From Actinoalloteichus caeruleus DSM 43889 (GTDB taxonomy: Bacteria > Actinomycetota > Actinomycetes > Mycobacteriales > Pseudonocardiaceae), in the NCBI RefSeq assembly GCF_000429185.2, contig NZ_AUBJ02000001.1, positions 434,001-498,000 of the forward strand: 64,000 nt of DNA, given 5' to 3'. Shown in pieces: positions 1 through 64,000 of this stretch. Positions within the stretch are counted from its first letter, which is position 1, and each line of letters begins with the position of its first letter. The notes under the pieces were generated by a model. It did no database searches. It worked only from the letters and a program-made list of their open reading frames with translations, and was not told the DNA's origin. The position numbers and the translations under genes were made by a program.

Positions 1-887
1 TCGACTACCGGAGCCGGGTGGAGCGCGTCCTGGTCGAGGACGGCCGGGCGGTCGGAGTGGAGCTGAAGGGAGGTGAGCGGCACTACGCCGACCACGTCGT
101 CTCGGCCTGCGACGGGCAGACGACGATCTACCAGCTGCTCGGCGGCGAGTACACCAGCCCCCGGGTCGAGCGCCTCTACGACGAACTGATCGACCGGCCG
201 GGGATCCTGTTCCCCGCGGTGGTGTCGGCCTTCGTCGGGGTGGACGGCGAGTTCGACGCGGCCGACCCGCACAGCTCCACCTATCTGCTCAGCGACCAGG
301 AGGCGGAGCGGCTGCCCGGGGCCCTCCAACCCAGCCTGGTCGTGCAGCTGCGCTCGCACTACTCGGAGGGATTCGCGCCACCGGGCAAGTCGGTCATCCA
401 CTGCACCTACTTCAGCGACTTCCACTACTGGGCCGAGCTGCGGAGCACCGACCGGAAGGCCTACTGGGCCAGGAAGCGCGAACTCGCCGACTTCGTGCGC
501 ACGGTGCTCGTGGACCGCCTGCCGCACCTGCGGGACCGGATCGAACTCGTGGACATCGCCTCGCCCGCGACGACGCTGCGCTACACCGGGAACCACGTCG
601 GCAGCATCCTCGCGTGGAAGGCGTTCTCCGACGCGGAGGACGTCGCCAACGAGCTGATCGCGAAGGACCGGATGCGACTGCCCGGTCTGGCGAACTTCTG
701 GATGACCGGGCAGTGGGTGGGAATGGGGGGGCTGATCCGGGCCGCCTCCACGGGCCGGTTCGTCACCCAGTACCTCTGCGCCGAGCTGGGGCTGGGGTTC
801 CGGGCCGAGGAGAGCGCCAACGTCGAGCCGTGGCATCCCGACCGCCTCGGTTCCCTGCCCCAACTCGACCAACGGCCCGTGCGGTAG
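1..887 (+). CDS. Phytoene desaturase-like FAD oxidoreductase, 5' truncated
   Basis: The frame is open from base 3, so the gene begins left of the window and about 295 C-terminal residues are visible. The N-terminal FAD-binding Rossmann motif is missing. The end carries the family signature: an R-Y-T-G-N motif, then an L-P-G-L-x-N-F-W stretch and M-G-G-L-I-R-A, which closes the FAD site in phytoene desaturase and carotenoid isomerase-like enzymes. It aligns along this part with the next gene, so the two are tandem paralogues. Thirty-two bases separate them and they are probably co-transcribed. Family assignment is good. The substrate is unknown: no phytoene synthase or other carotenoid gene is in view, so a lipid or isoprenoid redox role is equally possible. 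Confidence 0.8.
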   Translation, partial: DYRSRVERVLVEDGRAVGVELKGGERHYADHVVSACDGQTTIYQLLGGEYTSPRVERLYDELIDRPGILFPAVVSAFVGVDGEFDAADPHSSTYLLSDQEAERLPGALQPSLVVQLRSHYSEGFAPPGKSVIHCTYFSDFHYWAELRSTDRKAYWARKRELADFVRTVLVDRLPHLRDRIELVDIASPATTLRYTGNHVGSILAWKAFSDAEDVANELIAKDRMRLPGLANFWMTGQWVGMGGLIRAASTGRFVTQYLCAELGLGFRAEESANVEPWHPDRLGSLPQLDQRPVR

Positions 888-919
888 CCAGGCGCCGGTG
901 AACCAAGGAGCCACCACGC

Positions 920-2644
920 ATGCCCAGCCCAGAGCACACACGAAAGACGATGATCATCATCGGCGCGGGCCTCGGCGGTCTGTCCACGGGGTGCTACGCG
1001 CAGATGAACGGCTACGAGTCCCGGATGTTCGAGATGCACGAGATCCCCGGTGGGTGCTGCACCGCCTGGGACCGAGGGAACTACACCCTCGACTGCTGCA
1101 TCAGCTGGTTGCTCGGCAACGGCCCCGGCAACGAGATGCACCAGATCTGGTTGGAGCTCGGCGCCCTCCAGGGCAAGGAGATGCGCCACTTCGACGTCTT
1201 CAACATCGTCCGGGGCCGGGACGGCCGAGCGGTCTACTTCTACTCCGACCCCGACCGGTTGGAGGCCCACCTGCTGGAGCTCTCCCCTGGGGACGCCCGG
1301 CTGATCCGGGACTTCTGCCACGGACTGCGCAGGTTCCGCAAGGCCATCAACGTGTACCCGTTCCTGAAACCGGTCGGGTTGATGACGACCTGGCAGAAGT
1401 TGCGCATGTTCGCCTCCTTCGCCCCCTACTTCAACACGGTCCGCAAGTCCATCTCCGTGCTGATGTCGGACTACTCGTCGAAGTTCAGGGACCCCCTGCT
1501 GCGCGAGGCCTTCAACTTCATCCTCTACGAGCGGCACCCCGCCTTCCCGGTGTTGCCGTTCTACTTCCAGCTCGCCTCCCACGCCAACCAGTCCGCCGGG
1601 GTGCCCGAGGGCGGGTCCCTCGGGTTGGCGACCTCCATCGAACAGCGCTACCGCCGGCTGGGTGGCACGGTCACCTACAACGCGAAGGTCGAGGAGATCC
1701 TCGTCGAGAACGACACCGCGGTGGGCGTCCGACTCAGCGACGGGCGGGAGGAACGGGCCGACATCGTGGTCTCCGCCGCCGACGGCCACACCACGATGAC
1801 CAAGTTCCTCAAGGGGCGCTACCTGAACGAGGAGTACCGGCAGCTCTACACCGACACGATCACCAAACCCGGCATGGTCTTCCCCGGGTACTTCACCCTG
1901 TTCCTCGGTCTCCGGCGGCCCTTCCCTGAGGGCGACCCGTGCACGACGTACCTGTTGGAGGACGAGGAGGCGAAGGACCTCCTCGGCATCCGCCACGCCA
2001 GCATCAACGTGCAGTTCCGGAGCCGGCACTACCCGGAGTTGTCCCCGGAGGAGACCAGCGTCGTCTACGCCACGTACTTCTGCGACATCGAGCCGTGGCG
2101 GGAGATCGCGGAGGGGCCGGCGCAGCAGGTGCGCGTCCGCCGAGGGGAGGAGCTGCACACCCTCCCGGTCCGACGGGGGCGCGAGTACCACCAGGCCAAA
2201 CGCCGGGTTCGGGACGCCATCACCCGCTTCCTGGAGGAGCGGTACCCGGGTCTCACCGAGGCGGTGGCCGTCCGCGACATGTCCACCCCGCTCACCCAGG
2301 TCCGGTACACGGGCAACTACGACGGCACGGTCCTCGGGTGGCAGCCGTTCGTGGACAGCGGCGAGACGCTGGAGGAACTGGTGAAGAAGTACGGGCCCGG
2401 GCTCCCCGGGCTGCGCAACTTCTACCAGTCCGGGGTGTGGGCGACCACGGGCGGCCTGATCCGCGCTGGAGCGGCGGGACGGCACGTCATGCAGTTCGTG
2501 TGCCGGGACGACGGCCGGGAGTTCACCGCGAGCGTCGACGAGTCGGCGCCCCCACCGACCCATGTGGTCATTCCCGTTGGACCGGCGGCCGCGCCCGCCG
2601 CGGCGCCGAATACCGAGATCACCGTGACAGGGAGTGTGCGTTGA
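920..2644 (+). CDS. Phytoene desaturase/carotenoid isomerase-like FAD oxidoreductase
   Basis: A complete 574-residue flavoprotein. The N-terminus has the dinucleotide-binding motif I-I-G-A-G-L-G-G-L-S (about residues 12-21) and an E-x-H-x-x-P-G-G-C motif at 39-47, both typical of the CrtI/CrtH/RetSat group. The C-terminus has V-R-Y-T-G-N and T-G-G-L-I-R-A-G. The ATG is preceded by AAGGAG eight bases upstream. The family does FAD-dependent desaturation, isomerisation or saturation of polyene or isoprenoid substrates; which one applies cannot be read here. The stop overlaps the TTG start of the next gene, so a coupled operon with the upstream paralogue and a downstream MDR reductase is likely. 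The last 40 residues are Ala/Pro-rich and probably disordered. Confidence 0.82.
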   Translation: MPSPEHTRKTMIIIGAGLGGLSTGCYAQMNGYESRMFEMHEIPGGCCTAWDRGNYTLDCCISWLLGNGPGNEMHQIWLELGALQGKEMRHFDVFNIVRGRDGRAVYFYSDPDRLEAHLLELSPGDARLIRDFCHGLRRFRKAINVYPFLKPVGLMTTWQKLRMFASFAPYFNTVRKSISVLMSDYSSKFRDPLLREAFNFILYERHPAFPVLPFYFQLASHANQSAGVPEGGSLGLATSIEQRYRRLGGTVTYNAKVEEILVENDTAVGVRLSDGREERADIVVSAADGHTTMTKFLKGRYLNEEYRQLYTDTITKPGMVFPGYFTLFLGLRRPFPEGDPCTTYLLEDEEAKDLLGIRHASINVQFRSRHYPELSPEETSVVYATYFCDIEPWREIAEGPAQQVRVRRGEELHTLPVRRGREYHQAKRRVRDAITRFLEERYPGLTEAVAVRDMSTPLTQVRYTGNYDGTVLGWQPFVDSGETLEELVKKYGPGLPGLRNFYQSGVWATTGGLIRAGAAGRHVMQFVCRDDGREFTASVDESAPPPTHVVIPVGPAAAPAAAPNTEITVTGSVR

Positions 2645-3696
2645 AGGTCGAGAAGTGGGTGGTTCGCGAGCACGTCGAGGGTGTCCCCGACGTCGGACGG
2701 GTCTACGAGAAGGTCGTCGAGGAGGTGGACGTCCGCCTCCGGGACCACGAGATGCTGCTGCGGACCCTGTACGTCTCGGTGGACCCCTACCTGCAAGGGA
2801 TCGCGCTGGACACCCCGGTGGGCAACCACATGGGCGCCGACTCCGTGATGGAGGTCGTGGAGGCCGGGCCCCGCGCACCGCACCGGGTGGGGGACCTGGT
2901 GCAGGGGTTCGGGGGCTGGCGCAGCCACCTCGTCAGTGACGGTGCGGCCGAGCTGTGGCAGACCGGGACGTTCCCGATGGTGTTCCCCGACTACCGGCGG
3001 CTGGACCCAGCCTGGTATGACGAGACCCTTCCGCTGTCCACCGCCCTGGGCGTGCTCGGCGGGCCGGGCATGACGGCCTGGGGGATCATGAACAGGTTCA
3101 TGACCGTCTCACCGGGCCAGACCATGGTCGTCAGCGGTGCCTCGGGGTCCGTCGGATCGCTGGTGGGGCAGCTCGCGAAGCGGGCCGGAGCCCGGGTGGT
3201 GGGCACGACGAGTTCGCCCGAGAAGACCGACTACCTGCGGGAGCTCGGGTTCGACGAGGTGGTCCACTACAGCCAGGGCGATGACGCCGAGTCGGTGCGC
3301 GCCGCCCTGGCGGCGGCGGCGCCCGACGGGGTCGACCGGTACGTGGACTGCCTCGGCGGCAACGTCACCGACGCGGTCTTCGACCAGCTGAACGTCTACA
3401 GCCAGGTCGCGGTGTGCTGGCAGTGGGCGGCGCAGATCGCCAACGAGCACGTGGGACCCCGTCTTCTGCCGTACATCATGTTCCCCCGCACCACCATCCG
3501 AGGGATCTTCTCGTTGGAATGGTTCACCGACGAGAACTGGGCCGCGCTGCACGAGGAACTGGGCGGGCTGGTGCGCCGGGGCGAGATCACCTACCACCAG
3601 ACCGTCCGGCACGGTTTCGACGAGATCCCCGCCGCCTACCGGAGCCTCTACGTCGACCGGGACGTGAACCGGGGCAAGGTCCTCGTCGAGCTCTGA
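2641..3696 (+). CDS. MDR-superfamily NADP-dependent oxidoreductase
   Basis: A 351-residue medium-chain reductase without zinc ligands, in the prostaglandin-reductase/CurA group. The nucleotide-binding motif is S-G-A-S-G-S-V-G-S-L-V-G-Q near residue 165, following a G-M-T-A-W-G-I-M segment typical of the group. These enzymes reduce the C=C bond of alpha,beta-unsaturated ketones with NADPH. The chosen start is a TTG at 2641 with GGGAG six bases upstream. It overlaps the stop of the preceding flavoprotein by four bases, so translation is probably coupled. A strong hairpin lies 160 bases downstream. Together the three genes look like a small redox pathway acting on one hydrophobic substrate; this is inference. 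Confidence 0.82.
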   Translation: MKVEKWVVREHVEGVPDVGRVYEKVVEEVDVRLRDHEMLLRTLYVSVDPYLQGIALDTPVGNHMGADSVMEVVEAGPRAPHRVGDLVQGFGGWRSHLVSDGAAELWQTGTFPMVFPDYRRLDPAWYDETLPLSTALGVLGGPGMTAWGIMNRFMTVSPGQTMVVSGASGSVGSLVGQLAKRAGARVVGTTSSPEKTDYLRELGFDEVVHYSQGDDAESVRAALAAAAPDGVDRYVDCLGGNVTDAVFDQLNVYSQVAVCWQWAAQIANEHVGPRLLPYIMFPRTTIRGIFSLEWFTDENWAALHEELGGLVRRGEITYHQTVRHGFDEIPAAYRSLYVDRDVNRGKVLVEL

Positions 3697-4307
3697 ACCG
3701 GCGCCGGGGTCCGGCTCGCCTGGTCCGGGCGCCGGCCGGTCGTGCCCGTTCGGGCGGGCCTCGGCCGTCGCGGGGTGACCAGGATCTCGGGGCGGCTGGT
3801 CCTGGACTCGTCCCGGGGGCGCGACCGGCCTGAGCCTGGCGGGCCGTGCGTCCCGCCCCCACTCGGCGGGAGCCGCCGAGTGGGGGATCGTCCTCGGTCG
3901 AGATCCCGACCGGCGGTGTGGGCGCGGCGGGACCCGGCGGATCCTCGTGGCGTCGTGCGGCAGGGCGTCCGGTTCCGCGTCGTTCGGGACCGCGCGTTGG
4001 CCGGGCGGCCCGGCCAACGCGGCCGCCCTTCCGGCATCCGCGAGTCGGCGACGCCGGAGGCCCGGAGCTTCCTTCTTCCTTGTGCTCGCCGTCGCTTCAG
4101 TGTCAACCAAATTCAAGCTTCGAGCGCTCCCGCGAAGCCGATGCCACCACCCCACGCGCTCAGCCACCCTCCGGCGCCCTCCCGCAGCGGTTCCCCGTCC
4201 CGGCACCAGCTCCCACCCACCCCTCGTCGAGCGCTGCGGAGAGGAGGAGGAACCGGCAGGATGAACGCCGAACCCTGGACCCCGGGATGCCGGAACGAGG
4301 TGCGGTG
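3697..4307. other. Intergenic region without a supported gene
   Basis: About 610 bases between the MDR reductase and the SDR. It contains the hairpin at 3856-3886 and a lower-GC patch near 4085-4125 that could hold the promoter of the SDR. Open frames crossing it have no family features and no convincing start, so I call no gene. Confidence 0.5.
3856..3886 (+). terminator. Strong hairpin after the redox operon
   Basis: A perfect 14-bp inverted repeat (3856-3869 with 3873-3886) closed by a 3-base loop; the outer arm begins CCCCCACTCGGCG. There is no T tract, as is common for actinomycete terminators. It lies 160 bases after the MDR reductase stop and probably ends that transcript. Confidence 0.65.
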
Positions 4308-5102
4308 ATGAGGCTTGACCTGACCGGCCGGACCGCGCTGGTCACGGGCTCCACGCAGGGCATCGGGGCCGCGATCGCCGTGGGCCTGGCGCAGGCCGGG
4401 GCGCGGGTCGCGGTCAACGGGCGGCGACCCGGGACGGTGGCCGAGGCGGCGGACCGGGTCCGAACCGAGGTACCCGGTGCCGACGTGGTGCCCGCTCCCG
4501 CTGACGTGACCACCCCCGAGGGAGCGGCCGCGCTCACCGAACTGCTGCCCGAGGTGGACATCCTCGTCAACAACCTCGGCGTCTTCGGAGCCCAGCCGGC
4601 TCTGGAGATCAGTGACGCCGAGTGGCGCGGGTACTTCGACACCAACGTGCTGAGCGGCGTGAGGCTCACCCGGTCCTGTCTGCCGGGGATGATGCGGCGG
4701 GGGTGGGGGCGGGTGCTCCACGTCGCCAGTGATTCGGCCATCGTGATCCCCGAGGAGATGATCCACTACGGCGTGTCCAAGACCGCCCTGCTCGGGGTGG
4801 CGCGGGGTTTCGCCAAGGCGGCCGCCGGCAGCGGAGTCACGGTGAACTCGGTGATCGCCGGTCCCACGCGCACTCGGGGCGTCGAGGAACTCGTGCGGCA
4901 ACGGGTGGGCCCGGACGTCCCCTGGGAGCAGGCCCAGCGCGCCTTCATGCGGGACCACCGGCCCCAGTCCCTGTTGCGCAGGCTCATCGAACCGGCGGAG
5001 ATCGCGAACCTGGTCGTCTACCTGAGTTCGCCGCTGGCGAGCGCGACGACGGGAGCCGCGGTGCGGGTGGACGGCGGCTACGTGGACTCGATCGTCCCCT
5101 GA
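4308..5102 (+). CDS. SDR-family oxidoreductase
   Basis: A 264-residue classical short-chain dehydrogenase. T-G-S-T-Q-G-I-G near residue 15 binds NAD(P), N-N-L-G stands in place of the usual N-N-A-G, and the Ser-Tyr-Lys triad is in D-S-A-I followed by H-Y-G-V-S-K. The C-terminal V-D-G-G-Y is typical of FabG-like reductases. The open frame extends far upstream, but ATG 4308 is where family homology begins and it has a purine-rich GAGG upstream. It converges with the LysR gene. The substrate is not predictable. It may belong with the flavoprotein/MDR genes, but the terminator and 610-base gap argue for its own transcript. Confidence 0.82.
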   Translation: MRLDLTGRTALVTGSTQGIGAAIAVGLAQAGARVAVNGRRPGTVAEAADRVRTEVPGADVVPAPADVTTPEGAAALTELLPEVDILVNNLGVFGAQPALEISDAEWRGYFDTNVLSGVRLTRSCLPGMMRRGWGRVLHVASDSAIVIPEEMIHYGVSKTALLGVARGFAKAAAGSGVTVNSVIAGPTRTRGVEELVRQRVGPDVPWEQAQRAFMRDHRPQSLLRRLIEPAEIANLVVYLSSPLASATTGAAVRVDGGYVDSIVP

Positions 5103-5186
5103 ACGGCGGTCGACCGGGGGCGGGGCGGCTCATCGGGACACCGGTTCCACAGGGGTGGCCCGAACCGGCCGCTCCCGAGGACGCCG

Positions 5187-6086
5187 TCACCGCGCCGAGC
5201 GGGTCGCGGCGAGGAGATCCGCCGCCGGCCCGAACAGGCGACGCCCCCGGGGCCACACGGCGCGCAGCGCGCGCCGGAGGTCGAGATCGGCCACGGCCAC
5301 CTGGACGAGGCGCCCGTCCGCCAGATCGGCCCGGACCGCCAGCTCGCTGATCACGGCGGGGCCGGCTCCCGCCACCACCGCCCCACGTACCGCCGTCGCG
5401 GAACCGAGTTCCACCAGCGCGGTCGCGGCCGGAACACCCGCCCGGCGCAGCTCGTGGTCGAGGGTCTCCCGCGTGCCGGACCCGTGCTCCCGCAGCACCA
5501 GAGGGGTGGCGGACAGTTCGGCCACGGCGAGCGGTTCGGGCCGATCCGCCCAGTCGTGCCCAGGGGTGACGACGACGACCAGTCGGTCCTGCGCGACGAC
5601 GCGGGTGGCGAGACCAGGCGGGGTTCTCGGCGTCTCGACGAAGCCCAGGTCGACCTCGCCGGCATGGACCGTCTCGATGACCTGCTCACTGTTGATGACC
5701 TGCAGACCGACGTAGAGCTGAGGGCGGTGTCGGCGGAGTTCACCGATCCACGCGGGGACCAGGTGCTCGGCCAGGGTCATGCTCGCCGCGACCCGTAACT
5801 CCGCGTCCCGTTTGGCGCGCAGGGCGTCGGCGCCGGTGGCCAGCGCCGCCATCTCGTCGAGCACCCGTCGTGACCACCCCGCCACCAGCACGCCGTCCGG
5901 TGTCAGGGTGGAGCCCCGCCGCGTCCGGTCGACCAGGACCAGACCGAGGAGCCGTTCCAGCGCGGAGAGCCGCTTGCTCGCCGAGGGCTGTGCGACGCCG
6001 AGTTCGGTCGCGGCGCGTCCGAGGCTGCCCAGTTCCGCGATGAGCACCAGCAGGCGGAGGGAGTCGGGGTCGGGCAGGCGGGTCAT
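5187..6086 (-). CDS. LysR-family transcriptional regulator (CysB/YeiE-like)
   Basis: About 299 residues. An N-terminal winged helix-turn-helix (G-R-A-A-T-E-L-G-V-A-Q-P-S-A-S-K-R-L) is followed by a LysR substrate-binding domain. The ATG at 6086 gives the usual M-T-R-L-P-D-P-D start; a GTG two codons upstream is an alternative. It is divergent from a YeiH-type exporter, which repeats the enterobacterial yeiE-yeiH arrangement. LysR proteins commonly control the divergent neighbour, so sulfite/sulfur-responsive control of the exporter is likely, and perhaps of the sulfur operon beyond it. The promoter and operator must lie in the short gap 6087-6157. Confidence 0.85.
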   Translation of the reverse strand: MTRLPDPDSLRLLVLIAELGSLGRAATELGVAQPSASKRLSALERLLGLVLVDRTRRGSTLTPDGVLVAGWSRRVLDEMAALATGADALRAKRDAELRVAASMTLAEHLVPAWIGELRRHRPQLYVGLQVINSEQVIETVHAGEVDLGFVETPRTPPGLATRVVAQDRLVVVVTPGHDWADRPEPLAVAELSATPLVLREHGSGTRETLDHELRRAGVPAATALVELGSATAVRGAVVAGAGPAVISELAVRADLADGRLVQVAVADLDLRRALRAVWPRGRRLFGPAADLLAATRSAR

Positions 6087-6157
6087 GCCCACAGGGTATG
6101 AGTAGGCAGCCAGCTGATCACTACCGCGCCGTGCCGGTGGCGCTGAGGATCGGAGGT

Positions 6158-7171
6158 GTGAGTTCCGACCAGCGGTTGTCCCGTGAGTCCGGTCGAGGTG
6201 GCCGCCAGCTCGTGCCTGGTCTGCTGCTGGCGGTGGTTGGGGTCCTGGTGGCCTTCGGCTTCCACCTGGTGCTGCCGGCGGTGGGTGTGCTCACGGCCGC
6301 GGTCGTCCTGGGCGTGTTGGTGCGCAACGCCGGGTTGGTGCCGGTTTCCGCCGGACCAGGCCTCACGGTGGCCGCCAAGCGGGTGCTGCGGGTGGGTGTG
6401 GTGCTGTTGGGGCTCCAGCTCGCGCTGCCCGAGGTCCTGCGGCTGGGCGCCGGGACCCTACTGGCCGTCGTGGTCACCGTCACCGTCGGGTTCCTCGGTA
6501 CCGTCGCGCTCGCGCGGCTGCTCGGGGTGGGGCGAGGTCTGGGGCTGCTGGTGGCCACCGGCTTCTCCATCTGCGGAGCGTCGGCGATCGCGGCGGTGGA
6601 GGGGGTGGTGCGGCGGGAGGACGAGGAGGTCGCCACGGCGGTGGCCCTGGTGACCCTGTACGGGAGTCTGGCGATCCTGGCCGTGCCGTTGCTGGGGCCG
6701 CCCCTGGGGCTGTCGGGTGTGGAACTGGGCGCCTGGGCAGGTCTGGGGGTGCACGAGGTGGCGCAGGTGGTGGCGGCGGCGTCCCCCGCTGGAGCGGCCG
6801 CCGTCACGACCGCGACACTGGTCAAGCTGAGTCGCGTGGTCCTGTTGGCTCCGGTGGTCGCCGCCGTCGGACTCGTCGAGCGCCGGCGGGAACCGGCTGG
6901 GTCGAGCGGGCGCGCTCCGTTGGTGCCGCCCTTCGTGCTGGCCTTCCTGGTCATGGTGGGGTTGCGGGCGGCCGGGGTGGTCCCGGACGCCCTGCTGGAG
7001 CTGGCCGAGGGGCTGACGACGTTGCTCCTGGCCGCCGCCCTGTTCGCCCTGGGCACCGGGGTGCGTGTCCGGGCGCTCGTGCGGGCGGGCGGCCGCGCGG
7101 TGGTTCTCGGATTCCTGTCGACCCTGCTCATCGCCGGCACCGCCTACCTGATGGTCAGGTTCGTCGTCTGA
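6158..7171 (+). CDS. YeiH-family putative sulfate/anion exporter
   Basis: A very hydrophobic protein with about ten predicted membrane helices, matching the YeiH/UPF0324 family. Family motifs are visible: G-V-V-L-L-G-L-Q-L near residue 85, F-S-I-C-G-A-S-A-I-A-A in the middle and G-V-H-E-V-A-Q-V-V-A-A after it. Members are proposed to export sulfate, sulfite or related anions, without firm biochemical proof that I know of. The start is uncertain. GTG 6158 gives 337 residues, the usual family length, but its GGAGG is only one base upstream. ATG 6098 gives 357 residues and would nearly abut the LysR start. It stands between its LysR partner and a sulfate-assimilation operon, which supports a sulfur role. 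Confidence 0.8.
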   Translation: MSSDQRLSRESGRGGRQLVPGLLLAVVGVLVAFGFHLVLPAVGVLTAAVVLGVLVRNAGLVPVSAGPGLTVAAKRVLRVGVVLLGLQLALPEVLRLGAGTLLAVVVTVTVGFLGTVALARLLGVGRGLGLLVATGFSICGASAIAAVEGVVRREDEEVATAVALVTLYGSLAILAVPLLGPPLGLSGVELGAWAGLGVHEVAQVVAAASPAGAAAVTTATLVKLSRVVLLAPVVAAVGLVERRREPAGSSGRAPLVPPFVLAFLVMVGLRAAGVVPDALLELAEGLTTLLLAAALFALGTGVRVRALVRAGGRAVVLGFLSTLLIAGTAYLMVRFVV

Positions 7172-7729
7172 TTCCCGATGGCACGAAACCCGGCCGGTGA
7201 ATGGCGGCCCCGATGGCTCCTGGTGGTCGGCAGCGGAGATAAGACGGCGCCTCCGCCCGCGTTCCGAATCCTTGTTCATATACTCCGAACGGAGCATTGG
7301 GACAAGTTTCCCTCCTGGGATAACACGGAGGAAACACTGTTAATTCTTACGCGTTGGGTTCGGTTGTGTTCAGCGGTGGTGAACGAAGGGGTTAGTACTG
7401 GTGTATGTCCTGGTTGGAGGGGTGCTCGACATTTCGGTTAGGAAGTTGTCCAGGGCCGTTCCCGCTGCGTTGTCCGGACCAGGGGGAAGTGCGCCATCGG
7501 GTGGACAGCAAACGTTCGGTAGCGGATTGTCGTGAATGAATCACTGGGTTGGACTAGTGTCAGGATGTTGAATGGGGCGCTACTGTCTCCCTGTTCGCGG
7601 ATGTGGTTGGAGTGAAATTCTCCCCGCCTGCTCCTCGGGATTGTTCGAGTCGGTGACGACGTCGTTCCCGGTGGTGTGCCCACATTCCCCGTGAATCACG
7701 AAAACGTTCATCCTCGGCAGTGAGGGACC
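7172..7729 (+). other. Long, comparatively AT-rich leader before cysH
   Basis: 558 bases with no gene I can support. The stretch 7260-7440 and 7500-7620 is visibly lower in GC than any coding sequence around it. Small open frames on both strands lack family features. The region must contain the promoter of the cysHDN-ABC operon. I recognise no known riboswitch or T-box here. Confidence 0.5.
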
Positions 7730-8431
7730 ATGCCAGTGAGAACGAAGGACGAACTGCGCGCACGTGTGGAGGCCGACGCGGCCTCGCTCGCCGACGCGTC
7801 GGCCGACGAAGTGCTCGAGTGGACCGCGAACACGTTCGGCGAACGGTGGATCGTCGCGTCGAACATGCAGGACGCCGTCCTGGTCGACCTGGCCGTCCGG
7901 CACCGCCCCACCGTCGATGTCCTGTTCCTCGACACCGGTTACCACTTCCCGGAGACGATCGGGACGCGCGACGCCGTCGCCGCCGTCTACCCCGGCATCC
8001 GCCTCGTGAACGCGGTGCCGGCCCGGACCGTGGCCGAACAGGACGCCGAGCTCGGCCCCGCCCTGCACGACCGCGACCCGGACCGCTGTTGCGCGCTGCG
8101 CAAGGTCGCGCCGCTACGCGCGGTCCTGTCGGGCTACGAGGCCTGGGTGACCGGAATGCGTCGGGTGGACGCGACCACGCGGTCCGCCATCCCCGTCGTC
8201 TCCTGGGACCAGGGCAACGGCCTGGTCAAGGTCAACCCCATCGCGGCGTGGTCGGACGACCAGTTCGAGGACTACGTCGACCGGTACGGCGTGCTGAGGA
8301 ATCCACTGGTGGGGGAGGGCTACCCCTCCATCGGGTGCGCGCCGTGCACGGCCCGCCCGGCGCCGGGGGCGGACCCGCGCAGTGGCCGTTGGTCCGGCAG
8401 AGGAAAGACCGAGTGCGGTCTCCACACGTGA
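7730..8431 (+). CDS. cysH: Adenylyl-sulfate (APS) reductase
   Basis: 233 residues of the PAPS/APS reductase family. The protein has the reductase fold signature L-F-L-D-T-G-Y-H-F-P and two cysteine pairs, R-C-C-A-L-R-K and G-C-A-P-C-T, then the C-terminal E-C-G-L-H. The Cys-Cys plus Cys-x-x-Cys pattern binds a [4Fe-4S] cluster and marks the APS-using type found in actinobacteria. It reduces activated sulfate to sulfite in the cytoplasm. GAGGG lies just upstream of ATG 7730. It heads an operon with cysD (nine-base gap) and cysN; no sulfite reductase gene is in view. Confidence 0.93.
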   Translation: MPVRTKDELRARVEADAASLADASADEVLEWTANTFGERWIVASNMQDAVLVDLAVRHRPTVDVLFLDTGYHFPETIGTRDAVAAVYPGIRLVNAVPARTVAEQDAELGPALHDRDPDRCCALRKVAPLRAVLSGYEAWVTGMRRVDATTRSAIPVVSWDQGNGLVKVNPIAAWSDDQFEDYVDRYGVLRNPLVGEGYPSIGCAPCTARPAPGADPRSGRWSGRGKTECGLHT

Positions 8432-8440
8432 GGAGTCGAG

Positions 8441-9382
8441 ATGACCATCCACGCGACAACCCCCGCGGGTGGGGGTGCGGCCGAGTCCCGGACGGCACCC
8501 GCTCCGCGCGCGCTCGAGTCGGAGGCGATCCACGTCTTCCGGGAGGTCGCGGGTGAGTTCGACCGGCCGGTGATCCTGTTCTCCGGTGGGAAGGACTCCA
8601 CGCTGCTCGTCTGGTTGGCGATCAAGGCGTTCTGGCCGGCGCCGGTGCCCTTCCCGCTGCTGCACGTCGACACCGGGCACAACTTCCCCGAGGTCCTGGA
8701 GTTCCGGGACCGCCTGGTCGCCGAGCACGGCCTGCGGCTGGTCGTCGCCGAGGTCGAGCACTGGCTGGCCGACGGCCGACTGGTCGAACGCCCCGACGGC
8801 ACCCGCAACCCGCTCCAGACGGTGCCGTTGCTGGACAGCATCGCCGAGCACCGGTTCGACGCGGTCTTCGGCGGGGGCCGCCGGGACGAGGAGCGGGCCA
8901 GGGCCAAGGAGCGGGTCTTCAGCCTGCGCAACTCCTTCGGCCAGTGGGAGCCCCGCCGGCAGCGCCCGGAGTTGTGGAACCTGTACAACGGTCGCCACCA
9001 GCCCGGGGAGCACGTCCGGGTGTTCCCGCTGTCGAACTGGACCGAACTCGACGTCTGGGCCTACATCGCGCGGGAGGGCGTGCCGCTGCCCTCCCTGTAC
9101 TTCGCCCACGAGCGGGAGGTGTTCGCCCGCGACGGGATGTTGCTGACCAGTGGGCCGTGGGGTGGGCCTCGGGACGGTGAGGCCGTCCGCCGCGCCACGG
9201 TCCGCTACCGCACCGTCGGTGACGGTTCCTGCACGGGGGCGGTGGAGTCCACCGCCTCGACGGTGGACGAGGTGATTGACGAGGTCGCGGCCAGCCGGTT
9301 GACCGAGCGCGGGGCGACCCGCGCCGACGACCGGCTCTCCGAGGCCGCCATGGAGGACCGCAAGAAGGAGGGGTACTTCTGA
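8441..9382 (+). CDS. cysD: Sulfate adenylyltransferase subunit 2
   Basis: 313 residues. The P-loop pyrophosphatase motif S-G-G-K-D-S-T-L-L lies near residue 48, followed by the family's H-V-D-T-G-H-N-F-P-E and G-G-R-R-D-E-E motifs. CysD makes APS from ATP and sulfate; GTP hydrolysis by CysN drives the reaction. The ATG at 8441 lies nine bases after cysH, and the stop overlaps the ATG of cysN by one base (TGATG), so the subunits are translationally coupled. About 25 extra N-terminal residues are low complexity. Confidence 0.95.
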   Translation: MTIHATTPAGGGAAESRTAPAPRALESEAIHVFREVAGEFDRPVILFSGGKDSTLLVWLAIKAFWPAPVPFPLLHVDTGHNFPEVLEFRDRLVAEHGLRLVVAEVEHWLADGRLVERPDGTRNPLQTVPLLDSIAEHRFDAVFGGGRRDEERARAKERVFSLRNSFGQWEPRRQRPELWNLYNGRHQPGEHVRVFPLSNWTELDVWAYIAREGVPLPSLYFAHEREVFARDGMLLTSGPWGGPRDGEAVRRATVRYRTVGDGSCTGAVESTASTVDEVIDEVAASRLTERGATRADDRLSEAAMEDRKKEGYF

Positions 9383-10704
9383 TGGGCCAACTTCTCAGGC
9401 TGGCGACGGCGGGAAGCGTGGACGACGGCAAGTCCACCCTCGTCGGGAGGTTGCTCTACGACACCAAGTCGGTGCTGGCTGACCAGCTCGACGCGGTGCA
9501 CCGGGCGAGCGTGGACCGGGGCCTGGCGACGCCGGACCTGTCCCTGCTGGTCGACGGGCTGCGCTCCGAGCGGGAGCAGGGCATCACCATCGACGTCGCC
9601 TACCGCTACTTCGCCACGCCCCGCCGGTCCTTCGTCCTGGCCGACACCCCCGGTCACGTGCAGTACACCCGCAACACCGTGACCGGTGCGTCCACGGCCC
9701 AGCTGGCGGTCCTGCTGGTGGACGCCCGCAAGGGGGTCGTGGAACAGACGCGTCGGCACGCCGCCGTCCTGGCCCTGCTCGGCGTGCCCCGGCTGGTGCT
9801 GGCGGTGAACAAGATCGACCTGGTCGACTACCACGAGCAGACGTTCGTGCTGATCGCCAAGGATTTCACCGCGCACGCGGCCGCCCTGGGGTACCAGGAC
9901 GCCGACGTGCTGAGCGTTCCGGTGTCGGCGCTGGTCGGTGACAATGTCGTCGACCGCTCCGACCGCACCCCGTGGTACCAGGGGCCCACGTTGTTGGAGC
10001 ACCTGGAGACGGTTCCCGCCGAGGAGGAGCGGCCGAACGCGCCGTTCAGGTTCCCCGTCCAGTACGTGATCCGGCCACGGACCCCCGAGCACCCGGACTA
10101 CCGGGGTTACGCGGGCCAGGTGGCGGCCGGTTCGGTGGCCGCCGGCGACGAGGTCCTGGTCCTCCCGGGCGGCCAGCGGTGCAGGGTGGACCGGGTCCAC
10201 ACCGCGGACGGGGACGTTCCCCGCGCGGTGGCCGGCGAGTCGGTGACGGTGTTGTTGTCCGAGGATGTCGACATCGCTCGTGGCGACCTGTTCGCCGCCG
10301 TCGACCGGCCGCCCCGCCTGACCGACGAACTGGACGCGACGGTGTGCTGGCTCGCCGACCAGCCGTTGCGCCCGGGCGCGAGAGTGTTGGTCAAGCACGG
10401 TACCCGGACGGTGCACGCCCTGGTGGCCGATCTGCTCGCCCGGTTCGACGAGCAGCGGCTGGAGAGCACGGCCGATCCGGATTCGGTCCGCCTGAACGAG
10501 ATCGCCCGGGTCCGTGTCCGGACCGCGCGTCCGCTCGCCGTGGACGACTACCGCGCATGCCGGCGCACGGGCGCCTTCCTGGTCATGGACCCCGTCGACG
10601 GGTCGACCCTGGCGGCGGGGCTGGTGGGGAGCCCGCTGCCGCTGCCCGGCCACGCACGGCCGGCGGGACGGGGTGAGCCGGTTGACGGCGTCGGGTCGTC
10701 ATGA
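9382..10704 (+). CDS. cysN: Sulfate adenylyltransferase subunit 1 (GTPase)
   Basis: 440 residues of the EF-Tu-like GTPase family. G1 is G-S-V-D-D-G-K-S-T near residue 12, with switch II D-T-P-G-H near 90 and N-K-I-D at about 146. The translation-factor beta-barrel domains follow. The length fits CysN alone, without the fused APS kinase (CysC) found in CysNC proteins. This agrees with an APS-type CysH, which needs no PAPS. The start overlaps the cysD stop, and its own stop overlaps the ATG of the ABC binding protein by four bases. Confidence 0.94.
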   Translation: MGQLLRLATAGSVDDGKSTLVGRLLYDTKSVLADQLDAVHRASVDRGLATPDLSLLVDGLRSEREQGITIDVAYRYFATPRRSFVLADTPGHVQYTRNTVTGASTAQLAVLLVDARKGVVEQTRRHAAVLALLGVPRLVLAVNKIDLVDYHEQTFVLIAKDFTAHAAALGYQDADVLSVPVSALVGDNVVDRSDRTPWYQGPTLLEHLETVPAEEERPNAPFRFPVQYVIRPRTPEHPDYRGYAGQVAAGSVAAGDEVLVLPGGQRCRVDRVHTADGDVPRAVAGESVTVLLSEDVDIARGDLFAAVDRPPRLTDELDATVCWLADQPLRPGARVLVKHGTRTVHALVADLLARFDEQRLESTADPDSVRLNEIARVRVRTARPLAVDDYRACRRTGAFLVMDPVDGSTLAAGLVGSPLPLPGHARPAGRGEPVDGVGSS

Positions 10705-11774
10705 ACCGGGTCCCGGTCGGCTGGTGGCGGGCGTGGGGCGTGCTCCTGCTGGTGACGGCGGTGGCGTGTGGCGCGTGTGCTCGGGCGGCCTCCACCCCGT
10801 CCTCGGTGGGGGACGAGGGCCCGGCGGCGGAGTTGCGGATCGGTTACTTCCCGAACGTCACGCACGCTCCCGCGTTGCTCGGCGTCGGCGGTGGCTTCCT
10901 CGAACGCGAGCTGGGCCGCACCGAGTTGGTCCCGCAGACCTTCAATGCCGGGCCTGGTCTGGTCAACGCCCTGCTGGGTGGGTCGGTGGACCTGGCGTTC
11001 CTCGGTTCCGGTCCGGCGATCAACGCCTACGCCAAGTCCGAGGGAGAGGTCCGGTTGGTGGCCGGCGCGGTGTCGGGCGGTGCGCGACTGGTGGTGCGGG
11101 AGGGCATCGACACCGCGGTCGAGCTGCGGGGGCGGACCCTGGCGGTCCCCCAGGTGGCCGGGACGCAGGACATCGCGCTCCGCAAGTGGCTGGGCTCGGA
11201 GGGGTTGGGGGTGGGTGACGGAGCGGGGGAGGTGCGGATCGCCCAGCTGGCCAATCCGCAGACGTTGGACGCGTTCCGCGAGGGGCGGATCGACGGCGGA
11301 TGGCTGCCGGAGCCGTGGGCGTCCCGACTGGTGGTGACGGGTGGGGCGAGGGTGTTGGTCGACGAGCGGGACCTGTGGCCGGGGGGACGTTTCCCCAGCA
11401 CGGTGGTCGTGGTGCGGGACGAGTTCGCCCGGCGCCACCCGGACACCGTGGTCGCTGCCCTGCGGGGTGTGCTCGCCGCCATCGAGTGGGCCGGGACCAG
11501 GCCAGGGGAGGCGCTCACGCTGCTCCAGGACACGGTTGCCGCGCTCACCGGCGGTGAACTGCCCGAGGTGGTGGTGGCCGAGGCCCTGGAGGCCGTCGAG
11601 ATGACGGTCGACCCGCTGCCCGAGCTCCTGCCGGAACTCGCGGCCGACTCCGTCGCGGCCGGTGTCCTCCGGGACGACGTCGACCTCGACGGGTTCGTCG
11701 ACCTGACCCTGGTGGAGCGGGCGGCGGCGGGGCCGGCGGCCACGTCCTCCGTCGGTACCGACGGAGGTGGCTGA
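10701..11774 (+). CDS. ABC transporter substrate-binding lipoprotein, sulfonate type
   Basis: 357 residues. A hydrophobic signal ends in a lipobox-like A-V-A-C at residues 20-23 (a second Cys is at 26), so the protein is probably a lipoprotein outside the membrane. The mature part has the SsuA/TauA/NMT1-type fold: I-G-Y-F-P-N-V-T-H-A-P near residue 47, then G-S-V-D-L-A-F-L-G and later D-G-G-W-L-P-E-P-W-A. The family binds aliphatic sulfonates, taurine, nitrate or thiamine precursors. Position in a cysHDN operon makes a sulfonate or sulfate ester the likely ligand. The ATG overlaps the cysN stop (ATGA). Confidence 0.88.
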   Translation: MNRVPVGWWRAWGVLLLVTAVACGACARAASTPSSVGDEGPAAELRIGYFPNVTHAPALLGVGGGFLERELGRTELVPQTFNAGPGLVNALLGGSVDLAFLGSGPAINAYAKSEGEVRLVAGAVSGGARLVVREGIDTAVELRGRTLAVPQVAGTQDIALRKWLGSEGLGVGDGAGEVRIAQLANPQTLDAFREGRIDGGWLPEPWASRLVVTGGARVLVDERDLWPGGRFPSTVVVVRDEFARRHPDTVVAALRGVLAAIEWAGTRPGEALTLLQDTVAALTGGELPEVVVAEALEAVEMTVDPLPELLPELAADSVAAGVLRDDVDLDGFVDLTLVERAAAGPAATSSVGTDGGG

Positions 11775-11860
11775 CCGGGTTTCCCGTCACCGAGCACTGC
11801 CGTTGCGCCCCTCCGCCGTACTCGTCCCGCCATCGGTTCCGGGACATCGAGGAGTTGACG

Positions 11861-12676
11861 ATGACTGCCACAGCTCAGCTCACCCCGAACGTCCGCGTTC
11901 CCCACGCGGTGCGACTCACTGGCGTCCGCAAGACCTTCAGCCGGGGAGCTGATTCCGTTCCGGTGCTCGACGGGGTGGACCTCGAGGTCGGTCCCGGGGA
12001 GTTCGTCTGCCTGCTCGGAGCGTCCGGGTGCGGCAAGAGCACGATGCTGAACCTGGTCGCCGGCCTGGACGTCCCGACCGAGGGAACGATCAGCCCGGGC
12101 TGGCGCCGACCGGCCATGATGTTCCAGGACGCGGCCCTGTTGCCGTGGTTGACGGCGGCGCGCAACGTGGAGCTTCCGCTGCGGCTGGCCGGGGTGGGAC
12201 GGGCGCGACGTCGGGCGCGGGCCGAGGAACTCCTCGGCCTCGTGCGGCTGTCGGGTGTCGGGGGCCGGCGTCCCCACGAGTTGTCGGGCGGTATGCGGCA
12301 GCGGGTGTCACTGGCCAGGGCGCTCGCGTCGATCGACACGCCGCCACCGGCCGGGGCCGGTGAGATGGGGCCGGGCGGTGCCGGGTGCCCGCTGCTGCTG
12401 ATGGACGAGCCGTTCGCGGCGCTCGACGCCATCACCAGGGATGTCCTCCAGTCGGAGTTGCTCCGGGTGTGGCGGGCCAACGGGATGGCCGTGCTGTTCG
12501 TCACCCACGACGTGCAGGAGGCCGTGCGGTTGGGGCAGCGGGTCGTGCTGCTCTCGTCCCGGCCGGGTCGGGTGCACCAGGAGTGGCGGACGGCGGACGT
12601 GACCGACAGGGACGGGCTGATCCGTGACATCACCGGCCGGCTGCGGGAGGTGATCAGCGCCCATGCCACGGTCTGA
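11861..12676 (+). CDS. ABC transporter ATP-binding protein, sulfonate type
   Basis: 271 residues. Walker A is G-A-S-G-C-G-K-S-T, the signature is L-S-G-G-M-R-Q-R-V-S-L-A-R-A-L, Walker B is L-L-L-M-D-E-P-F-A-A-L-D, and the switch His is in F-V-T-H-D. This is the SsuB/TauB/NrtD type. About fifteen extra Pro/Gly-rich residues lie between the signature and Walker B, an unusual insertion in a normally tight segment. ATG 11861 is chosen because GGAG sits six bases upstream; a TTG two codons earlier is less likely. The stop overlaps the permease start by 14 bases. Confidence 0.9.
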   Translation: MTATAQLTPNVRVPHAVRLTGVRKTFSRGADSVPVLDGVDLEVGPGEFVCLLGASGCGKSTMLNLVAGLDVPTEGTISPGWRRPAMMFQDAALLPWLTAARNVELPLRLAGVGRARRRARAEELLGLVRLSGVGGRRPHELSGGMRQRVSLARALASIDTPPPAGAGEMGPGGAGCPLLLMDEPFAALDAITRDVLQSELLRVWRANGMAVLFVTHDVQEAVRLGQRVVLLSSRPGRVHQEWRTADVTDRDGLIRDITGRLREVISAHATV

Positions 12677-13556
12677 ACCGGACCCGACCGGAACCTCGAC
12701 CCGATCGGGTGAGGGCGATGTCGGGGCCGGGTTGGACGCCCTGGACATGCCCGTGGCGGAGCGGCGGTCGAGGACGCGGCTGGCGGCGGTGCTTCCCCCG
12801 CTGGTGGCGTTGCTGGCCCTCGTCGTTCTGTGGCAGGCGCTCTGGGCGACCGCCTGGTTGCCCGAGTACCGGTTGCCCGCGCCGCTCGCCGTGTGGGAGG
12901 TCTTCTGGGCCCTGGTGGAGGACGGCCAGGTGTGGGGCATCCTGTGGACGTCGGTGCACCGCGCCGTGCTGGGGTTCGCGGTCGGAATCCTGATCGCGAC
13001 CCCGTTGGGGCTGCTCGTGGCTCGGGTGCGGTTGGTGCGGGCGGCGATCGGTCCGCTGCTGATCGGTCTGCAGAGCCTGCCCTCGGTGGCGTGGGTTCCG
13101 GCGGCCGTCCTGTGGTTCGGCCTCACCGACGCCGCCATCTACTTCGTCGTGCTGTTGGGGTCGGTGCCCTCCATCGCCAACGGTCTCGTGTCGGGAATCG
13201 ACCAGATCGACCCCGCCCTCCCCCGAGTGGGCCGCGTGTTGGGCGCCCGGCGACTGGCCGCCGCACGGCACGTCCTGCTCCCGGCGGCGCTTCCCGGGTA
13301 CCTGGGCGGTCTGAAACAGGGGTGGGCCTTCTCCTGGCGATCGTTGATGGCCGCCGAGCTCATCGCGATCTCGCCGCAGCTGGGGGTCGGGTTGGGCACG
13401 TACCTCAGCCAGGGGCAGGCGTTCAACGACATGCCGGTGGTGATCGCGGCGATCCTGCTGATCCTGTTGGTGGGCATGGGGATCGAACTGCTCGTCTTCC
13501 GCCCGGTGGAGCGGTCGGTGCTGCGGGCACGGGGCCTGGCGGGTGGTCTGGGGTGA
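12663..13556 (+). CDS. ABC transporter permease, sulfonate type
   Basis: 297 residues with a charged N-terminal tail of about 40 residues and then some six membrane helices, typical of SsuC/TauC permeases. The cytoplasmic EAA loop is recognisable in G-A-R-R-L-A-A-A-R-H-V-L-L-P-A-A-L-P-G near residue 195. It is the last gene of the sulfur operon. With the preceding binding protein and ATPase it forms a complete importer, so this organism can probably feed organosulfur compounds into the same assimilation pathway. Confidence 0.9.
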   Translation: MPRSEPDPTGTSTRSGEGDVGAGLDALDMPVAERRSRTRLAAVLPPLVALLALVVLWQALWATAWLPEYRLPAPLAVWEVFWALVEDGQVWGILWTSVHRAVLGFAVGILIATPLGLLVARVRLVRAAIGPLLIGLQSLPSVAWVPAAVLWFGLTDAAIYFVVLLGSVPSIANGLVSGIDQIDPALPRVGRVLGARRLAAARHVLLPAALPGYLGGLKQGWAFSWRSLMAAELIAISPQLGVGLGTYLSQGQAFNDMPVVIAAILLILLVGMGIELLVFRPVERSVLRARGLAGGLG

Positions 13557-13865
13557 GGGGGGCGGAGTCGTCGCCGTGGCCCTGCCGCCGGGGCCGGGCC
13601 GAACGTTCCCGCGAGGGCGGGCAGGTGTGAGCCGGAGGCTGGTGGGTAGTCCTCGGGCACGGGTGGCGGTCGCTCCGCGTCGCGGAGAGCGCGGGCCGGG
13701 GACACCTGGCGGAGTGGTCGCGCCCGCCCTCGGTGTTCCGGACCGACCGGCGGCTCTCCTCCCCGGTGGGTGGTGCTCCTGGCCCAGTCGTCGGGGTATG
13801 AGCGCCGGAACGACCAGCCGCGCCCCTATCGCACGGAGTCCGGGAACGACAGGAAAGGGTGTGGC
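13557..13865. other. Intergenic region, promoter of the TPP enzyme expected
   Basis: 309 bases with no supported gene. It should hold the end of the sulfur operon and the promoter of the TPP-dependent enzyme. The ribosome-binding site AGGAAAGGG lies near 13850. Confidence 0.4.
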
Positions 13866-15659
13866 ATGAGCGAGACCGTGGGTGACTACCTGGTTCGGCG
13901 GCTGCGGGACTGGGGGGTGCGGCAGGTCTTCGCCTATCCGGGGGATGGCATCAACGGCATCGTCGCCGCCTTCGGCCGGGCTGACAACCAGCCCCGCTTC
14001 GTGCAGGCACGCCACGAGGAGATGTCCGCCTTCCAGGCCGTGGGGTACGCCAAGTTCAGCGGCCAGGTCGGTGTGTGCCTGGCGACCTCGGGGCCCGGGG
14101 CGATCCACCTGCTCAACGGCCTCTACGACGCCAAGCTCGACCACGTCCCGGTGGTGGCCATCGTCGGGCAGACCGACCGCAGCGCGATGGGCGGCAGCTA
14201 CCAGCAGGAGGTCGACCTCCAGACGTTGTTCAAGGACGTGGCCAGCGAGTACCTGGTGGAGGTCAACGTCGCCGAGCAGTTGCCCAACGCCCTGGACCGG
14301 GCCATCAGGGCGGCCGAGGCGTCGCGTTCCCCCACGGCGCTGATCGTCCCCGGTGACCTCCAGGAGGAGGAGTACACCCCGCCCCGGCACGAGTTCAAAC
14401 AGGTCCCGTCGAGCCCGCCCAGCCACGTCCGGTCGGCCGTGTCGGCGCCGGAGAGCGACATCGCCGCCGCGGCCGAGGTGCTCAACGCGGGGGAGCGGGT
14501 GGCGATCCTGGTCGGGCAGGGCGCCAGGAACGCCGCCGCCGAGGTCCGCGAGGTCGCCGACCTCACCGGGGCCGGAGTGGCCAAGGCCCTGTTGGGCAAG
14601 GACGTCCTGCCCGACGACCTGCCCTACGTGACGGGCGCGATCGGCCTGTTGGGGACGCGGCCGAGCTACGAGATGATGCGGGACTGCGACACGCTGCTGA
14701 TCGTCGGTTCCAACTTCCCGTACTCCCAGTTCCTCCCGAAGTACGGGCAGGCCAGGGGCGTGCAGATCGACATCGACGGCCGCTTCATCGGGATGCGGTA
14801 CCCGACCGAGGTCAACCTGGTCGGCGACGCCGCCACCACCCTGCGCGCGTTGGCGCCCCTGTTGCGGCGACGCGAGGACTCCGGGTGGCGGGGGACCATC
14901 GAGAGGAACGTGGCCGACTGGTGGACCACGGTGGACCGGCAGGCCGCCGTTCCGGCCAGGCCCGTCAATCCGATGCGGGTGGTCTCCGAGCTGTCCAGGC
15001 GCCTGCCCGACAACGCGATCGTCACCGCCGACTCCGGCTCGGCCGCCAACTGGTACGCCCGCAACCTGCGGATCCGCGGTGACGTCCGGGGTTCGCTGTC
15101 CGGGACCCTGGCGACGATGGGGCCGGGGGTCCCCTACGCGATCGGCGCGAAGTTCGCCCATCCCGAGCGGCCGGTCGTGGCGCTCGTCGGGGACGGGGCG
15201 ATGCAGATGAACGGCCTGGCCGAACTCATCACGATCGCCCGGTACCGGAACCTGTGGTCGGACCAGCGTTGCGTCATCTGCGTCTTCCACAACAACGACC
15301 TGAACCAGGTGACCTGGGAGCTGCGCGCGATGGGGGGTGCCCCGAAGTTCGAGGAGTCGCAGACCCTGCCGGACGTCGACTACGCGGCCTTCGCCCGTTC
15401 GCTCGGGTTGACGGCGATCACCGTGGACGATCCGGAGGACCTCGGAGCGGCGTGGGACCGGGCCCTGAGCGCGGCCACCCCGACGGTGCTCGACGTCCAC
15501 TGCGACCCGGAGGTGCCGCCGATCCCGCCGCACGCCACCGCCGAGCAGGTGCGGTCGGTGACGGAGGCCGTGCTGAAGGGAGACCCGGAGGCCTTCCACA
15601 TGATCGCGCAGGGGCTGCGGACCAAGGCGCAGGAGTTGCTTCCCGGGCAGCGGGGCTGA
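13866..15659 (+). CDS. TPP-dependent pyruvate oxidase/acetolactate synthase-like enzyme
   Basis: 597 residues with the three-domain architecture of the family: an N-terminal pyrimidine-binding domain (F-A-Y-P-G-D-G-I-N-G and a catalytic Glu in A-R-H-E-E-M), a central domain, and a C-terminal TPP domain with G-D-G-A-M-Q-M-N-G to N-N-D-L-N-Q (the GDG...NN motif). Similarity is strongest to the PoxB-like group, which decarboxylates pyruvate to acetate or acetyl phosphate. The C-terminal membrane-binding tail of E. coli PoxB is not evident. ATG 13866 has a good ribosome-binding site; the open frame runs further upstream without homology. It stands alone, so the electron acceptor is unknown. Confidence 0.82.
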   Translation: MSETVGDYLVRRLRDWGVRQVFAYPGDGINGIVAAFGRADNQPRFVQARHEEMSAFQAVGYAKFSGQVGVCLATSGPGAIHLLNGLYDAKLDHVPVVAIVGQTDRSAMGGSYQQEVDLQTLFKDVASEYLVEVNVAEQLPNALDRAIRAAEASRSPTALIVPGDLQEEEYTPPRHEFKQVPSSPPSHVRSAVSAPESDIAAAAEVLNAGERVAILVGQGARNAAAEVREVADLTGAGVAKALLGKDVLPDDLPYVTGAIGLLGTRPSYEMMRDCDTLLIVGSNFPYSQFLPKYGQARGVQIDIDGRFIGMRYPTEVNLVGDAATTLRALAPLLRRREDSGWRGTIERNVADWWTTVDRQAAVPARPVNPMRVVSELSRRLPDNAIVTADSGSAANWYARNLRIRGDVRGSLSGTLATMGPGVPYAIGAKFAHPERPVVALVGDGAMQMNGLAELITIARYRNLWSDQRCVICVFHNNDLNQVTWELRAMGGAPKFEESQTLPDVDYAAFARSLGLTAITVDDPEDLGAAWDRALSAATPTVLDVHCDPEVPPIPPHATAEQVRSVTEAVLKGDPEAFHMIAQGLRTKAQELLPGQRG

Positions 15660-15857
15660 GGCGGATCGCCAGCCGGTCCTGGTGGGGCGGGACCGCCCCA
15701 GGCCCGTGGTCGGCGGGCCGTGGGATGGGCCGCCGATCGAAGCGGGGAGGGCGCCGGCCGGGTGCCGGAGCGGCTCGGACAGTATCCCACACCGGGTCCC
15801 GCCGCTCGGCGGTGTTGGGCGCTGGAGCGCGGCACGGCACCCGTTAGGGTCCCGCGC

Positions 15858-16778
15858 ATGGCAGCGGAGAACGGCACCTTCGTCCACTCCGGTCCGGTCC
15901 GCCTGTGGGCCAGGCGGGTCGGTGACGTGGAGCATCCCCCCGTGCTGCTGGTGATGGGGACCTCGGCGTCGTCGGTGCTGTGGCCGCCGGAGCTGGTGGA
16001 CCGGCTCCTCGCCGCCGGTTGCCAGGTAGTCCTCTTCGACCACCGGGACACCGGGCTGTCCGACACGGTGGACTTCGAGCGCGATCCCTACACCGTCGCC
16101 GACATGGCGGGTGACTGCCTCGCCGTCCTGGACGCCTTCGGCATCGCGTCGGCCCACGTGGTGGGGATGTCGCTCGGGGGGACCATCTGCCAGTGGCTGG
16201 CCGTCCACCGCCCTGACCGGGTCCGCGGCCTGACGGCGGTCATGACGTCCCCGCTGGGCGAGGACCCGGAACCGGCCTGGCGGCGGGCGCTGGCGGGCCA
16301 GGATCCCGATCCGGGGGCGCTTCCCCCGCCCGCGCCCCGGTTCCTGCGCCATCTCGCCGCTCGCGCCGAGACCGGGGGCGAGACGCGTGCGGATCGCGTC
16401 GAGTCCGCCACCGAGACGTGGCGGGTCCTCCACGGGGAGGTGCTCCCCTTCGACGAGGCCGAGGCACGTCGGGTGTCGGCCCTCGGGTATGACCGGGACC
16501 GCGACCCGAACTCCGGGGACAACCACGCGCTGGCGGGGCGGATGACCGAGGACCGGCGGGTGGACCTGTCCCGGATCGCCGCGCCGACCCTGGTCGTGCA
16601 CGGCACCGAGGACCCCGTTCACGCGGTGGAGCACGGCCTGCGGCTGGCGGCGTTGATCCCCGGCGCGCGGCTGCGCGTCGTACCGGGGATGGGGCACGGG
16701 CTGTTCTCCCCGGGACTGCCGACGACCGTGGCTGATCTGGTGGCCGGACACGTCGCTGACGTCGAGCGCCTCGGCTGA
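15858..16778 (+). CDS. Alpha/beta hydrolase
   Basis: 306 residues of the alpha/beta-hydrolase fold. The nucleophile elbow is G-M-S-L-G-G (Ser near residue 105), the acid is in H-G-T-E-D-P, and the catalytic His is in G-M-G-H-G-L near the end. An oxyanion-type M-G-T-S segment follows the first strand. This is the RdmC/aclacinomycin-esterase-like subgroup, often found in actinomycetes; the substrate cannot be predicted. ATG 15858 is chosen from homology onset, though the frame is open 138 bases upstream. It converges with the kinase-like gene. Confidence 0.82.
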   Translation: MAAENGTFVHSGPVRLWARRVGDVEHPPVLLVMGTSASSVLWPPELVDRLLAAGCQVVLFDHRDTGLSDTVDFERDPYTVADMAGDCLAVLDAFGIASAHVVGMSLGGTICQWLAVHRPDRVRGLTAVMTSPLGEDPEPAWRRALAGQDPDPGALPPPAPRFLRHLAARAETGGETRADRVESATETWRVLHGEVLPFDEAEARRVSALGYDRDRDPNSGDNHALAGRMTEDRRVDLSRIAAPTLVVHGTEDPVHAVEHGLRLAALIPGARLRVVPGMGHGLFSPGLPTTVADLVAGHVADVERLG

Positions 16779-16809
16779 GCCGGAGCCGCCGTGGTGGGAG
16801 CGGCGGGGC

Positions 16810-17379
16810 TCAACCCGTCGGGGTCGGCGGGGGCGGCGCGGACCGTTCCTGGGCGGGTGGCCAGCCTGCGAGCACCTCCCGGGCCACCTCGGGGACGGAC
16901 CGACCCGTGGTGTCGACCACCACCGTGTCGGGTCGGCCGGTGCGTCGTCGGATGGTCTCCACCTGGCGTGCGGTGCGGACCAGTTGCTCCTCGGCGCCGG
17001 ACCCCACCTCGCGGCGGAGGACGCGGTCGGCCAGGGTCGACTCGTCCGCGGTGAGGCGAGCGACGGTGAAGGCGGCTCCGGGAACGGCGTGGGCGATCCA
17101 GGGCAGTTCCGAGGCGATGTCGGCGAAGACCCCGGTGAGGACGAGGCGGCTGTGACCGGCGGCGGCGAAGTTCCCCCAGATCGCCGCGAGGTTGCTGCCG
17201 GCCAGGCCGGCGCCGGGTGAGTCCGGTGGGGGCTGGGGGTGGACGCGGTCCAGTTCGTCGGTGTCGATCAGGGCGTGCGGCACGTCGCGGGCGGCGAGCA
17301 GGCGACCGATCTCGTAGGCGGTCGTCGTCTTGCCCACCCCGGCCGGTCCGCGGAGCACGAGGACGTGAACGGGTTCCAC
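16810..17379 (-). CDS. Small P-loop ATPase/kinase-like protein
   Basis: About 189 residues beginning at GTG 17379. Walker A is R-G-P-A-G-V-G-K-T-T-T near residue 9, followed by a D-T-D-E-L segment resembling the substrate site of gluconate- or nucleoside-kinase-like proteins, and a late D-T-T-G-R-S-V-P-E-V. The open frame extends to 17715, but the extra N-terminal part is Pro/Arg-rich with no family features, so I start just before the P-loop. Its function is unknown; proteins of this shape are usually annotated as AAA-family ATPase or chloramphenicol-phosphotransferase-like. It is divergent from a second P-loop gene. Confidence 0.65.
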   Translation of the reverse strand: MEPVHVLVLRGPAGVGKTTTAYEIGRLLAARDVPHALIDTDELDRVHPQPPPDSPGAGLAGSNLAAIWGNFAAAGHSRLVLTGVFADIASELPWIAHAVPGAAFTVARLTADESTLADRVLRREVGSGAEEQLVRTARQVETIRRRTGRPDTVVVDTTGRSVPEVAREVLAGWPPAQERSAPPPPTPTG

Positions 17380-17713
17380 GTCCGGGATTCTGCCGGTGGC
17401 GGGAGGGTTGGGGCCATCGGATATCGCCGTGGTCCGCGCGGCCGGGATGGGAGCCCACCGTGTTCCCCGGGGAGAGGGTGCGGGCGGTGGTTGGGTGGCG
17501 GAGCGCCCGTCAGCGGTGAGGTGGGGCTGGAGATCGCGGTTCCCCGGAACCGGTCCGAAGGGCGGCAGCCGTGAGCCGCTCGTGGGCTGGGACGCGGGTG
17601 GCGGAACGGGTGACGCGGGGCGCCGGGGGAACGGGACCGCGCGGCCGGAGGGAACATGATCGACACCACTCCGGGGTGGGGAACATTCGGGTGGATTCGG
17701 CCGTTCTGTGGCC
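17380..17713. other. Divergent intergenic region
   Basis: 334 bases between two divergent P-loop genes. Both promoters are expected here. GC falls near 17650-17710. I see no repeat or hairpin strong enough to report. Confidence 0.4.
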
Positions 17714-18279
17714 ATGCGTCCTGCCAGTCCTGAATTGACCGAATTTCACGCGGTTCTCACGCGGAATGATCTCGTTGTGGTCGCGGGACTGCCAGGAGCC
17801 GGAAAGAGCACATTGTTGCGGAACGCCGAGAACACCGTCGGCGCGGTCATTCTCGACTCGGACCAGATGCGGAGCTGGCTGGGGACGACCCTGCCCTCGT
17901 GGGTCGGCTACCGTTGGTACCGGCCGCTGGTGCATCTCTGCCACCACGCCCGCATCGCGGTGTTCTGCGCGCTCAGCGCGCACCCGGTGGTCGCGCACGA
18001 GCCGGCCACCCGGATCAGCACCCGGGTGGTGCTGCTCCTCGTGGGTGCGCTGACGGGACGGACCTGTCATTTCGTGTGGGTGACCGCACGGGTGGGGGAG
18101 GCATTGGAGGGGCAGCGGGCGCGAGGTCGGGTCCTGGGGCGGCCGTCCTTCGCGCACCACGTGCGCCGGGCCCGGCGGGTGGAGCGGGCGTTGTTGGGGG
18201 TCGCATCCGGGGATGGCGGTCGGTCACCGTGCTCCGGAGGCCGGACACCGGTGCCCGGCTCGTCCTGCGGAGGCGGTGA
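17714..18279 (+). pseudogene. P-loop (AAA-type) nucleotide kinase-like gene, probable frameshift
   Basis: From ATG 17714 the frame encodes a P-loop protein: V-V-A-G-L-P-G-A-G-K-S-T-L-L, L-D-S-D-Q-M-R-S-W-L and Y-R-W-Y-R-P-L-V-H, a pattern common in small actinobacterial kinase-like ATPases. After about residue 160 the frame becomes Gly/Ser/Arg-rich low complexity and runs to 18451. The adjacent frame instead reads R-G-W-R-S-V-T-V-L-R-R-P and ends sensibly at 18279, about 188 residues in all. The switch falls at a run of five G at 18196-18200. This is either a real frameshift mutation or a homopolymer sequencing error. Function beyond nucleotide binding is unknown. Confidence 0.6.
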
Positions 18280-19240
18280 CCGCACCGCTGGTCGCACCCT
18301 CGACCCTGGGTCTTCCTCGTCCCGTTCGGTTCGGGGAGAAGCCGGGTCAGCGCGGCCAACGGGCCGTGGGCGGGCGTTCGCGTCGTCTCGCGGCGACCCG
18401 TGCGCTGGGGGCCCAGCACCCGGCCCAGCACCCACTCGTCGTTCGAGGTGAGCACGGCCCCCGTGCGGCACCGGAGGTCCGGGGGCCGTGGCGGGCGGAG
18501 CCCACCCCTCGGCCAGCGCGGAGGGGGCGGTCCAGCCGGCCGTGGAGTCCCCTGGTGCTCCGCGCGGGCGCGCCGTGGCGTCCCCAGGGGCGGGTCGGTG
18601 AGGTGAGGACGATCGCCTCAGGCCGACGCCGACGCCGACGGGGTCGAGGGCGTCGAGGGCCAGCGGGCGGTCGAGCAGGGCCGCCACGTCCGCCCCTGGA
18701 GGCGCCGCTCGCGGAGGACCCCGGTGTGGGGACGTCGAGTGCGGCGACCAGGTTCCTGGGGTCCTCGTCCAACACCACGTCCAGCGGGTTCCGCTGGGAA
18801 TCGAAGTAGTGGTGGAAGGAGGTCCTGCTCCTGCCGAGGGAACGGATGATTCGATTCAGGTATCATATTCGTAGCACGATTCCGGGAATTCCTGTTCGAC
18901 GGTGGTCAGCAATCGTGGTCGCCGGTCCGGCGGTACGGATCCTTGTTTTCCCGGCGCGCGGCCGCGGGTTGGATTCGGGTGTGGACCGGCTGGTCCCCAC
19001 CGGCTTCCCCTGCCTATCGGTCGGGTGTGGACCGCGTTGCCTGCCCGCCCCGGCGAGCTCCCCCGGCTGGTGACCGCCTCGTGGCCCGCGCCGGGTCTCG
19101 GACGGCACCGGCTCCTTCGACGGCCCCCGTACCTCGGCAGCGGGGGTGGTCGACGGGGCCGACGTCCCAGCCGGCCGACGTCCCAGCCGGCCGGCGTTCG
19201 GCCGTGCCCCGGGGGGAAGCCGGCTGTCCCCGCTTCCCGC
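18280..19240. other. Decayed or non-coding stretch
   Basis: About 960 bases without a credible intact gene. On the minus strand, 18862 down to about 18700 encodes R-S-R-T-S-F-H-H-Y-F-D-S and then V-V-L-D-E-D-P-R-N-L-V-A-A-L. This resembles the recognition-helix end of a TetR-type HTH, but an in-frame stop (18863-18865) directly precedes it and the continuation shifts frame. I read it as a possible gene remnant. An AT-rich island lies at 18841-18920 and a 16-bp tandem repeat at 19161-19192. Confidence 0.35.
19161..19192. repeat. 16-bp tandem duplication
   Basis: The unit GACGTCCCAGCCGGCC occurs twice in direct succession, followed by a partial CCGGCG. It lies in non-coding DNA downstream of the ribokinase gene. 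It is probably a replication-slippage product; no function is suggested. Confidence 0.8.
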
Positions 19241-20185
19241 TCAGGTCGGGCCGAGTTCGGCGGAACGGGCGAACGACGGCTGCGCGCCGGGCCTGGTCAC
19301 CGAGAGGGCCGCGGCGCGCACGGCGGTCCGCGCGGCGTCGATCAGCGACGCGCCACCGGCCAGCCGTGCCACTAGCGCCCCCGCGAAGGCGTCGCCCGCT
19401 CCGGTCGAGTCCACGGGCCGCACCGGGGGAGCGGGCACCATGATCGGCTCCGCGTCCCGCTCCGCGACCACGGCCCCCGCCGGGCCGAGCGTCACCACCG
19501 CGGAACGCGGCCCGAGGGCCAGCAGGTCACGGGCGGTTCGCCGCGCCCGCACCGAGGGCGGTCCGGTCGCCTCGGCGCCGGGGGGACCGGGCAGTGCGGC
19601 GGCGAGCAGGTGGGACGCCTCGTGTTCGTTGACGATCAACGGGTCGAGGGCACCCAGGACCTCACCACCGAGGTCGGCGACAGGGGAGAGGTTGACCACG
19701 ACCCGCACCCCGGCCTCGGTGGCCACCCGCACGGCCCGCCGCACGGCGGGGAGCGGCACCTCCAGGGAACAGGTGAGCACCGTCGCCGTGGCGATCCGGT
19801 GCGAGGCCGCGTCCACGTCGGCCTCGGAGACCGAGGAGTTCGCCCCCGGTGCCACGACGATCGAGTTCTCCCCGTCCGCCGTGACGGTGATGTAGGCGAC
19901 GCCGGTGGGCCGCTCGTCGTCGCGCACCAGGTCGGTACCGACGCCGGCGTCCCGCAGTGACGCGCGCAGCAGGTCACCGTGCTGGTCCGTGCCCACGGCG
20001 GCGAGGAGGGACACCCGGCCGCCCAACCTGGCCGCGGCCACCGCCAGGTTGGCCCCCTTCCCCCCGGGGGCCACCGTGGTGTCCGAGCCGAGCACGGTCT
20101 CGCCCGGGCCGGGACGGCGGTCCACGGTGACCACCAGGTCCGCGTTGGCCGAACCGACGACCAGGACACCACCACGCTCGTCCAC
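19241..20185 (-). CDS. Ribokinase-type PfkB carbohydrate kinase
   Basis: 314 residues from GTG 20185, which has AGGGGG five bases upstream and begins directly before the first strand (V-L-V-V-G-S-A-N-A-D-L). The PfkB features are present: the substrate-binding P-G-G-K-G-A-N-L-A-V-A-A-A-R near residue 45, and the C-terminal anion-hole motif D-S-T-G-A-G-D-A-F-A-G-A-L with its catalytic Asp. The family phosphorylates ribose or related sugars and nucleosides at the expense of ATP. No transporter or rbs repressor is adjacent, so the precise sugar is inferred only from subfamily resemblance. Confidence 0.85.
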   Translation of the reverse strand: MDERGGVLVVGSANADLVVTVDRRPGPGETVLGSDTTVAPGGKGANLAVAAARLGGRVSLLAAVGTDQHGDLLRASLRDAGVGTDLVRDDERPTGVAYITVTADGENSIVVAPGANSSVSEADVDAASHRIATATVLTCSLEVPLPAVRRAVRVATEAGVRVVVNLSPVADLGGEVLGALDPLIVNEHEASHLLAAALPGPPGAEATGPPSVRARRTARDLLALGPRSAVVTLGPAGAVVAERDAEPIMVPAPPVRPVDSTGAGDAFAGALVARLAGGASLIDAARTAVRAAALSVTRPGAQPSFARSAELGPT

Positions 20186-20271
20186 CAGCGCCCCCTCGCG
20201 CTCTCGATCGATCGGTCGGCCGTCGTCACCGGGCACCCCGCGACCCGTCGCCCGCCGGGCCGGCACGGTGC

Positions 20272-20309
20272 CCGGCCCGGGGCGGGAACCCTGTCCCGCC
20301 CCGGGCCGG
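20272..20309 (-). terminator. 16-bp perfect hairpin after htpG
   Basis: A perfect 16-bp inverted repeat (20272-20287 with 20294-20309) with loop ACCCTG, starting six bases past the htpG stop on the minus strand. It is GC-only and lacks a T tract. It very probably ends the htpG transcript and separates it from the ribokinase gene. Confidence 0.8.
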
Positions 20310-20314
20310 CGGGG

Positions 20315-22228
20315 TCACAGCCCGCTGGCCAACCGGTCGGCCAGCAGGCGGGTGAAGCGCGGCGGGTCGCTCAGCTCGCCGCCCTCCGCGAGCAGCGCCA
20401 TGCCGTAGAGCAACTCGGCCGTCTCGGCGATCCCCTCGTCGTCAGCCCGCTCCTCGTGCGCCTTGCGCAGCCCGCTGACCAGCGGGTGCGCCGGGTTGAG
20501 CTCCAGGATCCGCTTGGTGTGCGGAACGTCCTGGCCCATCGCCCGGTAGAGCTTCTCCAGCTCGGGCGTGACGTCGTGCTCGTCCCCGACGAGGCAGGCG
20601 GGGGAGGTGGTCAACCTCGAGGACAGCCGCACCTCCTTGAGGTTGTCCTCCATCAACGTGCCCATCCAGGACAGCAGGGCGGCGAACTCCTCCGCGCGCT
20701 GGTCGCGCTCGCTGTCGCCGCTCTCCTCGTCGTCCTCGGCCTTCAGGTCGGCCTGGCCCTTGGCGACGGACCGGAACTTCCTGCCGTCGAACTCGCCGAC
20801 GGCATCCACCCACATCTCGTCGACGGCGTCGGTCAGCATCAGCACCTCCAGGCCCTTGGCCTGGAAGCCCTCCAGATGGGGGGAGTTCTCGATGACCGAC
20901 CGGGTCCGACCGGTCAGGTAGTAGATCTCCTCCTGACCGTCCTTCATCCGCTCGACGTACTCGCGCAGCGAGGTGGTGGCCTCGGCGTCGTTCGTCGAAT
21001 GGAAGGAGACGACGTCGAGGATCGCGTCCCGGTTCGCCGCGTCGTTGAGCAGCCCCTCCTTGACGACCGACCCGAACTCCTTCCAGAAGGTGCGGTACTT
21101 CTCGGGTTCCTCCGCCATCATGGTCTTCAGCGCGCCGAGGACGCGCTTGACCAGGCGGCGGCGCATCAACTGGATCTGGCGGTCCTGCTGGAGGATTTCC
21201 CTGGAGACGTTGAGCGAGAGGTCCTGGGCGTCGACGACGCCCTTGACGAAGCGCAGGTACTCGGGGAGCAGCGCCTCGCAGTCGCCCATGATGAAGACGC
21301 GCTTGACGTAGAGCTGGAGGCCGCGTCGTCCCTCCCGCATGAACAGGTCCATGGGGGCGCGGGAGGGCAGGAACAGCAGGGCCTGGTACTCGAAGGTCCC
21401 CTCGGCCTTGACGCTGATGGTGTCGAGGGGGTCGCTCCAGTCGTGGGTGAGGTGCTTGTAGAACTCGGAGTACTCGGCCTCGCTGACCTCGTCGCTCGAC
21501 CGGGCCCACAGCGCCTTGCGCGAGTTGATGGTGGTGGGCTCGGGCTCGGCGCCCTCCTCCGCGCCGGGCGGCACGACGTCCATGCGGATGGGCCAGGTGA
21601 TGAAGTCGGAGTAGCGGCGGACGATCTCCTTGACCTTCCAGTCCGCGGCGTAGTCGTGGAGCGCGTTCTCCTCGTCCACGGGCTTGAGGTGCAGCGTCAT
21701 GGTCGTGCCCTGCGGCGCCTCGTCGACCGACTCCAGGGTGTAGGTGCCCTCGCCGGTGGACTCCCAGCGGGTGCCGACGGTCTCGCCGGCGCGACGACTC
21801 ACGACGGTGACCCGGTCGGCGACCATGAAGCAGGAGTAGAAGCCGACTCCGAACTGGCCGATCAGTTCCTCGGAGGCGTTGGCGTCCCGCGTCTCCCGCA
21901 GTTTCCTCAGGAACTCGGCGGTGCCGGACTTCGCGATGGTGCCGAGGTTCTCCACGAGTTCGTCACGCGACATCCCGATCCCGTTGTCGCGCACGGTGAG
22001 GGTGCGTTGTTCCCCGTCGGTGGAGAGGTGGATGTGCAGGTCCTCGGTGTCGACGTCCAGGTCCTTGTCGGCGTAGGACGCGAGACGCAGCTTGTCGAGC
22101 GCGTCGGACGAGTTCGAGATCAGCTCGCGCAGGAAGATGTCCTTGCTTGAGTAGATGGAGTGCACCATCAGTTGCAGGAGCTGGCGAGTCTCGGCCTGGA
22201 ACTCGAGGGTTTCCGTTTGCGTGTTCAC
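20315..22228 (-). CDS. htpG: Molecular chaperone HtpG (Hsp90)
   Basis: 637 residues starting at GTG 22228 with AAAGGA five bases upstream. The N-terminal GHKL ATPase domain shows L-R-E-L-I-S-N-S-S-D-A-L-D-K (Bergerat helix), D-N-G-I-G-M near residue 90 and G-Q-F-G-V-G-F-Y-S-C. Middle and C-terminal dimerisation domains follow at normal family length. HtpG is the bacterial Hsp90, an ATP-driven dimeric chaperone. It is a single-gene unit. I see no HAIR-type (CTTGAGT-N7-ACTCAAG) operator in the short upstream region, so HspR control is not supported. Confidence 0.96.
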   Translation of the reverse strand: MNTQTETLEFQAETRQLLQLMVHSIYSSKDIFLRELISNSSDALDKLRLASYADKDLDVDTEDLHIHLSTDGEQRTLTVRDNGIGMSRDELVENLGTIAKSGTAEFLRKLRETRDANASEELIGQFGVGFYSCFMVADRVTVVSRRAGETVGTRWESTGEGTYTLESVDEAPQGTTMTLHLKPVDEENALHDYAADWKVKEIVRRYSDFITWPIRMDVVPPGAEEGAEPEPTTINSRKALWARSSDEVSEAEYSEFYKHLTHDWSDPLDTISVKAEGTFEYQALLFLPSRAPMDLFMREGRRGLQLYVKRVFIMGDCEALLPEYLRFVKGVVDAQDLSLNVSREILQQDRQIQLMRRRLVKRVLGALKTMMAEEPEKYRTFWKEFGSVVKEGLLNDAANRDAILDVVSFHSTNDAEATTSLREYVERMKDGQEEIYYLTGRTRSVIENSPHLEGFQAKGLEVLMLTDAVDEMWVDAVGEFDGRKFRSVAKGQADLKAEDDEESGDSERDQRAEEFAALLSWMGTLMEDNLKEVRLSSRLTTSPACLVGDEHDVTPELEKLYRAMGQDVPHTKRILELNPAHPLVSGLRKAHEERADDEGIAETAELLYGMALLAEGGELSDPPRFTRLLADRLASGL

Positions 22229-22387
22229 TGGTTTCCTTTCAGGAAGGCCGCACCGCGGCCGAGGGTACGACCACCGTCGCCCCGGCACCAGGGTGCCCGG
22301 CCGGGGAGGTGTGACCGGGGCTGCCGTCGGGTGCGCGCCGGGAGCCGACGTCCTCTCGGACGGCCCGGTCGGGCGGTCTCGTCATCG

Positions 22388-23539
22388 TCAACCCGGGTGG
22401 CGGGACGGTCCCGGGGCGTCGTTCACGGCGGAGGTCCAGGCCGCCGCCACCGCCTGACCGGCGCCGAACCCCTCCGCGCTCGCCAGGACGCGGCCGTCCC
22501 GGACGAGGGCCGCCCGTTCCGTGGTGTCGCTGACCCCGTCGTCGCCCAGCTCGGCAGCGAGGGCGGTCGCGCCGGCGCAGATCACCCGGAGCCGGGGCCA
22601 CGCGGCGCGGGGGAAGGACGAGCGGAGCAGGGTGCCCAGGCGGGTCACGGTGAGCCGGGCGAGCGGTCCCAACTCCGCCGGCTCCCCGGTGACGACGCCG
22701 ACCGTGACCGGCGTGCCGGCCGGTGCCGTGCGGACGGCGGCCTCCACCGTGGCCAGCCGGTGCAGGCCCAGCACCAGCACCACACCGTCCTCAACCCGGG
22801 CCGGTTCCCCCCGGACCGCGTCCATGCCCACTGGGTACGCCCACGGGCGGTCGGTCGTGGTGGCCGGCGGGGGGTCCGAGGTCACGGTGATGCCCCGGTC
22901 GAGCCCCAGGTCGGGGAGGCGTTCGCAGGCGCGCACGATCGCGAAGGGTTCGACGTACCCCGGTGCTGTCGAGGCCAGCTGGCCCGCCCCGTGCAGGAGG
23001 GTGAGGGCGGTTTCCGCGAGGCCCACCAGATCGCGGGCCGGCGAGCCGGGAGGGTGGAGGTTCTCCAACGCCAAGCCGAGCAGGAGCGCGTCGAGTTTGG
23101 TCAACTGGGCGAAGGGAATCCGGGCGTGTTCGTCGGCCAGGATCTCCGGGAGCAGGTCCATGCTCAGCCGGGCGCCGTCGTACCGCTGGTCGGTGGCCAG
23201 CGGCAACCCGCCGACCCAGGCCCTGGCGAAGGCGCTGAGCGCCTGCCCGGCGGAGGTCGCGGTGCCGGGGCCGTGGCCGGGGTGCGTGGCGGGGGCCTCC
23301 CCCGGGGGGATCACCGCCCGTCCCGCCCGCTCCGCCTCGTGGGCCAGCACGGCGAAGTACAGGGCTCGTTTGCCGGGGAAGTTCGAGTAGATGGCGCCGC
23401 GGGTCAGGCGGGCGCGGGCGGCGATGCTGTCGATCTTGGCGTCGCGGAACCCCCGGTCGGTGAACTCCGTCCGAGCCGCGTCCAGCACGCGGGCGCGGTT
23501 GCGTTGCCGCGTCTCCGCCCTGGTGAGCCGGCCCATCAT
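22388..23539 (-). CDS. TetR-family regulator with an extended C-terminal domain
   Basis: 383 residues, nearly twice the usual TetR length. Residues 10-60 form a clear TetR HTH (A-A-R-T-E-F-T-D-R-G-F then L-T-R-G-A-I-Y-S-N-F-P-G-K). Residues 60-200 look like a helical ligand domain. From about 210 onward comes an extra alpha/beta-looking segment, ending R-D-G-R-V-L-A-S-A-E-G-F-G-A-G, that is not part of normal TetR proteins. It could be a thioredoxin-like or other sensor fold; this is only pattern resemblance. ATG 23539 follows a GAGG. It is divergent from clpX. Confidence 0.78.
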   Translation of the reverse strand: MMGRLTRAETRQRNRARVLDAARTEFTDRGFRDAKIDSIAARARLTRGAIYSNFPGKRALYFAVLAHEAERAGRAVIPPGEAPATHPGHGPGTATSAGQALSAFARAWVGGLPLATDQRYDGARLSMDLLPEILADEHARIPFAQLTKLDALLLGLALENLHPPGSPARDLVGLAETALTLLHGAGQLASTAPGYVEPFAIVRACERLPDLGLDRGITVTSDPPPATTTDRPWAYPVGMDAVRGEPARVEDGVVLVLGLHRLATVEAAVRTAPAGTPVTVGVVTGEPAELGPLARLTVTRLGTLLRSSFPRAAWPRLRVICAGATALAAELGDDGVSDTTERAALVRDGRVLASAEGFGAGQAVAAAWTSAVNDAPGPSRHPG

Positions 23540-23814
23540 CCACCTCGCTTCCGTCGCCGCTCAAGATACCGCCACCGTGTATATGATCGGATCATCTGAC
23601 TGTGGCCGCCGCCCCGTGGAGTTCGCCATGACCAGCGTGGGTCGCGCCACGCCACCCCGTCCACCCGTCCGCAGCCCCGGGGTGTGGAGACCCGTGTTCC
23701 GCCAGCCCTCCGCCCTCCGGCGGTGCGGCTCGAACCCCTGGGAACCCGTCGGGCGCCTCGGCCGGCGTCCCCCGTGTTCCCTTCCGCCAGCACCCGGTGA
23801 GGAGACGTTTTCGA

Positions 23815-25131
23815 GTGACACGTATCGGTGACGGCGGCGGTCCGCTGCGGTGTTCGTTCTGCGGGAAGAGAGGGGAGCAGGTCAGACGGTTGATCGCGGG
23901 CGCGGTCGGCGTGCGGATCTGCGACGAGTGCGTGGGCCTGTGTCGCGAGCTCCTGGCCGAGGAGATCAGCAGGTCCCCCGAGGAAACGCCCTCGGCGCCG
24001 CTGACCGAGTTACCCCGCCCCCGCGACATCCACGCCTTCCTCGACGAGTACGTGGTGGGGCAGGACGCGGCGAAAAGGGCACTGGCGGTGGCCGTCTACA
24101 ACCACTACAAGCGGGTGCTGCGCCCGGAGGGGGAACCGGGCCGGCACTCCACCTCCCGGGAGGCCGTCGAACTCGGGAAGTCCAACGTCCTGCTGATCGG
24201 CCCAACCGGTTCCGGGAAGACCCACCTCGTCCAAACCCTCGCCCGGGTCCTGGACGTGCCCTGCGCCATCACCGACGCCACCGCCCTCACCGAGGCCGGC
24301 TACGTGGGTGAGGACGTGGAGAACATCATCCTGCGGTTGCTCCAGGCCGCCGACCACGACGTCAGCCGGGCGGAGAAGGGCATCATCTACGTCGACGAGA
24401 TCGACAAGGTAGCCCGCCGGGGGGACAGCCAGAACGCGGCGAGGGACGTGTCCGGTGAAGGGGTGCAGCAGGCACTGCTCAAGCTCCTGGAGGGCACCGT
24501 CGCGAACGTGTCCCCGCAGGGGGGCCGCAAGCACCCGCAACAGGAGTACGTGCAGGTGGACACCACCAACGTGCTCTTCGTCCTCGGTGGAGCCTTCGCC
24601 GGTCTGGAGCACATCGTCGAGCAGCGGTCGGGACACCGGGGGATCGGGTTCGGCGCGGTCCTGCGCGGCGCCCAGGACCGGGAGCGCGACCGGGAGGCGG
24701 CGTTGCTCGACGTGCTGCCCGAGGACCTGGTGCGGTTCGGGCTCATCCCCGAGTTCGTCGGCCGGGTACCCGTCGTGACCACGCTGCGGCCCCTGGACCG
24801 GGCGGCGCTGGTGCGGATACTCACCGAGCCCCGCAACGCCCTGATCCCCCAGTACCAGAAGCTGTTCCGGATGGACGGTGCGGAACTGGAGTTCACCGGG
24901 GCCGCCGTCGAGGCGGTGGCCGACCAGGCCCTGCTCCGGGGGACGGGGGCCCGCGCCACCCGCGCCGTGCTGGAGGAGGTCCTGCTCACCAGCATGTACG
25001 CGGTGCCCAGCCGGGGGGACGTGGCCAAGGTCGTGGTCAACGAGGACGCCGTGCGGCACGGGGTCGATCCGGTGATCGTGCCCAGGCAGCGACCCCAGCG
25101 GCGTCGACAGCGCCGCGACCGGTCGGCCTGA
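23815..25131 (+). CDS. clpX: ClpX-type ATPase (ATP-dependent Clp protease subunit)
   Basis: About 438 residues from GTG 23815. The N-terminal C4 zinc finger is C-S-F-C and C-D-E-C-V-G-L-C. Walker A is G-P-T-G-S-G-K-T-H near residue 135, the pore-1 loop is G-Y-V-G-E-D-V-E-N, Walker B is I-I-Y-V-D-E-I-D-K, and the ClpP-docking loop carries I-G-F-G. All functional motifs are intact, so it should unfold substrates and dock ClpP. The tail is very basic (R/Q-rich). There is no clpP or tig beside it, unlike the usual clpX locus, and several positions differ from the consensus. It may be a second, divergent ClpX. Confidence 0.9.
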
Positions 25132-25143
25132 GCACGGGGGCGG

Positions 25144-25170
25144 CCGCGCCGGTGCCGTGTGGCGGCGCGG
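25144..25170. terminator. Hairpin between convergent clpX and dehydratase genes
   Basis: An 8-bp perfect inverted repeat (CCGCGCCG at 25144-25151, CGGCGCGG at 25163-25170) with an 11-base loop in the 39-base gap between two convergent stop codons. It is plausible as a shared bidirectional terminator, but short. Confidence 0.45.
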
Positions 25171-26889
25171 TCAGTGGGACTCCCTGTGCACGGTCGAACC
25201 GCTCGAACCGGTGAGGAAGTCCAGGTCGGCGCCCCGGTCGGCCTGTTGCACGTGGTCGACGTACAGCCGTTCCCACCCCCGGGTGGGGCGGGCGTAGGCG
25301 TCGGTGGTGGCCGGGGGCGGTTGGCGTCGGCGCAGCTCCTCGGCGGGCACGTCCAGCCGCAGCTCGCGGCGGGGGAGGTCGAGGACCACCGGGTCCCCGG
25401 TCCGGACGAGGGACAGCGGCCCGCCCGCCGCCGCCTCCGGGGCGACGTGCAACACCACGGTGCCGTAGGCGGTGCCGCTCATCCGGCCGTCGCAGATCCG
25501 CACCATGTCCCGCACACCGCGTTCCAACAGCTTCCTCGGCAGCGGCATGTTGGCCACCTCCGGCATCCCGGGGTAGCCGCGCGGCCCGCACCCCCGCAGC
25601 ACCAGCACCGAGTCGGCGTCCACCTCCAGATCGGGGTCGTCGATCCGGGCACGCAGGTCCTCGACGGACTCGAACACCACGGCGGGACCCCGATGGCGCA
25701 GCAGCTCGGGGGAGGCCGCCGCCGGTTTGATGATCGCCCCGTCCGGCGCGAGGTTCCCGCGCAGCACGGCGATCCCGGCGGACGGTCGCAGCGGGGCGGA
25801 GCGGTCCCGGACGACCTCCGGGTCCCACCGGGGGGCCTCGGCCACCAGGTCGACCAGCGGCGGGCCGGTGACCGTCAGGGCTGTCGGGTCCAGCAGGTCG
25901 CTGACCTCCCGCAACACGGCCAGCAGACCACCGGCCCGGTGCAGGTCCTCCATGAGGAACCGGCCGGCGGGTTGGAGGTCCACCAGCAGCGGGACGTCGG
26001 AACCGATGCGGTCGAAGTCGTCCAGGGTCAGCTCCACGCCCACCCTGCCGGCGATGGCCAGCAGGTGCACGACGGCGTTGGTGGAGCCGCCCACGGCCGC
26101 CAGGGCGACGATCGCGTTGTGGAACGAGGCCCGGGTGAGCAGGGTGCTGGGACGCCGGTCGAGGGCGACGAGGTCCACGGCCAGGCGCCCGCTCCGGTTG
26201 GCCTCGGCCAGTAACCTGCTGTCGGGGGCCGGTGTGCCGGCGAGACCGGGCACGACCATTCCGAGGGCCTCGGCGACCAGCGCCATCGTCGACGCGGTTC
26301 CCATCGTGTTGCAGTGCCCCCGACTGCGGATCATCGCCGACTCCGACGCGGTGAACTCCGCCGAGGAGAGGGTGCCCGCCCGCACCTCCTCGCTCAGCCG
26401 CCAGACGTCCGTGCCGCAGCCGAGGGGGCGGCCGCGGAAGGTGCCGGTCAGCATGGGGCCGCCCGGCACCACGACGGCGGGCAGGTCCACCGAGGCCGCT
26501 GCCATCAGCAGGGCCGGGATCGTCTTGTCGCAACCACCGAGCAGGACCACGCCGTCGACCGGGTTGGCGCGCAGCATCTCCTCCGCCGCCATCGCGGCCA
26601 GGTTCCGCCACAGCATCGCGGTGGGCCGCACCTGGGTCTCACCGATCGACATCACGGGCAGGTCCAGGGCTATCCCCCCGGCCTGGTGCACGCCGTCCCG
26701 CACCGCCCCGGCGACCTCGTCCAGGTGGGAGTTGCACGGAGTCAGGTCCGAGGCCGTGTTGGCGATGGCGAGGTGGGGCCGGCCGGAGAACGCGTCGGCG
26801 GGCAGGCCCCGCCGCATCCAGGCCCGGTGGATGTAGGCGTTGCGGTCCACGCCCGCGTACCACTGGTCACTACGCAGCTCACGAGTCAC
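25171..26889 (-). CDS. IlvD/Edd-family dehydratase, sugar-acid type
   Basis: 572 residues of the dihydroxy-acid/6-phosphogluconate dehydratase family. The N-terminal L-R-S-D-Q-W and D-R-N-A-Y-I-H-R-A-W-M-R-R-G pattern is characteristic of the pentonate branch (L-arabinonate/D-xylonate-type dehydratases) rather than of IlvD. Iron-sulfur ligand cysteines are visible in L-G-G-C-D-K-T and H-C-N-T-M-G, and the metal-binding region in C-D-G-R-M-S-G-T. The family removes water from aldonic acids to give 2-keto-3-deoxy acids. It is divergent from a zinc alcohol dehydrogenase, which would suit oxidation of the sugar or alcohol upstream in the pathway. The exact sugar acid is not determined. Confidence 0.85.
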   Translation of the reverse strand: MTRELRSDQWYAGVDRNAYIHRAWMRRGLPADAFSGRPHLAIANTASDLTPCNSHLDEVAGAVRDGVHQAGGIALDLPVMSIGETQVRPTAMLWRNLAAMAAEEMLRANPVDGVVLLGGCDKTIPALLMAAASVDLPAVVVPGGPMLTGTFRGRPLGCGTDVWRLSEEVRAGTLSSAEFTASESAMIRSRGHCNTMGTASTMALVAEALGMVVPGLAGTPAPDSRLLAEANRSGRLAVDLVALDRRPSTLLTRASFHNAIVALAAVGGSTNAVVHLLAIAGRVGVELTLDDFDRIGSDVPLLVDLQPAGRFLMEDLHRAGGLLAVLREVSDLLDPTALTVTGPPLVDLVAEAPRWDPEVVRDRSAPLRPSAGIAVLRGNLAPDGAIIKPAAASPELLRHRGPAVVFESVEDLRARIDDPDLEVDADSVLVLRGCGPRGYPGMPEVANMPLPRKLLERGVRDMVRICDGRMSGTAYGTVVLHVAPEAAAGGPLSLVRTGDPVVLDLPRRELRLDVPAEELRRRQPPPATTDAYARPTRGWERLYVDHVQQADRGADLDFLTGSSGSTVHRESH

Positions 26890-27062
26890 GGTTGGGGTCC
26901 CGTCGTCGGCTGTGCGGTCCTGCGTGCTGCCGGGGCGCCGACGCTAGCAGAGCAGGCCACGGTCCGGGAACCCGTCGCCACGCACCGTGCACCCCGGGGG
27001 CTGGCCCGGGACCGGGGCCGCCTCGTACCGTGGGTGCCGGTGCTCCCGGGGAACGGAGGCGC

Positions 27063-28082
27063 ATGAGAGCGTTCGTGGTCGTCAGACCGGGCGCGGCCGT
27101 GGTCCGCGAGGTCGACCCGCCAGTCGCCGTGCCCGGGGAGGTGCTGGTGGACGTCTCCCGGGTCGGGGTGTGCGGGACCGACGTCGAGTTCTTCACCGGG
27201 GAGATGCAGTACCTGCGGGACGGGCACGCCCACTACCCCCTCCGGCTCGGCCACGAGTGGACGGGCACGGTGGCCGCCGTCGGCACCGGTGTCGACGAGG
27301 CATGGGTGGGACGGCGGGTGGTCGGCGACACCATGCTGGGTTGCCGCGCCTGCGACCGGTGTCGGCGCGGCCGCCGGCACGTCTGCGACCGGCGCGTCGA
27401 GGTGGGCATCCGAGGAGGCCGGGACGGAGCGCTCGCCGAACGGCTCGCGGTTCCCGCCGACTCGCTGCACGCGGTCCCGGACGCGGTGGACGACACCGCC
27501 GCCGCGCTGGTGGAACCCGGTGGGAACGCCCTGCGCGCGGTGCTGGCGGCACGTCTGGCCCCCGGGGACCGACTGCTGGTGCTGGGACCGGGGACCATCG
27601 GGCTGCTGGTCGCGATGTTCGCCCGGGCCGAGGGAGCCGAGGTCCACGTGCTGGGGCTCCCGGGCGCGGCGTTGGACTTCGCCGCCGAACTCGGTGTCGC
27701 CGAGCCCCACACCCGTGACGCGCTCCCGCCGCTGACCTTCCACGCCGTGGTCGACGCGTCGAACGACCCCGCCCTGCCGGCGCTGGCCGTGGACCTCGTC
27801 GAACCAGGGGGCCGCGTCGTCTACGTGGGCCTGGCCGGCGCGCCGAGCCTGGTCGACACCCGCGCGCTCACGCTGCGGGACGTCACGGCGGTCGGGGTGC
27901 TCAGCGCCTCCCCGGCGTTGGCCGCGACGATCGACCGCTACGCCAGCGGGAGCGTGGACCCCCGACCGTTGGTGGCGGCGACCGTCCCGCTCGGCGGGGT
28001 GGCGGGCGTGCTGGGCGGCCGACGACCACCAGGGGCGCTCGGGGGCCCCAAGATCCAGGTCGACCCCCGCCTCCCCGGCTGA
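27063..28082 (+). CDS. Zinc-dependent alcohol/polyol dehydrogenase
   Basis: 339 residues of the zinc MDR family. Catalytic zinc ligands are seen in V-G-V-C-G-T-D and L-G-H-E-W; the structural zinc site is G-C-R-A-C-D-R-C with the fourth Cys in R-R-H-V-C. The nucleotide motif is L-G-P-G-T-I-G-L-L. This is the polyol/sugar or threonine dehydrogenase-like group. GGAGG precedes ATG 27063. It is divergent from the sugar-acid dehydratase across 173 bases, which suggests a shared promoter region and a common carbohydrate pathway. The C-terminus is Gly/Pro-rich. Confidence 0.85.
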   Translation: MRAFVVVRPGAAVVREVDPPVAVPGEVLVDVSRVGVCGTDVEFFTGEMQYLRDGHAHYPLRLGHEWTGTVAAVGTGVDEAWVGRRVVGDTMLGCRACDRCRRGRRHVCDRRVEVGIRGGRDGALAERLAVPADSLHAVPDAVDDTAAALVEPGGNALRAVLAARLAPGDRLLVLGPGTIGLLVAMFARAEGAEVHVLGLPGAALDFAAELGVAEPHTRDALPPLTFHAVVDASNDPALPALAVDLVEPGGRVVYVGLAGAPSLVDTRALTLRDVTAVGVLSASPALAATIDRYASGSVDPRPLVAATVPLGGVAGVLGGRRPPGALGGPKIQVDPRLPG

Positions 28083-28103
28083 CCGGAGCCCCTGGCCGTG
28101 TCC

Positions 28104-28859
28104 TCACCGCCGGTCGAGTTCGGCCCGGATCGCGTCCCCGATCGCCGTCACCCGTTCCTCGGTCACGGTGTGCCCGCCAGGCCAGAGGCACACCCGGCAC
28201 CGGACGTCGGTCCGCCGAGCCCACCCGCGCAGCCCGTCCACGGTGCACAGGGGGTCGTCCTCGCCGCCGACCGCGAGGACCGGGACTCGGAGCAGGTCGA
28301 ACGAGGGACGGTAGGACACGCACAGTTCCAGGTCGGCCCGCAGGATCTCCAGGACGATCTCGCGGAGTTCCGGAGTCCTCACCACGAGGTCCGTCGAGGG
28401 GCCGGGTGGGAGCCAGGTGCGCAGCACCTCCTCATCCGGCAGCCGGGCGAGGTCCGGCCCCTCGGTCAGCGGTCCGCGTCCCTCGGCCTCGGACCACCCG
28501 GACACCACCAACAGTTCGGGTTGCCTCGTCCCGTCCCGGTGGGCGGCCGCGGCCATCTCCGCGGCGAGGAAACCGCCCATGCTGTGGCCGAACAGGACGT
28601 GCGGGCGGTCCAGCTCGTCGGCGAGCTCGGCCCGGAGCATCCTCACCAGCTCGGCCGCGTCCGAGGGCATCGGTCGGGAGAACAGGTTCTCCCGACCGGG
28701 CAGCTGAACCGGACGGACCCGCAGTCCGGGACCGAGCGCCGTCGGCCAGGAACGGTAGGTGGACGCGCCGGCACCCGCCTGCGGGAGGCAGAACACCGGC
28801 AGCGCGTCGTCGGTGTCGTCCTCGACCGACGGCAGGAAGGGGTTGCGGGGTGCTGGCAC
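28104..28859 (-). CDS. Type II thioesterase of the NRPS cluster
   Basis: 251 residues. The alpha/beta-hydrolase nucleophile motif G-H-S-M-G-G lies near residue 95, the acid is in G-G-E-D-D-P near 190, and the His in G-G-H near 227. The N-terminal C-L-P-Q-A-G-A-G-A-S-T-Y-R-S-W is diagnostic for GrsT/TEII editing enzymes. These hydrolyse wrong or stalled acyl groups from carrier domains. Its GTG start lies two bases after the stop of the piperazate-synthase-like gene, so it is the last gene of the cluster's minus-strand operon. No integrated TE domain is found, but TEII enzymes do not usually release products. Confidence 0.9.
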   Translation of the reverse strand: MPAPRNPFLPSVEDDTDDALPVFCLPQAGAGASTYRSWPTALGPGLRVRPVQLPGRENLFSRPMPSDAAELVRMLRAELADELDRPHVLFGHSMGGFLAAEMAAAAHRDGTRQPELLVVSGWSEAEGRGPLTEGPDLARLPDEEVLRTWLPPGPSTDLVVRTPELREIVLEILRADLELCVSYRPSFDLLRVPVLAVGGEDDPLCTVDGLRGWARRTDVRCRVCLWPGGHTVTEERVTAIGDAIRAELDRR

Positions 28860-28861
28860 GG

Positions 28862-29593
28862 TCAGTGCTCCCCTCGGATGGCGTCAGCCGGCGGGGACAT
28901 CCGTGCTGCGGACTGGGCGGGGCAGCCGGGAACACCGCCGGCGGCGTCGGGGGGGAAGCGCCGCATCAGCTCGGCGACGGCCCGCTGGTGTGGCGGCGCT
29001 CCCGGGGAGGTGAAGGCGGCCAACACCCCCTGCCGGGCGTGCCCGGGCTGTTCCTGGCCGAGTTTGAACATGCCCTCGACGGTGCCGACGTCCACCCGGA
29101 AGGCGCTGACACCGGGCAGCAGCTGCTCGAAGTAGTCCAACGAGCCGGTCATGTCCCAACCCGCGCCGAACCTGCGCTCGTAGAGCAGGGCGGTGGAGCG
29201 GACCACGTGGCGGGTGTCCTCCGTGCTGTCGAGCGGAGTGAGGTGACCGTGGACGTGCACGGAGGTGAAGTTCCAGGTGGGCGCGGCTGTGTCCCGCCCG
29301 TAGTGGGCGGGGGAGACGTAACTGTGGGGTCCGGTGAAGGTGAGCAGGCACGCGCCGCCACCCGCGAGGGCGTCCCGGTGCGGGTTCAGGCGGTTCAGAT
29401 GCCCGAGGATCGTCAGGTCCGCCGGATCAGGGACGTCTCGCCCGGCGTCCGCGTCCGCGGCGAGCAGGACCGGGACGTGCGTGGCGAACAGGGCGCCGTC
29501 CGCGTGGGACACGAGGGTGGCCAGGGGAAAGGACCTGATCAACTCAACGAGGGGACGGGTGTCAGCCGCCCGGTACTGGTGGGGCACGAACAT
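28862..29593 (-). CDS. PaiB-fold protein, probable heme-dependent piperazate synthase (KtzT type)
   Basis: 243 residues from ATG 29593 (AGGAG eight bases upstream; the frame extends to 29665). The sequence is of the FMN-binding split-barrel PaiB family: M-F-V-P-H-Q-Y, F-P-L-A-T-L-V-S-H, G-P-H-S-Y-V-S-P and P-T-W-N-F-T-S-V-H near residue 110. Databases usually label this family as a negative transcriptional regulator. The piperazate synthase KtzT of the kutzneride pathway is a heme-binding member that closes the N-N bond of N5-hydroxyornithine. Here the gene lies directly after an ornithine N-monooxygenase and beside NRPS genes, exactly the KtzI-KtzT pairing. The enzymatic reading is inference from family plus context. 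Confidence 0.8.
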   Translation of the reverse strand: MFVPHQYRAADTRPLVELIRSFPLATLVSHADGALFATHVPVLLAADADAGRDVPDPADLTILGHLNRLNPHRDALAGGGACLLTFTGPHSYVSPAHYGRDTAAPTWNFTSVHVHGHLTPLDSTEDTRHVVRSTALLYERRFGAGWDMTGSLDYFEQLLPGVSAFRVDVGTVEGMFKLGQEQPGHARQGVLAAFTSPGAPPHQRAVAELMRRFPPDAAGGVPGCPAQSAARMSPPADAIRGEH

Positions 29594-29661
29594 CGGTGGG
29601 CTCCTGGTCGGCGGACGCGGGCTGGGCGGGCCGTCCCCGAGGGACGCGGGGTCGGGCCGGG

Positions 29662-30966
29662 TCAACGCGACACGAGGGCGCGGGTGATCTCACCGCTGCG
29701 GACCGCGAGGTTGGACAACAGAGTCGAGGAGAGACCGTGGCTGTGTTCGGTACCGCCCTGGAGGTAGATGCCGGCCCGCACCGTCTCGGTGGTGGTGATC
29801 CGGTAGTCCCGCTCCACCCTCGGCCAGCCGTTCGCGTCCAGTTTGCACAGCGCGGCGAGCTCCCCGAGTGGACGCAGTGCGTCCCGGGGGCGGTAGCCGG
29901 TGGCGAGGACGACGACGTCGCACCTGCGGTTGGTGACCCGGCCGTCGGCCAGGGACCGCACCGCCACCGACACCTCGTCGTCCCCCTCCTCGGTCGCCAC
30001 GACCCGCGACAGCCGTTCGAACAACAGCCGGGGCTCTCCGGCGACCCGTTCCTGGTAGGACCGCCGGTACAGCTCGTTGATCAGGCCCCCGTCCACCGCC
30101 GAGTAGTTGGTGCCGGCGTGGGTCCTCAGGAGGTTCTCCCGGGCGGGGAGCGCGGCTTCGAAGAACTCGTCCACACCGGCCGGGTCGAACAGCTGGTTCA
30201 CGAACGGACTGTCGTCGGCCGGGGCGAAACCGTAGCGGGAACACACCGACCGCACCGTCGCCGTGGGGAAGGCATCGTGCAGGTGCGCCATCACCTCGGC
30301 GGCGCTCTGCCCTGCCCCCACCACCACGAAGCGGGGCCTGCTGGGAAGCAGTTCCCGGACCCCGTCCAGCCGGTGCAGCAGTTCGGAGCTGTGCCAGACC
30401 CGGTCGGACGGGGTGATGCCCTGGGGGAGCACCGGTTCGAGGCCGGGGGCGAGCACCACGTTGCGGGTCCGCACCCTCCGCGTCGCGCCAACGCCGCCGT
30501 GGGCGGCCACCACGTCGAAGGCGACCACGTCCGGCCCCTCGTTCACGGGGAGCACGTCCACCACCTCGTGGCCGTAGTGGACGGAGCCGGTGAAACGACC
30601 GGCCACCCATTCCAGGTAGTCGTGGTACTCCCGTCGGGACGGGAAGAAACTCTGGTGGTTGACGAAGTCGACGAGACGGTTCCTGTCGTGCAGGTAGGAA
30701 ACGAAACCGAAGGAGCTCCGGGGATTGCGCAGGGTTACCAGGTCCTTGAGGAAGGACACCTGGAGCGTGGTGTCCGGCAACAGCATTCCCCGGTGCCAAC
30801 CGAAAACAGGTTGACGTTCCAGGAATTGGGCTCGCAACCGCGTTTTCGGTGGTGCGGTCTCGTTGTGTTCGGCGATCGCCACGGCCAGGGCGAGGTTCGA
30901 GGGTCCGAAGCCCACTCCGACCACGTCACTGACCTGGTTCCCGTCGACCGGGACCGAGCCGTACAT
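29662..30966 (-). CDS. L-ornithine N5-monooxygenase (KtzI/SidA type)
   Basis: 434 residues of the flavin N-hydroxylating monooxygenase family. The FAD motif is G-V-G-F-G-P-S-N-L-A at residues 17-26, the NADPH motif V-G-A-G-Q-S-A-A-E at about 216-224, and the C-terminal A-T-G-Y-R-P closes the FAD site. The enzyme hydroxylates the side-chain amine of ornithine (or lysine) with NADPH and O2. GGAGGG lies seven bases before ATG 30966. No hydroxyornithine acylase or siderophore transporter is near, and a KtzT-like gene follows it, so N5-hydroxyornithine is probably used for piperazate rather than hydroxamate. The palindrome at 31081-31096 lies about 115 bases upstream. Confidence 0.9.
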   Translation of the reverse strand: MYGSVPVDGNQVSDVVGVGFGPSNLALAVAIAEHNETAPPKTRLRAQFLERQPVFGWHRGMLLPDTTLQVSFLKDLVTLRNPRSSFGFVSYLHDRNRLVDFVNHQSFFPSRREYHDYLEWVAGRFTGSVHYGHEVVDVLPVNEGPDVVAFDVVAAHGGVGATRRVRTRNVVLAPGLEPVLPQGITPSDRVWHSSELLHRLDGVRELLPSRPRFVVVGAGQSAAEVMAHLHDAFPTATVRSVCSRYGFAPADDSPFVNQLFDPAGVDEFFEAALPARENLLRTHAGTNYSAVDGGLINELYRRSYQERVAGEPRLLFERLSRVVATEEGDDEVSVAVRSLADGRVTNRRCDVVVLATGYRPRDALRPLGELAALCKLDANGWPRVERDYRITTTETVRAGIYLQGGTEHSHGLSSTLLSNLAVRSGEITRALVSR

Positions 30967-31328
30967 CGTGATTCCCTCCGTTGCTCGTCCGGTGGGTGCG
31001 AAGTCGTCGCACGGTGTGCGGGGGCAGGGGTTCCCAATTCCCCGATCCGTTCCACCGCTGGGGCGGGACCGTTTTCCGTCGTCCCGCCGGCGGGACGGGA
31101 CGAGTGGTCCCGGGTCGGTTCAACGTCGAATCCAGTATCGGCGGTGAATTGGTCCCTCGGCCACGGGCGGGACCGACGATTCGCTGTGCCGGGCCCGGGT
31201 ACGGTCGCACGGGCCGGGTGCGGACGCGTCCAGTGGCCCTCCGCCTCGCCGGCCCCACCCGGCGTCTCTGCTCGGGATGCGGACCGTGGCGGTAGGCCGG
31301 TCCTCGCGGGAGGGGGAGCCGGGCTGGC
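30967..31328 (-). promoter_or_regulatory. Promoter region of the monooxygenase operon
   Basis: 362 bases between the NRPS stop and the monooxygenase start, both on the minus strand. It contains palindrome copy 1. A gap this long inside a same-strand gene row suggests that the monooxygenase-synthase-TEII genes have their own promoter here. Confidence 0.5.
31081..31096. promoter_or_regulatory. Cluster palindrome, copy 1
   Basis: A perfect 16-bp palindrome, GTCCCGCCGGCGGGAC, identical to the copies at 37792 and 49080. The match to copy 3 extends to GTCGTCCCGCCGGCGGGAC followed by rGGACG. It lies about 115 bases upstream of the monooxygenase ATG. The core CGCCGGCG is the type reported, as I recall, for LmbU. 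It is probably an operator for the cluster regulator. Confidence 0.75.
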
Positions 31329-34300
31329 TCAGGCGGCACGGTCGTCGTCACCGCCCGTCACGCGGAGCAGGGCCGCGAGACCGGCGGCGGTGGTCGTCCC
31401 GAACAACGAGCGCAGTGGAACCGTCACGCCGACCAGGTCGGCCAACCTCGCGGCGACCTGGGGAACGAGCAGCGAGTGACCGCCGACGGCGAAGAAGTCG
31501 TCCTCGCCGTCCAGGTCGTCTCGACCGAGGACCTCGCGCCACGCGGCGAGCACGGCGGAGAGCCATCGGTCGGACTCGGCCGAGGTACGGGTCCGACCGC
31601 CGTGCCGAGGCCGGGGATCCGGGAGCCGCCGCCTCTCCAGCTTCCCGCTCGACGTCGTCGGCAACGCCTCGACCAACTCGAAGTACGAGGGAACGAGGGG
31701 GCGGGGCAGTCGTTCCCGCAACAGCGCCACCAGGTCGTGCTCGGCAGGAGGGCGGTCGGCGACGATCCAGGCGACCAGCACCGGTCCCGTCGACGAGCCC
31801 AGTTCCCGCAGCCCGACGGCCGCCGCCCGCACGTCGGGGTGCCGCACCAGCTGCGCCTCGACCTCCCCTGGTTCGACCCGCCAGCCCCGCACCTTGAGCT
31901 GGTCGTCCCGCCGGCCCGCGAGGGTCACCGACCCGTCGGCTCGGCGCACCCCCAGGTCCCCCGTCCGGTACAGCCGTGACCCGGGGGGCCCGAACGGGGC
32001 GGGCAGGAACCGCGCCGCCGTCAACCCGGGGGAGCCCCGGTAGCCCCTGGCCAACCCGGCTCCCGAGACGAAGATTTCCCCGACACAGCCTTCTGGCACT
32101 GGTCGCAGTCGCTCGTCGAGCACGTGGACCCCGGTGTGCCAGATCGGGACACCCCCCGAGGTGGGCCCAGCGGGCACCACCTGGGCGGCCACGCTGTCGC
32201 CGCTGGCCTCCGACATGCCGTAGAGATCCAGCAGCCGGGCCCGGGGCAAGACCTCGGTGAACCTCCTCACGAGCTCGGGACGCAGCGGTTCACCGCTGCT
32301 GATCCACAGCTCGCAACAGGACAGCCCGCCCCTGGCGGGGTGTTCCAGCAGCGCGGACAGCAGGCTGGGTACCACGGTGATCCGCCGGACGGAGTGCCGC
32401 CGCACCAGGTCGATCAGGGCCGTGACGTCCTCGGCCTCGTCATCGGTGGCCAGCACCACCCGCCCACCGTGCGCGAGTGGTCCGAGCAGTTCCGTCAGCC
32501 CGTCGGCGAACCCGATGGAACTCTTCGCGCACACGGGAACGTCCTGGCTCCACGGGTGCGCGGAGTGGAACCACGCCAACCGGTTGGTGAGCCCGCCGTG
32601 CGGACCCACCACCGCCTTGGGGCGGCCGGTCGACCCCGAGGTGTGCAGCAGGTAGGCCGCCGACTCCCGGCTGAGATGAGCCGGCGGGAGGCCGTCCTCG
32701 TCGGAGGCGGCGGGCACTCCCTCCGCCACGGCGCCGTCGACGACGATGGTGGTGGCCCCGGGAGCGCCCGGGACCGGCCAGCGGGGGTCCGAGGAGGTGA
32801 GGACCACGTCGGGTTCGATGTCGGACAGCAGCAGGGCGAGCCGCTCCTCGGGGGCGCGCAGGTCCAGTGGCATGGCGACCCCGCCGGCGCGGAACACCGC
32901 CAGCAGCGCGGCGACCATGTCGGGAGAACGGGGCAACGCGACCGCCACCACACGCTCGTCGGCGATGCCGGCGCCGCGCAGCATCCGGGTCAGGACGCGG
33001 ACGAGGTCCTCCAACTCGGCGTAGGTGGTGGTGGTACCGCCGCACACCAGGGCGACCTCATCCGGCCGCAGCCGGGCCTGGTCGGCGACGAGGTCGGGCA
33101 GCGGACGCCAGGGCCCCTCGACGGGCGTCGCCGCGCGCCACTCGCGTCGCACGTCGTCGGGGCCGACGAGGAGGTCGGCGAGCGGCCGTTCCGGTTCGGT
33201 GGCGGCCGCGCGGAGCAGGTGGAGGAAGTCCTCGGCGATGCCGACGACGGTGGACTCGTCGAACAACGCGGCCGAGTAACCGAAACCGCAGCTGAGCCGC
33301 CCGTTGGACTTGACGATGCTCAGCGACAGGTCGAACTTCGACGGTGGCGCCACGCCGGCGAACCCGTCGATATCCAGTCCCGGGATGATTCCGGTCGTGT
33401 CGTCCTCGTGCTGGAGCTGGAACATCACCTGGAACACCGGGTGGTGCGTCAGGTCGCCGCCGGTGGCGAGCTCCTCCACCAGGCGTTCGAAGGGCAGGTC
33501 CTGGTGGGACTGCCCGTCGACGGCGACCTTGCGCACCCGGGCGAGCGCCTCGAGGAAACTTCCAGCCCTCGAGGAGGTCCAGCGCAGGGGTACCGGGTTG
33601 ATGAACAACCCGACGAGGTCCGTCAACCGGGGGTCGGGGCGCCGGTCGAAGGGCACACCGACCACGATGTCCTCCCGGCGGTCCGCCGACCGCTGGGACA
33701 GGACCGCTCCGAAGGCGGTGAGGGTCGTCATGAACAGCGTGGCGTGCGCCCGCCTGCCCAGCTCCTCCAACGCCGATGTCAGCTCGGCGTTCACGACCAG
33801 TTCGAACTCGCCGTCCGAGCCCTCCCGCAGGTCGTGGTCGGGGTGGCGGGGGCGGTCGCTGACCAGTTCGAGCACCGGCGGCGCATCTCGCAGGTGCTCC
33901 CGCCAGTACCTCAGGTGCTCGGCCATCGCTGGGGAGGCCGTGGACCGCCGTTGCCAGACGGCGAAGTCCCCGTACTGCACCGGTACCGGTGCTGGTTCCT
34001 CCGTCCCGGGGGCGGCCTGGTAGTACTCGGCCAGCTCCCGGCGCAGCACGCCCAGCGAGGTCCCGTCGGAGATGATGTGGTGCAGAACGACGCACAGGAC
34101 ATGGTCCCGTTCGCCCAACCGGACCAGCGTGTGGCGCACGAGCGGTCCCGTCGCCAGGTCGAAGGGGCGGAGTTGTTCGCCGCCGACGATCCGCCGCGCC
34201 GCCTCGACGCGGTCGCCGTCGGCGGTGCTGACGTCCACCACCGGCAGCTGGACTGCCCACGGTGGCAGCACGCGTTGGTGGGGCACCCCGGCCTCGTCGG

Positions 34301-36359
34301 GGAACACCGTGCGCAGCGCCTCGTGGCGGGCCAGGGACGTGGAGAGCGCGGAGCGGAGCCGGTCGAGTTCCAGGGGGCCACGCAGGCGCAGGGACAGCAT
34401 GTTGTTGTACATCGCGCTGTCGGGGAACATCCTGCCGAGGAACCACATGCGCTCCTGCGCGTGGGACAGCGGTGTGGGCTCCCCAGGATCCCTGGGACGC
34501 AGCTCGACCGGAGGGGGCACATCACCGACCGGTGCCTCGCCGACCCGCCGGACCCGGGCCGCCAGCTCCCGGACCGTGGGGAAGTCGAACAGCGCCCGCA
34601 GGGGCAGCTCGACGTCGAGGGCCTGCCGCAGGCGGTGCACGACCTGCGCCAACAGCAACGAGTGCCCGCCCAGCGCGAAGAAGTCGTCGCCGGGCGCGAT
34701 CTCGTCCCGACCGAGGACGGCCCGCCACACCTCGATGATGGTGCGTTCGACCTCGTCCGGTGGGGCGGCCTCCGCCGGAACCACCACCTCCTCGGGGGCC
34801 GGCAGCCGGCGCCGGTCGACCTTGCCGTTGGCCGACAACGGCAGCTCGGGCAGGACGACGACGTGGCGGGGCACCATGTGCGCGGGAAGCCGTTCCCGCA
34901 GGTACGCGCGCAGCGTGTCCGGTGTCGCCGCCAGCTCCGGCCCGCCGGCGGCGACCAGGTACAGGGCCAGTGAGGGGTCATCGGTGTCCAGGTCGCGGGC
35001 GACCACCACCGCCTCGTCCACGTCGCCGCGCTCCCGGACGAGCGACTCGATCTCCGCCGGCTCCACGCGGTAGCCGTGCAGTTTGATCTGGAAGTCGGCC
35101 CGACCCAGGAACTCCAGGGTGCCGTCCGCGCGCCACCGCCCCAGGTCGCCCGTGCGGTACATCCGCGCCCCCGGTCGAGGGGAGTACGGGTCGGCGACGA
35201 AGGTGCGGGCCGTCAGGTCGGGGCGGCCGAGGTAGCCGCGGGCCAGCGGTGGACCACCGACGTGGATGACGCCGACCACGCCCACGGGGGCCAGGTTGAG
35301 GTCCCGGTCCAGGACGTAGATCCGCGATCGGGACACCGGGGTGGAGACCGAGGAGACCTCCGGCCCGACCACCACCTCGGCGGACGTCGACCGGGGGCAG
35401 GTGACGACGTTGACCTCGGTCGAGCCGTAGTGGTTGTCCAACACGGCTTCCGGCAACCCGGCGAACAGCTCGCGCACGGCGGGCGTCACCACTTGGCGGT
35501 CCCCGGTCGTGATCACCTCGCGCAGGGAGGCGACCCCCTCCGGCGCGGCGCGGGTGTACCGGGCGAGCTGGTCGAGTGCGACCACCGGGAGCAGGACCCG
35601 TTCGATGCGGTGCCGGTGGATGAGCCCGGCCACCTCTGCGATGTCGAAGCGCTGCTCGTCGTCGGCGACGATCACGTGACCCCCGGTGCTCCAGGTCGCC
35701 CACAGCTCGTAGCAGCCCACGTCGGAGGTGATGGGGAAGTAGTGCAGGACCCGGGAGCCGTGCCGGTACTGGGCGCGACTCCACTCCATCAGGTTGACCT
35801 GCGGCAGGTGTTGCATCGCGATTCCCTTGGGCCGCCCGGTGGAGCCCGACGTGTAGATCACGTACAGCAGCGAGTCCGGACCGGCGCCGCGGACCACCGG
35901 AGTTCCGGGCGCCGTCGACAGTGCCTCCAGGTCGAGTGGTGCGGTCGGCGCGTCCGTCGACGACCGCACCAGCCGTTCCGTCTCCGGCTGGTGCAACACC
36001 AGGTCCGGTCGTGCGTCGGTGAGGACGAACCGGAGGCGGTCGGCGGGGTGGTCGGGGTCGAGGGGCAGGTATCCGGCGCCCGCCTTGGCCACTCCCAACA
36101 CCGCGACCGCCATCTCCACGCCGCGACGGGTGCAGACCCCGACGAGCCGTTCCGGCCCGACGCCCTGGTCCCGCAGCGTGTGCGCGAGGCGGGTGGCCAG
36201 CGTGTCCAGCTCCCGGTAACTGAGGACCCTGCCGCGCGCCTCCAGGGCCGGGGCGTCCGGAGTGGCGGCGACGTGGTGGTCGTACCAGTCCAGCACGGTG
36301 CGGGTGCTCGCGGCGGTGCCGGGGGTGGAGGGAGGGGGCTGCTTCGTCGCGTGGACCAT
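31329..36359 (-). CDS. NRPS, domain order A-T-C-A-T
   Basis: 1676 residues from ATG 36359 (AGGA just upstream; the open frame continues upstream without homology). A1 is about 25-520 (T-S-G-S-T-G-R-P-K-G at 170-179), T1 about 535-605 (L-G-G-H-S-L-L), C about 625-1060 with H760-H761-x3-D765-G766, A2 about 1090-1570 and T2 about 1600-1676 (V-G-G-H-S-L-L). Lacking an N-terminal C domain, it is a loading-type initiator. By hand alignment, the A1 pocket reads D-V-Y-L-I-T-H-V-V-K, close to proline D-V-Q-L-I-A-H-V-V-K. A2 reads A-D-T-T-I-S-L-G-D-K, close to beta-alanine-type codes. There is no epimerase or thioesterase domain. A P450 gene ends eleven bases upstream, so the two are probably co-transcribed. 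Confidence 0.93.
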   Translation of the reverse strand: MVHATKQPPPSTPGTAASTRTVLDWYDHHVAATPDAPALEARGRVLSYRELDTLATRLAHTLRDQGVGPERLVGVCTRRGVEMAVAVLGVAKAGAGYLPLDPDHPADRLRFVLTDARPDLVLHQPETERLVRSSTDAPTAPLDLEALSTAPGTPVVRGAGPDSLLYVIYTSGSTGRPKGIAMQHLPQVNLMEWSRAQYRHGSRVLHYFPITSDVGCYELWATWSTGGHVIVADDEQRFDIAEVAGLIHRHRIERVLLPVVALDQLARYTRAAPEGVASLREVITTGDRQVVTPAVRELFAGLPEAVLDNHYGSTEVNVVTCPRSTSAEVVVGPEVSSVSTPVSRSRIYVLDRDLNLAPVGVVGVIHVGGPPLARGYLGRPDLTARTFVADPYSPRPGARMYRTGDLGRWRADGTLEFLGRADFQIKLHGYRVEPAEIESLVRERGDVDEAVVVARDLDTDDPSLALYLVAAGGPELAATPDTLRAYLRERLPAHMVPRHVVVLPELPLSANGKVDRRRLPAPEEVVVPAEAAPPDEVERTIIEVWRAVLGRDEIAPGDDFFALGGHSLLLAQVVHRLRQALDVELPLRALFDFPTVRELAARVRRVGEAPVGDVPPPVELRPRDPGEPTPLSHAQERMWFLGRMFPDSAMYNNMLSLRLRGPLELDRLRSALSTSLARHEALRTVFPDEAGVPHQRVLPPWAVQLPVVDVSTADGDRVEAARRIVGGEQLRPFDLATGPLVRHTLVRLGERDHVLCVVLHHIISDGTSLGVLRRELAEYYQAAPGTEEPAPVPVQYGDFAVWQRRSTASPAMAEHLRYWREHLRDAPPVLELVSDRPRHPDHDLREGSDGEFELVVNAELTSALEELGRRAHATLFMTTLTAFGAVLSQRSADRREDIVVGVPFDRRPDPRLTDLVGLFINPVPLRWTSSRAGSFLEALARVRKVAVDGQSHQDLPFERLVEELATGGDLTHHPVFQVMFQLQHEDDTTGIIPGLDIDGFAGVAPPSKFDLSLSIVKSNGRLSCGFGYSAALFDESTVVGIAEDFLHLLRAAATEPERPLADLLVGPDDVRREWRAATPVEGPWRPLPDLVADQARLRPDEVALVCGGTTTTYAELEDLVRVLTRMLRGAGIADERVVAVALPRSPDMVAALLAVFRAGGVAMPLDLRAPEERLALLLSDIEPDVVLTSSDPRWPVPGAPGATTIVVDGAVAEGVPAASDEDGLPPAHLSRESAAYLLHTSGSTGRPKAVVGPHGGLTNRLAWFHSAHPWSQDVPVCAKSSIGFADGLTELLGPLAHGGRVVLATDDEAEDVTALIDLVRRHSVRRITVVPSLLSALLEHPARGGLSCCELWISSGEPLRPELVRRFTEVLPRARLLDLYGMSEASGDSVAAQVVPAGPTSGGVPIWHTGVHVLDERLRPVPEGCVGEIFVSGAGLARGYRGSPGLTAARFLPAPFGPPGSRLYRTGDLGVRRADGSVTLAGRRDDQLKVRGWRVEPGEVEAQLVRHPDVRAAAVGLRELGSSTGPVLVAWIVADRPPAEHDLVALLRERLPRPLVPSYFELVEALPTTSSGKLERRRLPDPRPRHGGRTRTSAESDRWLSAVLAAWREVLGRDDLDGEDDFFAVGGHSLLVPQVAARLADLVGVTVPLRSLFGTTTAAGLAALLRVTGGDDDRAA

Positions 36360-36370
36360 GACGTCCTCTC

Positions 36371-37564
36371 TCAGGAGGCGGAGAAGGTGACCGGGAGTTC
36401 GCGGGGGCCGCGCAGCATGGGACCGAGGGTCCAGGCGATGTCTTCGGGCGGCACCGCCAACGTGAGGTACGGCAGGCGCCGGAACAGCACCCGCAGCGCG
36501 GTTTCCGCCTCCAACCGGGCCAGTTGGGCCCCGATGCAGCTGTGGACACCGTGCCCGAAACCCAGGTGCCCGCCGTCCGACCGGTCGGGCAGGAACGCGT
36601 CCGGCTCGCCGAACCTCGCCGGGTCCCTGTTGGCGCCCGCGAAGGAGATCACCACCCGGTCGCCAGGCTCGATGACCGCCCCACCCACTTCGAGGCGTTC
36701 GACCGCGTAGCGGTGCACCGAGGACTGGATGGGGGAGTCGATCCGCAGGGTTTCGTCGACCACCGCCCGCAGCGCCCGGGAGTCGGCGAGGACAGCCGGT
36801 TCCCGGTACTCGGGCCGGGTCAACAACCGCAGGACCGCCGAACCCAGCAGGGGGACGGTCGTGGTGTGGCCGGCGCCCAGCAGCACGTACACGAGGCCGT
36901 GCAGTTCCTCCTCGGAACGCAGCCGCCCCTCGTCGAGCTGGTCCAGCAGGTGGCTGAGCAGGTCCGCGCCCCGGTGGTGCCGCTTGTACCCGATGAGCGC
37001 GGCCACGTAGTCGGCGGTCTGCTTCACCGCGTCCGGGTCGTCCGCGCCGTTCAGGTCGCTGCGCATGAACAGGTCCATGACGACCTCCGGGGGGCGCCGT
37101 TCCCTTGGAGGGATCCCGAGCACCTCGTGGATCACCGCCACCGGCACCGGCAACGTGTAGCCGGGCACCAGGTCCGTCTCCCCGGCCCGCTCCATCGCGT
37201 CGACGGCCCGCGAACAGATCCGTTCGATGGCTGGCTGGTGCGCGGCCAGCGCCCGGGGCGTGAACGCGGAGGCCAGGGACCGCCGGAGCCGGGTGTGGTC
37301 CGGGGCGTCGATCCCCAACAGGTTCCCCGCCACCGGAGTGCCATCCTCCGGTGGCGCGGGGTCGGTGTTGCTCAGGCGCTCGTCGGTGAGCAGCGCCCTG
37401 CCCACCTCGTAGGAGGTGACGAACCACAGCGGGGCGGTTCCCCCCGAGGCGGGCACACTGCTGACCGGCATCTCCCGCCGCAGCCAGGCCAGGTTCGGGT
37501 AGGGGTCTGGATCGCCGGGGGCGGTGCTGCTCTCCCGCTCCCCGGAACCGTTGATCGCAGCCAT
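36371..37564 (-). CDS. Cytochrome P450
   Basis: 397 residues. The heme-binding motif F-G-H-G-V-H-S-C-I-G has its Cys ligand at 343, and the ExxR is E271-T-L-R274. The I-helix motif is A231-G-H-T-T-T236: the Asp/Glu normally before the conserved Thr, which helps proton delivery, is replaced by Thr. It is an actinobacterial CYP107/CYP105-like biosynthetic P450, needing ferredoxin partners encoded elsewhere. It starts the NRPS operon on this strand and is divergent from the second NRPS. A tailoring role, perhaps on a carrier-bound residue, is inferred. Confidence 0.92.
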   Translation of the reverse strand: MAAINGSGERESSTAPGDPDPYPNLAWLRREMPVSSVPASGGTAPLWFVTSYEVGRALLTDERLSNTDPAPPEDGTPVAGNLLGIDAPDHTRLRRSLASAFTPRALAAHQPAIERICSRAVDAMERAGETDLVPGYTLPVPVAVIHEVLGIPPRERRPPEVVMDLFMRSDLNGADDPDAVKQTADYVAALIGYKRHHRGADLLSHLLDQLDEGRLRSEEELHGLVYVLLGAGHTTTVPLLGSAVLRLLTRPEYREPAVLADSRALRAVVDETLRIDSPIQSSVHRYAVERLEVGGAVIEPGDRVVISFAGANRDPARFGEPDAFLPDRSDGGHLGFGHGVHSCIGAQLARLEAETALRVLFRRLPYLTLAVPPEDIAWTLGPMLRGPRELPVTFSAS

Positions 37565-37947
37565 CAGCTCGTCCTGTTCGCTCGTGCTGTCGTCGGGCCC
37601 GCGCGGGTGTCCGAACCGTTCCGGGAAACCGTCCGCGTGAATGCGCGAACCGGTCCGGCGGAAAACGCTACGGCTCCCGGAACGCCGCTCCCAATATCGC
37701 GGCGAAGGGAATTCGTATCCGGGTCGCGAACGGCGGACGGCGGGCGATGGTCGGTGTCACGCCGACGACGGTCCTGGTGGAAGCCTTGCCCGTCCCGCCG
37801 GCGGGACACCGCCGGGCCCGCCCGCCGGTGGTCAGGGGCACGGGAAAACGTGCCGTTCCCGCACTGTCGGCGCCGCTGAATTGCTGGGTAGCATCGGCCG
37901 CTGTCGATCCGCGAATAGCGCGGTCCCCGTGCCGTGGGGAGGTTCCG
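37565..37947. promoter_or_regulatory. Bidirectional promoter region of the NRPS cluster
   Basis: 383 bases between the divergent P450/NRPS and C-A-T NRPS units, containing palindrome copy 2. The GGGGAGG at 37936-37942 serves the TTG at 37948. GC is below the coding average around 37840-37920. Confidence 0.6.
37792..37807. promoter_or_regulatory. Cluster palindrome, copy 2
   Basis: A second exact copy of GTCCCGCCGGCGGGAC, 228 bases upstream of the P450 start and 140 bases upstream of the divergent NRPS start. Placement between divergent biosynthetic operons is typical of an operator controlling both. Confidence 0.75.
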
Positions 37948-40900
37948 TTGGGCGAACACGCGTCGCGGGAGATTCGCGGTGCGCCGCCGGTCGGCACACC
38001 GCAGTCCCGTTCCCCGTCGGCGGTGCGCCGACCGATGTCGGTGGTGCAGCAGGGAGTGTGGCGCGCGCACCAACTCGAACCCGACGACCCTCGGTACACG
38101 GTGGCGGCGACGCTCACCGTGCGCGGCGGCCCCGACCCCGAGCTGTTCGCGGAGGCGCTGCGGGTCGTGTTCCGTGCGGCCGACTCGCTCCACGTGCGCG
38201 TCGAGGAGGACGGCGACGGCCCCTGGCTGGTTCCCGTCGACCCCGCCCGGTGGTCCCCGGACGTCGTCGACCTCTCCGACGAGACCGACCCCGCCGAGGC
38301 GACCCGGTCCTTCGTCGCCGCCGATCTCGCCCGGCCATTCGACCCCGAGACCGGTCCCCCGTTCGCCGAGACCCTGGTCGTGGCGGGCACTGGCACCGTC
38401 ACCTGGTACCACCGAGCGCACCACCTGGTGCTCGACGCCACCGGTTTCGAACTGCTGCGGGAGGGCACCGAGGCCGTGTACGACGCGCTGCTCACCGGCC
38501 GCCCCCTCCCGCCGACCGCCTTCCCCGACGCGGCACGGCTGTCCGAAGCCGACATCCGATACCGCCGCTCGCGGGACCACGACCGGGACAGGCGGTACTG
38601 GACGAGCCGGTTCGCCGATCGCCCCCGTGCCGTCGGCGTCACCGCCGGTGCGGGTCGGGCGGCGGGGCGACCCCCGCGCGCCAGCACGGCGCTCCCCCCG
38701 AGCTGGAGGAACGCAGCTGGCTCCGACCTCCGGGCCGGGCCAGCCCTGTTCGTCGCGGCGACCGCCGCCTACCTGCACCGGCTCACGGGAGCGGAGGACG
38801 TGGTCCTGCGCCTGCCGATGACGGGCCGGCTGGACCCGGCCACCGCCGCGGTCCCGGGTATGGCCGCCACCGTCGTCCCGCTCCGGCTGACCGTCGGCCC
38901 GGACACGTCCTTCCGCGAACTGGAGAGCACCGCGGCCAACGAGATCCTCCGCGCGACCAGGCACCAGCGTTACGGATTGGAGGAACTGCGACGGGAACTG
39001 GGGGTCGTCCACTCGGGACGGCTCCAGGGCGGAGCGATGCTCAACATCCTGCCGTTCAACCCCGCCCCCTCCTTCGGGCCCCACCCCGCCGAGCTGGAGG
39101 CACTGGCCAACGGTCCCGTCGAGGACCTCACGATCTCGGTGCGGCCCACCGCGGACGGTGGGTTCACCCTCGACGTGGACCTCCCGCCCATCGGGTTCAC
39201 CGACGAGGACGTGGCAGCCCACCGCACCCGCCTCGTGGGGCTGCTCGCCCAGCTGACCACCCACCCCGACCTGCCGTTGGCCGAGGCGGACCGACCGCCC
39301 CCGGACCTTCCGGACCCGCTCGCGGAGACGCCCCTCCCCGCAGGCGGGCCGTCCACCGTCCTGTCGGTGTTCGCGGCGACCGCCCGCCGGCTGCCCGGGC
39401 AGATCGCGGTCCGGGACGCGCGCACCAGCCTCACCTACTCCGCGTTGGACACCGCCTCCCGGCGACTGGCCGCGTCGCTCCTCGACCAGCGCCTGGACCC
39501 TGAGGACGTGGTCGCGGTCGTCCTCCCCCGCACGGTCAGCTGGTGCGTGGCGCTGCTCGCGGTACTGCGCGCCGGCGGCACCGCCCTGTCCCTTCCCGCC
39601 GAGGACGACCCCGACCAGCTGCGGGAGGCCATCCAGGAGCTGGGCGCACGACACCTGCTGACCACCGAGGAGCTGCTGCCCGGAGTCGAGCGGACGACGT
39701 CGGTGTTGCGGCTGGCGCACGACGGCGCCCCCACCCCGCCCCACGTCCACACCCGACCGTCGTCGGCGCCGGCACGGCAGGCCGCCCTCGACGCCCCCCG
39801 CATACCCCCTCGACGGGCGGCCTACCTGATCAGGACCTCGGGCTCCACCGGGCGGCCCAAGGGAGTCGTCGTGGAACACCGGTCGCTGGCGGCGCTGGCC
39901 GAGCGCCACCACGTGGCCCTGGGCGCCGGCGAACCCGGGAGGCGGCACCGCGTCGCCCACACCGCGCCGGTGAGCTTCGACGCCGCACTCGACCCGCTGG
40001 TGTTCATGATGGTCGGGCACGAACTCGTCATGGTCGACGACGCCACCCGACGGGATCCCGACCGGCTGGTCGACCTCCTCCGCGGCCGGCGGTGCGACGT
40101 CCTGTCCACCACCCCCTCCTACTTCCGGCAACTGCTGGCCGCCGGGGTGCTCGACGAACCCGACCTGGCCCTGGTCCTGCTCGGCGGGGAAGCGGTCGAC
40201 CAGGCGTTGTGGACCCGGCTGCGCGCCACCCCTGGGGTGCGGGCGTGGAACCTGTACGGCCCCTCCGAGTGCACCGTCGACGCGATGGTGGCCGACACCT
40301 CGGACAGCGCCCTGGTCACTCTGGGGGGCACCGTCCCCGGATCCCACGGGTACGTGCTGGACGGGCGGCTCCGCCGGCTCGGCCCTGGGTCCACCGGTGA
40401 GCTGTACCTCGCCGGTGCCTGCCTGGCGCGCGGGTACCTCGGACGCGCGGGCCTGACCGCCGAGCGGTTCGTGGCGGACCCGTGGGGAGCGCCGGGCGAT
40501 CGGATGTACCGGACGGGAGACCTGGTGTCCTGGACCCCCTCCGGGGTGTTGTCCTTCCTGGGCCGGGCCGACGACCAGGTCAAGATCCGTGGGGCCAGGG
40601 TCGAACTCGGCGCCGTCGAACGAACGTTGCTGCGGCACCCCTCGGTGCGGGAGGCGGCGGCCACCACCCGGCCCGACGCGCAGGGCGACGCCGCGTTGGT
40701 GGCCTTCGTCGTCCTCGAGACCCCCGGCGGATCGTCGTCCGGGGGCACCGGAGAGGCGAGCACGCCGCCCACCGCGGCCGAGTTGCGGACCTGGCTCACC
40801 AGGACGCTCCCCGAACACCACGTCCCGTCCCGCCTCGTCCCGTTGTCGGCCCTGCCCACCACGAGCCGGGGGAAGCTCGACCGGAACGCCCTCGCCGAGA

Positions 40901-41166
40901 TCCCCCTGGAGCAGCAGGAACGCCCGGTCGAGCCCACCAGCGAACTGGAGGCGGTGCTGTGCGGTCTGTTCGCCGATGCCCTGTCCCTACCCGCCGTCGG
41001 AGTGCACGACGACTTCTTCCTGCTCGGAGGGCACTCGCTTCTCGCGAACCGGTTGCTGCGGGGCATCCGACGGCGGCTCGGCGTCCGCTGCACGATGCGG
41101 GCGGTGTTCGACACCCCGACGGTGGCCGGGCTGCTCGGACGTCCCGAGTTCCAGGATGCGAGGTGA
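37948..41166 (+). CDS. NRPS, single module C-A-T
   Basis: 1072 residues. TTG 37948 is chosen because GGGGAGG lies five bases upstream and the condensation domain begins about 30 residues in; no ATG fits. C spans about 30-470, with H158-H159-x3-D163 followed by A-T-G rather than D-G. A is about 480-980 (T-S-G-S-T-G-R-P-K-G) and T about 1000-1072 (L-G-G-H-S-L-L). The pocket residues by hand alignment are D-A-D-S-L-G-L-V-D-K. Acidic residues at both 239 and 331 fit a basic side chain (Lys, Orn, Arg or a cyclic guanidine amino acid). It is the first gene of a plus-strand unit with the ligase-methyltransferase and carrier genes. Confidence 0.92.
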   Translation: MGEHASREIRGAPPVGTPQSRSPSAVRRPMSVVQQGVWRAHQLEPDDPRYTVAATLTVRGGPDPELFAEALRVVFRAADSLHVRVEEDGDGPWLVPVDPARWSPDVVDLSDETDPAEATRSFVAADLARPFDPETGPPFAETLVVAGTGTVTWYHRAHHLVLDATGFELLREGTEAVYDALLTGRPLPPTAFPDAARLSEADIRYRRSRDHDRDRRYWTSRFADRPRAVGVTAGAGRAAGRPPRASTALPPSWRNAAGSDLRAGPALFVAATAAYLHRLTGAEDVVLRLPMTGRLDPATAAVPGMAATVVPLRLTVGPDTSFRELESTAANEILRATRHQRYGLEELRRELGVVHSGRLQGGAMLNILPFNPAPSFGPHPAELEALANGPVEDLTISVRPTADGGFTLDVDLPPIGFTDEDVAAHRTRLVGLLAQLTTHPDLPLAEADRPPPDLPDPLAETPLPAGGPSTVLSVFAATARRLPGQIAVRDARTSLTYSALDTASRRLAASLLDQRLDPEDVVAVVLPRTVSWCVALLAVLRAGGTALSLPAEDDPDQLREAIQELGARHLLTTEELLPGVERTTSVLRLAHDGAPTPPHVHTRPSSAPARQAALDAPRIPPRRAAYLIRTSGSTGRPKGVVVEHRSLAALAERHHVALGAGEPGRRHRVAHTAPVSFDAALDPLVFMMVGHELVMVDDATRRDPDRLVDLLRGRRCDVLSTTPSYFRQLLAAGVLDEPDLALVLLGGEAVDQALWTRLRATPGVRAWNLYGPSECTVDAMVADTSDSALVTLGGTVPGSHGYVLDGRLRRLGPGSTGELYLAGACLARGYLGRAGLTAERFVADPWGAPGDRMYRTGDLVSWTPSGVLSFLGRADDQVKIRGARVELGAVERTLLRHPSVREAAATTRPDAQGDAALVAFVVLETPGGSSSGGTGEASTPPTAAELRTWLTRTLPEHHVPSRLVPLSALPTTSRGKLDRNALAEIPLEQQERPVEPTSELEAVLCGLFADALSLPAVGVHDDFFLLGGHSLLANRLLRGIRRRLGVRCTMRAVFDTPTVAGLLGRPEFQDAR

Positions 41167-41173
41167 CCACGGC

Positions 41174-43618
41174 ATGACCGACGACCACGCGCACCCGGCC
41201 CCCGCCCCGCCCGGCCCGACGTCACCACGCACCGACCACGCCGCCGCGGGCACGCCGTCGACACCACCGACCCTGCGGGCCTGCCTCGACCTCCTCCCAG
41301 CCGGGCTGCCGCTGGTGGACGGCCGCTCCGCCGGCGAGATCCGGGCCGACGCCGACCGGGCCGCCCAGCTGTTCACCGAGGCCGGCGTGCGGGGGAGGGT
41401 GACGGGGCTGCGCGTGCCCAACGGAGCCCCGTGGCTGGTGGCGTTGCTGGGCCTGCTCGACGCCGGAGCGGTACCGCTGCTCGTCGCGGCCGACACCCCC
41501 GTGCCGGAACTGGAACGCGTCCTGCGGCGCGCCGGTGGCGACCGTTGGGTGCGGGCGGTGGACGGCGTCGGTCGCCCGGAGCTGGAGACGACCAGCTCCG
41601 CCGGGCCGGGCGGGCCGGGGTCGACGACCACAACACCCCCGCCGCTGCTGATCAACACCTCCGGCTCGACCGGGACCCCCAAGAGCGTCGCCCGAGGTCA
41701 ACGGTCCCTGCTGGTCGAGGCCGCGCACTACCGGGACCGCTTCGGGGTGCGTCGCGGTGACGTCCTGCTGCTCCCGCTGCCTCTCCCGCACGCCTACGCC
41801 CTGAGCTGGTTGGCCTGCGGGCTCCTCGTCGGCACCGACATCCGCCTGCCCGCGCCGACGGCGCTGCGCGCGGTGGACTCCGCGCTGCGGACCGAGGCCA
41901 CGGTGGCCGCCCTGGTTCCCTCCGTGTCCCGGCTGCTCCTCGCCAGGGCCGGCGGCCGTCCCGCTCCGGACTCCGCGCCGCTGCGCGTCGCCGCCCTCGG
42001 AGCCGGAGCGGTGGACGCCTCGCTGGCCCGCGACTTCCCCGCCACCTACGGTGTCGGGCTGTCCCGGGTGTACGGGTCGACCGAGACGGGGGTGATCGCC
42101 ACCGCGCCTCCCCACGTGCCCCCGCTGACCGTGGGCGTCCCGGTGCCAGGGACGGTGACGCGGATACTCGACGCCGGGGGCCAACCCGTTCCCCCCGGTG
42201 TGGAAGGCACCCTGTCGGTGCGGATGGATCACCTCGACGGATGGGTGGACACCGGGGACGTGGTCGTCGGCGACGACCACGGCGTGCTGACCGTGCTGGG
42301 GCGGCGGTCGACGGCGATCCGCCGAGGGGACCGCTGGGTGTCCCCCGTCGAGATCGAGGGCGTCCTGCGGGAACACCCCGAGGTGGTGGAAGCCCGTGTC
42401 ACCGGTTTGCGGATCGGCGAGGCCGGGGACAACGCGGTGCTCGCCGAGGTCGAGACGACCGGTCCGGTCGCCGTCGACCCGGCGGAGCTGATGCGGTTCG
42501 CCCGGGCCCGGCTCACCCCCTACAAGCTGCCCAGCGAGATCCGCCCCGTGACCAGCCTGCCCCGGGCGTCGTCCGGGAAGGTCCTGGCCCGGCCCCGGTA
42601 CCGGCCGGCGGAGCCGGCTGCCCTGCTCGCCGCGGCCAGCGCGCACCGGGTCTCCGACGTCGTGTTCGCGCTCGCGCGCTCCGGCCTCCTCGACGTGCTC
42701 GACGGCACCCGGGACGCCTTGGAGGTCGCCGCCGACACCGGGCTGCCGCCCGTCGAGGTGGAGGCGCTGCTCACCACGGCGGCCGAACTGGGACTGCTGC
42801 TCAGGGGGCCGGCCGAGGGCGGGCCGCCGCCGGGTTCCACCGGAGCGCTGGGGACGGCGATCGACGAGGAACGCCGCCGCCGCGCCGCACCGGACCTCCC
42901 CACGGCGGTGGCCCCACCACCCGGGGCGGACGCGCCGGCGGTCCAGGCGGCACGTCGGATGTCCTCGTTGCGCCGCGCCGTCCTGCTCGGCACCGCGCGG
43001 GACCGGGGCCGGCGAGCACTGGCCCGGGCCGCGCCACCCCCTGCCGCCCGGGTGTTGGAGGTCAGCGCCGACGGACCGCACTGCCTCACCACGCTCCTGG
43101 CGCACGACCCCCGGGCGTCGGGTGTGCTGGTGGACCTGGCGGCCGCCGTCGACGTCTCCGCCGTCCCCGGCCGGATCACCGTCGTCCACGAGTTCCCGGT
43201 GCCCACCGCCCCGACGCGGTGCGCGGACGAGGACTCCGTGGCAGCCGCCGACGGCTCGCGGGTCGTGGCGGGCCCGGAGGTGCGGGCGATGCGCTTCGAC
43301 CTCTGCGTCGTCCGGGACGCCGTGCACCTGCCCGGGCCGGGGTCCGACGTCGCCGCGCTGCTCGCCGTGCTGCGCCCGGGCGGGACGCTGCTGGTCGACG
43401 ACCTGTTCACGGAGGACCTGGGCCACGACGGCGGGGCGGCGGTGGACCGCGTCGCCAGCGGCGAGACGGCGTGGGCCAGCGCCCAGGACCTGGCGACGGG
43501 CCTGCGCCGCCTGGGGGCCGTCGAGGTGCGGGTCGGCGGCGACCACGACGGTCCGTGCCAGGTCGTCGCCCGCGCCCCCGCCACTCCCACCGGCCCGACG
43601 GAAGGACGCCCCGAGTGA
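41174..43618 (+). CDS. Adenylation domain fused to a methyltransferase-like domain
   Basis: 814 residues. About 1-470 is an ANL adenylating enzyme: N-T-S-G-S-T-G-T-P-K-S near residue 160, Y-G-S-T-E-T-G, D-T-G-D-V-V, and a late S-S-G-K-V with the catalytic Lys. The pocket region lacks the amino acid Asp235 motif, so a carboxylic acid substrate is possible. From about 480 a winged-helix dimerisation segment (V-F-A-L-A-R-S-G-L-L-D-V-L) leads into a Rossmann-like domain resembling small-molecule methyltransferases. However, the SAM loop reads V-L-E-V-S-A-D-G-P without G-x-G. The end overlaps the GTG of the next carrier gene (GTGA). It probably activates a starter or capping acid for that carrier. 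Confidence 0.75.
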   Translation: MTDDHAHPAPAPPGPTSPRTDHAAAGTPSTPPTLRACLDLLPAGLPLVDGRSAGEIRADADRAAQLFTEAGVRGRVTGLRVPNGAPWLVALLGLLDAGAVPLLVAADTPVPELERVLRRAGGDRWVRAVDGVGRPELETTSSAGPGGPGSTTTTPPPLLINTSGSTGTPKSVARGQRSLLVEAAHYRDRFGVRRGDVLLLPLPLPHAYALSWLACGLLVGTDIRLPAPTALRAVDSALRTEATVAALVPSVSRLLLARAGGRPAPDSAPLRVAALGAGAVDASLARDFPATYGVGLSRVYGSTETGVIATAPPHVPPLTVGVPVPGTVTRILDAGGQPVPPGVEGTLSVRMDHLDGWVDTGDVVVGDDHGVLTVLGRRSTAIRRGDRWVSPVEIEGVLREHPEVVEARVTGLRIGEAGDNAVLAEVETTGPVAVDPAELMRFARARLTPYKLPSEIRPVTSLPRASSGKVLARPRYRPAEPAALLAAASAHRVSDVVFALARSGLLDVLDGTRDALEVAADTGLPPVEVEALLTTAAELGLLLRGPAEGGPPPGSTGALGTAIDEERRRRAAPDLPTAVAPPPGADAPAVQAARRMSSLRRAVLLGTARDRGRRALARAAPPPAARVLEVSADGPHCLTTLLAHDPRASGVLVDLAAAVDVSAVPGRITVVHEFPVPTAPTRCADEDSVAAADGSRVVAGPEVRAMRFDLCVVRDAVHLPGPGSDVAALLAVLRPGGTLLVDDLFTEDLGHDGGAAVDRVASGETAWASAQDLATGLRRLGAVEVRVGGDHDGPCQVVARAPATPTGPTEGRPE

Positions 43619-43887
43619 ACCACGACCACGACCACCTCGAGGACTCCCTGCGGGACCTCCTGGTGTCCACCCTGGAACTCGGCGGGGCACGCGACAGCGT
43701 GCCCGGGCGGGGGCTGCTCGACACCCTCGGCCTGGACTCCGTGTCCTGCGTGCGGTTCCTCCTGGCCGTGGAACGCGAGTTCGACATCGAGATCGGTGAC
43801 GACGACCTCACCCCCCAACTGGTCGACGACCTCACCGTCCTGGCCGACTACGTGCGGACCCGGACCTCGCCGTCGAACACCCGGTGA
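43615..43887 (+). CDS. Free-standing acyl/peptidyl carrier protein
   Basis: 90 residues from GTG 43615, translationally coupled to the ligase-methyltransferase gene by a four-base overlap. The phosphopantetheine attachment site is L-G-L-D-S-V near residue 42 (Ser), in an acidic four-helix carrier fold with E-F-D-I-E-I-G-D-D-D after it. It is the likely acceptor of the acid activated by the upstream enzyme, to be passed to a condensation domain. The stand-alone condensation protein encoded at 49.3 kb is a candidate partner. Confidence 0.9.
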   Translation: MNHDHDHLEDSLRDLLVSTLELGGARDSVPGRGLLDTLGLDSVSCVRFLLAVEREFDIEIGDDDLTPQLVDDLTVLADYVRTRTSPSNTR

Positions 43888-43980
43888 CCCGCCCAGCCCG
43901 GGGCGGTAACGACGCCGGCGCTGGCGCACCCGGGGCCGTCCGCGCCCGGTCGGCCTCCCGACCTGGGGGCGCCCACGTCA

Positions 43981-44158
43981 GCGGGGAGTTCGAGCACGGT
44001 GGGGATGCCGGTCAGGCGGGACACCCAGTGCCGCGGAGAACCCTCGATCCGCTCCTCCGTCAACGTCTGGCGTCGCCAGGCGGCGAAGTCCGCGAACCGC
44101 GTCGGCGCGGCGGCAGGTCCGGTGACAGTCCGGCCCGGTGGGCGGTGTGGGCCTCGGC
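43981..44158 (-). pseudogene. Relic of a condensation domain (inverted duplicate)
   Basis: 178 bases that align to 49901-50079 on the opposite strand with, by my count, eight substitutions and one deleted base (about 95% identity). The copy encodes F-A-D-F-A-A-W-R-R-Q-T-L-T-E-E-R then W-V-S-R-L-T-G-I-P-T-V-L-E-L-P-A, the middle of the stand-alone condensation protein. The deletion throws the upstream part out of frame, and homology stops abruptly at both ends. The rest of 43888-44281 is non-coding. It is a fragment left by duplication or rearrangement inside the cluster. Confidence 0.85.
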
Positions 44159-44281
44159 CGACCGAGGCGGCGAGCCCGGTGCCCCAACCCTGCCGTCGCC
44201 CGAGGAGGTGGGCAGGACCGACCGGTGGCGCACCTGGCCACGGTGGGTCCTCGACGGCCTCCCCGCGCCGGGCGGCCGGCC

Positions 44282-45381
44282 TCACCGATCAGACCGGGAA
44301 ACGGGGGGCGTGCCCGGTGGGTGGTGCGAGAGCCGGGCGAGGTGGTGGGAGGTCGCGTAGGCGATCCACCACTCCGCCGTACCCACCGAGATCGAAGGAT
44401 CGGTCCGGCAGCGGTGGAGGCACCGGTCGCCCCAGGAGAAGCGCGGTCCCGCGAAGTCCTGGTCCTCGACCACCTCCTCGGCGACCTCGCGGAAGTACTG
44501 TTCCATCGCGCCGCTCGGGACCACGAGCCCTTTCCTGCCCGGTATGCGGCGGGCGACGGTCAGCCGGTGTCGGCGCAGGCTGTAGTGCAGGTAGGGGTTC
44601 GGTTGAGCCCGAGGGGACGGCCCGGAAGGGGGTAGCGGCGCGGGGTGGACGGCGCCGTAGTCGCCGTACCCGAGCGGGATGTCCAGTTCGGCGCGGACGT
44701 CCTCCCACAGGTCCACCTCGGCCAGGCGGTCGACCTCGCGTTCCCGTCCGCTCCGCGTCCGCGGTGTCGAACCGGCCACCAGCGTGATCGAGGCCAACGG
44801 GACCTCAGCCGTCACCCACCGCCCCAACGAGACCACCCCTCGGACCCGCCGGGGTTCCACCCGCCCCACGAAACCCTCGTCGAGGACGAGGTGCAGCGAA
44901 CTGGTGGGGAGCCCCAGACCGGCGCCGAGGGTGCGCAACCGTTCGACCAGTCGCGACGGGTCCTGCTGGGAGGCGGAGCGGCAGCGGACCACCACCGGCC
45001 GCGCCTGGTGCTCCAGCAGGTTCCGGATGCGCCGCCGTTCCCGCCGCCGGCCGCCGCCGCCACGACGGGGACGAGGGGCGGGGCGTCGAGCCTGAACAGC
45101 CCGAACGCATCCTCGATCAGCCGTTCGAGTTCGCCGAGCGGGTCGCCCAACCGGGCCAGGTCACTGCCCGGGTCCAGGTGAGCGGGGTCGATCCACAGCG
45201 GACGTCCGTCCCACGCCGCCCGCACGGCCGCGTCGACGAGCTCCGTCCTCAGCTGCGGCCCGTCCCGGCCGAGCTCCACCAGGATGTCGACAGGCCTTCC
45301 CGTCACCGGTGTCTCCTGGAGTGCCCGGAGTTCCCCCAGCCTGCACTTCGCCACGAGCAGCGCGCCCGCCTCGGCCGTCAT
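44282..45381 (-). pseudogene. Beta-family protein gene, frameshifted
   Basis: Two overlapping frames make one protein of about 365 residues, the usual size of the T4 beta-protein-like family. The first starts at ATG 45381 (L-L-V-A-K-C-R-L-G-E-L-R-A-L-Q) and holds to P-V-V-A-A-A-A near 45055. The second resumes at R-R-I-R-N-L-L-E-H-Q and runs to 44282 with W-G-D-R-C-L-H-R-C, typical of the family's end. The break lies in a GGC/GCC-rich tract at about 45040-45060, so a sequencing error is possible. The family is of unknown function and is not a normal NRPS cluster member. It sits between the relic and the third NRPS, inside the inverted repeat. Confidence 0.65.
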
Positions 45382-45681
45382 GACGGGAAGGCGGTGCCGA
45401 ACCCGTCCGACGAGGTGGCCGCACCCGAGCACGGTGGAGGATGATCCTGGGAGCGCCGACGCCGTCCAACCATGCCCGCGTCCTCTCCCGGCCCCTCGGG
45501 TGGGGCCGCGATCGTCAGCTCTGGTCCCTGCCCTGACCTCCAGGTTCCCAGGTGGTCGCGTCGACCTCGATCGGCCGAACGGGTGCGGCAGCAGGACGTG
45601 GGCGGGCCTGGCCCGCGGTCGGCCCGCATGGACCCCACACCACCGGCGCGTGGTGGTGCGGAGGGTACCCGGCCGGGTCCG
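45382..45681. other. Intergenic region downstream of the third NRPS
   Basis: 300 bases between the NRPS stop and the beta-family start, both on the minus strand. I see no gene, strong hairpin or palindrome copy here. Confidence 0.4.
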
Positions 45682-48600
45682 TCACGTCCCCGCCTCGGCG
45701 GTGAGTTCCGCCAGGACCCTCGCGCGCACCGCCGCCGCCTGCGACGCCACCGTCCGGTGGTCGAACACGTCGCGGACCGTCAGGTCCACGTCGAAGATCT
45801 CCCCGAGGCGGGCGGCGAGGCGGGCGGCGGCCAACGAGTGCCCGCCGAGGGCGAAGAAGTCGTCGTGCACCCCCGGGGGCGCGGAGGTGAGGACCTCCGC
45901 CCAACACCCCGCGATCAGTTCCTCACCCTCGTCCCGGGGAGGCACGGACTCCACCACCGCGGTGGCGGGTTCGGGCAGGCGGGAGCGGTCCACCTTGCCG
46001 CTGCTCGTCATCGGCATGGTGTCCACGGGCAGGATGACGGTGGGCACCAGGTGTTCGGGCAGCCGGGCGCGGGCGTGCTCCGCGAGCTCCGCCACGGCGA
46101 CGTCCCGCCGAAGTTCGACGTGGGCGACGAGGACGTCACCCCGACCGGAGGCTCCGACGACGGCCATCCGGACAGCGGGGTGCGCCAGCAGCACGGCCTC
46201 CACCTCGCCCGGCTCGATCCGGAACCCCCGCACCTTGACCTGCCGGTCGGTGCGGCCGTGGAACCGGAGTTCCCGACCCCACCAGCTGACCCGGTCTCCC
46301 GTGCGGTACATCCGTCCCCCGCTGGGCCCGAACGGGTCGGCGACGAACCGGGCCGCCGTGCCCGTCGGGTTGGCGACATAGCCCCGGGCCACCCCCGAGC
46401 CGCCCAGGTACAGCTCGCCGGGCGTCCCGTCGGGAACCGGGCGGAGCCACCGGTCGAGCACGTAGCACCGCACACCGGGAACGGGAGCGCCGATGGTCGT
46501 CTCGCCCCAGGGGGCCCGCAGGGCGCCACCGGCGGTGGCGACCACGGTGTTCTCGGTCGGCCCGTAGTGGTTGACGACCTCGATGTCGGCGCCCCTCGCC
46601 TCCCGTGCGTGCAGGACGTCGCCGCCGGTCAGGAGCCGGCGCAGCCCTCCCCGGGTCAGTACCGGGTGGTCGAGCAGGGCCTCCGCCAGCGGGGTGGGCG
46701 CGAACGCCGAGGTGACGCCACGGTCGGCGAGGTACGCGGCGAGCAGGTCGGGTCTGGCGAGCACGTCGTTCGGGGGCACCTCCAAGGCCGCTCCGGCGAC
46801 GAGCGCGGGCCAGATCTCCCAGGCAGCGGCGTCGAAGGACACGCGGGCGAGTTGCGCGGTGCGCTCCCCTGGCCGGGGGCGGTACCGGTGCAGGTGCCAC
46901 CGCACGAGACCGCCGAGGGTGCGGTGGGAGACCGCCACCCCCTTGGGGTGGCCCGTGGATCCGGAGGTGTAGACGACGTAGGCCAGGCAGTCGGGGTGCC
47001 CCACCTCGGACACGGCTGGCAGGGGAGGGGCGGCGACCTCGGCCGCCTCCCCGTCCGGGTCAACGACGACACCGGCGGCGTCGACCGCCACCACCGGTGT
47101 CGTGGGGAACCGGTCGGCGGTCGCGAGGTCGGTGACCACGCTCGTCGCGCCCGCGTCGGCGAGGACGTGGCGCAGGCGGGCCGACGGTAGTGCGGGGTCC
47201 AGCGGGACGTACGCGCCGCCCGCGCGCAGCACCCCGACGAGGGCGGTGACGAACGCGGCTCCCCGGGGCAGGCACACGGCCACCACCCGCTCCGGTGCGG
47301 TACCGAGGGCGGCGAGCCGTCGCGCCACCCGTTCGGCCCGTGCGGCCAGCAGCCGGTACGTCAGCTCCACACCACCCGCCGACACCGCCACCCGGTCCGG
47401 GTGGCGGGCCGCCGCGCGCGCGACGAGGGCGGTGACCGTGCCCTCAACGGCACCCTCGGGGTCCGGTGCGGAACCCGCGCATCCACGCTCGAGCAGTTCC
47501 CGCCGCTCCGGCTCGTCGAGCAGCGGGATGCGCGACAGCGGGAGGGTCGGGTTGCCCAACGCCGCGACCAACAGCCGCGAGTAGCGTTCGGCGAACCGGC
47601 GTGCCCAAGCCCTGGTGAACACGCCCGTGTCGTGGACGACACCGACCGACAACCCCTGGTCGGTGTACCGCAGGTGCGTCTCCAACTCGAAGTGGGCGGC
47701 GACCACGGGCGGCGGCAGCAGGGTCGTGTCACACCCGGGGAGGCGGAGCCCGCCCCCACCGGTGTCCGACCGTTCGTCGGTGACGTCGAACCAGTGGCGG
47801 AACAACGGGTTGTCCTCCCCGGACCGTTCCAGTCCGAGCCCTGCCACCACCTCGTCGAAGGGGAGTCCCTGGTGGTCGTGGGCGTCGAGCACCCCGTCAC
47901 GCACCCGCGCGGACAACTCCACCAGCGACGGGTCCCCCGCCAAGCTGGTCCGGATCGCCACCGTGTTCACGAAGCACCCGAGGGTGTCCTCGACATCCGG
48001 GTCGAGCCGGCCGTCCGCGGCCGTGCCGACCACCACGTCCTCGACACCCCCCAACCACCCGAGGAGGAACGACTGCACCGCCATGCCCACGGCGAACGGA
48101 GTCACGCGGTGCCGCCGTGCGAACTCCGCCAACGCCGCGTCGAGGGCAGGTGGGAGCGGGAGGACCACCTCGGCCCCCGCCGGTCCGTCCGCCCGGCGGG
48201 ACGCCACGTCCGGGGTGAGGCTGAGCACCGCGGCACCGCTCAGTTCCTCCCGCCAGTACGCGAGGTCCTCCGCGTCGTCCTCGGTGTCGCGGGCGGCGGC
48301 CTCCCGGGCCGCGTGCTCGAGGTACCCGACCCCGGCCGGCGGGAGCTCAGCTCCTCCGCCCCGCGCGGCGGCGTAGCCGGCGGAGAGCTCCGCCTCCAGG
48401 GTCGGCCTCGACCCGCCGTCGAAAACCAGGTGGTGTGCCGCGAACAGCAGCAGGGCGCGTGTGTCCGTCAGCCTGTACAGGACGACCCGGACGAGGGGCC
48501 CCGTGAGCGGGTCGAACGGGGCGGCGACCTCGTCCAGGACCCGGCGCCGGGCCTCACCCCGAGCGTCGCCGGTGCCCCGCAGATCCGCCACCTCCAACCG

Positions 48601-48879
48601 GACCGCCTCGGCCGGCCCGAGCCGTTGACCCGGCCAGCCCCCGTTCATGGTGATCCGGATCCGGAGCACCTCCTGCCGGGACGCCAGCGAGCGCACCGCC
48701 TCGGCCAGCGCCGGGACGTCGAGCTCCCCGGTGATCTCGTACAGCGCGGGCACGGTATAGGCGTCGCCCAGGCCGAGCTGGTGCAGGAACCACAGCCGCC
48801 GTTGCGCCGACGACAACGGGAAGACCGTGCCCTCGGCCGCCGTGTCCGTCGGCCGACAGGTCGTTGTGTCCTCTGTCAC
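45682..48879 (-). CDS. NRPS, single module C-A-T
   Basis: 1065 residues from GTG 48879. C is about 18-450 with intact H149-H150-x3-D154-G155, A about 470-960 ([10 protein letters not shown]) and T about 985-1060 (L-G-G-H-S-L-A). Pocket residues by hand alignment are D-A-W-F-L-G-H-V-V-K, one position from the leucine code D-A-W-F-L-G-N-V-V-K, so a Leu-like aliphatic residue is expected. There is no epimerase or thioesterase domain. It is divergent from the stand-alone condensation gene, with palindrome copy 3 between them. It probably elongates the chain after one of the other NRPSs, but the order cannot be read from gene order. Confidence 0.93.
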
Positions 48880-49327
48880 GGGATACCTCGAGAAGACGTG
48901 GGCCTCACCCGGGAGCGAACACGGGTTCGGCCGGAAAGCGAGGATTCCCGCGGTGCTCGGGTGTGGACGGACGGGGGAAACGTGCTCAGCCTACGAATGT
49001 CCCCCCTGCCCCCGGAACGGCGAGCAACCGCGACTTCCCGCTCAGCCGCGCCCCCGGGGGACTCCGAGAACCGCGAGTCGTCCCGCCGGCGGGACAGGAC
49101 GGAATGGCCATCCTGTCCAGCGACAACGACGTCGGGTCGTCGGACGGACCTCGGCGCGTCCCCGCTGGTCGGCCTGGCGGCCGCTGGCGTGGGGAAAAGG
49201 CTCCTTCCCACCATTTCCAGCATCGGAGAATCCGCCCGGTGCTTCCTATGCTGGCCCGGATGGTGGCTTTCCGGCGCGCGGCGCGGAAGGAACACCGGGA
49301 GCGCGATGGGAATGAGGAGCCTCGGAC
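48880..49327. promoter_or_regulatory. Bidirectional promoter region, third NRPS / condensation gene
   Basis: 448 bases between divergent genes, containing palindrome copy 3. GAGGAG at 49314-49319 is the ribosome-binding site of the condensation gene. The region is expected to hold both promoters. Confidence 0.6.
49080..49095. promoter_or_regulatory. Cluster palindrome, copy 3
   Basis: A third exact copy of GTCCCGCCGGCGGGAC, 201 bases upstream of the NRPS start and 233 bases upstream of the condensation gene. Flanks (GTC before, AGGACG after) match copy 1 closely, extending the conserved element to about 24 bases. Confidence 0.75.
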
Positions 49328-50818
49328 GTGAACCAAGCGCAGGAATCCGGAAACGCGACCAGCACCGCCGGAACCGTCGAGGAACTGCTCCAGCGCCGAA
49401 TGGCGGGACGGGCACGGCGCGAACGGACCAGTATCGGGTCCGTCACGCGGGCCAACCCTCCGCGGCTCTCCTACGAACAGCGGCGGTTGTGGTTCCTCGA
49501 CGGGCTGGTTCCCGGCAGCGTCGCCTACACGGTGCCCAGCGTCACCCGGTTCCGGGGCCCGTTGGACCTGCCCGCGCTCCAGTCGGCGGTCGCGGCGGTG
49601 GTGGCACGGCACGAGGCGTTGCGCGCCCGGTTCGACGAGGCGGCGGGCGAACCCTTCCACCGCGTCGACGAGGACGGCGGAACGGAGTTCACCGTCGAGG
49701 ACGTCGGCGGGCACCCCGATCCGGAACGCCGTGCCAGGGAACTGCTCGCCGACGACCACGACGTCCCCTTCGACCTGCGGACCGGGCCCCTGCTGCGCAC
49801 GCGGGTGCTGCGGCTCGCCCCCGAGGACCACGTGGTGTCCACCGTGTTCCACCACATCGTCTTCGACCGCGACTCGCTGGCGATCTGGAACGCGGAACTC
49901 GCCGAGGCCTACACCGCCCACCGGGCCGGACGGTCACCGGACCTGCCGCCGCTGCCGGCGCAGTTCGCGGACTTCGCCGCTTGGCAACGCCAGACGTTGA
50001 CGGAGGAGCGGATCGAGGGTTCTCTGCGGCACTGGGTGTCCCGCCTGACCGGAATCCCCACCGTGCTCGAACTCCCCGCCGACCGCCCGCGCCCCGACCT
50101 GCCCTCGCACCGCGCAGGCGCACTCGACTTCGTGGTGCCCGGGGAGGTGTCGGACCGGGTGCGCGCGCTCGCCGAACGCCGGGGTACCACCGTGTTCACC
50201 GTCACCCTGGCCGCCTGCCACGTCCTGCTCGGCCGCTACACCGGTCTGTCCCACGTCCTGACGGGTTATCCGAGCAACGGTCGGACCGAGGTCGAACTGG
50301 AAGGCATGATCGGGTTCTTCGCCAACTCCCTGCCCGCCCACGGCGACCTCTCCGGGGACCCCACTTTCGAGGTCCTGCTGGACCGGACGCACGACGCCCT
50401 GCTCGACGGCCACCAACACCGTGCCGTTCCCTTCGACCGCCTGGTCGACCGGCTCGTCCCCATCCGGGACCTCAGCCGCAACCCGCTGGTCCAGGTCTGG
50501 TTCGACGTGGCGACCGGGGGCGGGGGGACGACGGCGTCCCTGCCCGGTGTCGAGGCGACCAGCTTCGACGTGGGCTCCTCCCACACCCGGTTCGACGTCG
50601 AGATCCACGTGGAGGACCACCGGCCAGCCCCGTTGGAGGGCCGCGTCTTCTACGCCCAGGACCTGTTCGAACCCGAGACCGTGCGCCGTCTCCTGCACCA
50701 CTACACCGTGCTGCTGGCGTCGTTGGTCACCGAACCGGGCAGGCGGATCTCCCGCGCTGAGCTGTTCGACCGGGCGGAACGGGAACGTCTGCTCGCCTGG
50801 GGGGCCGCCCCGGTCTGA
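49328..50818 (+). CDS. Stand-alone condensation-domain protein
   Basis: 496 residues, a free C domain with a 45-residue basic N-terminal helix that may dock a carrier protein. The catalytic motif is H175-H176-I-V-F-D180-R-D-S: the His and Asp are kept, but the usual Gly after Asp is Arg. L-S-Y-E-Q-R-R-L-W-F near 47 is the C1 core. GTG 49328 has GAGGAG eight bases upstream. Free C proteins such as VibH join two separately tethered or free substrates and can also release chains. Since no NRPS here has a TE domain, joining a capping acid or releasing the peptide are both possible jobs. Confidence 0.88.
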   Translation: MNQAQESGNATSTAGTVEELLQRRMAGRARRERTSIGSVTRANPPRLSYEQRRLWFLDGLVPGSVAYTVPSVTRFRGPLDLPALQSAVAAVVARHEALRARFDEAAGEPFHRVDEDGGTEFTVEDVGGHPDPERRARELLADDHDVPFDLRTGPLLRTRVLRLAPEDHVVSTVFHHIVFDRDSLAIWNAELAEAYTAHRAGRSPDLPPLPAQFADFAAWQRQTLTEERIEGSLRHWVSRLTGIPTVLELPADRPRPDLPSHRAGALDFVVPGEVSDRVRALAERRGTTVFTVTLAACHVLLGRYTGLSHVLTGYPSNGRTEVELEGMIGFFANSLPAHGDLSGDPTFEVLLDRTHDALLDGHQHRAVPFDRLVDRLVPIRDLSRNPLVQVWFDVATGGGGTTASLPGVEATSFDVGSSHTRFDVEIHVEDHRPAPLEGRVFYAQDLFEPETVRRLLHHYTVLLASLVTEPGRRISRAELFDRAERERLLAWGAAPV

Positions 50819-50903
50819 CCAGGCGGGTCAGGTCGAGCCCGCGGGGCAGGAGACGCGGCCGTAGGGGAACGGCAAGCACACCACGACCAGGAAAGGGGAC
50901 AGC

Positions 50904-52439
50904 GTGGAACCGGTGTTGGTCGGCGGGTCGGTCCTGACCGAGCGCGATGTCGTCGGCGTCGCCAGGTCCGGGCGGCGAGTGGCCTTCGCGCCAGGGACGG
51001 AGGAACGCGTCCGGCAGGGGCGCCGCCGACTCACCGACGCCGAACACGCCTACGGGGTCGCTACCGGACTGGGAGCCCTGGCCGGCACCCCCGTGCCCGC
51101 AGCGGACCGGGCCCGGGCCCAGCACCACGCGATCCGGTCCCATGCCGCCGGGGCGGGCGCCGAGGTCGAACGGGACGTCGTGCGGGCGCTGATGCTGCTC
51201 CGGCTGCGGACGCTGGCGTCGGGCCGCACCGGGGTGCGCCCGGCGATCGCCGTCGCCCTGGCCGACCTCCTCAACGCCGACCTGACTCCGGTGGTCCGCG
51301 AGTACGGCAGCCTCGGCTGCTCGGGAGACCTGGCGCCGCTCGCGCACGTCGCGCTCGCCCTCGTCGGCGAGGGAACGGTGCGGGATGAGAAGGGGGTCGA
51401 GCTGCCGGCCCGGGAGGCGCTGCGTGGCGCGGGCCTGCGACCCGTCGAACCGAGGGAGAAGGAAGGCCTGTCACTGATCAACGGCACCGAGGGCATGTTG
51501 GGACAGTTGTGCCTGTCCAACACCGATCTCTCCCTCCTGCTGTCCACCGCGGACCTCGCCGCCGCGATGACGGTCGAGGCACTCCTCGGCTCCCCCGATC
51601 CCTTCGACGAGGCGGTGCAGACGCTGCGACCACACCCCGGCCAGCGCGAGTCCGCTGAGAACCTGCGGTGGCTGCTCGCCGGGTCGGCCCTGACCGCTCC
51701 ACCGACGGGCCCCGGGCAGGCCACCGCCACCGTGCAGGACGCCTACTCCCTGCGGTGTTGGCCCCAGGTGGCCGGCTCCGCCAGGGACACGCTGGGGCAC
51801 GCCCGGCTGGTCGCCGACCGTGAACTCGCCGCGGTCGTGGACAACCCGGTCCTGGTGGGCGACGGACGTCTGCTGTCGAACGGGAACTTCCACGGAGCCC
51901 CGATCGCGCACGTGCTCGACTTCCTCGCCGTCGTCGTCGCCGACGTGGCCAGCATCAGCGAACGACGCACCGACAGGCTGCTCGACCCGGCGCGGAACAG
52001 GGAACTGCCGGCGTTCCTCGCGCACGAGCCGGGGATCGACTCCGGGCACATGATCGCGCAGTACACCCAGGCCGCGGTGGTCGCCGAGCTCAAGCGGCTC
52101 GCCGTTCCGGCCAGCGTCGACTCCCTGCCCACCAGTGGAATGCAGGAGGACCACGTGTCGATGGGGTGGGGGGCCGCCCGCAAGCTGCGTCGAGCGGTGG
52201 AGGGACTGCGCCTCGTGCTCGGCGTGGAGATCCTCGTCGCGGCCCGGGCCCTGGACCTGCGGGGCCGGTCCCTGCTCGCCCCGGCGACCTCGGCGGTGGT
52301 GGCGGCTCTGCGCGGGCACGTGGCCGGGCCGGGTCCCGACCGGTTCCTGGCACCCGAGATCGAGGCGGCCACGGCCCTGGTCGCGGAGGGAACCCTGGTG
52401 GGCGTGGCCGCCGAGGCAGTGGGCCGTCCCCTCCACTGA
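50904..52439 (+). CDS. hutH: MIO-type ammonia-lyase, histidine ammonia-lyase-like
   Basis: 511 residues. The MIO cofactor triad is C139-S140-G141 in G-S-L-G-C-S-G-D-L-A-P-L, the Cys variant that I recall from actinobacterial HutH. The catalytic loop Tyr is Y50 (H-A-Y-G-V-A-T-G); R-S-H-A-A-G near 78 and G-N-F-H-G-A-P-I also match HutH. It would turn L-histidine into urocanate. No other hut gene is near, and it lies between the condensation gene and the LmbU regulator. A cluster role (urocanate as an acyl unit, or an aminomutase giving a beta-amino acid) must be considered. The GTG start has AGGAAAGGGG upstream. Confidence 0.8.
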   Translation: MEPVLVGGSVLTERDVVGVARSGRRVAFAPGTEERVRQGRRRLTDAEHAYGVATGLGALAGTPVPAADRARAQHHAIRSHAAGAGAEVERDVVRALMLLRLRTLASGRTGVRPAIAVALADLLNADLTPVVREYGSLGCSGDLAPLAHVALALVGEGTVRDEKGVELPAREALRGAGLRPVEPREKEGLSLINGTEGMLGQLCLSNTDLSLLLSTADLAAAMTVEALLGSPDPFDEAVQTLRPHPGQRESAENLRWLLAGSALTAPPTGPGQATATVQDAYSLRCWPQVAGSARDTLGHARLVADRELAAVVDNPVLVGDGRLLSNGNFHGAPIAHVLDFLAVVVADVASISERRTDRLLDPARNRELPAFLAHEPGIDSGHMIAQYTQAAVVAELKRLAVPASVDSLPTSGMQEDHVSMGWGAARKLRRAVEGLRLVLGVEILVAARALDLRGRSLLAPATSAVVAALRGHVAGPGPDRFLAPEIEAATALVAEGTLVGVAAEAVGRPLH

Positions 52440-52548
52440 GGCACGGACGCTCCGGGGCTGTTCCCGACGCGACGCCCCAGGGCGCCGGACCCGGGCACGG
52501 TGACCGGTCCGCGCGCGGCTCGGTCCCTCGCCCGTGCGCTGCCCGGCG

Positions 52549-52579
52549 GTCCTGGGCCCGGCTCGGCCGAGCCCAGGAC
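52549..52579. terminator. Hairpin between convergent lyase and LmbU genes
   Basis: A 9-bp stem GTCCTGGGC/GCCCAGGAC (52549-52557, 52571-52579), then one mismatch and a further 4-bp stem closed by TCG. It lies midway in the 197-base gap between convergent stops and is a good bidirectional terminator candidate. Confidence 0.65.
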
Positions 52580-52636
52580 GCGAACGTACCGGGTGCGGAT
52601 CCCGTACCGCGTGCGGACCGGGTGGCGACCGCTCGG

Positions 52637-53356
52637 TCAGCCGACCGTGCTGCCGTCGATGGTCTGGGCGCCGCTGGCGTCCCCACTGGGCAGTTCCCGC
52701 CCCGCCGCCTGGTCGAGGACCGCGGCTATCCACTTCTCCAGGTCACTGCTGGCCCGGGCGGCGGCCTCCTCCCAAGCCCTCCGTTGTGTGGGGTCGGCCT
52801 TCACCGCGATCCGCGCCGCACTGGCCTTCCTCGTCCCTGGAGTGGTGCTCCGCGCGGCCCGCAGCCGGTTGCGGAGCTGGTTGCGTGACCACGAATGGCG
52901 CGCCGCCCGTTCCAACCACCGGTCCTGTTCCTCCGGGGGGAGCGCGGCCACCTCGGCATGATGCTGGAAACTGAGATCGGTGCGGCGCCGGTGGGTGGGG
53001 AACTTCCCCGCGACCCAGGCGTAGTTGCGAAGCGTCTGGTAGTCCAGATCAGTCTCCACAATGGCGCGGTGATACCGGTCCGGGTACTTCACCTGGCCGT
53101 AGAGTAGCCAGTCCCCCAACCACCACGACGAGGATTCCGCCACCGCGAAGATCCGTCGACCTATTCGTACCCACTCGTCGATGCCGATGTGGTCGTCCAA
53201 CGCGAGAAAGGTCCGCCACCCGTGTGCCTTCCGCCGGGGTGGGTCCTGCGGGGTCAGTTCTCCTGTCGTCGCGGTCAGTTCCGAGTCTGGCACTGTCGTC
53301 ACGGCGTCCATCCGTTCCCTCACGATTTCCGGGCGTTCGGTTGACTCCCCCCGCAT
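52637..53356 (-). CDS. LmbU-family transcriptional regulator
   Basis: 239 residues. The central part matches the LmbU family of antibiotic-cluster activators: S-S-S-W-W-L-G-D-W-L-L-Y-G near residue 75, D-Y-Q-T-L-R-N-Y-A-W-V-A near 105 and F-Q-H-H-A-E-V-A-A-L near 130. A predicted C-terminal DNA-contact region follows. The start could be ATG 53356 or, with a better ribosome-binding site (GAGGG), ATG 53311. It is the only dedicated regulator in the cluster. LmbU of the lincomycin pathway recognises, as I recall, a CGCCGGCG core, which is the centre of the three cluster palindromes. It is therefore the prime candidate to control them. Confidence 0.88.
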   Translation of the reverse strand: MRGESTERPEIVRERMDAVTTVPDSELTATTGELTPQDPPRRKAHGWRTFLALDDHIGIDEWVRIGRRIFAVAESSSWWLGDWLLYGQVKYPDRYHRAIVETDLDYQTLRNYAWVAGKFPTHRRRTDLSFQHHAEVAALPPEEQDRWLERAARHSWSRNQLRNRLRAARSTTPGTRKASAARIAVKADPTQRRAWEEAAARASSDLEKWIAAVLDQAAGRELPSGDASGAQTIDGSTVG

Positions 53357-53533
53357 TCCGCGGTTCCGGTTGTTCCTGTTTCCCTGTTGGCCCCACGTCG
53401 TGGGGACGCGTCGTTCGTCCTCCTTCTCCGTCGCCGGTCGCCTGTCGCCGGCACCCCCGAGGACGGTCAGGGGCGTCGTCGACCGCTCGGTCAGGACCGA
53501 GCGTGTGCTGTGCGGGGAATGGCCCTCGACCGA

Positions 53534-54790
53534 TCAGTGGTCGCGGGCGAGTCTGGTGGTCGATCTGCCGACGAGGAGGACGATGCCGAACGCCCCGAGC
53601 GCCGTCAGCACGAACGGTATGCGGGGTGCGTCCTCGACGGTCAGGAAGCGTTCCGCGAACGCGACGACCACGCCCCCACCGACCATGCCGAAGGCCGCGA
53701 CGCCCCAGGAGGCGGTCCGGGCGGCCGCGTTCACCCGGCCCAGGATCTCGGAGGGCGTGATGCGCTGCCGGATGGAGATGACCGCCACCGAGTAGGTCAG
53801 GACGAACGCGCTCGACACCAGGTAGGCGGCCATCGCCACCGGCACGACGGGGAACAGCGCCATCAGCAGGAAACAGCAACCGGCGCCGAGCAGGCTGAGC
53901 ATGGGCATCGAGCCTCGCGGCAGCCGCGCCGCGAGCCAGCCGCTGAGCTGTCCCCCTGTCACGCCCCCGACGGCGGTGGCGACCATGAGCAGGCCGAACC
54001 CGACCGATCCCAGGGCCAACGTGTTCTGTGCGAACAGCACCTGGGTGGACAACACCATCGAGTACAGGCCGTTGAAGACGACCGTGCCGAGCACCAGTCG
54101 GCGCAGCAGCGGGTCCCGCCAGATCGTGGTGACCCCCACCCCGATGTCGCGCCAGGCCGGGCGTTCGGCCGCGCGGCGTCCCTCGGCGGCGGCCAGGCGG
54201 CGTTCGCGCCGGCTGAGGACGGCCAGCAACATCGCTGAGACGGCGGTGGCCAGGGCGTTGAGCAGGAGCGGAACGGCGAGACCGAGGGTGATCACGAAAC
54301 CACCGACCGGGCGGCCGATGAACTCCTGCGCGGAGATCTCCGCCGTCCGCAGGTGTCCGTTGGCCCGTTCCAGGTTGTCCCTGCTCACGAGGGCCGGAAC
54401 GGCGCTCTCGGCCGCGGTGTCGTAGAGGACCTCCATCATGCCCAGGCCGAACGCGATCAGGGTGAGGACGGGGATCGTGACCAGGTCGGTGGCCATCAAC
54501 GCCGCGAGGACCGCCCACAGCACCACCCGGGTGCCGTTGGCCACGAGCATCAGGTCGAGCCGGGGGAACCGGTCCACCAGGACACCCGCCGGAAGGGCCA
54601 GCAACAACCAGGGCGCTCGTCCCGCGCTGGCCACCAGCGTGATGAGTACCGGATTGTCGGTGAGGTGGGTGGCGATCCAGGGCAGCGCGATCATGGCGAT
54701 GCCGTCGGTGAGGTTCGACGTGAATGAGGCTGACCAGAAGTTCCAGAAGCGACGGCCTAACGAGCGTGACGGTCCCGTGGCTACTGGCAT
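53534..54790 (-). CDS. MFS transporter (probable product exporter)
   Basis: 418 residues with about ten to twelve hydrophobic segments. F-T-S-N-L-T-D-G-I-A in helix 1 and the G-V-L-V-D-R-F-P-R loop between helices 2 and 3 are typical of the MFS DHA3/MefA-like group. It lies upstream of the LmbU gene on the same strand with a 177-base gap. Position at the cluster edge suggests export of the peptide and self-resistance. ATG 54790 is followed immediately by a hydrophilic tail and the first helix, so the start is reasonable. Confidence 0.85.
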   Translation of the reverse strand: MPVATGPSRSLGRRFWNFWSASFTSNLTDGIAMIALPWIATHLTDNPVLITLVASAGRAPWLLLALPAGVLVDRFPRLDLMLVANGTRVVLWAVLAALMATDLVTIPVLTLIAFGLGMMEVLYDTAAESAVPALVSRDNLERANGHLRTAEISAQEFIGRPVGGFVITLGLAVPLLLNALATAVSAMLLAVLSRRERRLAAAEGRRAAERPAWRDIGVGVTTIWRDPLLRRLVLGTVVFNGLYSMVLSTQVLFAQNTLALGSVGFGLLMVATAVGGVTGGQLSGWLAARLPRGSMPMLSLLGAGCCFLLMALFPVVPVAMAAYLVSSAFVLTYSVAVISIRQRITPSEILGRVNAAARTASWGVAAFGMVGGGVVVAFAERFLTVEDAPRIPFVLTALGAFGIVLLVGRSTTRLARDH

Positions 54791-55351
54791 GAGCGGATGC
54801 TAACACGCTGGATCATCCACAGTGGTCCGCGAATGTTCGACGCGAACTCCGTCAAATTGCGTACTCCGGCCCTCGCATTGCGCGCTCAGGGCGTGTTCGG
54901 TGGTTGTCAATGCTTTGTCAGGACGGTGGACGCGCCAGTCGTGTTCGGCCCGCTGATCGCGGCAGTGTGGGTTCCGCGAGGGGCCGGTGCTGGTCGAATT
55001 CGTATCTCCTCCCCGTTGTTGGTTGCGCTGTTCCGAATCGGGTCGCCGGTGATGGCCGAAATCGGGGGGAGCCACGGATCGGGCCGTCGAGGAAGGAGGA
55101 GCATTCGTGTGGGTGAATGGGCGACGCCGTTCGGCGCAGTGCCGTCCGGCTGTGCTGGGCCGTCCGGAGGTGTGCGTTGCTCCGCGGGGCCACCCCTCAT
55201 GTGGCGGTGTTGGCCCGTCCTGGTCGTCCACCTCGTGTCCGACCCGAACGCCAGGGTCGGCCGCTCGGTCCGCGCCTCCTGGGCGGGATGGCCCCTCGGC
55301 CGCGAGCGGGGAGTTGACCTGAACCATAGTTGAGGGTGGAGGGTTCGCGGT
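54791..55351. other. Cluster-edge intergenic region
   Basis: 561 bases between the divergent MFS and acetyltransferase genes. GC is clearly lower at 54830-55080. There is no copy of the palindrome and no supported gene; short open frames on both strands lack family features. It probably marks the right boundary of the NRPS cluster. Confidence 0.45.
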
Positions 55352-56185
55352 ATGACCACCGAGCCGAACGACCTGTGGCACACCGCCGAGCTGGACCTCG
55401 ACGCCTACCTCGCGCGGATCGGGCAGCCAGCCGCCGAACCGTCACCCACCGCGCTGGCCGCGCTCCACGAGGCCCACGTCAGCACCATCCCCTTCGAGAA
55501 CGTCGAACCCCTGCTGGGCGGGGCGCCGGCCCTCGACCTGCCCTCGATCACCGACAAACTCGTCCACCGCCGGCGAGGCGGCTACTGCTTCGAACACGCC
55601 CTGCTCTTCGCCGCCGCCCTCGACCGCCTCGGCTACTCGGTCACCCGGCTGGTGGCCCGGGTTCCCGCCCTCGACCGGGGGCCCAGGACACACCTGTCGC
55701 TGGCCGTCCGGTTCGGCCACACCACGTACCTGGCGGAGGTCGGTTTCGGTGCCGGGGTGCTGCGACCCCTGCCGTTGCGGCACGGCACCGTGGTCGACCA
55801 GGGCGGCTGGCCACAGCGGATCACCCGCGAGCAGGGCATGTGGGTCCTCAGCAAGAAGACGGCCGAGGGCTGGGAGTCGATGCACGCGCTCGACGACACG
55901 CCGCAACTGCCCATCGACTACGTGGTCGCCAACCACTACACCGCCACCCACCCGAAGTCCCCGTTCACCTACCGCCTGGTCGTGATGCGCACCGAGGCGG
56001 GGAGGACGCGGCAGCTCGTCGGTGACCGGTACACCGTGGAGACCCCCGACGGGACCCGCGAGGAACGCCGGATCGGGCCCGACGAACTCGACGAGCTCCT
56101 CCGGGAACTGGACGTGGTGTTGGAACCCGAGGAGTTGGCGGGGGTCGTGGAACGCTACGCCGGCCCTGGCGACGTCGAGGACTGA
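55352..56185 (+). CDS. Arylamine N-acetyltransferase, Cys-His-Glu triad
   Basis: 277 residues of the NAT family. The catalytic Cys is C79 in R-R-G-G-Y-C-F-E and the His is H114 in P-R-T-H. The third residue, normally Asp in D-V-G-F-G, is E129 in A-E-V-G-F-G-A-G. NATs move acetyl groups from acetyl-CoA to arylamines and hydrazines; relatives close ansamycin rings. The length is normal. Function with a Glu triad is possible but altered. It begins a new region outside the NRPS cluster, although an N-acylating role in the cluster cannot be excluded. Confidence 0.88.
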   Translation: MTTEPNDLWHTAELDLDAYLARIGQPAAEPSPTALAALHEAHVSTIPFENVEPLLGGAPALDLPSITDKLVHRRRGGYCFEHALLFAAALDRLGYSVTRLVARVPALDRGPRTHLSLAVRFGHTTYLAEVGFGAGVLRPLPLRHGTVVDQGGWPQRITREQGMWVLSKKTAEGWESMHALDDTPQLPIDYVVANHYTATHPKSPFTYRLVVMRTEAGRTRQLVGDRYTVETPDGTREERRIGPDELDELLRELDVVLEPEELAGVVERYAGPGDVED

Positions 56186-56622
56186 GACGCCCCGGCCACG
56201 CCCCGGTCCTCCACGTCCTCGCCGAACCAGCCGCGCGCGGCCGCGGAGGTCACCCCGCCGCGAGGACTGGAGGCCGCCCTGCCCGGCCGTGCACCGCCGG
56301 CGCCTCCAGGGCTGACCCCGCGCCGGATCCGCCACGCGTGGATGCCGCCCACGCCGCCGGAGTCCACCGTGGTCTCGCCCGCCCGCCCGCTCGGCGTCTC
56401 CGGTCGACGCTGGGCCAGCCACGTCGGGGAGCCGTCCGACGACCGCTCCGACCCGGCCTCAGCCACTCAGGACCACGGGAGGACCTTCCCGGCCACCTTG
56501 AGCCCCGGAAGGGAGCGGCTTCCGCCTCGTTGACCGCCCACCGGGACGGCGCCGCGCTCCCACTCCGGGCTCCGCCCCTCGCCGTGGCCCCGGGGGAGCG
56601 CGGGCCGGTACCGTGACCCGGC
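56186..56622. other. Intergenic region without a supported gene
   Basis: 437 bases, high in GC, between two plus-strand genes. Open frames cross it on several strands with no recognisable family features. I see no clear hairpin. Confidence 0.4.
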
Positions 56623-57525
56623 ATGACCGCCCCCGAGGTCGAGATCACCGAGGAGCTGGTCCGGGACCTGCTGCGGGAGCAGCACCCGGATCTCGCGGGG
56701 CTGGCCATCAGCGAGGTGGCGGGTGGGTGGGGCAACCAGATGTGGCGGCTCGGGGACCACCTGGCCGTGCGCCTACCGCGCACCCGGGGTGCCCCGGCCC
56801 TCCTGCGCGAGGAGTGCCGGTGGCTGCCCGAGCTGGCCCCGCGCCTGCCGCTCCCGGTCCCCGAACCCGTGCGCACCGGGGAGCCGTCCGCGCGGTTCCC
56901 GAAGCCCTGGGCCGTCATGACCTGGGTTCCAGGGGAGCCACTCGACCGCACCTCCCTCCGCTCCGGCGGCCAGGCGGCCGACACCCTGGCCGGCTTCCTC
57001 CGGGCACTCCACGTGGCGGCGCCAGCGGACGGGCCGACCAGCGGGGACCGCGGCGGCCACCCCAGGGAGCACGCGGACGGCTTCGACCACTTCTTCCGCG
57101 TCGTCGTCCCCGACGACCTCGCCGCCGACGTCCGGGCCGTCTGGGAGGACGCCGTGGCGGCGCCGGAGTGGGATGGCCCGCCGCTCTGGGTCCACGGCGA
57201 CCTCCACCCCGCGAACGTCGTCGTCGCCGACGGCGCCCTCGCGGGTGTCATCGACTTCGGTGACCTGTTCTCCGGCGATCCGGCGTGGGACCTCGCGGGC
57301 GCCTGGGTCCTCCTCCCCGCCGGCGCCGCCGCGCCCTTCTTCGACGCCTACGCACGGGCGGACGAGGGGACGATCCGGCGCGCCCGGGGGTTGGCCGCCC
57401 TGAAGGGCCTGTTCCTCATGCTCATGGGCCAGAACGGCGACCGGGGCCTTCCTGGCGGCAAGCCGACGTGGGGGCCCGCCGGCCGGGCGGCACTCGACCG
57501 TGTGCTGCGCGACGCCCTGACGTAG
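56623..57525 (+). CDS. Aminoglycoside phosphotransferase-fold kinase
   Basis: 300 residues of the APH/ChoK-like kinase family. The catalytic Brenner motif is W-V-H-G-D-L-H-P-A-N-V near residue 188, and the metal-binding Asp is in V-I-D-F-G-D-L near 208, followed by D-P-A-W-D-L-A. The N-lobe has G-G-W-G-N-Q-M-W-R for nucleotide binding. Members phosphorylate antibiotics, sugars or other small molecules; most chromosomal actinobacterial copies have unknown substrates. The gene stands alone, so resistance is possible but unsupported. Confidence 0.82.
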   Translation: MTAPEVEITEELVRDLLREQHPDLAGLAISEVAGGWGNQMWRLGDHLAVRLPRTRGAPALLREECRWLPELAPRLPLPVPEPVRTGEPSARFPKPWAVMTWVPGEPLDRTSLRSGGQAADTLAGFLRALHVAAPADGPTSGDRGGHPREHADGFDHFFRVVVPDDLAADVRAVWEDAVAAPEWDGPPLWVHGDLHPANVVVADGALAGVIDFGDLFSGDPAWDLAGAWVLLPAGAAAPFFDAYARADEGTIRRARGLAALKGLFLMLMGQNGDRGLPGGKPTWGPAGRAALDRVLRDALT

Positions 57526-57599
57526 GACGACGCGGCGCCCGCCCCCGCGCCCTGCCCGGGCGTCCCGTGGTGACGGCGGTCGCGGGGAGGTGGCCGGGA

Positions 57600-58433
57600 T
57601 CAGCCGTCCCCGACCCGGCTCGTGGCGCTCAGCGTGCCCAACAGGGCCAGCGCCCTGGCACTCGGGCTCCCCGGCTCGGCGTGGTAGATCACCAACTGCT
57701 GCCCCGGGGCGCCCCGCACGTCGAAGGACTCGTAGGACAGGGTGAGCGCCCCCACCTCCGGGTGCTGGAAGTCCTTGGCATCCCGGGTCTTGCCCCGCAC
57801 CGAGTGGCCCGCCCACAGCTCGCGGAAGACGTCGCTGCCCGCGCTCAGCTCCCGCACCAGGTCCGCCAACGCCACCGACCCCGGTTCGTGCCCGGCTCCC
57901 TCCCGCAGGCTCGCCACCGTGGCCTGCGCCACCCACCGCCAGCGGGGGTAGAAGCGCGGAGCGGCCGGGTCGAGGAACACCACCCTGGCCAGGTTGTCCA
58001 CCACCCCGAACGGCGAGTACAGGGCGTCGGCCAGCGCGTTGCGGGCCAGCACGTCCAGGCGGCGTCCGAGGACGAGGGCCGGTGTCCCCGGATAGCCGTC
58101 CAACAGTGCCCGCAGGGTGGGGCTCACCACCTCCACGGCCGGCCGGACCTCGGTCGGGGGAGCGCCGCCCGCCAACCGGTACAGGTGGTCGCGGGCGTCC
58201 TCGTCCAGGTCGAGGGCCCGGCTCAGCGCGTCGAGCACCTGCCCCGACGGGTGGCGTTCCCGGCCCTGCTCCAGTCGCGTGTAGTAGTCGACGTTCACCC
58301 CGGCCAGGACGGCGACCTCCTCGCGCCGCAGCCCCGGGACGCGGCGCTGCCCGCTGAACACCACCGCGGCGTCCTCCGGACGACGACGCGAGCGGCGCGC
58401 CCGGAGGAACTCACCCAGACCCTCGGCACCCAT
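57600..58433 (-). CDS. XRE-family regulator with MmyB-like ligand domain
   Basis: 277 residues from ATG 58433. An N-terminal HTH (L-R-R-E-E-V-A-V-L-A-G-V-N-V-D-Y-Y-T-R-L-E-Q-G near 32-55) is followed by a C-terminal MmyB-type domain (R-N-A-L-A-D-A-L near 130, and A-E-P-G-S-P-S at the end). Such regulators are frequent in actinomycetes, and they often lie divergent to an SDR or reductase gene that they control. Here the Atu4866-SDR pair is divergent at 58585, which fits that arrangement. The open frame continues upstream, but homology begins at this ATG. Confidence 0.88.
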   Translation of the reverse strand: MGAEGLGEFLRARRSRRRPEDAAVVFSGQRRVPGLRREEVAVLAGVNVDYYTRLEQGRERHPSGQVLDALSRALDLDEDARDHLYRLAGGAPPTEVRPAVEVVSPTLRALLDGYPGTPALVLGRRLDVLARNALADALYSPFGVVDNLARVVFLDPAAPRFYPRWRWVAQATVASLREGAGHEPGSVALADLVRELSAGSDVFRELWAGHSVRGKTRDAKDFQHPEVGALTLSYESFDVRGAPGQQLVIYHAEPGSPSARALALLGTLSATSRVGDG

Positions 58434-58584
58434 GTGCCCGAGCCTAGGGCGGTGTGCCCGCCGCCTGCCTGGGTGTGGCACACCCAGGCACGCCCCGACC
58501 GGCCCCGGCGAGCCCTGCCCGGCCCGCCGCCACCTCGACAGGGTGGGGGAGGAAGAACGGACCAACGACGAGGGAGACGAGGGG

Positions 58585-58851
58585 ATGGACACCAGCGCAT
58601 CCCGCGAGGACGTCGACGTGGTGGGCACGTGGGTCACCGCCGACGGCCACATCCGCCAGGAACTGCGGCCCGACGGCCGCTACGACGAGGCGCGGGGATC
58701 ACGGCGCAGCGCCTACACCGGCAGCTACACCGTGACCGGGAACCACCTCGACTACGTGGACGACACCGGGTTCACCGCGACCGGCGACATCCGGGACGGC
58801 GTCCTCCACCACGAGCACCTGGTGCTGTACCGCGAAGGAGGGGCCGCATGA
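58585..58851 (+). CDS. Atu4866-like small protein
   Basis: 88 residues. G-T-W-V-T-A-D-G-H-I-R-Q-E-L near residue 14, then Y-T-G-S-Y-T-V-T-G-N and D-D-T-G-F-T-A-T-G-D, match the Atu4866 domain, a small lipocalin-like beta-barrel often encoded beside, or fused to, SDR oxidoreductases. AGGGAG lies eight bases upstream of ATG 58585. Its stop overlaps the SDR start by four bases, so the two are translationally coupled. The function of the domain is unknown. Confidence 0.82.
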   Translation: MDTSASREDVDVVGTWVTADGHIRQELRPDGRYDEARGSRRSAYTGSYTVTGNHLDYVDDTGFTATGDIRDGVLHHEHLVLYREGGAA

Positions 58852-59582
58852 CCGGCCAGGCGAAGGTGGTGCTGGTCACCGGGGCCAGCAGCGGCATCGG
58901 GGAGGCCACCGCGCGGCGGTTGGCCGCCGACGGGCACCGGGTGCTGCTCGGAGCCCGGCGCACCGACCGGCTCGACCGGATCGTCCGCGAGATCGAGGAG
59001 GCCGGCGGCGTCGCACGCGGGCACCGGGTGGACGTCACCGACCTCGACGAGGTCCGCGCGTTCGTGGACGCGGCGCTGGCCGAGTTCGGCCGGGTCGACG
59101 TCCTGGTGAACAACGCCGGCGTGATGCCCTTGTCGCCGTTGGAGGCGCTGCTGGTCGACGAGTGGAACCGCATGATCGACGTCAACGTGCGGGGCGTGCT
59201 GCACGGCATCGCCGCCGCCCTGCCGGTGATGCGCCGGCAGGGGGCCGGGCACGTCGTCACCATCGCCTCGGTCGGCGCGCACGAGGTCGTGCCCACCGGC
59301 GCGGTCTACTGCGGTACGAAGTTCGCCGTCCGCGCCATCGCCGAGGGGCTGCGGCAGGAGTCCGGGGGAGACATCCGGGTCAGCGTCATCTCCCCCGGGG
59401 TCACCGAGTCGGAACTGGCCGAGAGCATCTCCGACCCGAGGGCCAGGGCCGACATGGACGTCTACCGGTCGGTGGCCCTGCCGGCCGAGGCGATCGCCGC
59501 CGCGATCGCGTTCGCCGTGGACCAGCCCGCCGAGGTCGACGTGAACGAGATCGTGGTGCGGCCCGCCGCCAGCGTGAACTGA
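58848..59582 (+). CDS. SDR-family oxidoreductase
   Basis: 244 residues of classical SDR type. The cofactor motif is T-G-A-S-S-G-I-G near 11-18, followed by N-N-A-G-V near 90, a catalytic Ser in I-A-S-V-G and Y-C-G-T-K as the Tyr/Lys pair, then S-P-G-V. An Arg pair after the second strand (A-R-R-T-D-R) suggests NADP(H). It is coupled by ATGA overlap to the Atu4866-like gene and divergent from the XRE regulator; the three probably form one regulated unit. The substrate is unknown. A 7-bp hairpin (59592-59609) follows the stop but is weak. Confidence 0.88.
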   Translation: MTGQAKVVLVTGASSGIGEATARRLAADGHRVLLGARRTDRLDRIVREIEEAGGVARGHRVDVTDLDEVRAFVDAALAEFGRVDVLVNNAGVMPLSPLEALLVDEWNRMIDVNVRGVLHGIAAALPVMRRQGAGHVVTIASVGAHEVVPTGAVYCGTKFAVRAIAEGLRQESGGDIRVSVISPGVTESELAESISDPRARADMDVYRSVALPAEAIAAAIAFAVDQPAEVDVNEIVVRPAASVN

Positions 59583-59702
59583 GGCGGTGGGCAGGACCGG
59601 TCGGTCCTGGTCGGCGCGCGGCGGTGGCGCCGCGAGGCCCGGCCAGGGCTGGTCCGCTGTCCACGGTGGCCGTCGTGGTCCTCCGCCGCGAGGGGGAGGG
59701 GA

Positions 59703-60284
59703 TCAGCGGGTGAGCACCCCCGCGACGGCGCGGGCCAATTCGTCGGGGTCGGCGTCCGGGTGGGACCGCCCGGGCAACGCCCCGGACGACCAGAGGGTCG
59801 CGAAGCCGTGCACGAGCGACCAGGCGGCGACCGCCCCCGTCCGGGGGTCCTCCGCCAGGACGCCCCCCGCCGTGGTGGCCACCGCGGCGTGCAGGACATC
59901 CCCGGCCCGGTCCCGGGCGGCGGTGAGCACGGGGTCGGCCTCGGGCAGCAGGTCCGGCCGGAACATCGTCGCGAAGTGCGCGGGGTGGTCGAGGGCGAAC
60001 CGCACGTAGGCCACGCCGACCTCGACGAGGCTCCCGGTGGTCTCGGTGGCGGCGCGCAGGCGGTCGGCCAACAGGTCGAAGCCCTCGGCGGCGACGGCCG
60101 CCAGCAACCCGGGTTTGTCGCCGAAGTGGTGCGCGGGGGCCGCGTGCGAGACGCCGGTGCGGCGGGCGAGTTCGCGCAGGCTCGCCGAGGCCGGCCCCAC
60201 CTCGGCGATGAGGGGGACGGCCTGGTCGAGCAGCGCCCGGCGCAGGTCGCCGTGGTGGTAGGAGGACGAACTCACGGTCCCCAC
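59703..60284 (-). CDS. TetR-family transcriptional regulator
   Basis: 193 residues, a typical length. The HTH is clear: A-S-L-R-E-L-A-R-R-T-G-V-S-H-A-A-P-A-H-H-F-G-D-K at about 36-59, preceded by the Y-H-H-G-D-L-R motif common in the WHG-domain subgroup. GTG 60284 or GTG 60275 can start it. It converges with the SDR gene and is divergent from the DoxX gene (94-base gap), its probable target. Confidence 0.88.
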   Translation of the reverse strand: MGTVSSSSYHHGDLRRALLDQAVPLIAEVGPASASLRELARRTGVSHAAPAHHFGDKPGLLAAVAAEGFDLLADRLRAATETTGSLVEVGVAYVRFALDHPAHFATMFRPDLLPEADPVLTAARDRAGDVLHAAVATTAGGVLAEDPRTGAVAAWSLVHGFATLWSSGALPGRSHPDADPDELARAVAGVLTR

Positions 60285-60377
60285 GCTACGTCACCGACGC
60301 ACCCCGGATCTAGCCGTTGACAAGTTCATCCGTCCGGGGGAATCTTGTCGGTGGAAAGATTCGGTGAGGGGGAACTG

Positions 60378-60815
60378 ATGGCTCCGACGGTGTGCCTGTT
60401 CGCGACCTGGCTGGTGGCCCGGCTGGTCGGTCTGCTCGGTGTGGAGGCGGTCGGCGACTGGCAGTCGTCCCTGCGGGTCGGGGTGGCGGCGATGTTCGTC
60501 CTCACCGGACTCGCGCACTTCGGGCCGGCGCGCCGGGACATGATCGCGATGGTGCCGCCCCGCCTGCCCCGGGCCCCGCTGCTGGTGACCGTCACCGGGG
60601 TGCTGGAGCTCGCCGGGGCCGTCGGCCTGCTGGTGCCCGCGACCTCCACGGCCGCCGGGATCTGCCTCGCGCTGCTGCTCGTCGTGATGTTCCCGGCGAA
60701 CGTGCACGCGGCCAGGAGCGGCGGCGAGTTCCGGGGCCGACCGGCCACCCCGCTCGGGGTCCGGACCGTCCTCCAACTGGTCTTCCTCGCCGCCGTGCTG
60801 GCCAGCACCGCCTAG
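60378..60815 (+). CDS. DoxX-family membrane protein
   Basis: 145 residues with four predicted membrane helices. G-L-A-H-F-G-P-A-R-R-D-M-I-A-M-V-P after helix 2, then V-T-G-V-L-E-L-A-G-A-V-G-L-L, match the DoxX/DoxD-like family. These are small integral membrane proteins of uncertain function, linked to redox or thiol homeostasis in mycobacteria. ATG 60378 is chosen because GAGGGGG lies just upstream and a hydrophobic segment follows. It is divergent from the TetR regulator, a common arrangement for DoxX genes. Confidence 0.82.
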   Translation: MAPTVCLFATWLVARLVGLLGVEAVGDWQSSLRVGVAAMFVLTGLAHFGPARRDMIAMVPPRLPRAPLLVTVTGVLELAGAVGLLVPATSTAAGICLALLLVVMFPANVHAARSGGEFRGRPATPLGVRTVLQLVFLAAVLASTA

Positions 60816-61400
60816 TCGGACCCGGCCGACTGGCCGGGCCGCCCCACCAGTGCCACCGCCCCGCCGAGCAGCGCCGACAGGCCGACCAGGAAGTGGTCGA
60901 CGTCCTCCGGCCGCGATCGCGTCGACACCCAGCTCCGGTGTCGCGGCCACCGTCCACGAGCGGTCGCCCCGTCGGACGCCGTCTGGCCAGCGCAGCGCGG
61001 AACCGCCGGCCGACGCCTCCACCGCCGGGACGGGACCCGGATCGATGCGCGACGCGACCTCGACGATGTCCAGTTCCGCGATGGCGCGGTGGGGGTGCCG
61101 GTGCGCCTCCAGGTGTCCCGGCAGCCCGTAGCGCTCGGCGAGGGCCGTGGGCGACGGTGCACCGGTCGTCGCCCGAGTGCCCCGTGCCCACGCCGGAACA
61201 CCTACCGCCACCCGGGCGTTCGCCCCCCACGTCGGAACGATCCGAGGGGATCGGTCCAGAGGACCTCGGCCCGGCGAACGTCCCGGTAATCGGACGAATG
61301 CGGCGAACGGGGCGATCACCTCGCCGCTGGCACTGGTGTTCCGAGCCGCCACTGGGCAGCCTGGGGGGTGATCTCGTGCTGTCACGACCAGGAGGTGCTC
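60816..61400. other. Ambiguous stretch, possible minus-strand gene remnant
   Basis: 585 bases. On the minus strand, about 61170 down to 60920 reads in one frame as A-E-R-Y-G-L-P-G-H-L-E-A-H and then A-E-L-D-I-V-E-V-A-S-R-I-D-P-G. Codon use there looks protein-like, but the frame becomes Arg/Gly-rich and loses sense near 60910, while another frame gives F-L-V-G-L-S-A-L-L-G-G-A-V-A-L-V. I recognise no family. It may be a small, frame-disrupted hypothetical gene, or non-coding. The GH95 ribosome-binding site is at 61390-61395. Confidence 0.3.
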
Positions 61401-63893
61401 GTGTCCGGTGACCACGACAGGGCCGCGGATACCGAACTGCGCTACGACGCTCCCGCCCGCCGGTGGACAGAAGCGCTCCCGGTCGGCAACGGCCGACTCG
61501 GCGCGATGGTCTTCGGCGGGACCGCGACCGAGCGGCTCCAGATCAACGACGACACCTGCTGGTCGGGGGCACCCCACCAGCGCACCGGCCGGGAACTCGC
61601 CTCGGGCGACGGACCGGCCCTGCTCGCCGAGGCCCGATCCCACCTCGCCGCCGGCCAGGTCCGGGACGCCGAACGCACCCTGTCCCAACTCCAGTTCGGC
61701 AACACCCAGGCCTACCAGCCCCTGGTCGACGTCCGGCTGACCCAGCTCGACCCGACCGGACACCCCCTACCCGAACCCGACCAGGGCAGCTACGGCCGAT
61801 GTCTCGACCTCGCGCACGCACTGGCCAGCCACCACTTCACCCGGGACGTCGTGCGGCACCACCAGGAGGTGTGGGCGAGCGCCGCCGACCAGGTCCTCGT
61901 CCTGCACCGCGTCGCCAGCGCGCCCCACACCACGCGGGTGGCACTCGACAGCCCCCACGTGGCCGCCTCGGTCCGGTTCCACGGTCACGACCTGCCCGGC
62001 ATCGCGGGAGCCGACGCCCACGTGCCGATGCCGTCCCGCCCCCTCCAGGGCGGGGACGACCCGGGCGATCCCCGCCGCTACCCCGAACAGGGCGGAACGG
62101 TCACCGCGCTCGTCGGAGCCCGGCTGCTCACCGACGGCACCGTCACCGTGGACGGTGACGGCCTGCTGGTGCGCGACGCCACCGACCTGGTGCTGCTGCT
62201 CGCCACGGCGACGGACTACGTCGACCCGTCCACCAGCCCGCACGGGGACCTCGACACCCTGCGGTCCGACCTGGACGCACGCCTCGACGCGCACCTGCGG
62301 CGGGTGCGCGACGACGGGGGACCCGCCGCCCTCCGCGACGCCCACTCCCGCGACCACCGCCGGCTGTTCGACCGGGTCCGACTGCGCCTCGCGTCCTCCG
62401 GCGGGGACGAGGAACCCACCACCCACTCCGCCGACATCCCGACCGACGAGCGGCTGCGCCGGCACGCGGCCGGGGAGCCGGACCCCGGCCTGGCCGCCCT
62501 GGCCTTCCACTTCGGCCGCTACCTGCTGATCGCGTCCTCCCGACCCGGCTCACTGCCCAGCAACCTCCAGGGCATCTGGAACGACCACCTCGCCCCGCCG
62601 TGGCGCGCCAACTACACCACCAACATCAACCTGGAGATGAACTACTGGCCCGCCGAGGTCACCAACCTCGCCGAATGCCACCAACCGCTCCTCGACTGGC
62701 TGGAACACCTGCGGCGGCGGGGGACCGGCGTCGCGGGCCACGTCTACGGCCTCCCCGGCTGGACGGCGCACCACAACTCCGACGCCTGGGCCTTCGCCGA
62801 CGCCGTCGGAGAGGGAGCCGACGACCCGGCCTGGTCGTTCTGGCCGTTGGGCGCGGCCTGGCTGTGCCTCCAGGTCTGGGACCACTACGACTTCACCAGG
62901 GACCGGGAGTTCCTCACCACCGCCGGCTGGCCCCTCGTCCGATCCGCCACCGAGTTCGTCCTGGCCTGGCTGGTCGAGAACCCCGACGGCACCCTCGGCA
63001 CCGCACCGGCCACCTCCCCGGAGAACCGCTACCTGGCCGGCGACGGGGAGTCCGCCGCCGTCGCCACCTCCACCACCTCCGACCTGGGCCTCATCCACAA
63101 CATCCTCACCGCCGGACTGCGGATGGCCACCGCCCTCGGCGACGAGGCCACCGCCGAGGACCAGGACTGGATCCGGCGGGCCCGCGCCGCCCTCCGGCGC
63201 CTGCCCGGCGAACGCGTCGGCCCCGACGGTCGCCTCGCCGAGTGGTCGACCGACGTGACCGACGCCGAACCGGGACACCGCCACACCAGCCACCTGGTCG
63301 GGGTGTTCCCGGGAACCCGCATCGACCCGGAACGCACCCCGACCCTGGCCGCCGCCGCCCTGCGGACGCTGGACGGCCGGGGACCCGACTCGACGGGCTG
63401 GGCACTGGCCTGGCGGATCGCGTTGCGCGCGCGCCTGCGGGACGCCGCCGGGGCGGCGGACCTGCTGCGCCGCTACCTCACCCCGCTGCGGGAGGACGCC
63501 CCAGACACCCCGACGACCTCGGTGCCCGGCGGCGTCTACCCGAACCTGTTCTGCGCGCACCCCCCGTTCCAGATCGACGGGAACCTCGGTGTCACCGCCG
63601 GCGTCGCCGAGCTCCTCCTCCAGTCCCACCTGACCTCCGAGGAGCTGACCGTCGTGGACCTGTTACCCGCGCTGCCCGCCGCCTGGGGCAGCGGCGAGTT
63701 CACCGGGCTCCGGGCCAGGGGAGCGGTCACCGTCGAGGCGTCCTGGCGGGACGGCCGACTCGTCCGGGCCGCCGTGGTCTGCGACGCCGACCGCCGCGTC
63801 CTGGTCCGCTGGCCGGAGGGACAGGTGGTGATCGACCTGGTCGCGGGCCGGAGCACCGAGGTCACCCCGGCCGAGGACGTCCCGGCGCCCTAA
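61401..63893 (+). CDS. Glycoside hydrolase family 95 (alpha-L-fucosidase type)
   Basis: 830 residues from GTG 61401, with AGGAGG five bases upstream. The N-terminal G-N-G-R-L-G-A-M-V-F-G-G and Q-I-N-D-D-T-C-W-S-G segments are GH95 hallmarks. In the (alpha/alpha)6 barrel, N-I-N-L-E-M-N-Y-W-P-A-E holds the paired Asn that activate water, T-S-P-E-N the likely acid Glu, and P-F-Q-I-D-G-N-L-G another conserved Asp. GH95 enzymes invert alpha-1,2-L-fucosyl (some alpha-L-galactosyl) linkages. No signal peptide is seen, so it is probably cytoplasmic. It is a single gene followed by a strong terminator. Confidence 0.92.
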   Translation: MSGDHDRAADTELRYDAPARRWTEALPVGNGRLGAMVFGGTATERLQINDDTCWSGAPHQRTGRELASGDGPALLAEARSHLAAGQVRDAERTLSQLQFGNTQAYQPLVDVRLTQLDPTGHPLPEPDQGSYGRCLDLAHALASHHFTRDVVRHHQEVWASAADQVLVLHRVASAPHTTRVALDSPHVAASVRFHGHDLPGIAGADAHVPMPSRPLQGGDDPGDPRRYPEQGGTVTALVGARLLTDGTVTVDGDGLLVRDATDLVLLLATATDYVDPSTSPHGDLDTLRSDLDARLDAHLRRVRDDGGPAALRDAHSRDHRRLFDRVRLRLASSGGDEEPTTHSADIPTDERLRRHAAGEPDPGLAALAFHFGRYLLIASSRPGSLPSNLQGIWNDHLAPPWRANYTTNINLEMNYWPAEVTNLAECHQPLLDWLEHLRRRGTGVAGHVYGLPGWTAHHNSDAWAFADAVGEGADDPAWSFWPLGAAWLCLQVWDHYDFTRDREFLTTAGWPLVRSATEFVLAWLVENPDGTLGTAPATSPENRYLAGDGESAAVATSTTSDLGLIHNILTAGLRMATALGDEATAEDQDWIRRARAALRRLPGERVGPDGRLAEWSTDVTDAEPGHRHTSHLVGVFPGTRIDPERTPTLAAAALRTLDGRGPDSTGWALAWRIALRARLRDAAGAADLLRRYLTPLREDAPDTPTTSVPGGVYPNLFCAHPPFQIDGNLGVTAGVAELLLQSHLTSEELTVVDLLPALPAAWGSGEFTGLRARGAVTVEASWRDGRLVRAAVVCDADRRVLVRWPEGQVVIDLVAGRSTEVTPAEDVPAP

Positions 63894-63920
63894 CGGCGTC
63901 GGTCCGACGGGCTCCCCGGC

Positions 63921-63958
63921 GCCGGGCATCCCCACCCCACGCGGCGGGGATGCCCGGC
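63921..63958 (+). terminator. Terminator hairpin after the GH95 gene
   Basis: A perfect 13-bp stem (GCCGGGCATCCCC at 63921-63933 with 63946-63958) around a 12-base loop, 28 bases after the stop codon. There is no T tract, but strength and position support a terminator. Confidence 0.75.
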
Positions 63959-64000
63959 GAAACCCGGGGCCACCACCCCACCACGGCGACCACGGCGACC

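Follow-up and report, generated by a model that had tools for sequence, protein, structure and literature searches.

Three copies of a 16-bp palindrome as probable operators of an LmbU-family regulator in a piperazate-type NRPS cluster of Actinoalloteichus caeruleus

Three identical copies of the 16-bp palindrome GTCCCGCCGGCGGGAC lie in the spacers of one biosynthetic gene cluster of Actinoalloteichus caeruleus DSM 43889, which raises the question of what protein reads them and with what effect. In the present study, the window, that is, the whole analysed stretch of 64,000 nucleotides (GC content 73%), was searched for the palindrome, and exact matches were found at the three positions in Table 1 with no fourth, as the preliminary description had claimed. 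An exact and one-mismatch search of the genome (6.04 Mb) returned the same three exact copies and no scattered ones, together with three one-mismatch sites elsewhere, two of which are inside predicted genes. No other 16-mer was present three times in the window except the one-base shift of the palindrome. The confinement to intergenic regions also held, all three copies being in noncoding DNA, which makes up about 10% of positions 28104-50818 according to a gene list compiled by ourselves with some starts inferred. When up to three mismatches were allowed, the window gave 11 matches against a shuffle mean of 7.4, and 10 of 100 shuffles reached 11, so the exact copies alone stand out. The extended flanks ascribed to copies 1 and 3 proved to be weakly shared: GTC before and GGACG after the palindrome are in register, but TGG is one base off, and the flanks of copy 3 common to copy 1 are mostly not retained in the sister species, Actinoalloteichus spitiensis.

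The cluster with all three palindromes in its spacers is a piperazate-type NRPS cluster. Its N-monooxygenase is, we assume, KtzI/HmtM-like, and its PF04299 protein is presumably piperazate-synthase-like (KtzT/HmtC-like). Copy 1 is about 115 nt 5' of the N-monooxygenase gene start, copy 2 is in the spacer separating the divergent P450-NRPS1 and NRPS2 units, and copy 3 is in the spacer separating the divergent NRPS3 and stand-alone condensation-domain genes. NRPS1 lies 3' of the P450 gene and has a putative 5' end; the putative NRPS2 start is a TTG with GGGGAGG, and this start region is kept in the A. spitiensis alignment.

Table 1. Positions in the window of the palindrome copies, the candidate regulator gene, its predicted targets and putative promoter elements
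Feature	Position	Strand	Basis or remark
Stand-alone thioesterase, predicted target	28104..28859	-	PF00975
PF04299 protein, predicted target	28862..29665	-	PF04299 1.5e-37
Lysine/ornithine N-monooxygenase, predicted target	29662..30966	-	PF13434 3.7e-105
Operator copy 1	31081..31096	.	18-bp form 31080-31097; exact match; fits YGTCYCGCCGGCGRGACR
NRPS1, predicted target	31329..36374	-	A, PCP, C, A, PCP domains
Cytochrome P450, predicted target	36371..37564	-	NCBIfam P450 matches
Putative -10 TAGCGT, P450 promoter	37665..37670	-	By eye, within conserved alignment block
Operator copy 2	37792..37807	.	18-bp form 37791-37808; identical island in A. spitiensis alignment
Putative -10 TAGCAT, NRPS2 promoter	37889..37894	+	By eye, within conserved alignment block
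NRPS2, predicted target	37948..41166	+	C-A-PCP domains
NRPS3, predicted target	45682..48879	-	C-A-PCP domains
Putative -10 TAGGCT, NRPS3 promoter	48989..48994	-	By eye, within conserved alignment block
Operator copy 3	49080..49095	.	18-bp form 49079-49096; identical island in A. spitiensis alignment
Putative -10 TATGCT, condensation-gene promoter	49247..49252	+	By eye, within conserved alignment block
Stand-alone condensation-domain protein, predicted target	49328..50818	+	Domain match
LmbU-family transcriptional regulator gene, candidate operator reader	52637..53356	-	NF038070 219.9 bits vs cut-off 125

The likely reader of the palindromes, judged from sequence, is the LmbU-family regulator encoded about 1.8 kb past the condensation gene, from which a HutH-type gene separates it. 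It was the only LmbU-family match found in the genome; its ATG is probably at 53311 and it has no TTA codon. LmbU of Streptomyces lincolnensis (lincomycin) belongs to the same protein family and, in the part of the report available to us, is an activator encoded within its own cluster, where it binds CGCCGGCG at both lmbA and lmbW and turns lmbA on (PMC6510168). This published core is the centre of the 16-mer and stands within all three copies. Such regulators have been described, in the available text of the sources, in the lincomycin, novobiocin, himastatin, hormaomycin and actinomycin clusters (PMC7014725, PMC6510168), and the clusters of HmtD (himastatin) and Lun18 (lunaemycin) are similar to the present one, by their described gene set alone, in combining an ornithine/lysine N-oxygenase, a piperazate synthase and an LmbU-family regulator (PMC9866976, available part). 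The earlier proposal of one operator for all biosynthetic units therefore gains support from the adjacent LmbU-family gene, from the match between published site and palindrome core and from the exact retention of copies 2 and 3 in A. spitiensis, and we regard it as very probable that the palindromes are operators of this regulator, predicted to switch on five units. The S. lincolnensis protein loses DNA binding in the R101A and R101K variants (PMC6510168, available part). Unlike it, the protein of the window has Gly at the position inferred to match R101; sites are kept beside 14 of 18 non-Arg homologs and 123 of 158 Arg homologs, by the inferred position and with 5 unreadable cases left out.

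In the proposed mechanism, a putative LmbU dimer would read the 16-18 bp palindrome through a helical, possibly ParB/Noc-like DNA-binding domain, and would activate from upstream, the sites being about 100-170 bp 5' of four putative starts at copies 2 and 3. The units switched on would be the N-monooxygenase/piperazate/thioesterase operon, P450-NRPS1, NRPS2, NRPS3 and the condensation gene. The putative -10 boxes were read by eye from conserved blocks of the A. spitiensis alignment, and none was readable at copy 1. A simple sigma-70 scan gave no promoter in the three spacers, which is uninformative because none was expected in shuffles either. For this strain, we infer LmbU binding, the transcription starts, the operons and activation rather than repression. 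It is unlikely that LmbU binds these sites yet represses the cluster, or both represses and activates it, even though inhibition by LmbU of lmbU transcription has been described, as has binding to the lmbU promoter by a form of the protein lacking the N-terminal domain (PMC6510168, available part). Against repression, the sites are far upstream, only 1 of 111 operator centre-to-start distances being below 40 nt, and the sources, as far as they were available, present LmbU and HmtD as positive regulators (PMC6510168), a lowered novobiocin yield on loss of NovE and a raised glycopeptide yield with extra lmbU plus strR. In the window, a search allowing up to three mismatches revealed no such site at the promoter of the LmbU-family gene itself.

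The palindromes might instead be operators of another nearby regulator, with LmbU as a bystander. TetR sites are typically palindromes of about 16 bp, and the window has TetR-type genes at 22388 and 59703 and an MLTR/XRE-type gene at 57600. This reading is improbable, since the palindrome centre matches the published LmbU core letter for letter, the site goes together with LmbU genes in both genome sets (390 and 372), and different LmbU residues accompany different site centres. Among the 390 family genomes, 45 had both the pattern and LmbU, 19 the pattern only, 34 LmbU only and 292 neither (OR 20, p 1.3e-22), and the reversed pattern used as control had no link to LmbU (p 0.84). Of the sites listed in these genomes, 59 of 89 had an LmbU gene no more than 50 kb away. 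In 372 Streptomyces genomes, the Y/R-degenerate pattern gave 53, 27, 22 and 270 in the same order (OR 24, p 1.3e-26), the reversed control being weakly positive (OR 1.8, p 0.04), and LmbU was present in 34 of the 36 genomes with at least two pattern copies. Furthermore, the 16-mer was the commonest exact 16-bp palindrome both in 49 LmbU windows (20 copies, next 5) and in 76 named loci (32 copies, followed by GTCTCGCCGGCGAGAC with 9); one family window without an operator (L136) overlaps a named locus in DNA and was counted in both sets. Two-mismatch counts were not clear of shuffled controls (14 against 1-22 in the LmbU windows, 31 against 1-24 in the named loci). In loci with a coding share of 83%, our gene caller placed 70 of 87 sites between genes, 43 of them in divergent spacers. 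Constraint outside the 16-mer, examined over 87 sites, was clear for one base per side, Y before and R after.

The same site is kept in relatives. Absence from orthologous clusters had been named as grounds for rejecting a common operator; the A. spitiensis cluster keeps the site exactly at both testable positions (2 and 3), the counterpart of site 1 being beyond the contig end. Both are identical islands within partly diverged spacers, and the identity of site 2 is less telling than that of site 3 because about a fifth of the 16-column windows in its spacer are fully identical, against 3% at site 3. The motif is also present in a less similar NRPS cluster of another genus. In genome G007, the 35 kb examined contained three copies, two of which overlap predicted 3' ends of neighbouring frames, and in the piperazate-type NRPS cluster of genome G151 the motif was absent from the 39 kb examined, the single genomic copy being elsewhere. 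The condensation protein was too unspecific as an orthologue query, with 309 of 390 genomes matched.

Residue identity in a late helix of LmbU and the centre of the operator vary together. Two types were distinguished, RN at the helix start (W-S-R-N-x-L-R) and TK (W-T-T-K-Q-L-R). With windows split by all their LmbU genes into RN-only, TK-only and both, old and new windows pooled and the split not pre-specified, CCGG-type centres were found in 101 of 125 RN-only and 5 of 30 TK-only windows, and TCGA-type centres in 6 of 125 and 19 of 30, respectively. In Streptomyces alone, the RN-only and TK-only windows differed with p 0.003 for each centre type. This centre-specific link was first noticed post hoc, later fixed in writing and then tried on new Streptomyces windows, where, after exclusion of 5 windows whose type was different or could not be read, TCGA-type centres accompanied TK in 14 of 19 and RN in 11 of 33 (p 0.009), and CCGG-type centres RN in 18 of 33 and TK in 2 of 19 (p 0.003). 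The TK-type sequences are not independent because they are mostly one clade of 27, to which three single rows are added, two with TCGA-type sites. Some Streptomyces clusters carry RN-type and TK-type LmbU side by side. A link of SRN versus the rest with a site of at most one mismatch was seen in the family set (29/33 vs 0/15, p 3.5e-9) and failed in the named set (42/64 vs 5/9, p 0.71; 3 loci without motif left out).

ParB and Noc read 16-bp palindromes. The predicted fold of LmbU (pLDDT 83.6, pTM 0.57) gave, for residues 54-159, best alignments to ParB/Noc/Spo0J, all of the first 12 rows being such (Z 8.8-11.1), although helical models often reach these values and the best Foldseek E was a weak 0.07. 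A sequence profile search of the PDB with LmbU gave 3 matches up to E 10, ParB not among them. ParB carries a CTPase domain N-terminal to its DNA-binding domain, whereas the LmbU model shows no domain before residue 44; also unlike ParB/Noc/Spo0J, the C-terminal part of the model is ribbon-helix-helix-like (Z up to 5.9). We lean, with some reserve, to the view that LmbU proteins may be ParB/Noc-like palindrome readers that came to activate antibiotic clusters, that YGTCYCGCCGGCGRGACR may be their operator throughout the family, and that a natural specificity switch may exist in which RN proteins read CCGG-type centres and TK proteins TCGA-type ones.

Transcription terminators or RNA hairpins are a very improbable identity for the palindromes. 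A perfect GC-rich inverted repeat could fold in RNA, and some copies in other genomes (L046, L061, L063-L065) are within longer hairpins; however, no intrinsic terminator (GC stem then T-run) was found in any of the three spacers, copies 2 and 3 are between divergent genes with nothing there to terminate, and the operator letters themselves are constrained beyond pairing alone in the sister-species alignment and the multi-locus sites. As for the genomes with such hairpins, the L046 copy is on a different contig from the LmbU gene of its genome, the L061 genome has no LmbU and L063-L065 are near LmbU genes. Chance or a mobile repeat of no regulatory role can practically be set aside: GC-rich words do recur more often in a window of this composition, but the second-order Markov expectation is 0.001 per window, in agreement with the earlier claim of recurrence beyond chance, orthologous positions in the sister species carry the site as well, and beyond one base per side there is little constraint.

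In the literature surveyed, as far as its text was available, LmbU sites were given only as the 8-bp core and a 10-bp extension, TCGCCGGCGA, with which a genome scan returned 176 matches (PMC10763038), compared with a site of 16-18 bp and three genome copies here. The full operator YGTCYCGCCGGCGRGACR and the two-type recognition pattern are apparently new. An operator of 16-18 bp, rare elsewhere in the genome, would list likely LmbU targets from sequence alone, and would aid the marking of cluster boundaries and the choice of promoters for waking silent clusters. With the two-type pattern, DNA recognition by this family would become directly testable through residue swaps.

From the sequence comparisons, the three copies of the 16-bp palindrome GTCCCGCCGGCGGGAC are very probably a real operator set, predicted to serve an LmbU-type pathway regulator and conserved where this is testable. 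Our confidence is slightly lowered by the two-mismatch controls and by the conservation background at site 2. An exact search agreed with the preliminary description that the palindrome occurs three times in the window and nowhere else in it, and the claim of a recurrence beyond chance was borne out, as under a second-order Markov model built on the window only 0.001 exact copies would be expected in it (0.09 in the genome). Except for a one-base shift of the palindrome, no other 16-mer was present three times in the window. The genome-wide exact search that had been proposed returned these three copies and no others. One-mismatch sites were found at three places elsewhere in the genome, two of them inside predicted genes, and none of the three fits the degenerate operator consensus.

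The cluster encodes an N-monooxygenase, a PF04299 protein, a thioesterase, a P450, several NRPS genes and a stand-alone condensation protein, and the main biosynthetic genes all lie within the units flanking the three copies, taken together. The oxygenase and the PF04299 protein together presumably indicate piperazate synthesis. A HutH-type, housekeeping-like gene sits after the condensation gene and before lmbU, and thereby parts lmbU from the NRPS genes. The frames around 43619-44285 suggest a decayed duplication within the cluster. In the available part of one report, the himastatin and lunaemycin clusters carry the same enzyme pair alongside an LmbU regulator (PMC9866976).

Coordinates of the palindrome copies and of neighbouring features in the window
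Feature	Position	Strand	Description
Copy 1	31081		Upstream of the oxygenase operon
Copy 2	37792		Spacer of divergent P450-NRPS1 and NRPS2
Copy 3	49080		Spacer of divergent NRPS3 and condensation gene
Small frame	43619-43887	+	Acyl-carrier-protein-like
Frame following the small frame	43848-44285	-	Opposite strand; resembles, by eye, a condensation-domain remnant
Matching segment	43977-44161		84% match to the condensation gene of the sister species A. spitiensis
PF14350 (Beta_protein) frame	44282-44995		Adjoins the condensation-domain-like remnant
HutH-type histidine ammonia-lyase gene	50904-52439	+	94.5% identity to the A. spitiensis copy
LmbU open frame	52637-53356	-	219.9 bits (LmbU model cut-off 125)
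NCBIfam LmbU model match	52706-53212	-	Single gene in the A. caeruleus genome

LmbU is a cluster activator whose published binding site, in the part of the paper available, is CGCCGGCG (PMC6510168), and this is the centre of the 16-mer. Replacement of R101 of LmbU by Ala or Lys abolished binding (PMC6510168), and the window protein has Gly at the inferred equivalent position, which counts against the LmbU reading. Among natural homologs, a site was kept no less often with non-Arg proteins (14 of 18) than with Arg proteins (123 of 158; 5 unreadable ones left out). In an AlphaFold2 model of the LmbU protein (pLDDT 83.6), residues 54-159 most resemble ParB/Noc/Spo0J DNA-binding domains (Z 8.8-11.1 in the first 12 rows), and the neighbours of residues 164-210 are ribbon-helix-helix proteins, with Z up to 5.9. 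Because the Foldseek E-values are weak and such Z values are common for helical models, a ParB/Noc/Spo0J-like fold of region 54-159 is taken as a lead only; Spo0J was among the modelling templates named in the available part of the LmbU paper (PMC6510168).

The second genome of the genus (G001) was assigned to A. spitiensis through full identity of its contig C836 with the named contig of locus L164. In it copies 2 and 3 are exact and in the same places; the comparison covers these two copies, as its contig ends at copy 1. The spacer alignments with gene edges gave 78% and 69% identity, and both palindromes form identical islands amid poorly matching stretches, with further conserved blocks near the gene starts. 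The background of fully identical 16-column windows was 20% at site 2 and 3% at site 3. In a cluster of another genus (genome G007), there is one exact GTCCCGCCGGCGGGAC upstream of a condensation gene and two copies of GTCCCGCTGGCGGGAC, one of them upstream of a P450; two of these three run into the 3' ends predicted for adjacent frames, and an additional copy adjoins that genome's LmbU gene. No match to the oxygenase or the PF04299 protein was found within the 35 kb read there.

A de novo search was made in 49 windows around LmbU genes (965 kb), including the A. caeruleus locus and that of its sister species. The top exact 16-bp palindrome was GTCCCGCCGGCGGGAC (20 of the 91 without N, in 17 windows; runner-up 5), and 29 of the 49 windows had it with at most one mismatch, while 12 shuffled palindromes gave no exact and 0-1 one-mismatch sites. 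With exactly two mismatches, the 14 sites of the motif fell within the control range (1-22). A named set of 76 further loci, mostly of other families by genus name, came from the best 80 of 378 relatives with 3 duplicates dropped. Here GTCCCGCCGGCGGGAC was again first (32 copies in 27 loci), followed by GTCTCGCCGGCGAGAC with 9 copies and a third with 3; 49 loci had it within one mismatch and 63 within two. Exact, one- and two-mismatch sites numbered 32, 33 and 31 for the motif, versus 0, 0-2 and 1-24 for 8 shuffled palindromes, and 57 of the 430 CGCCGGCG cores were preceded by GTCY and followed by RGAC. The next most repeated exact palindrome of the 49 windows, TGGAAAGCGCTTTCCA, had 5 copies in 5 windows and 3 in the named set.

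Among 390 genomes of the host's family, GTCCCGCYGGCGGGAC was present in 64 and LmbU above cut-off in 79. Both occurred in 45 genomes and neither in 292, the counter-cases being 19 with the site without LmbU and 34 with LmbU without the exact site (p 1.3e-22); the reversed pattern showed no link in this set (both 5, site only 28, LmbU only 74, neither 283; p 0.84). Among the family-set sites listed, 59 of 89 had an LmbU gene within 50 kb, and 26 had one within 5 kb. For GTCYCGCCGGCGRGAC in 372 Streptomyces genomes, both occurred in 53 and neither in 270, with 27 site-only and 22 LmbU-only counter-cases (p 1.3e-26; reversed control 21, 53, 54, 244, OR 1.8, p 0.04). LmbU-bearing genomes held 123 of the 152 Streptomyces sites, LmbU was present in 34 of the 36 genomes with at least two sites, and 50 of the 75 sites listed had an LmbU gene no more than 60 kb away. 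Some few copies distant from LmbU appear inside genes or longer hairpins. In two genomes the exact 16-mer is inside the lmbU match itself (L150, G157:C2:3273732; and G217:C53:2598), possibly as an internal site or a coincidence. At three loci of related genomes (L063-L065; G097, G098, G103), a T-variant is the tip of a far longer hairpin near lmbU, which could be a terminator instead of, or besides, an operator.

The operator was drawn from 87 exact GTCYCGCCGGCGRGAC sites in 124 LmbU loci. The preceding base is C or T in 93% of them and more distant bases carry little information, giving the consensus YGTCYCGCCGGCGRGACR, which fits all three copies. Centres other than CCGG with exact flanks were CTGG or CCAG in 35 of 133 and TCGA in 3. 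Intergenic positions were found for 70 of the 87 sites (43 between divergent genes, 25 ahead of a single gene, 2 ahead of none), though our simple gene caller calls the site-bearing loci 83% coding. The median distance from site centre to start codon was 264 nt, and it was below 40 nt in 1 of 111. Putative starts judged by eye from conserved TAnnnT blocks put the centres of copies 2 and 3 some 100-170 bp upstream of them; for copy 1 no such start was readable by eye. This far-upstream placement is more in keeping with activation from upstream than with repression by blocking.

The heptad W-x-x-x-x-L-R, by which LmbU proteins were sorted into RN and TK types, opens a late helix of the DNA-binding region in the predicted model. 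Windows were split by the types of all their LmbU genes, with CCGG, CTGG and CCAG counted as CCGG-type centres. Of 125 all-RN windows, 101 had CCGG-type and 6 had TCGA-type centres; of 30 TK-type windows, 5 and 19 did (p 7e-11 and 5.5e-12). Seven Streptomyces windows with both types had TCGA-type centres in 6 and CCGG-type in 2; outside the tests were 17 windows of other types (CCGG-type 7, TCGA-type 0) and 2 unreadable ones. A per-protein test fixed in advance was upheld in Streptomyces windows not used before (of the 57 retained, 52 were of RN or TK type; p 0.009 and 0.003). Since the TK-type proteins come mostly from a single clade, and the named set did not bear out an earlier form of the link, this apparent covariation of heptad residues with operator centre amounts to a strong hint rather than proof. 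The window protein, W-S-R-N-Q-L-R, is of RN type, agreeing with its CCGG centres. Two to three LmbU genes lie about 5-25 kb apart in Streptomyces contigs G592:C22, G694:C135, G600:C1, G754:C2, G597:C333 and G716:C1.

The exact 16-mer is absent from the literature searched, which takes in few subscription papers, and the LmbU papers found, in the parts consulted, give the site as an 8-bp core or a 10-bp extension only. The new part is apparently a better-defined operator and, possibly, a recognition code of LmbU proteins.
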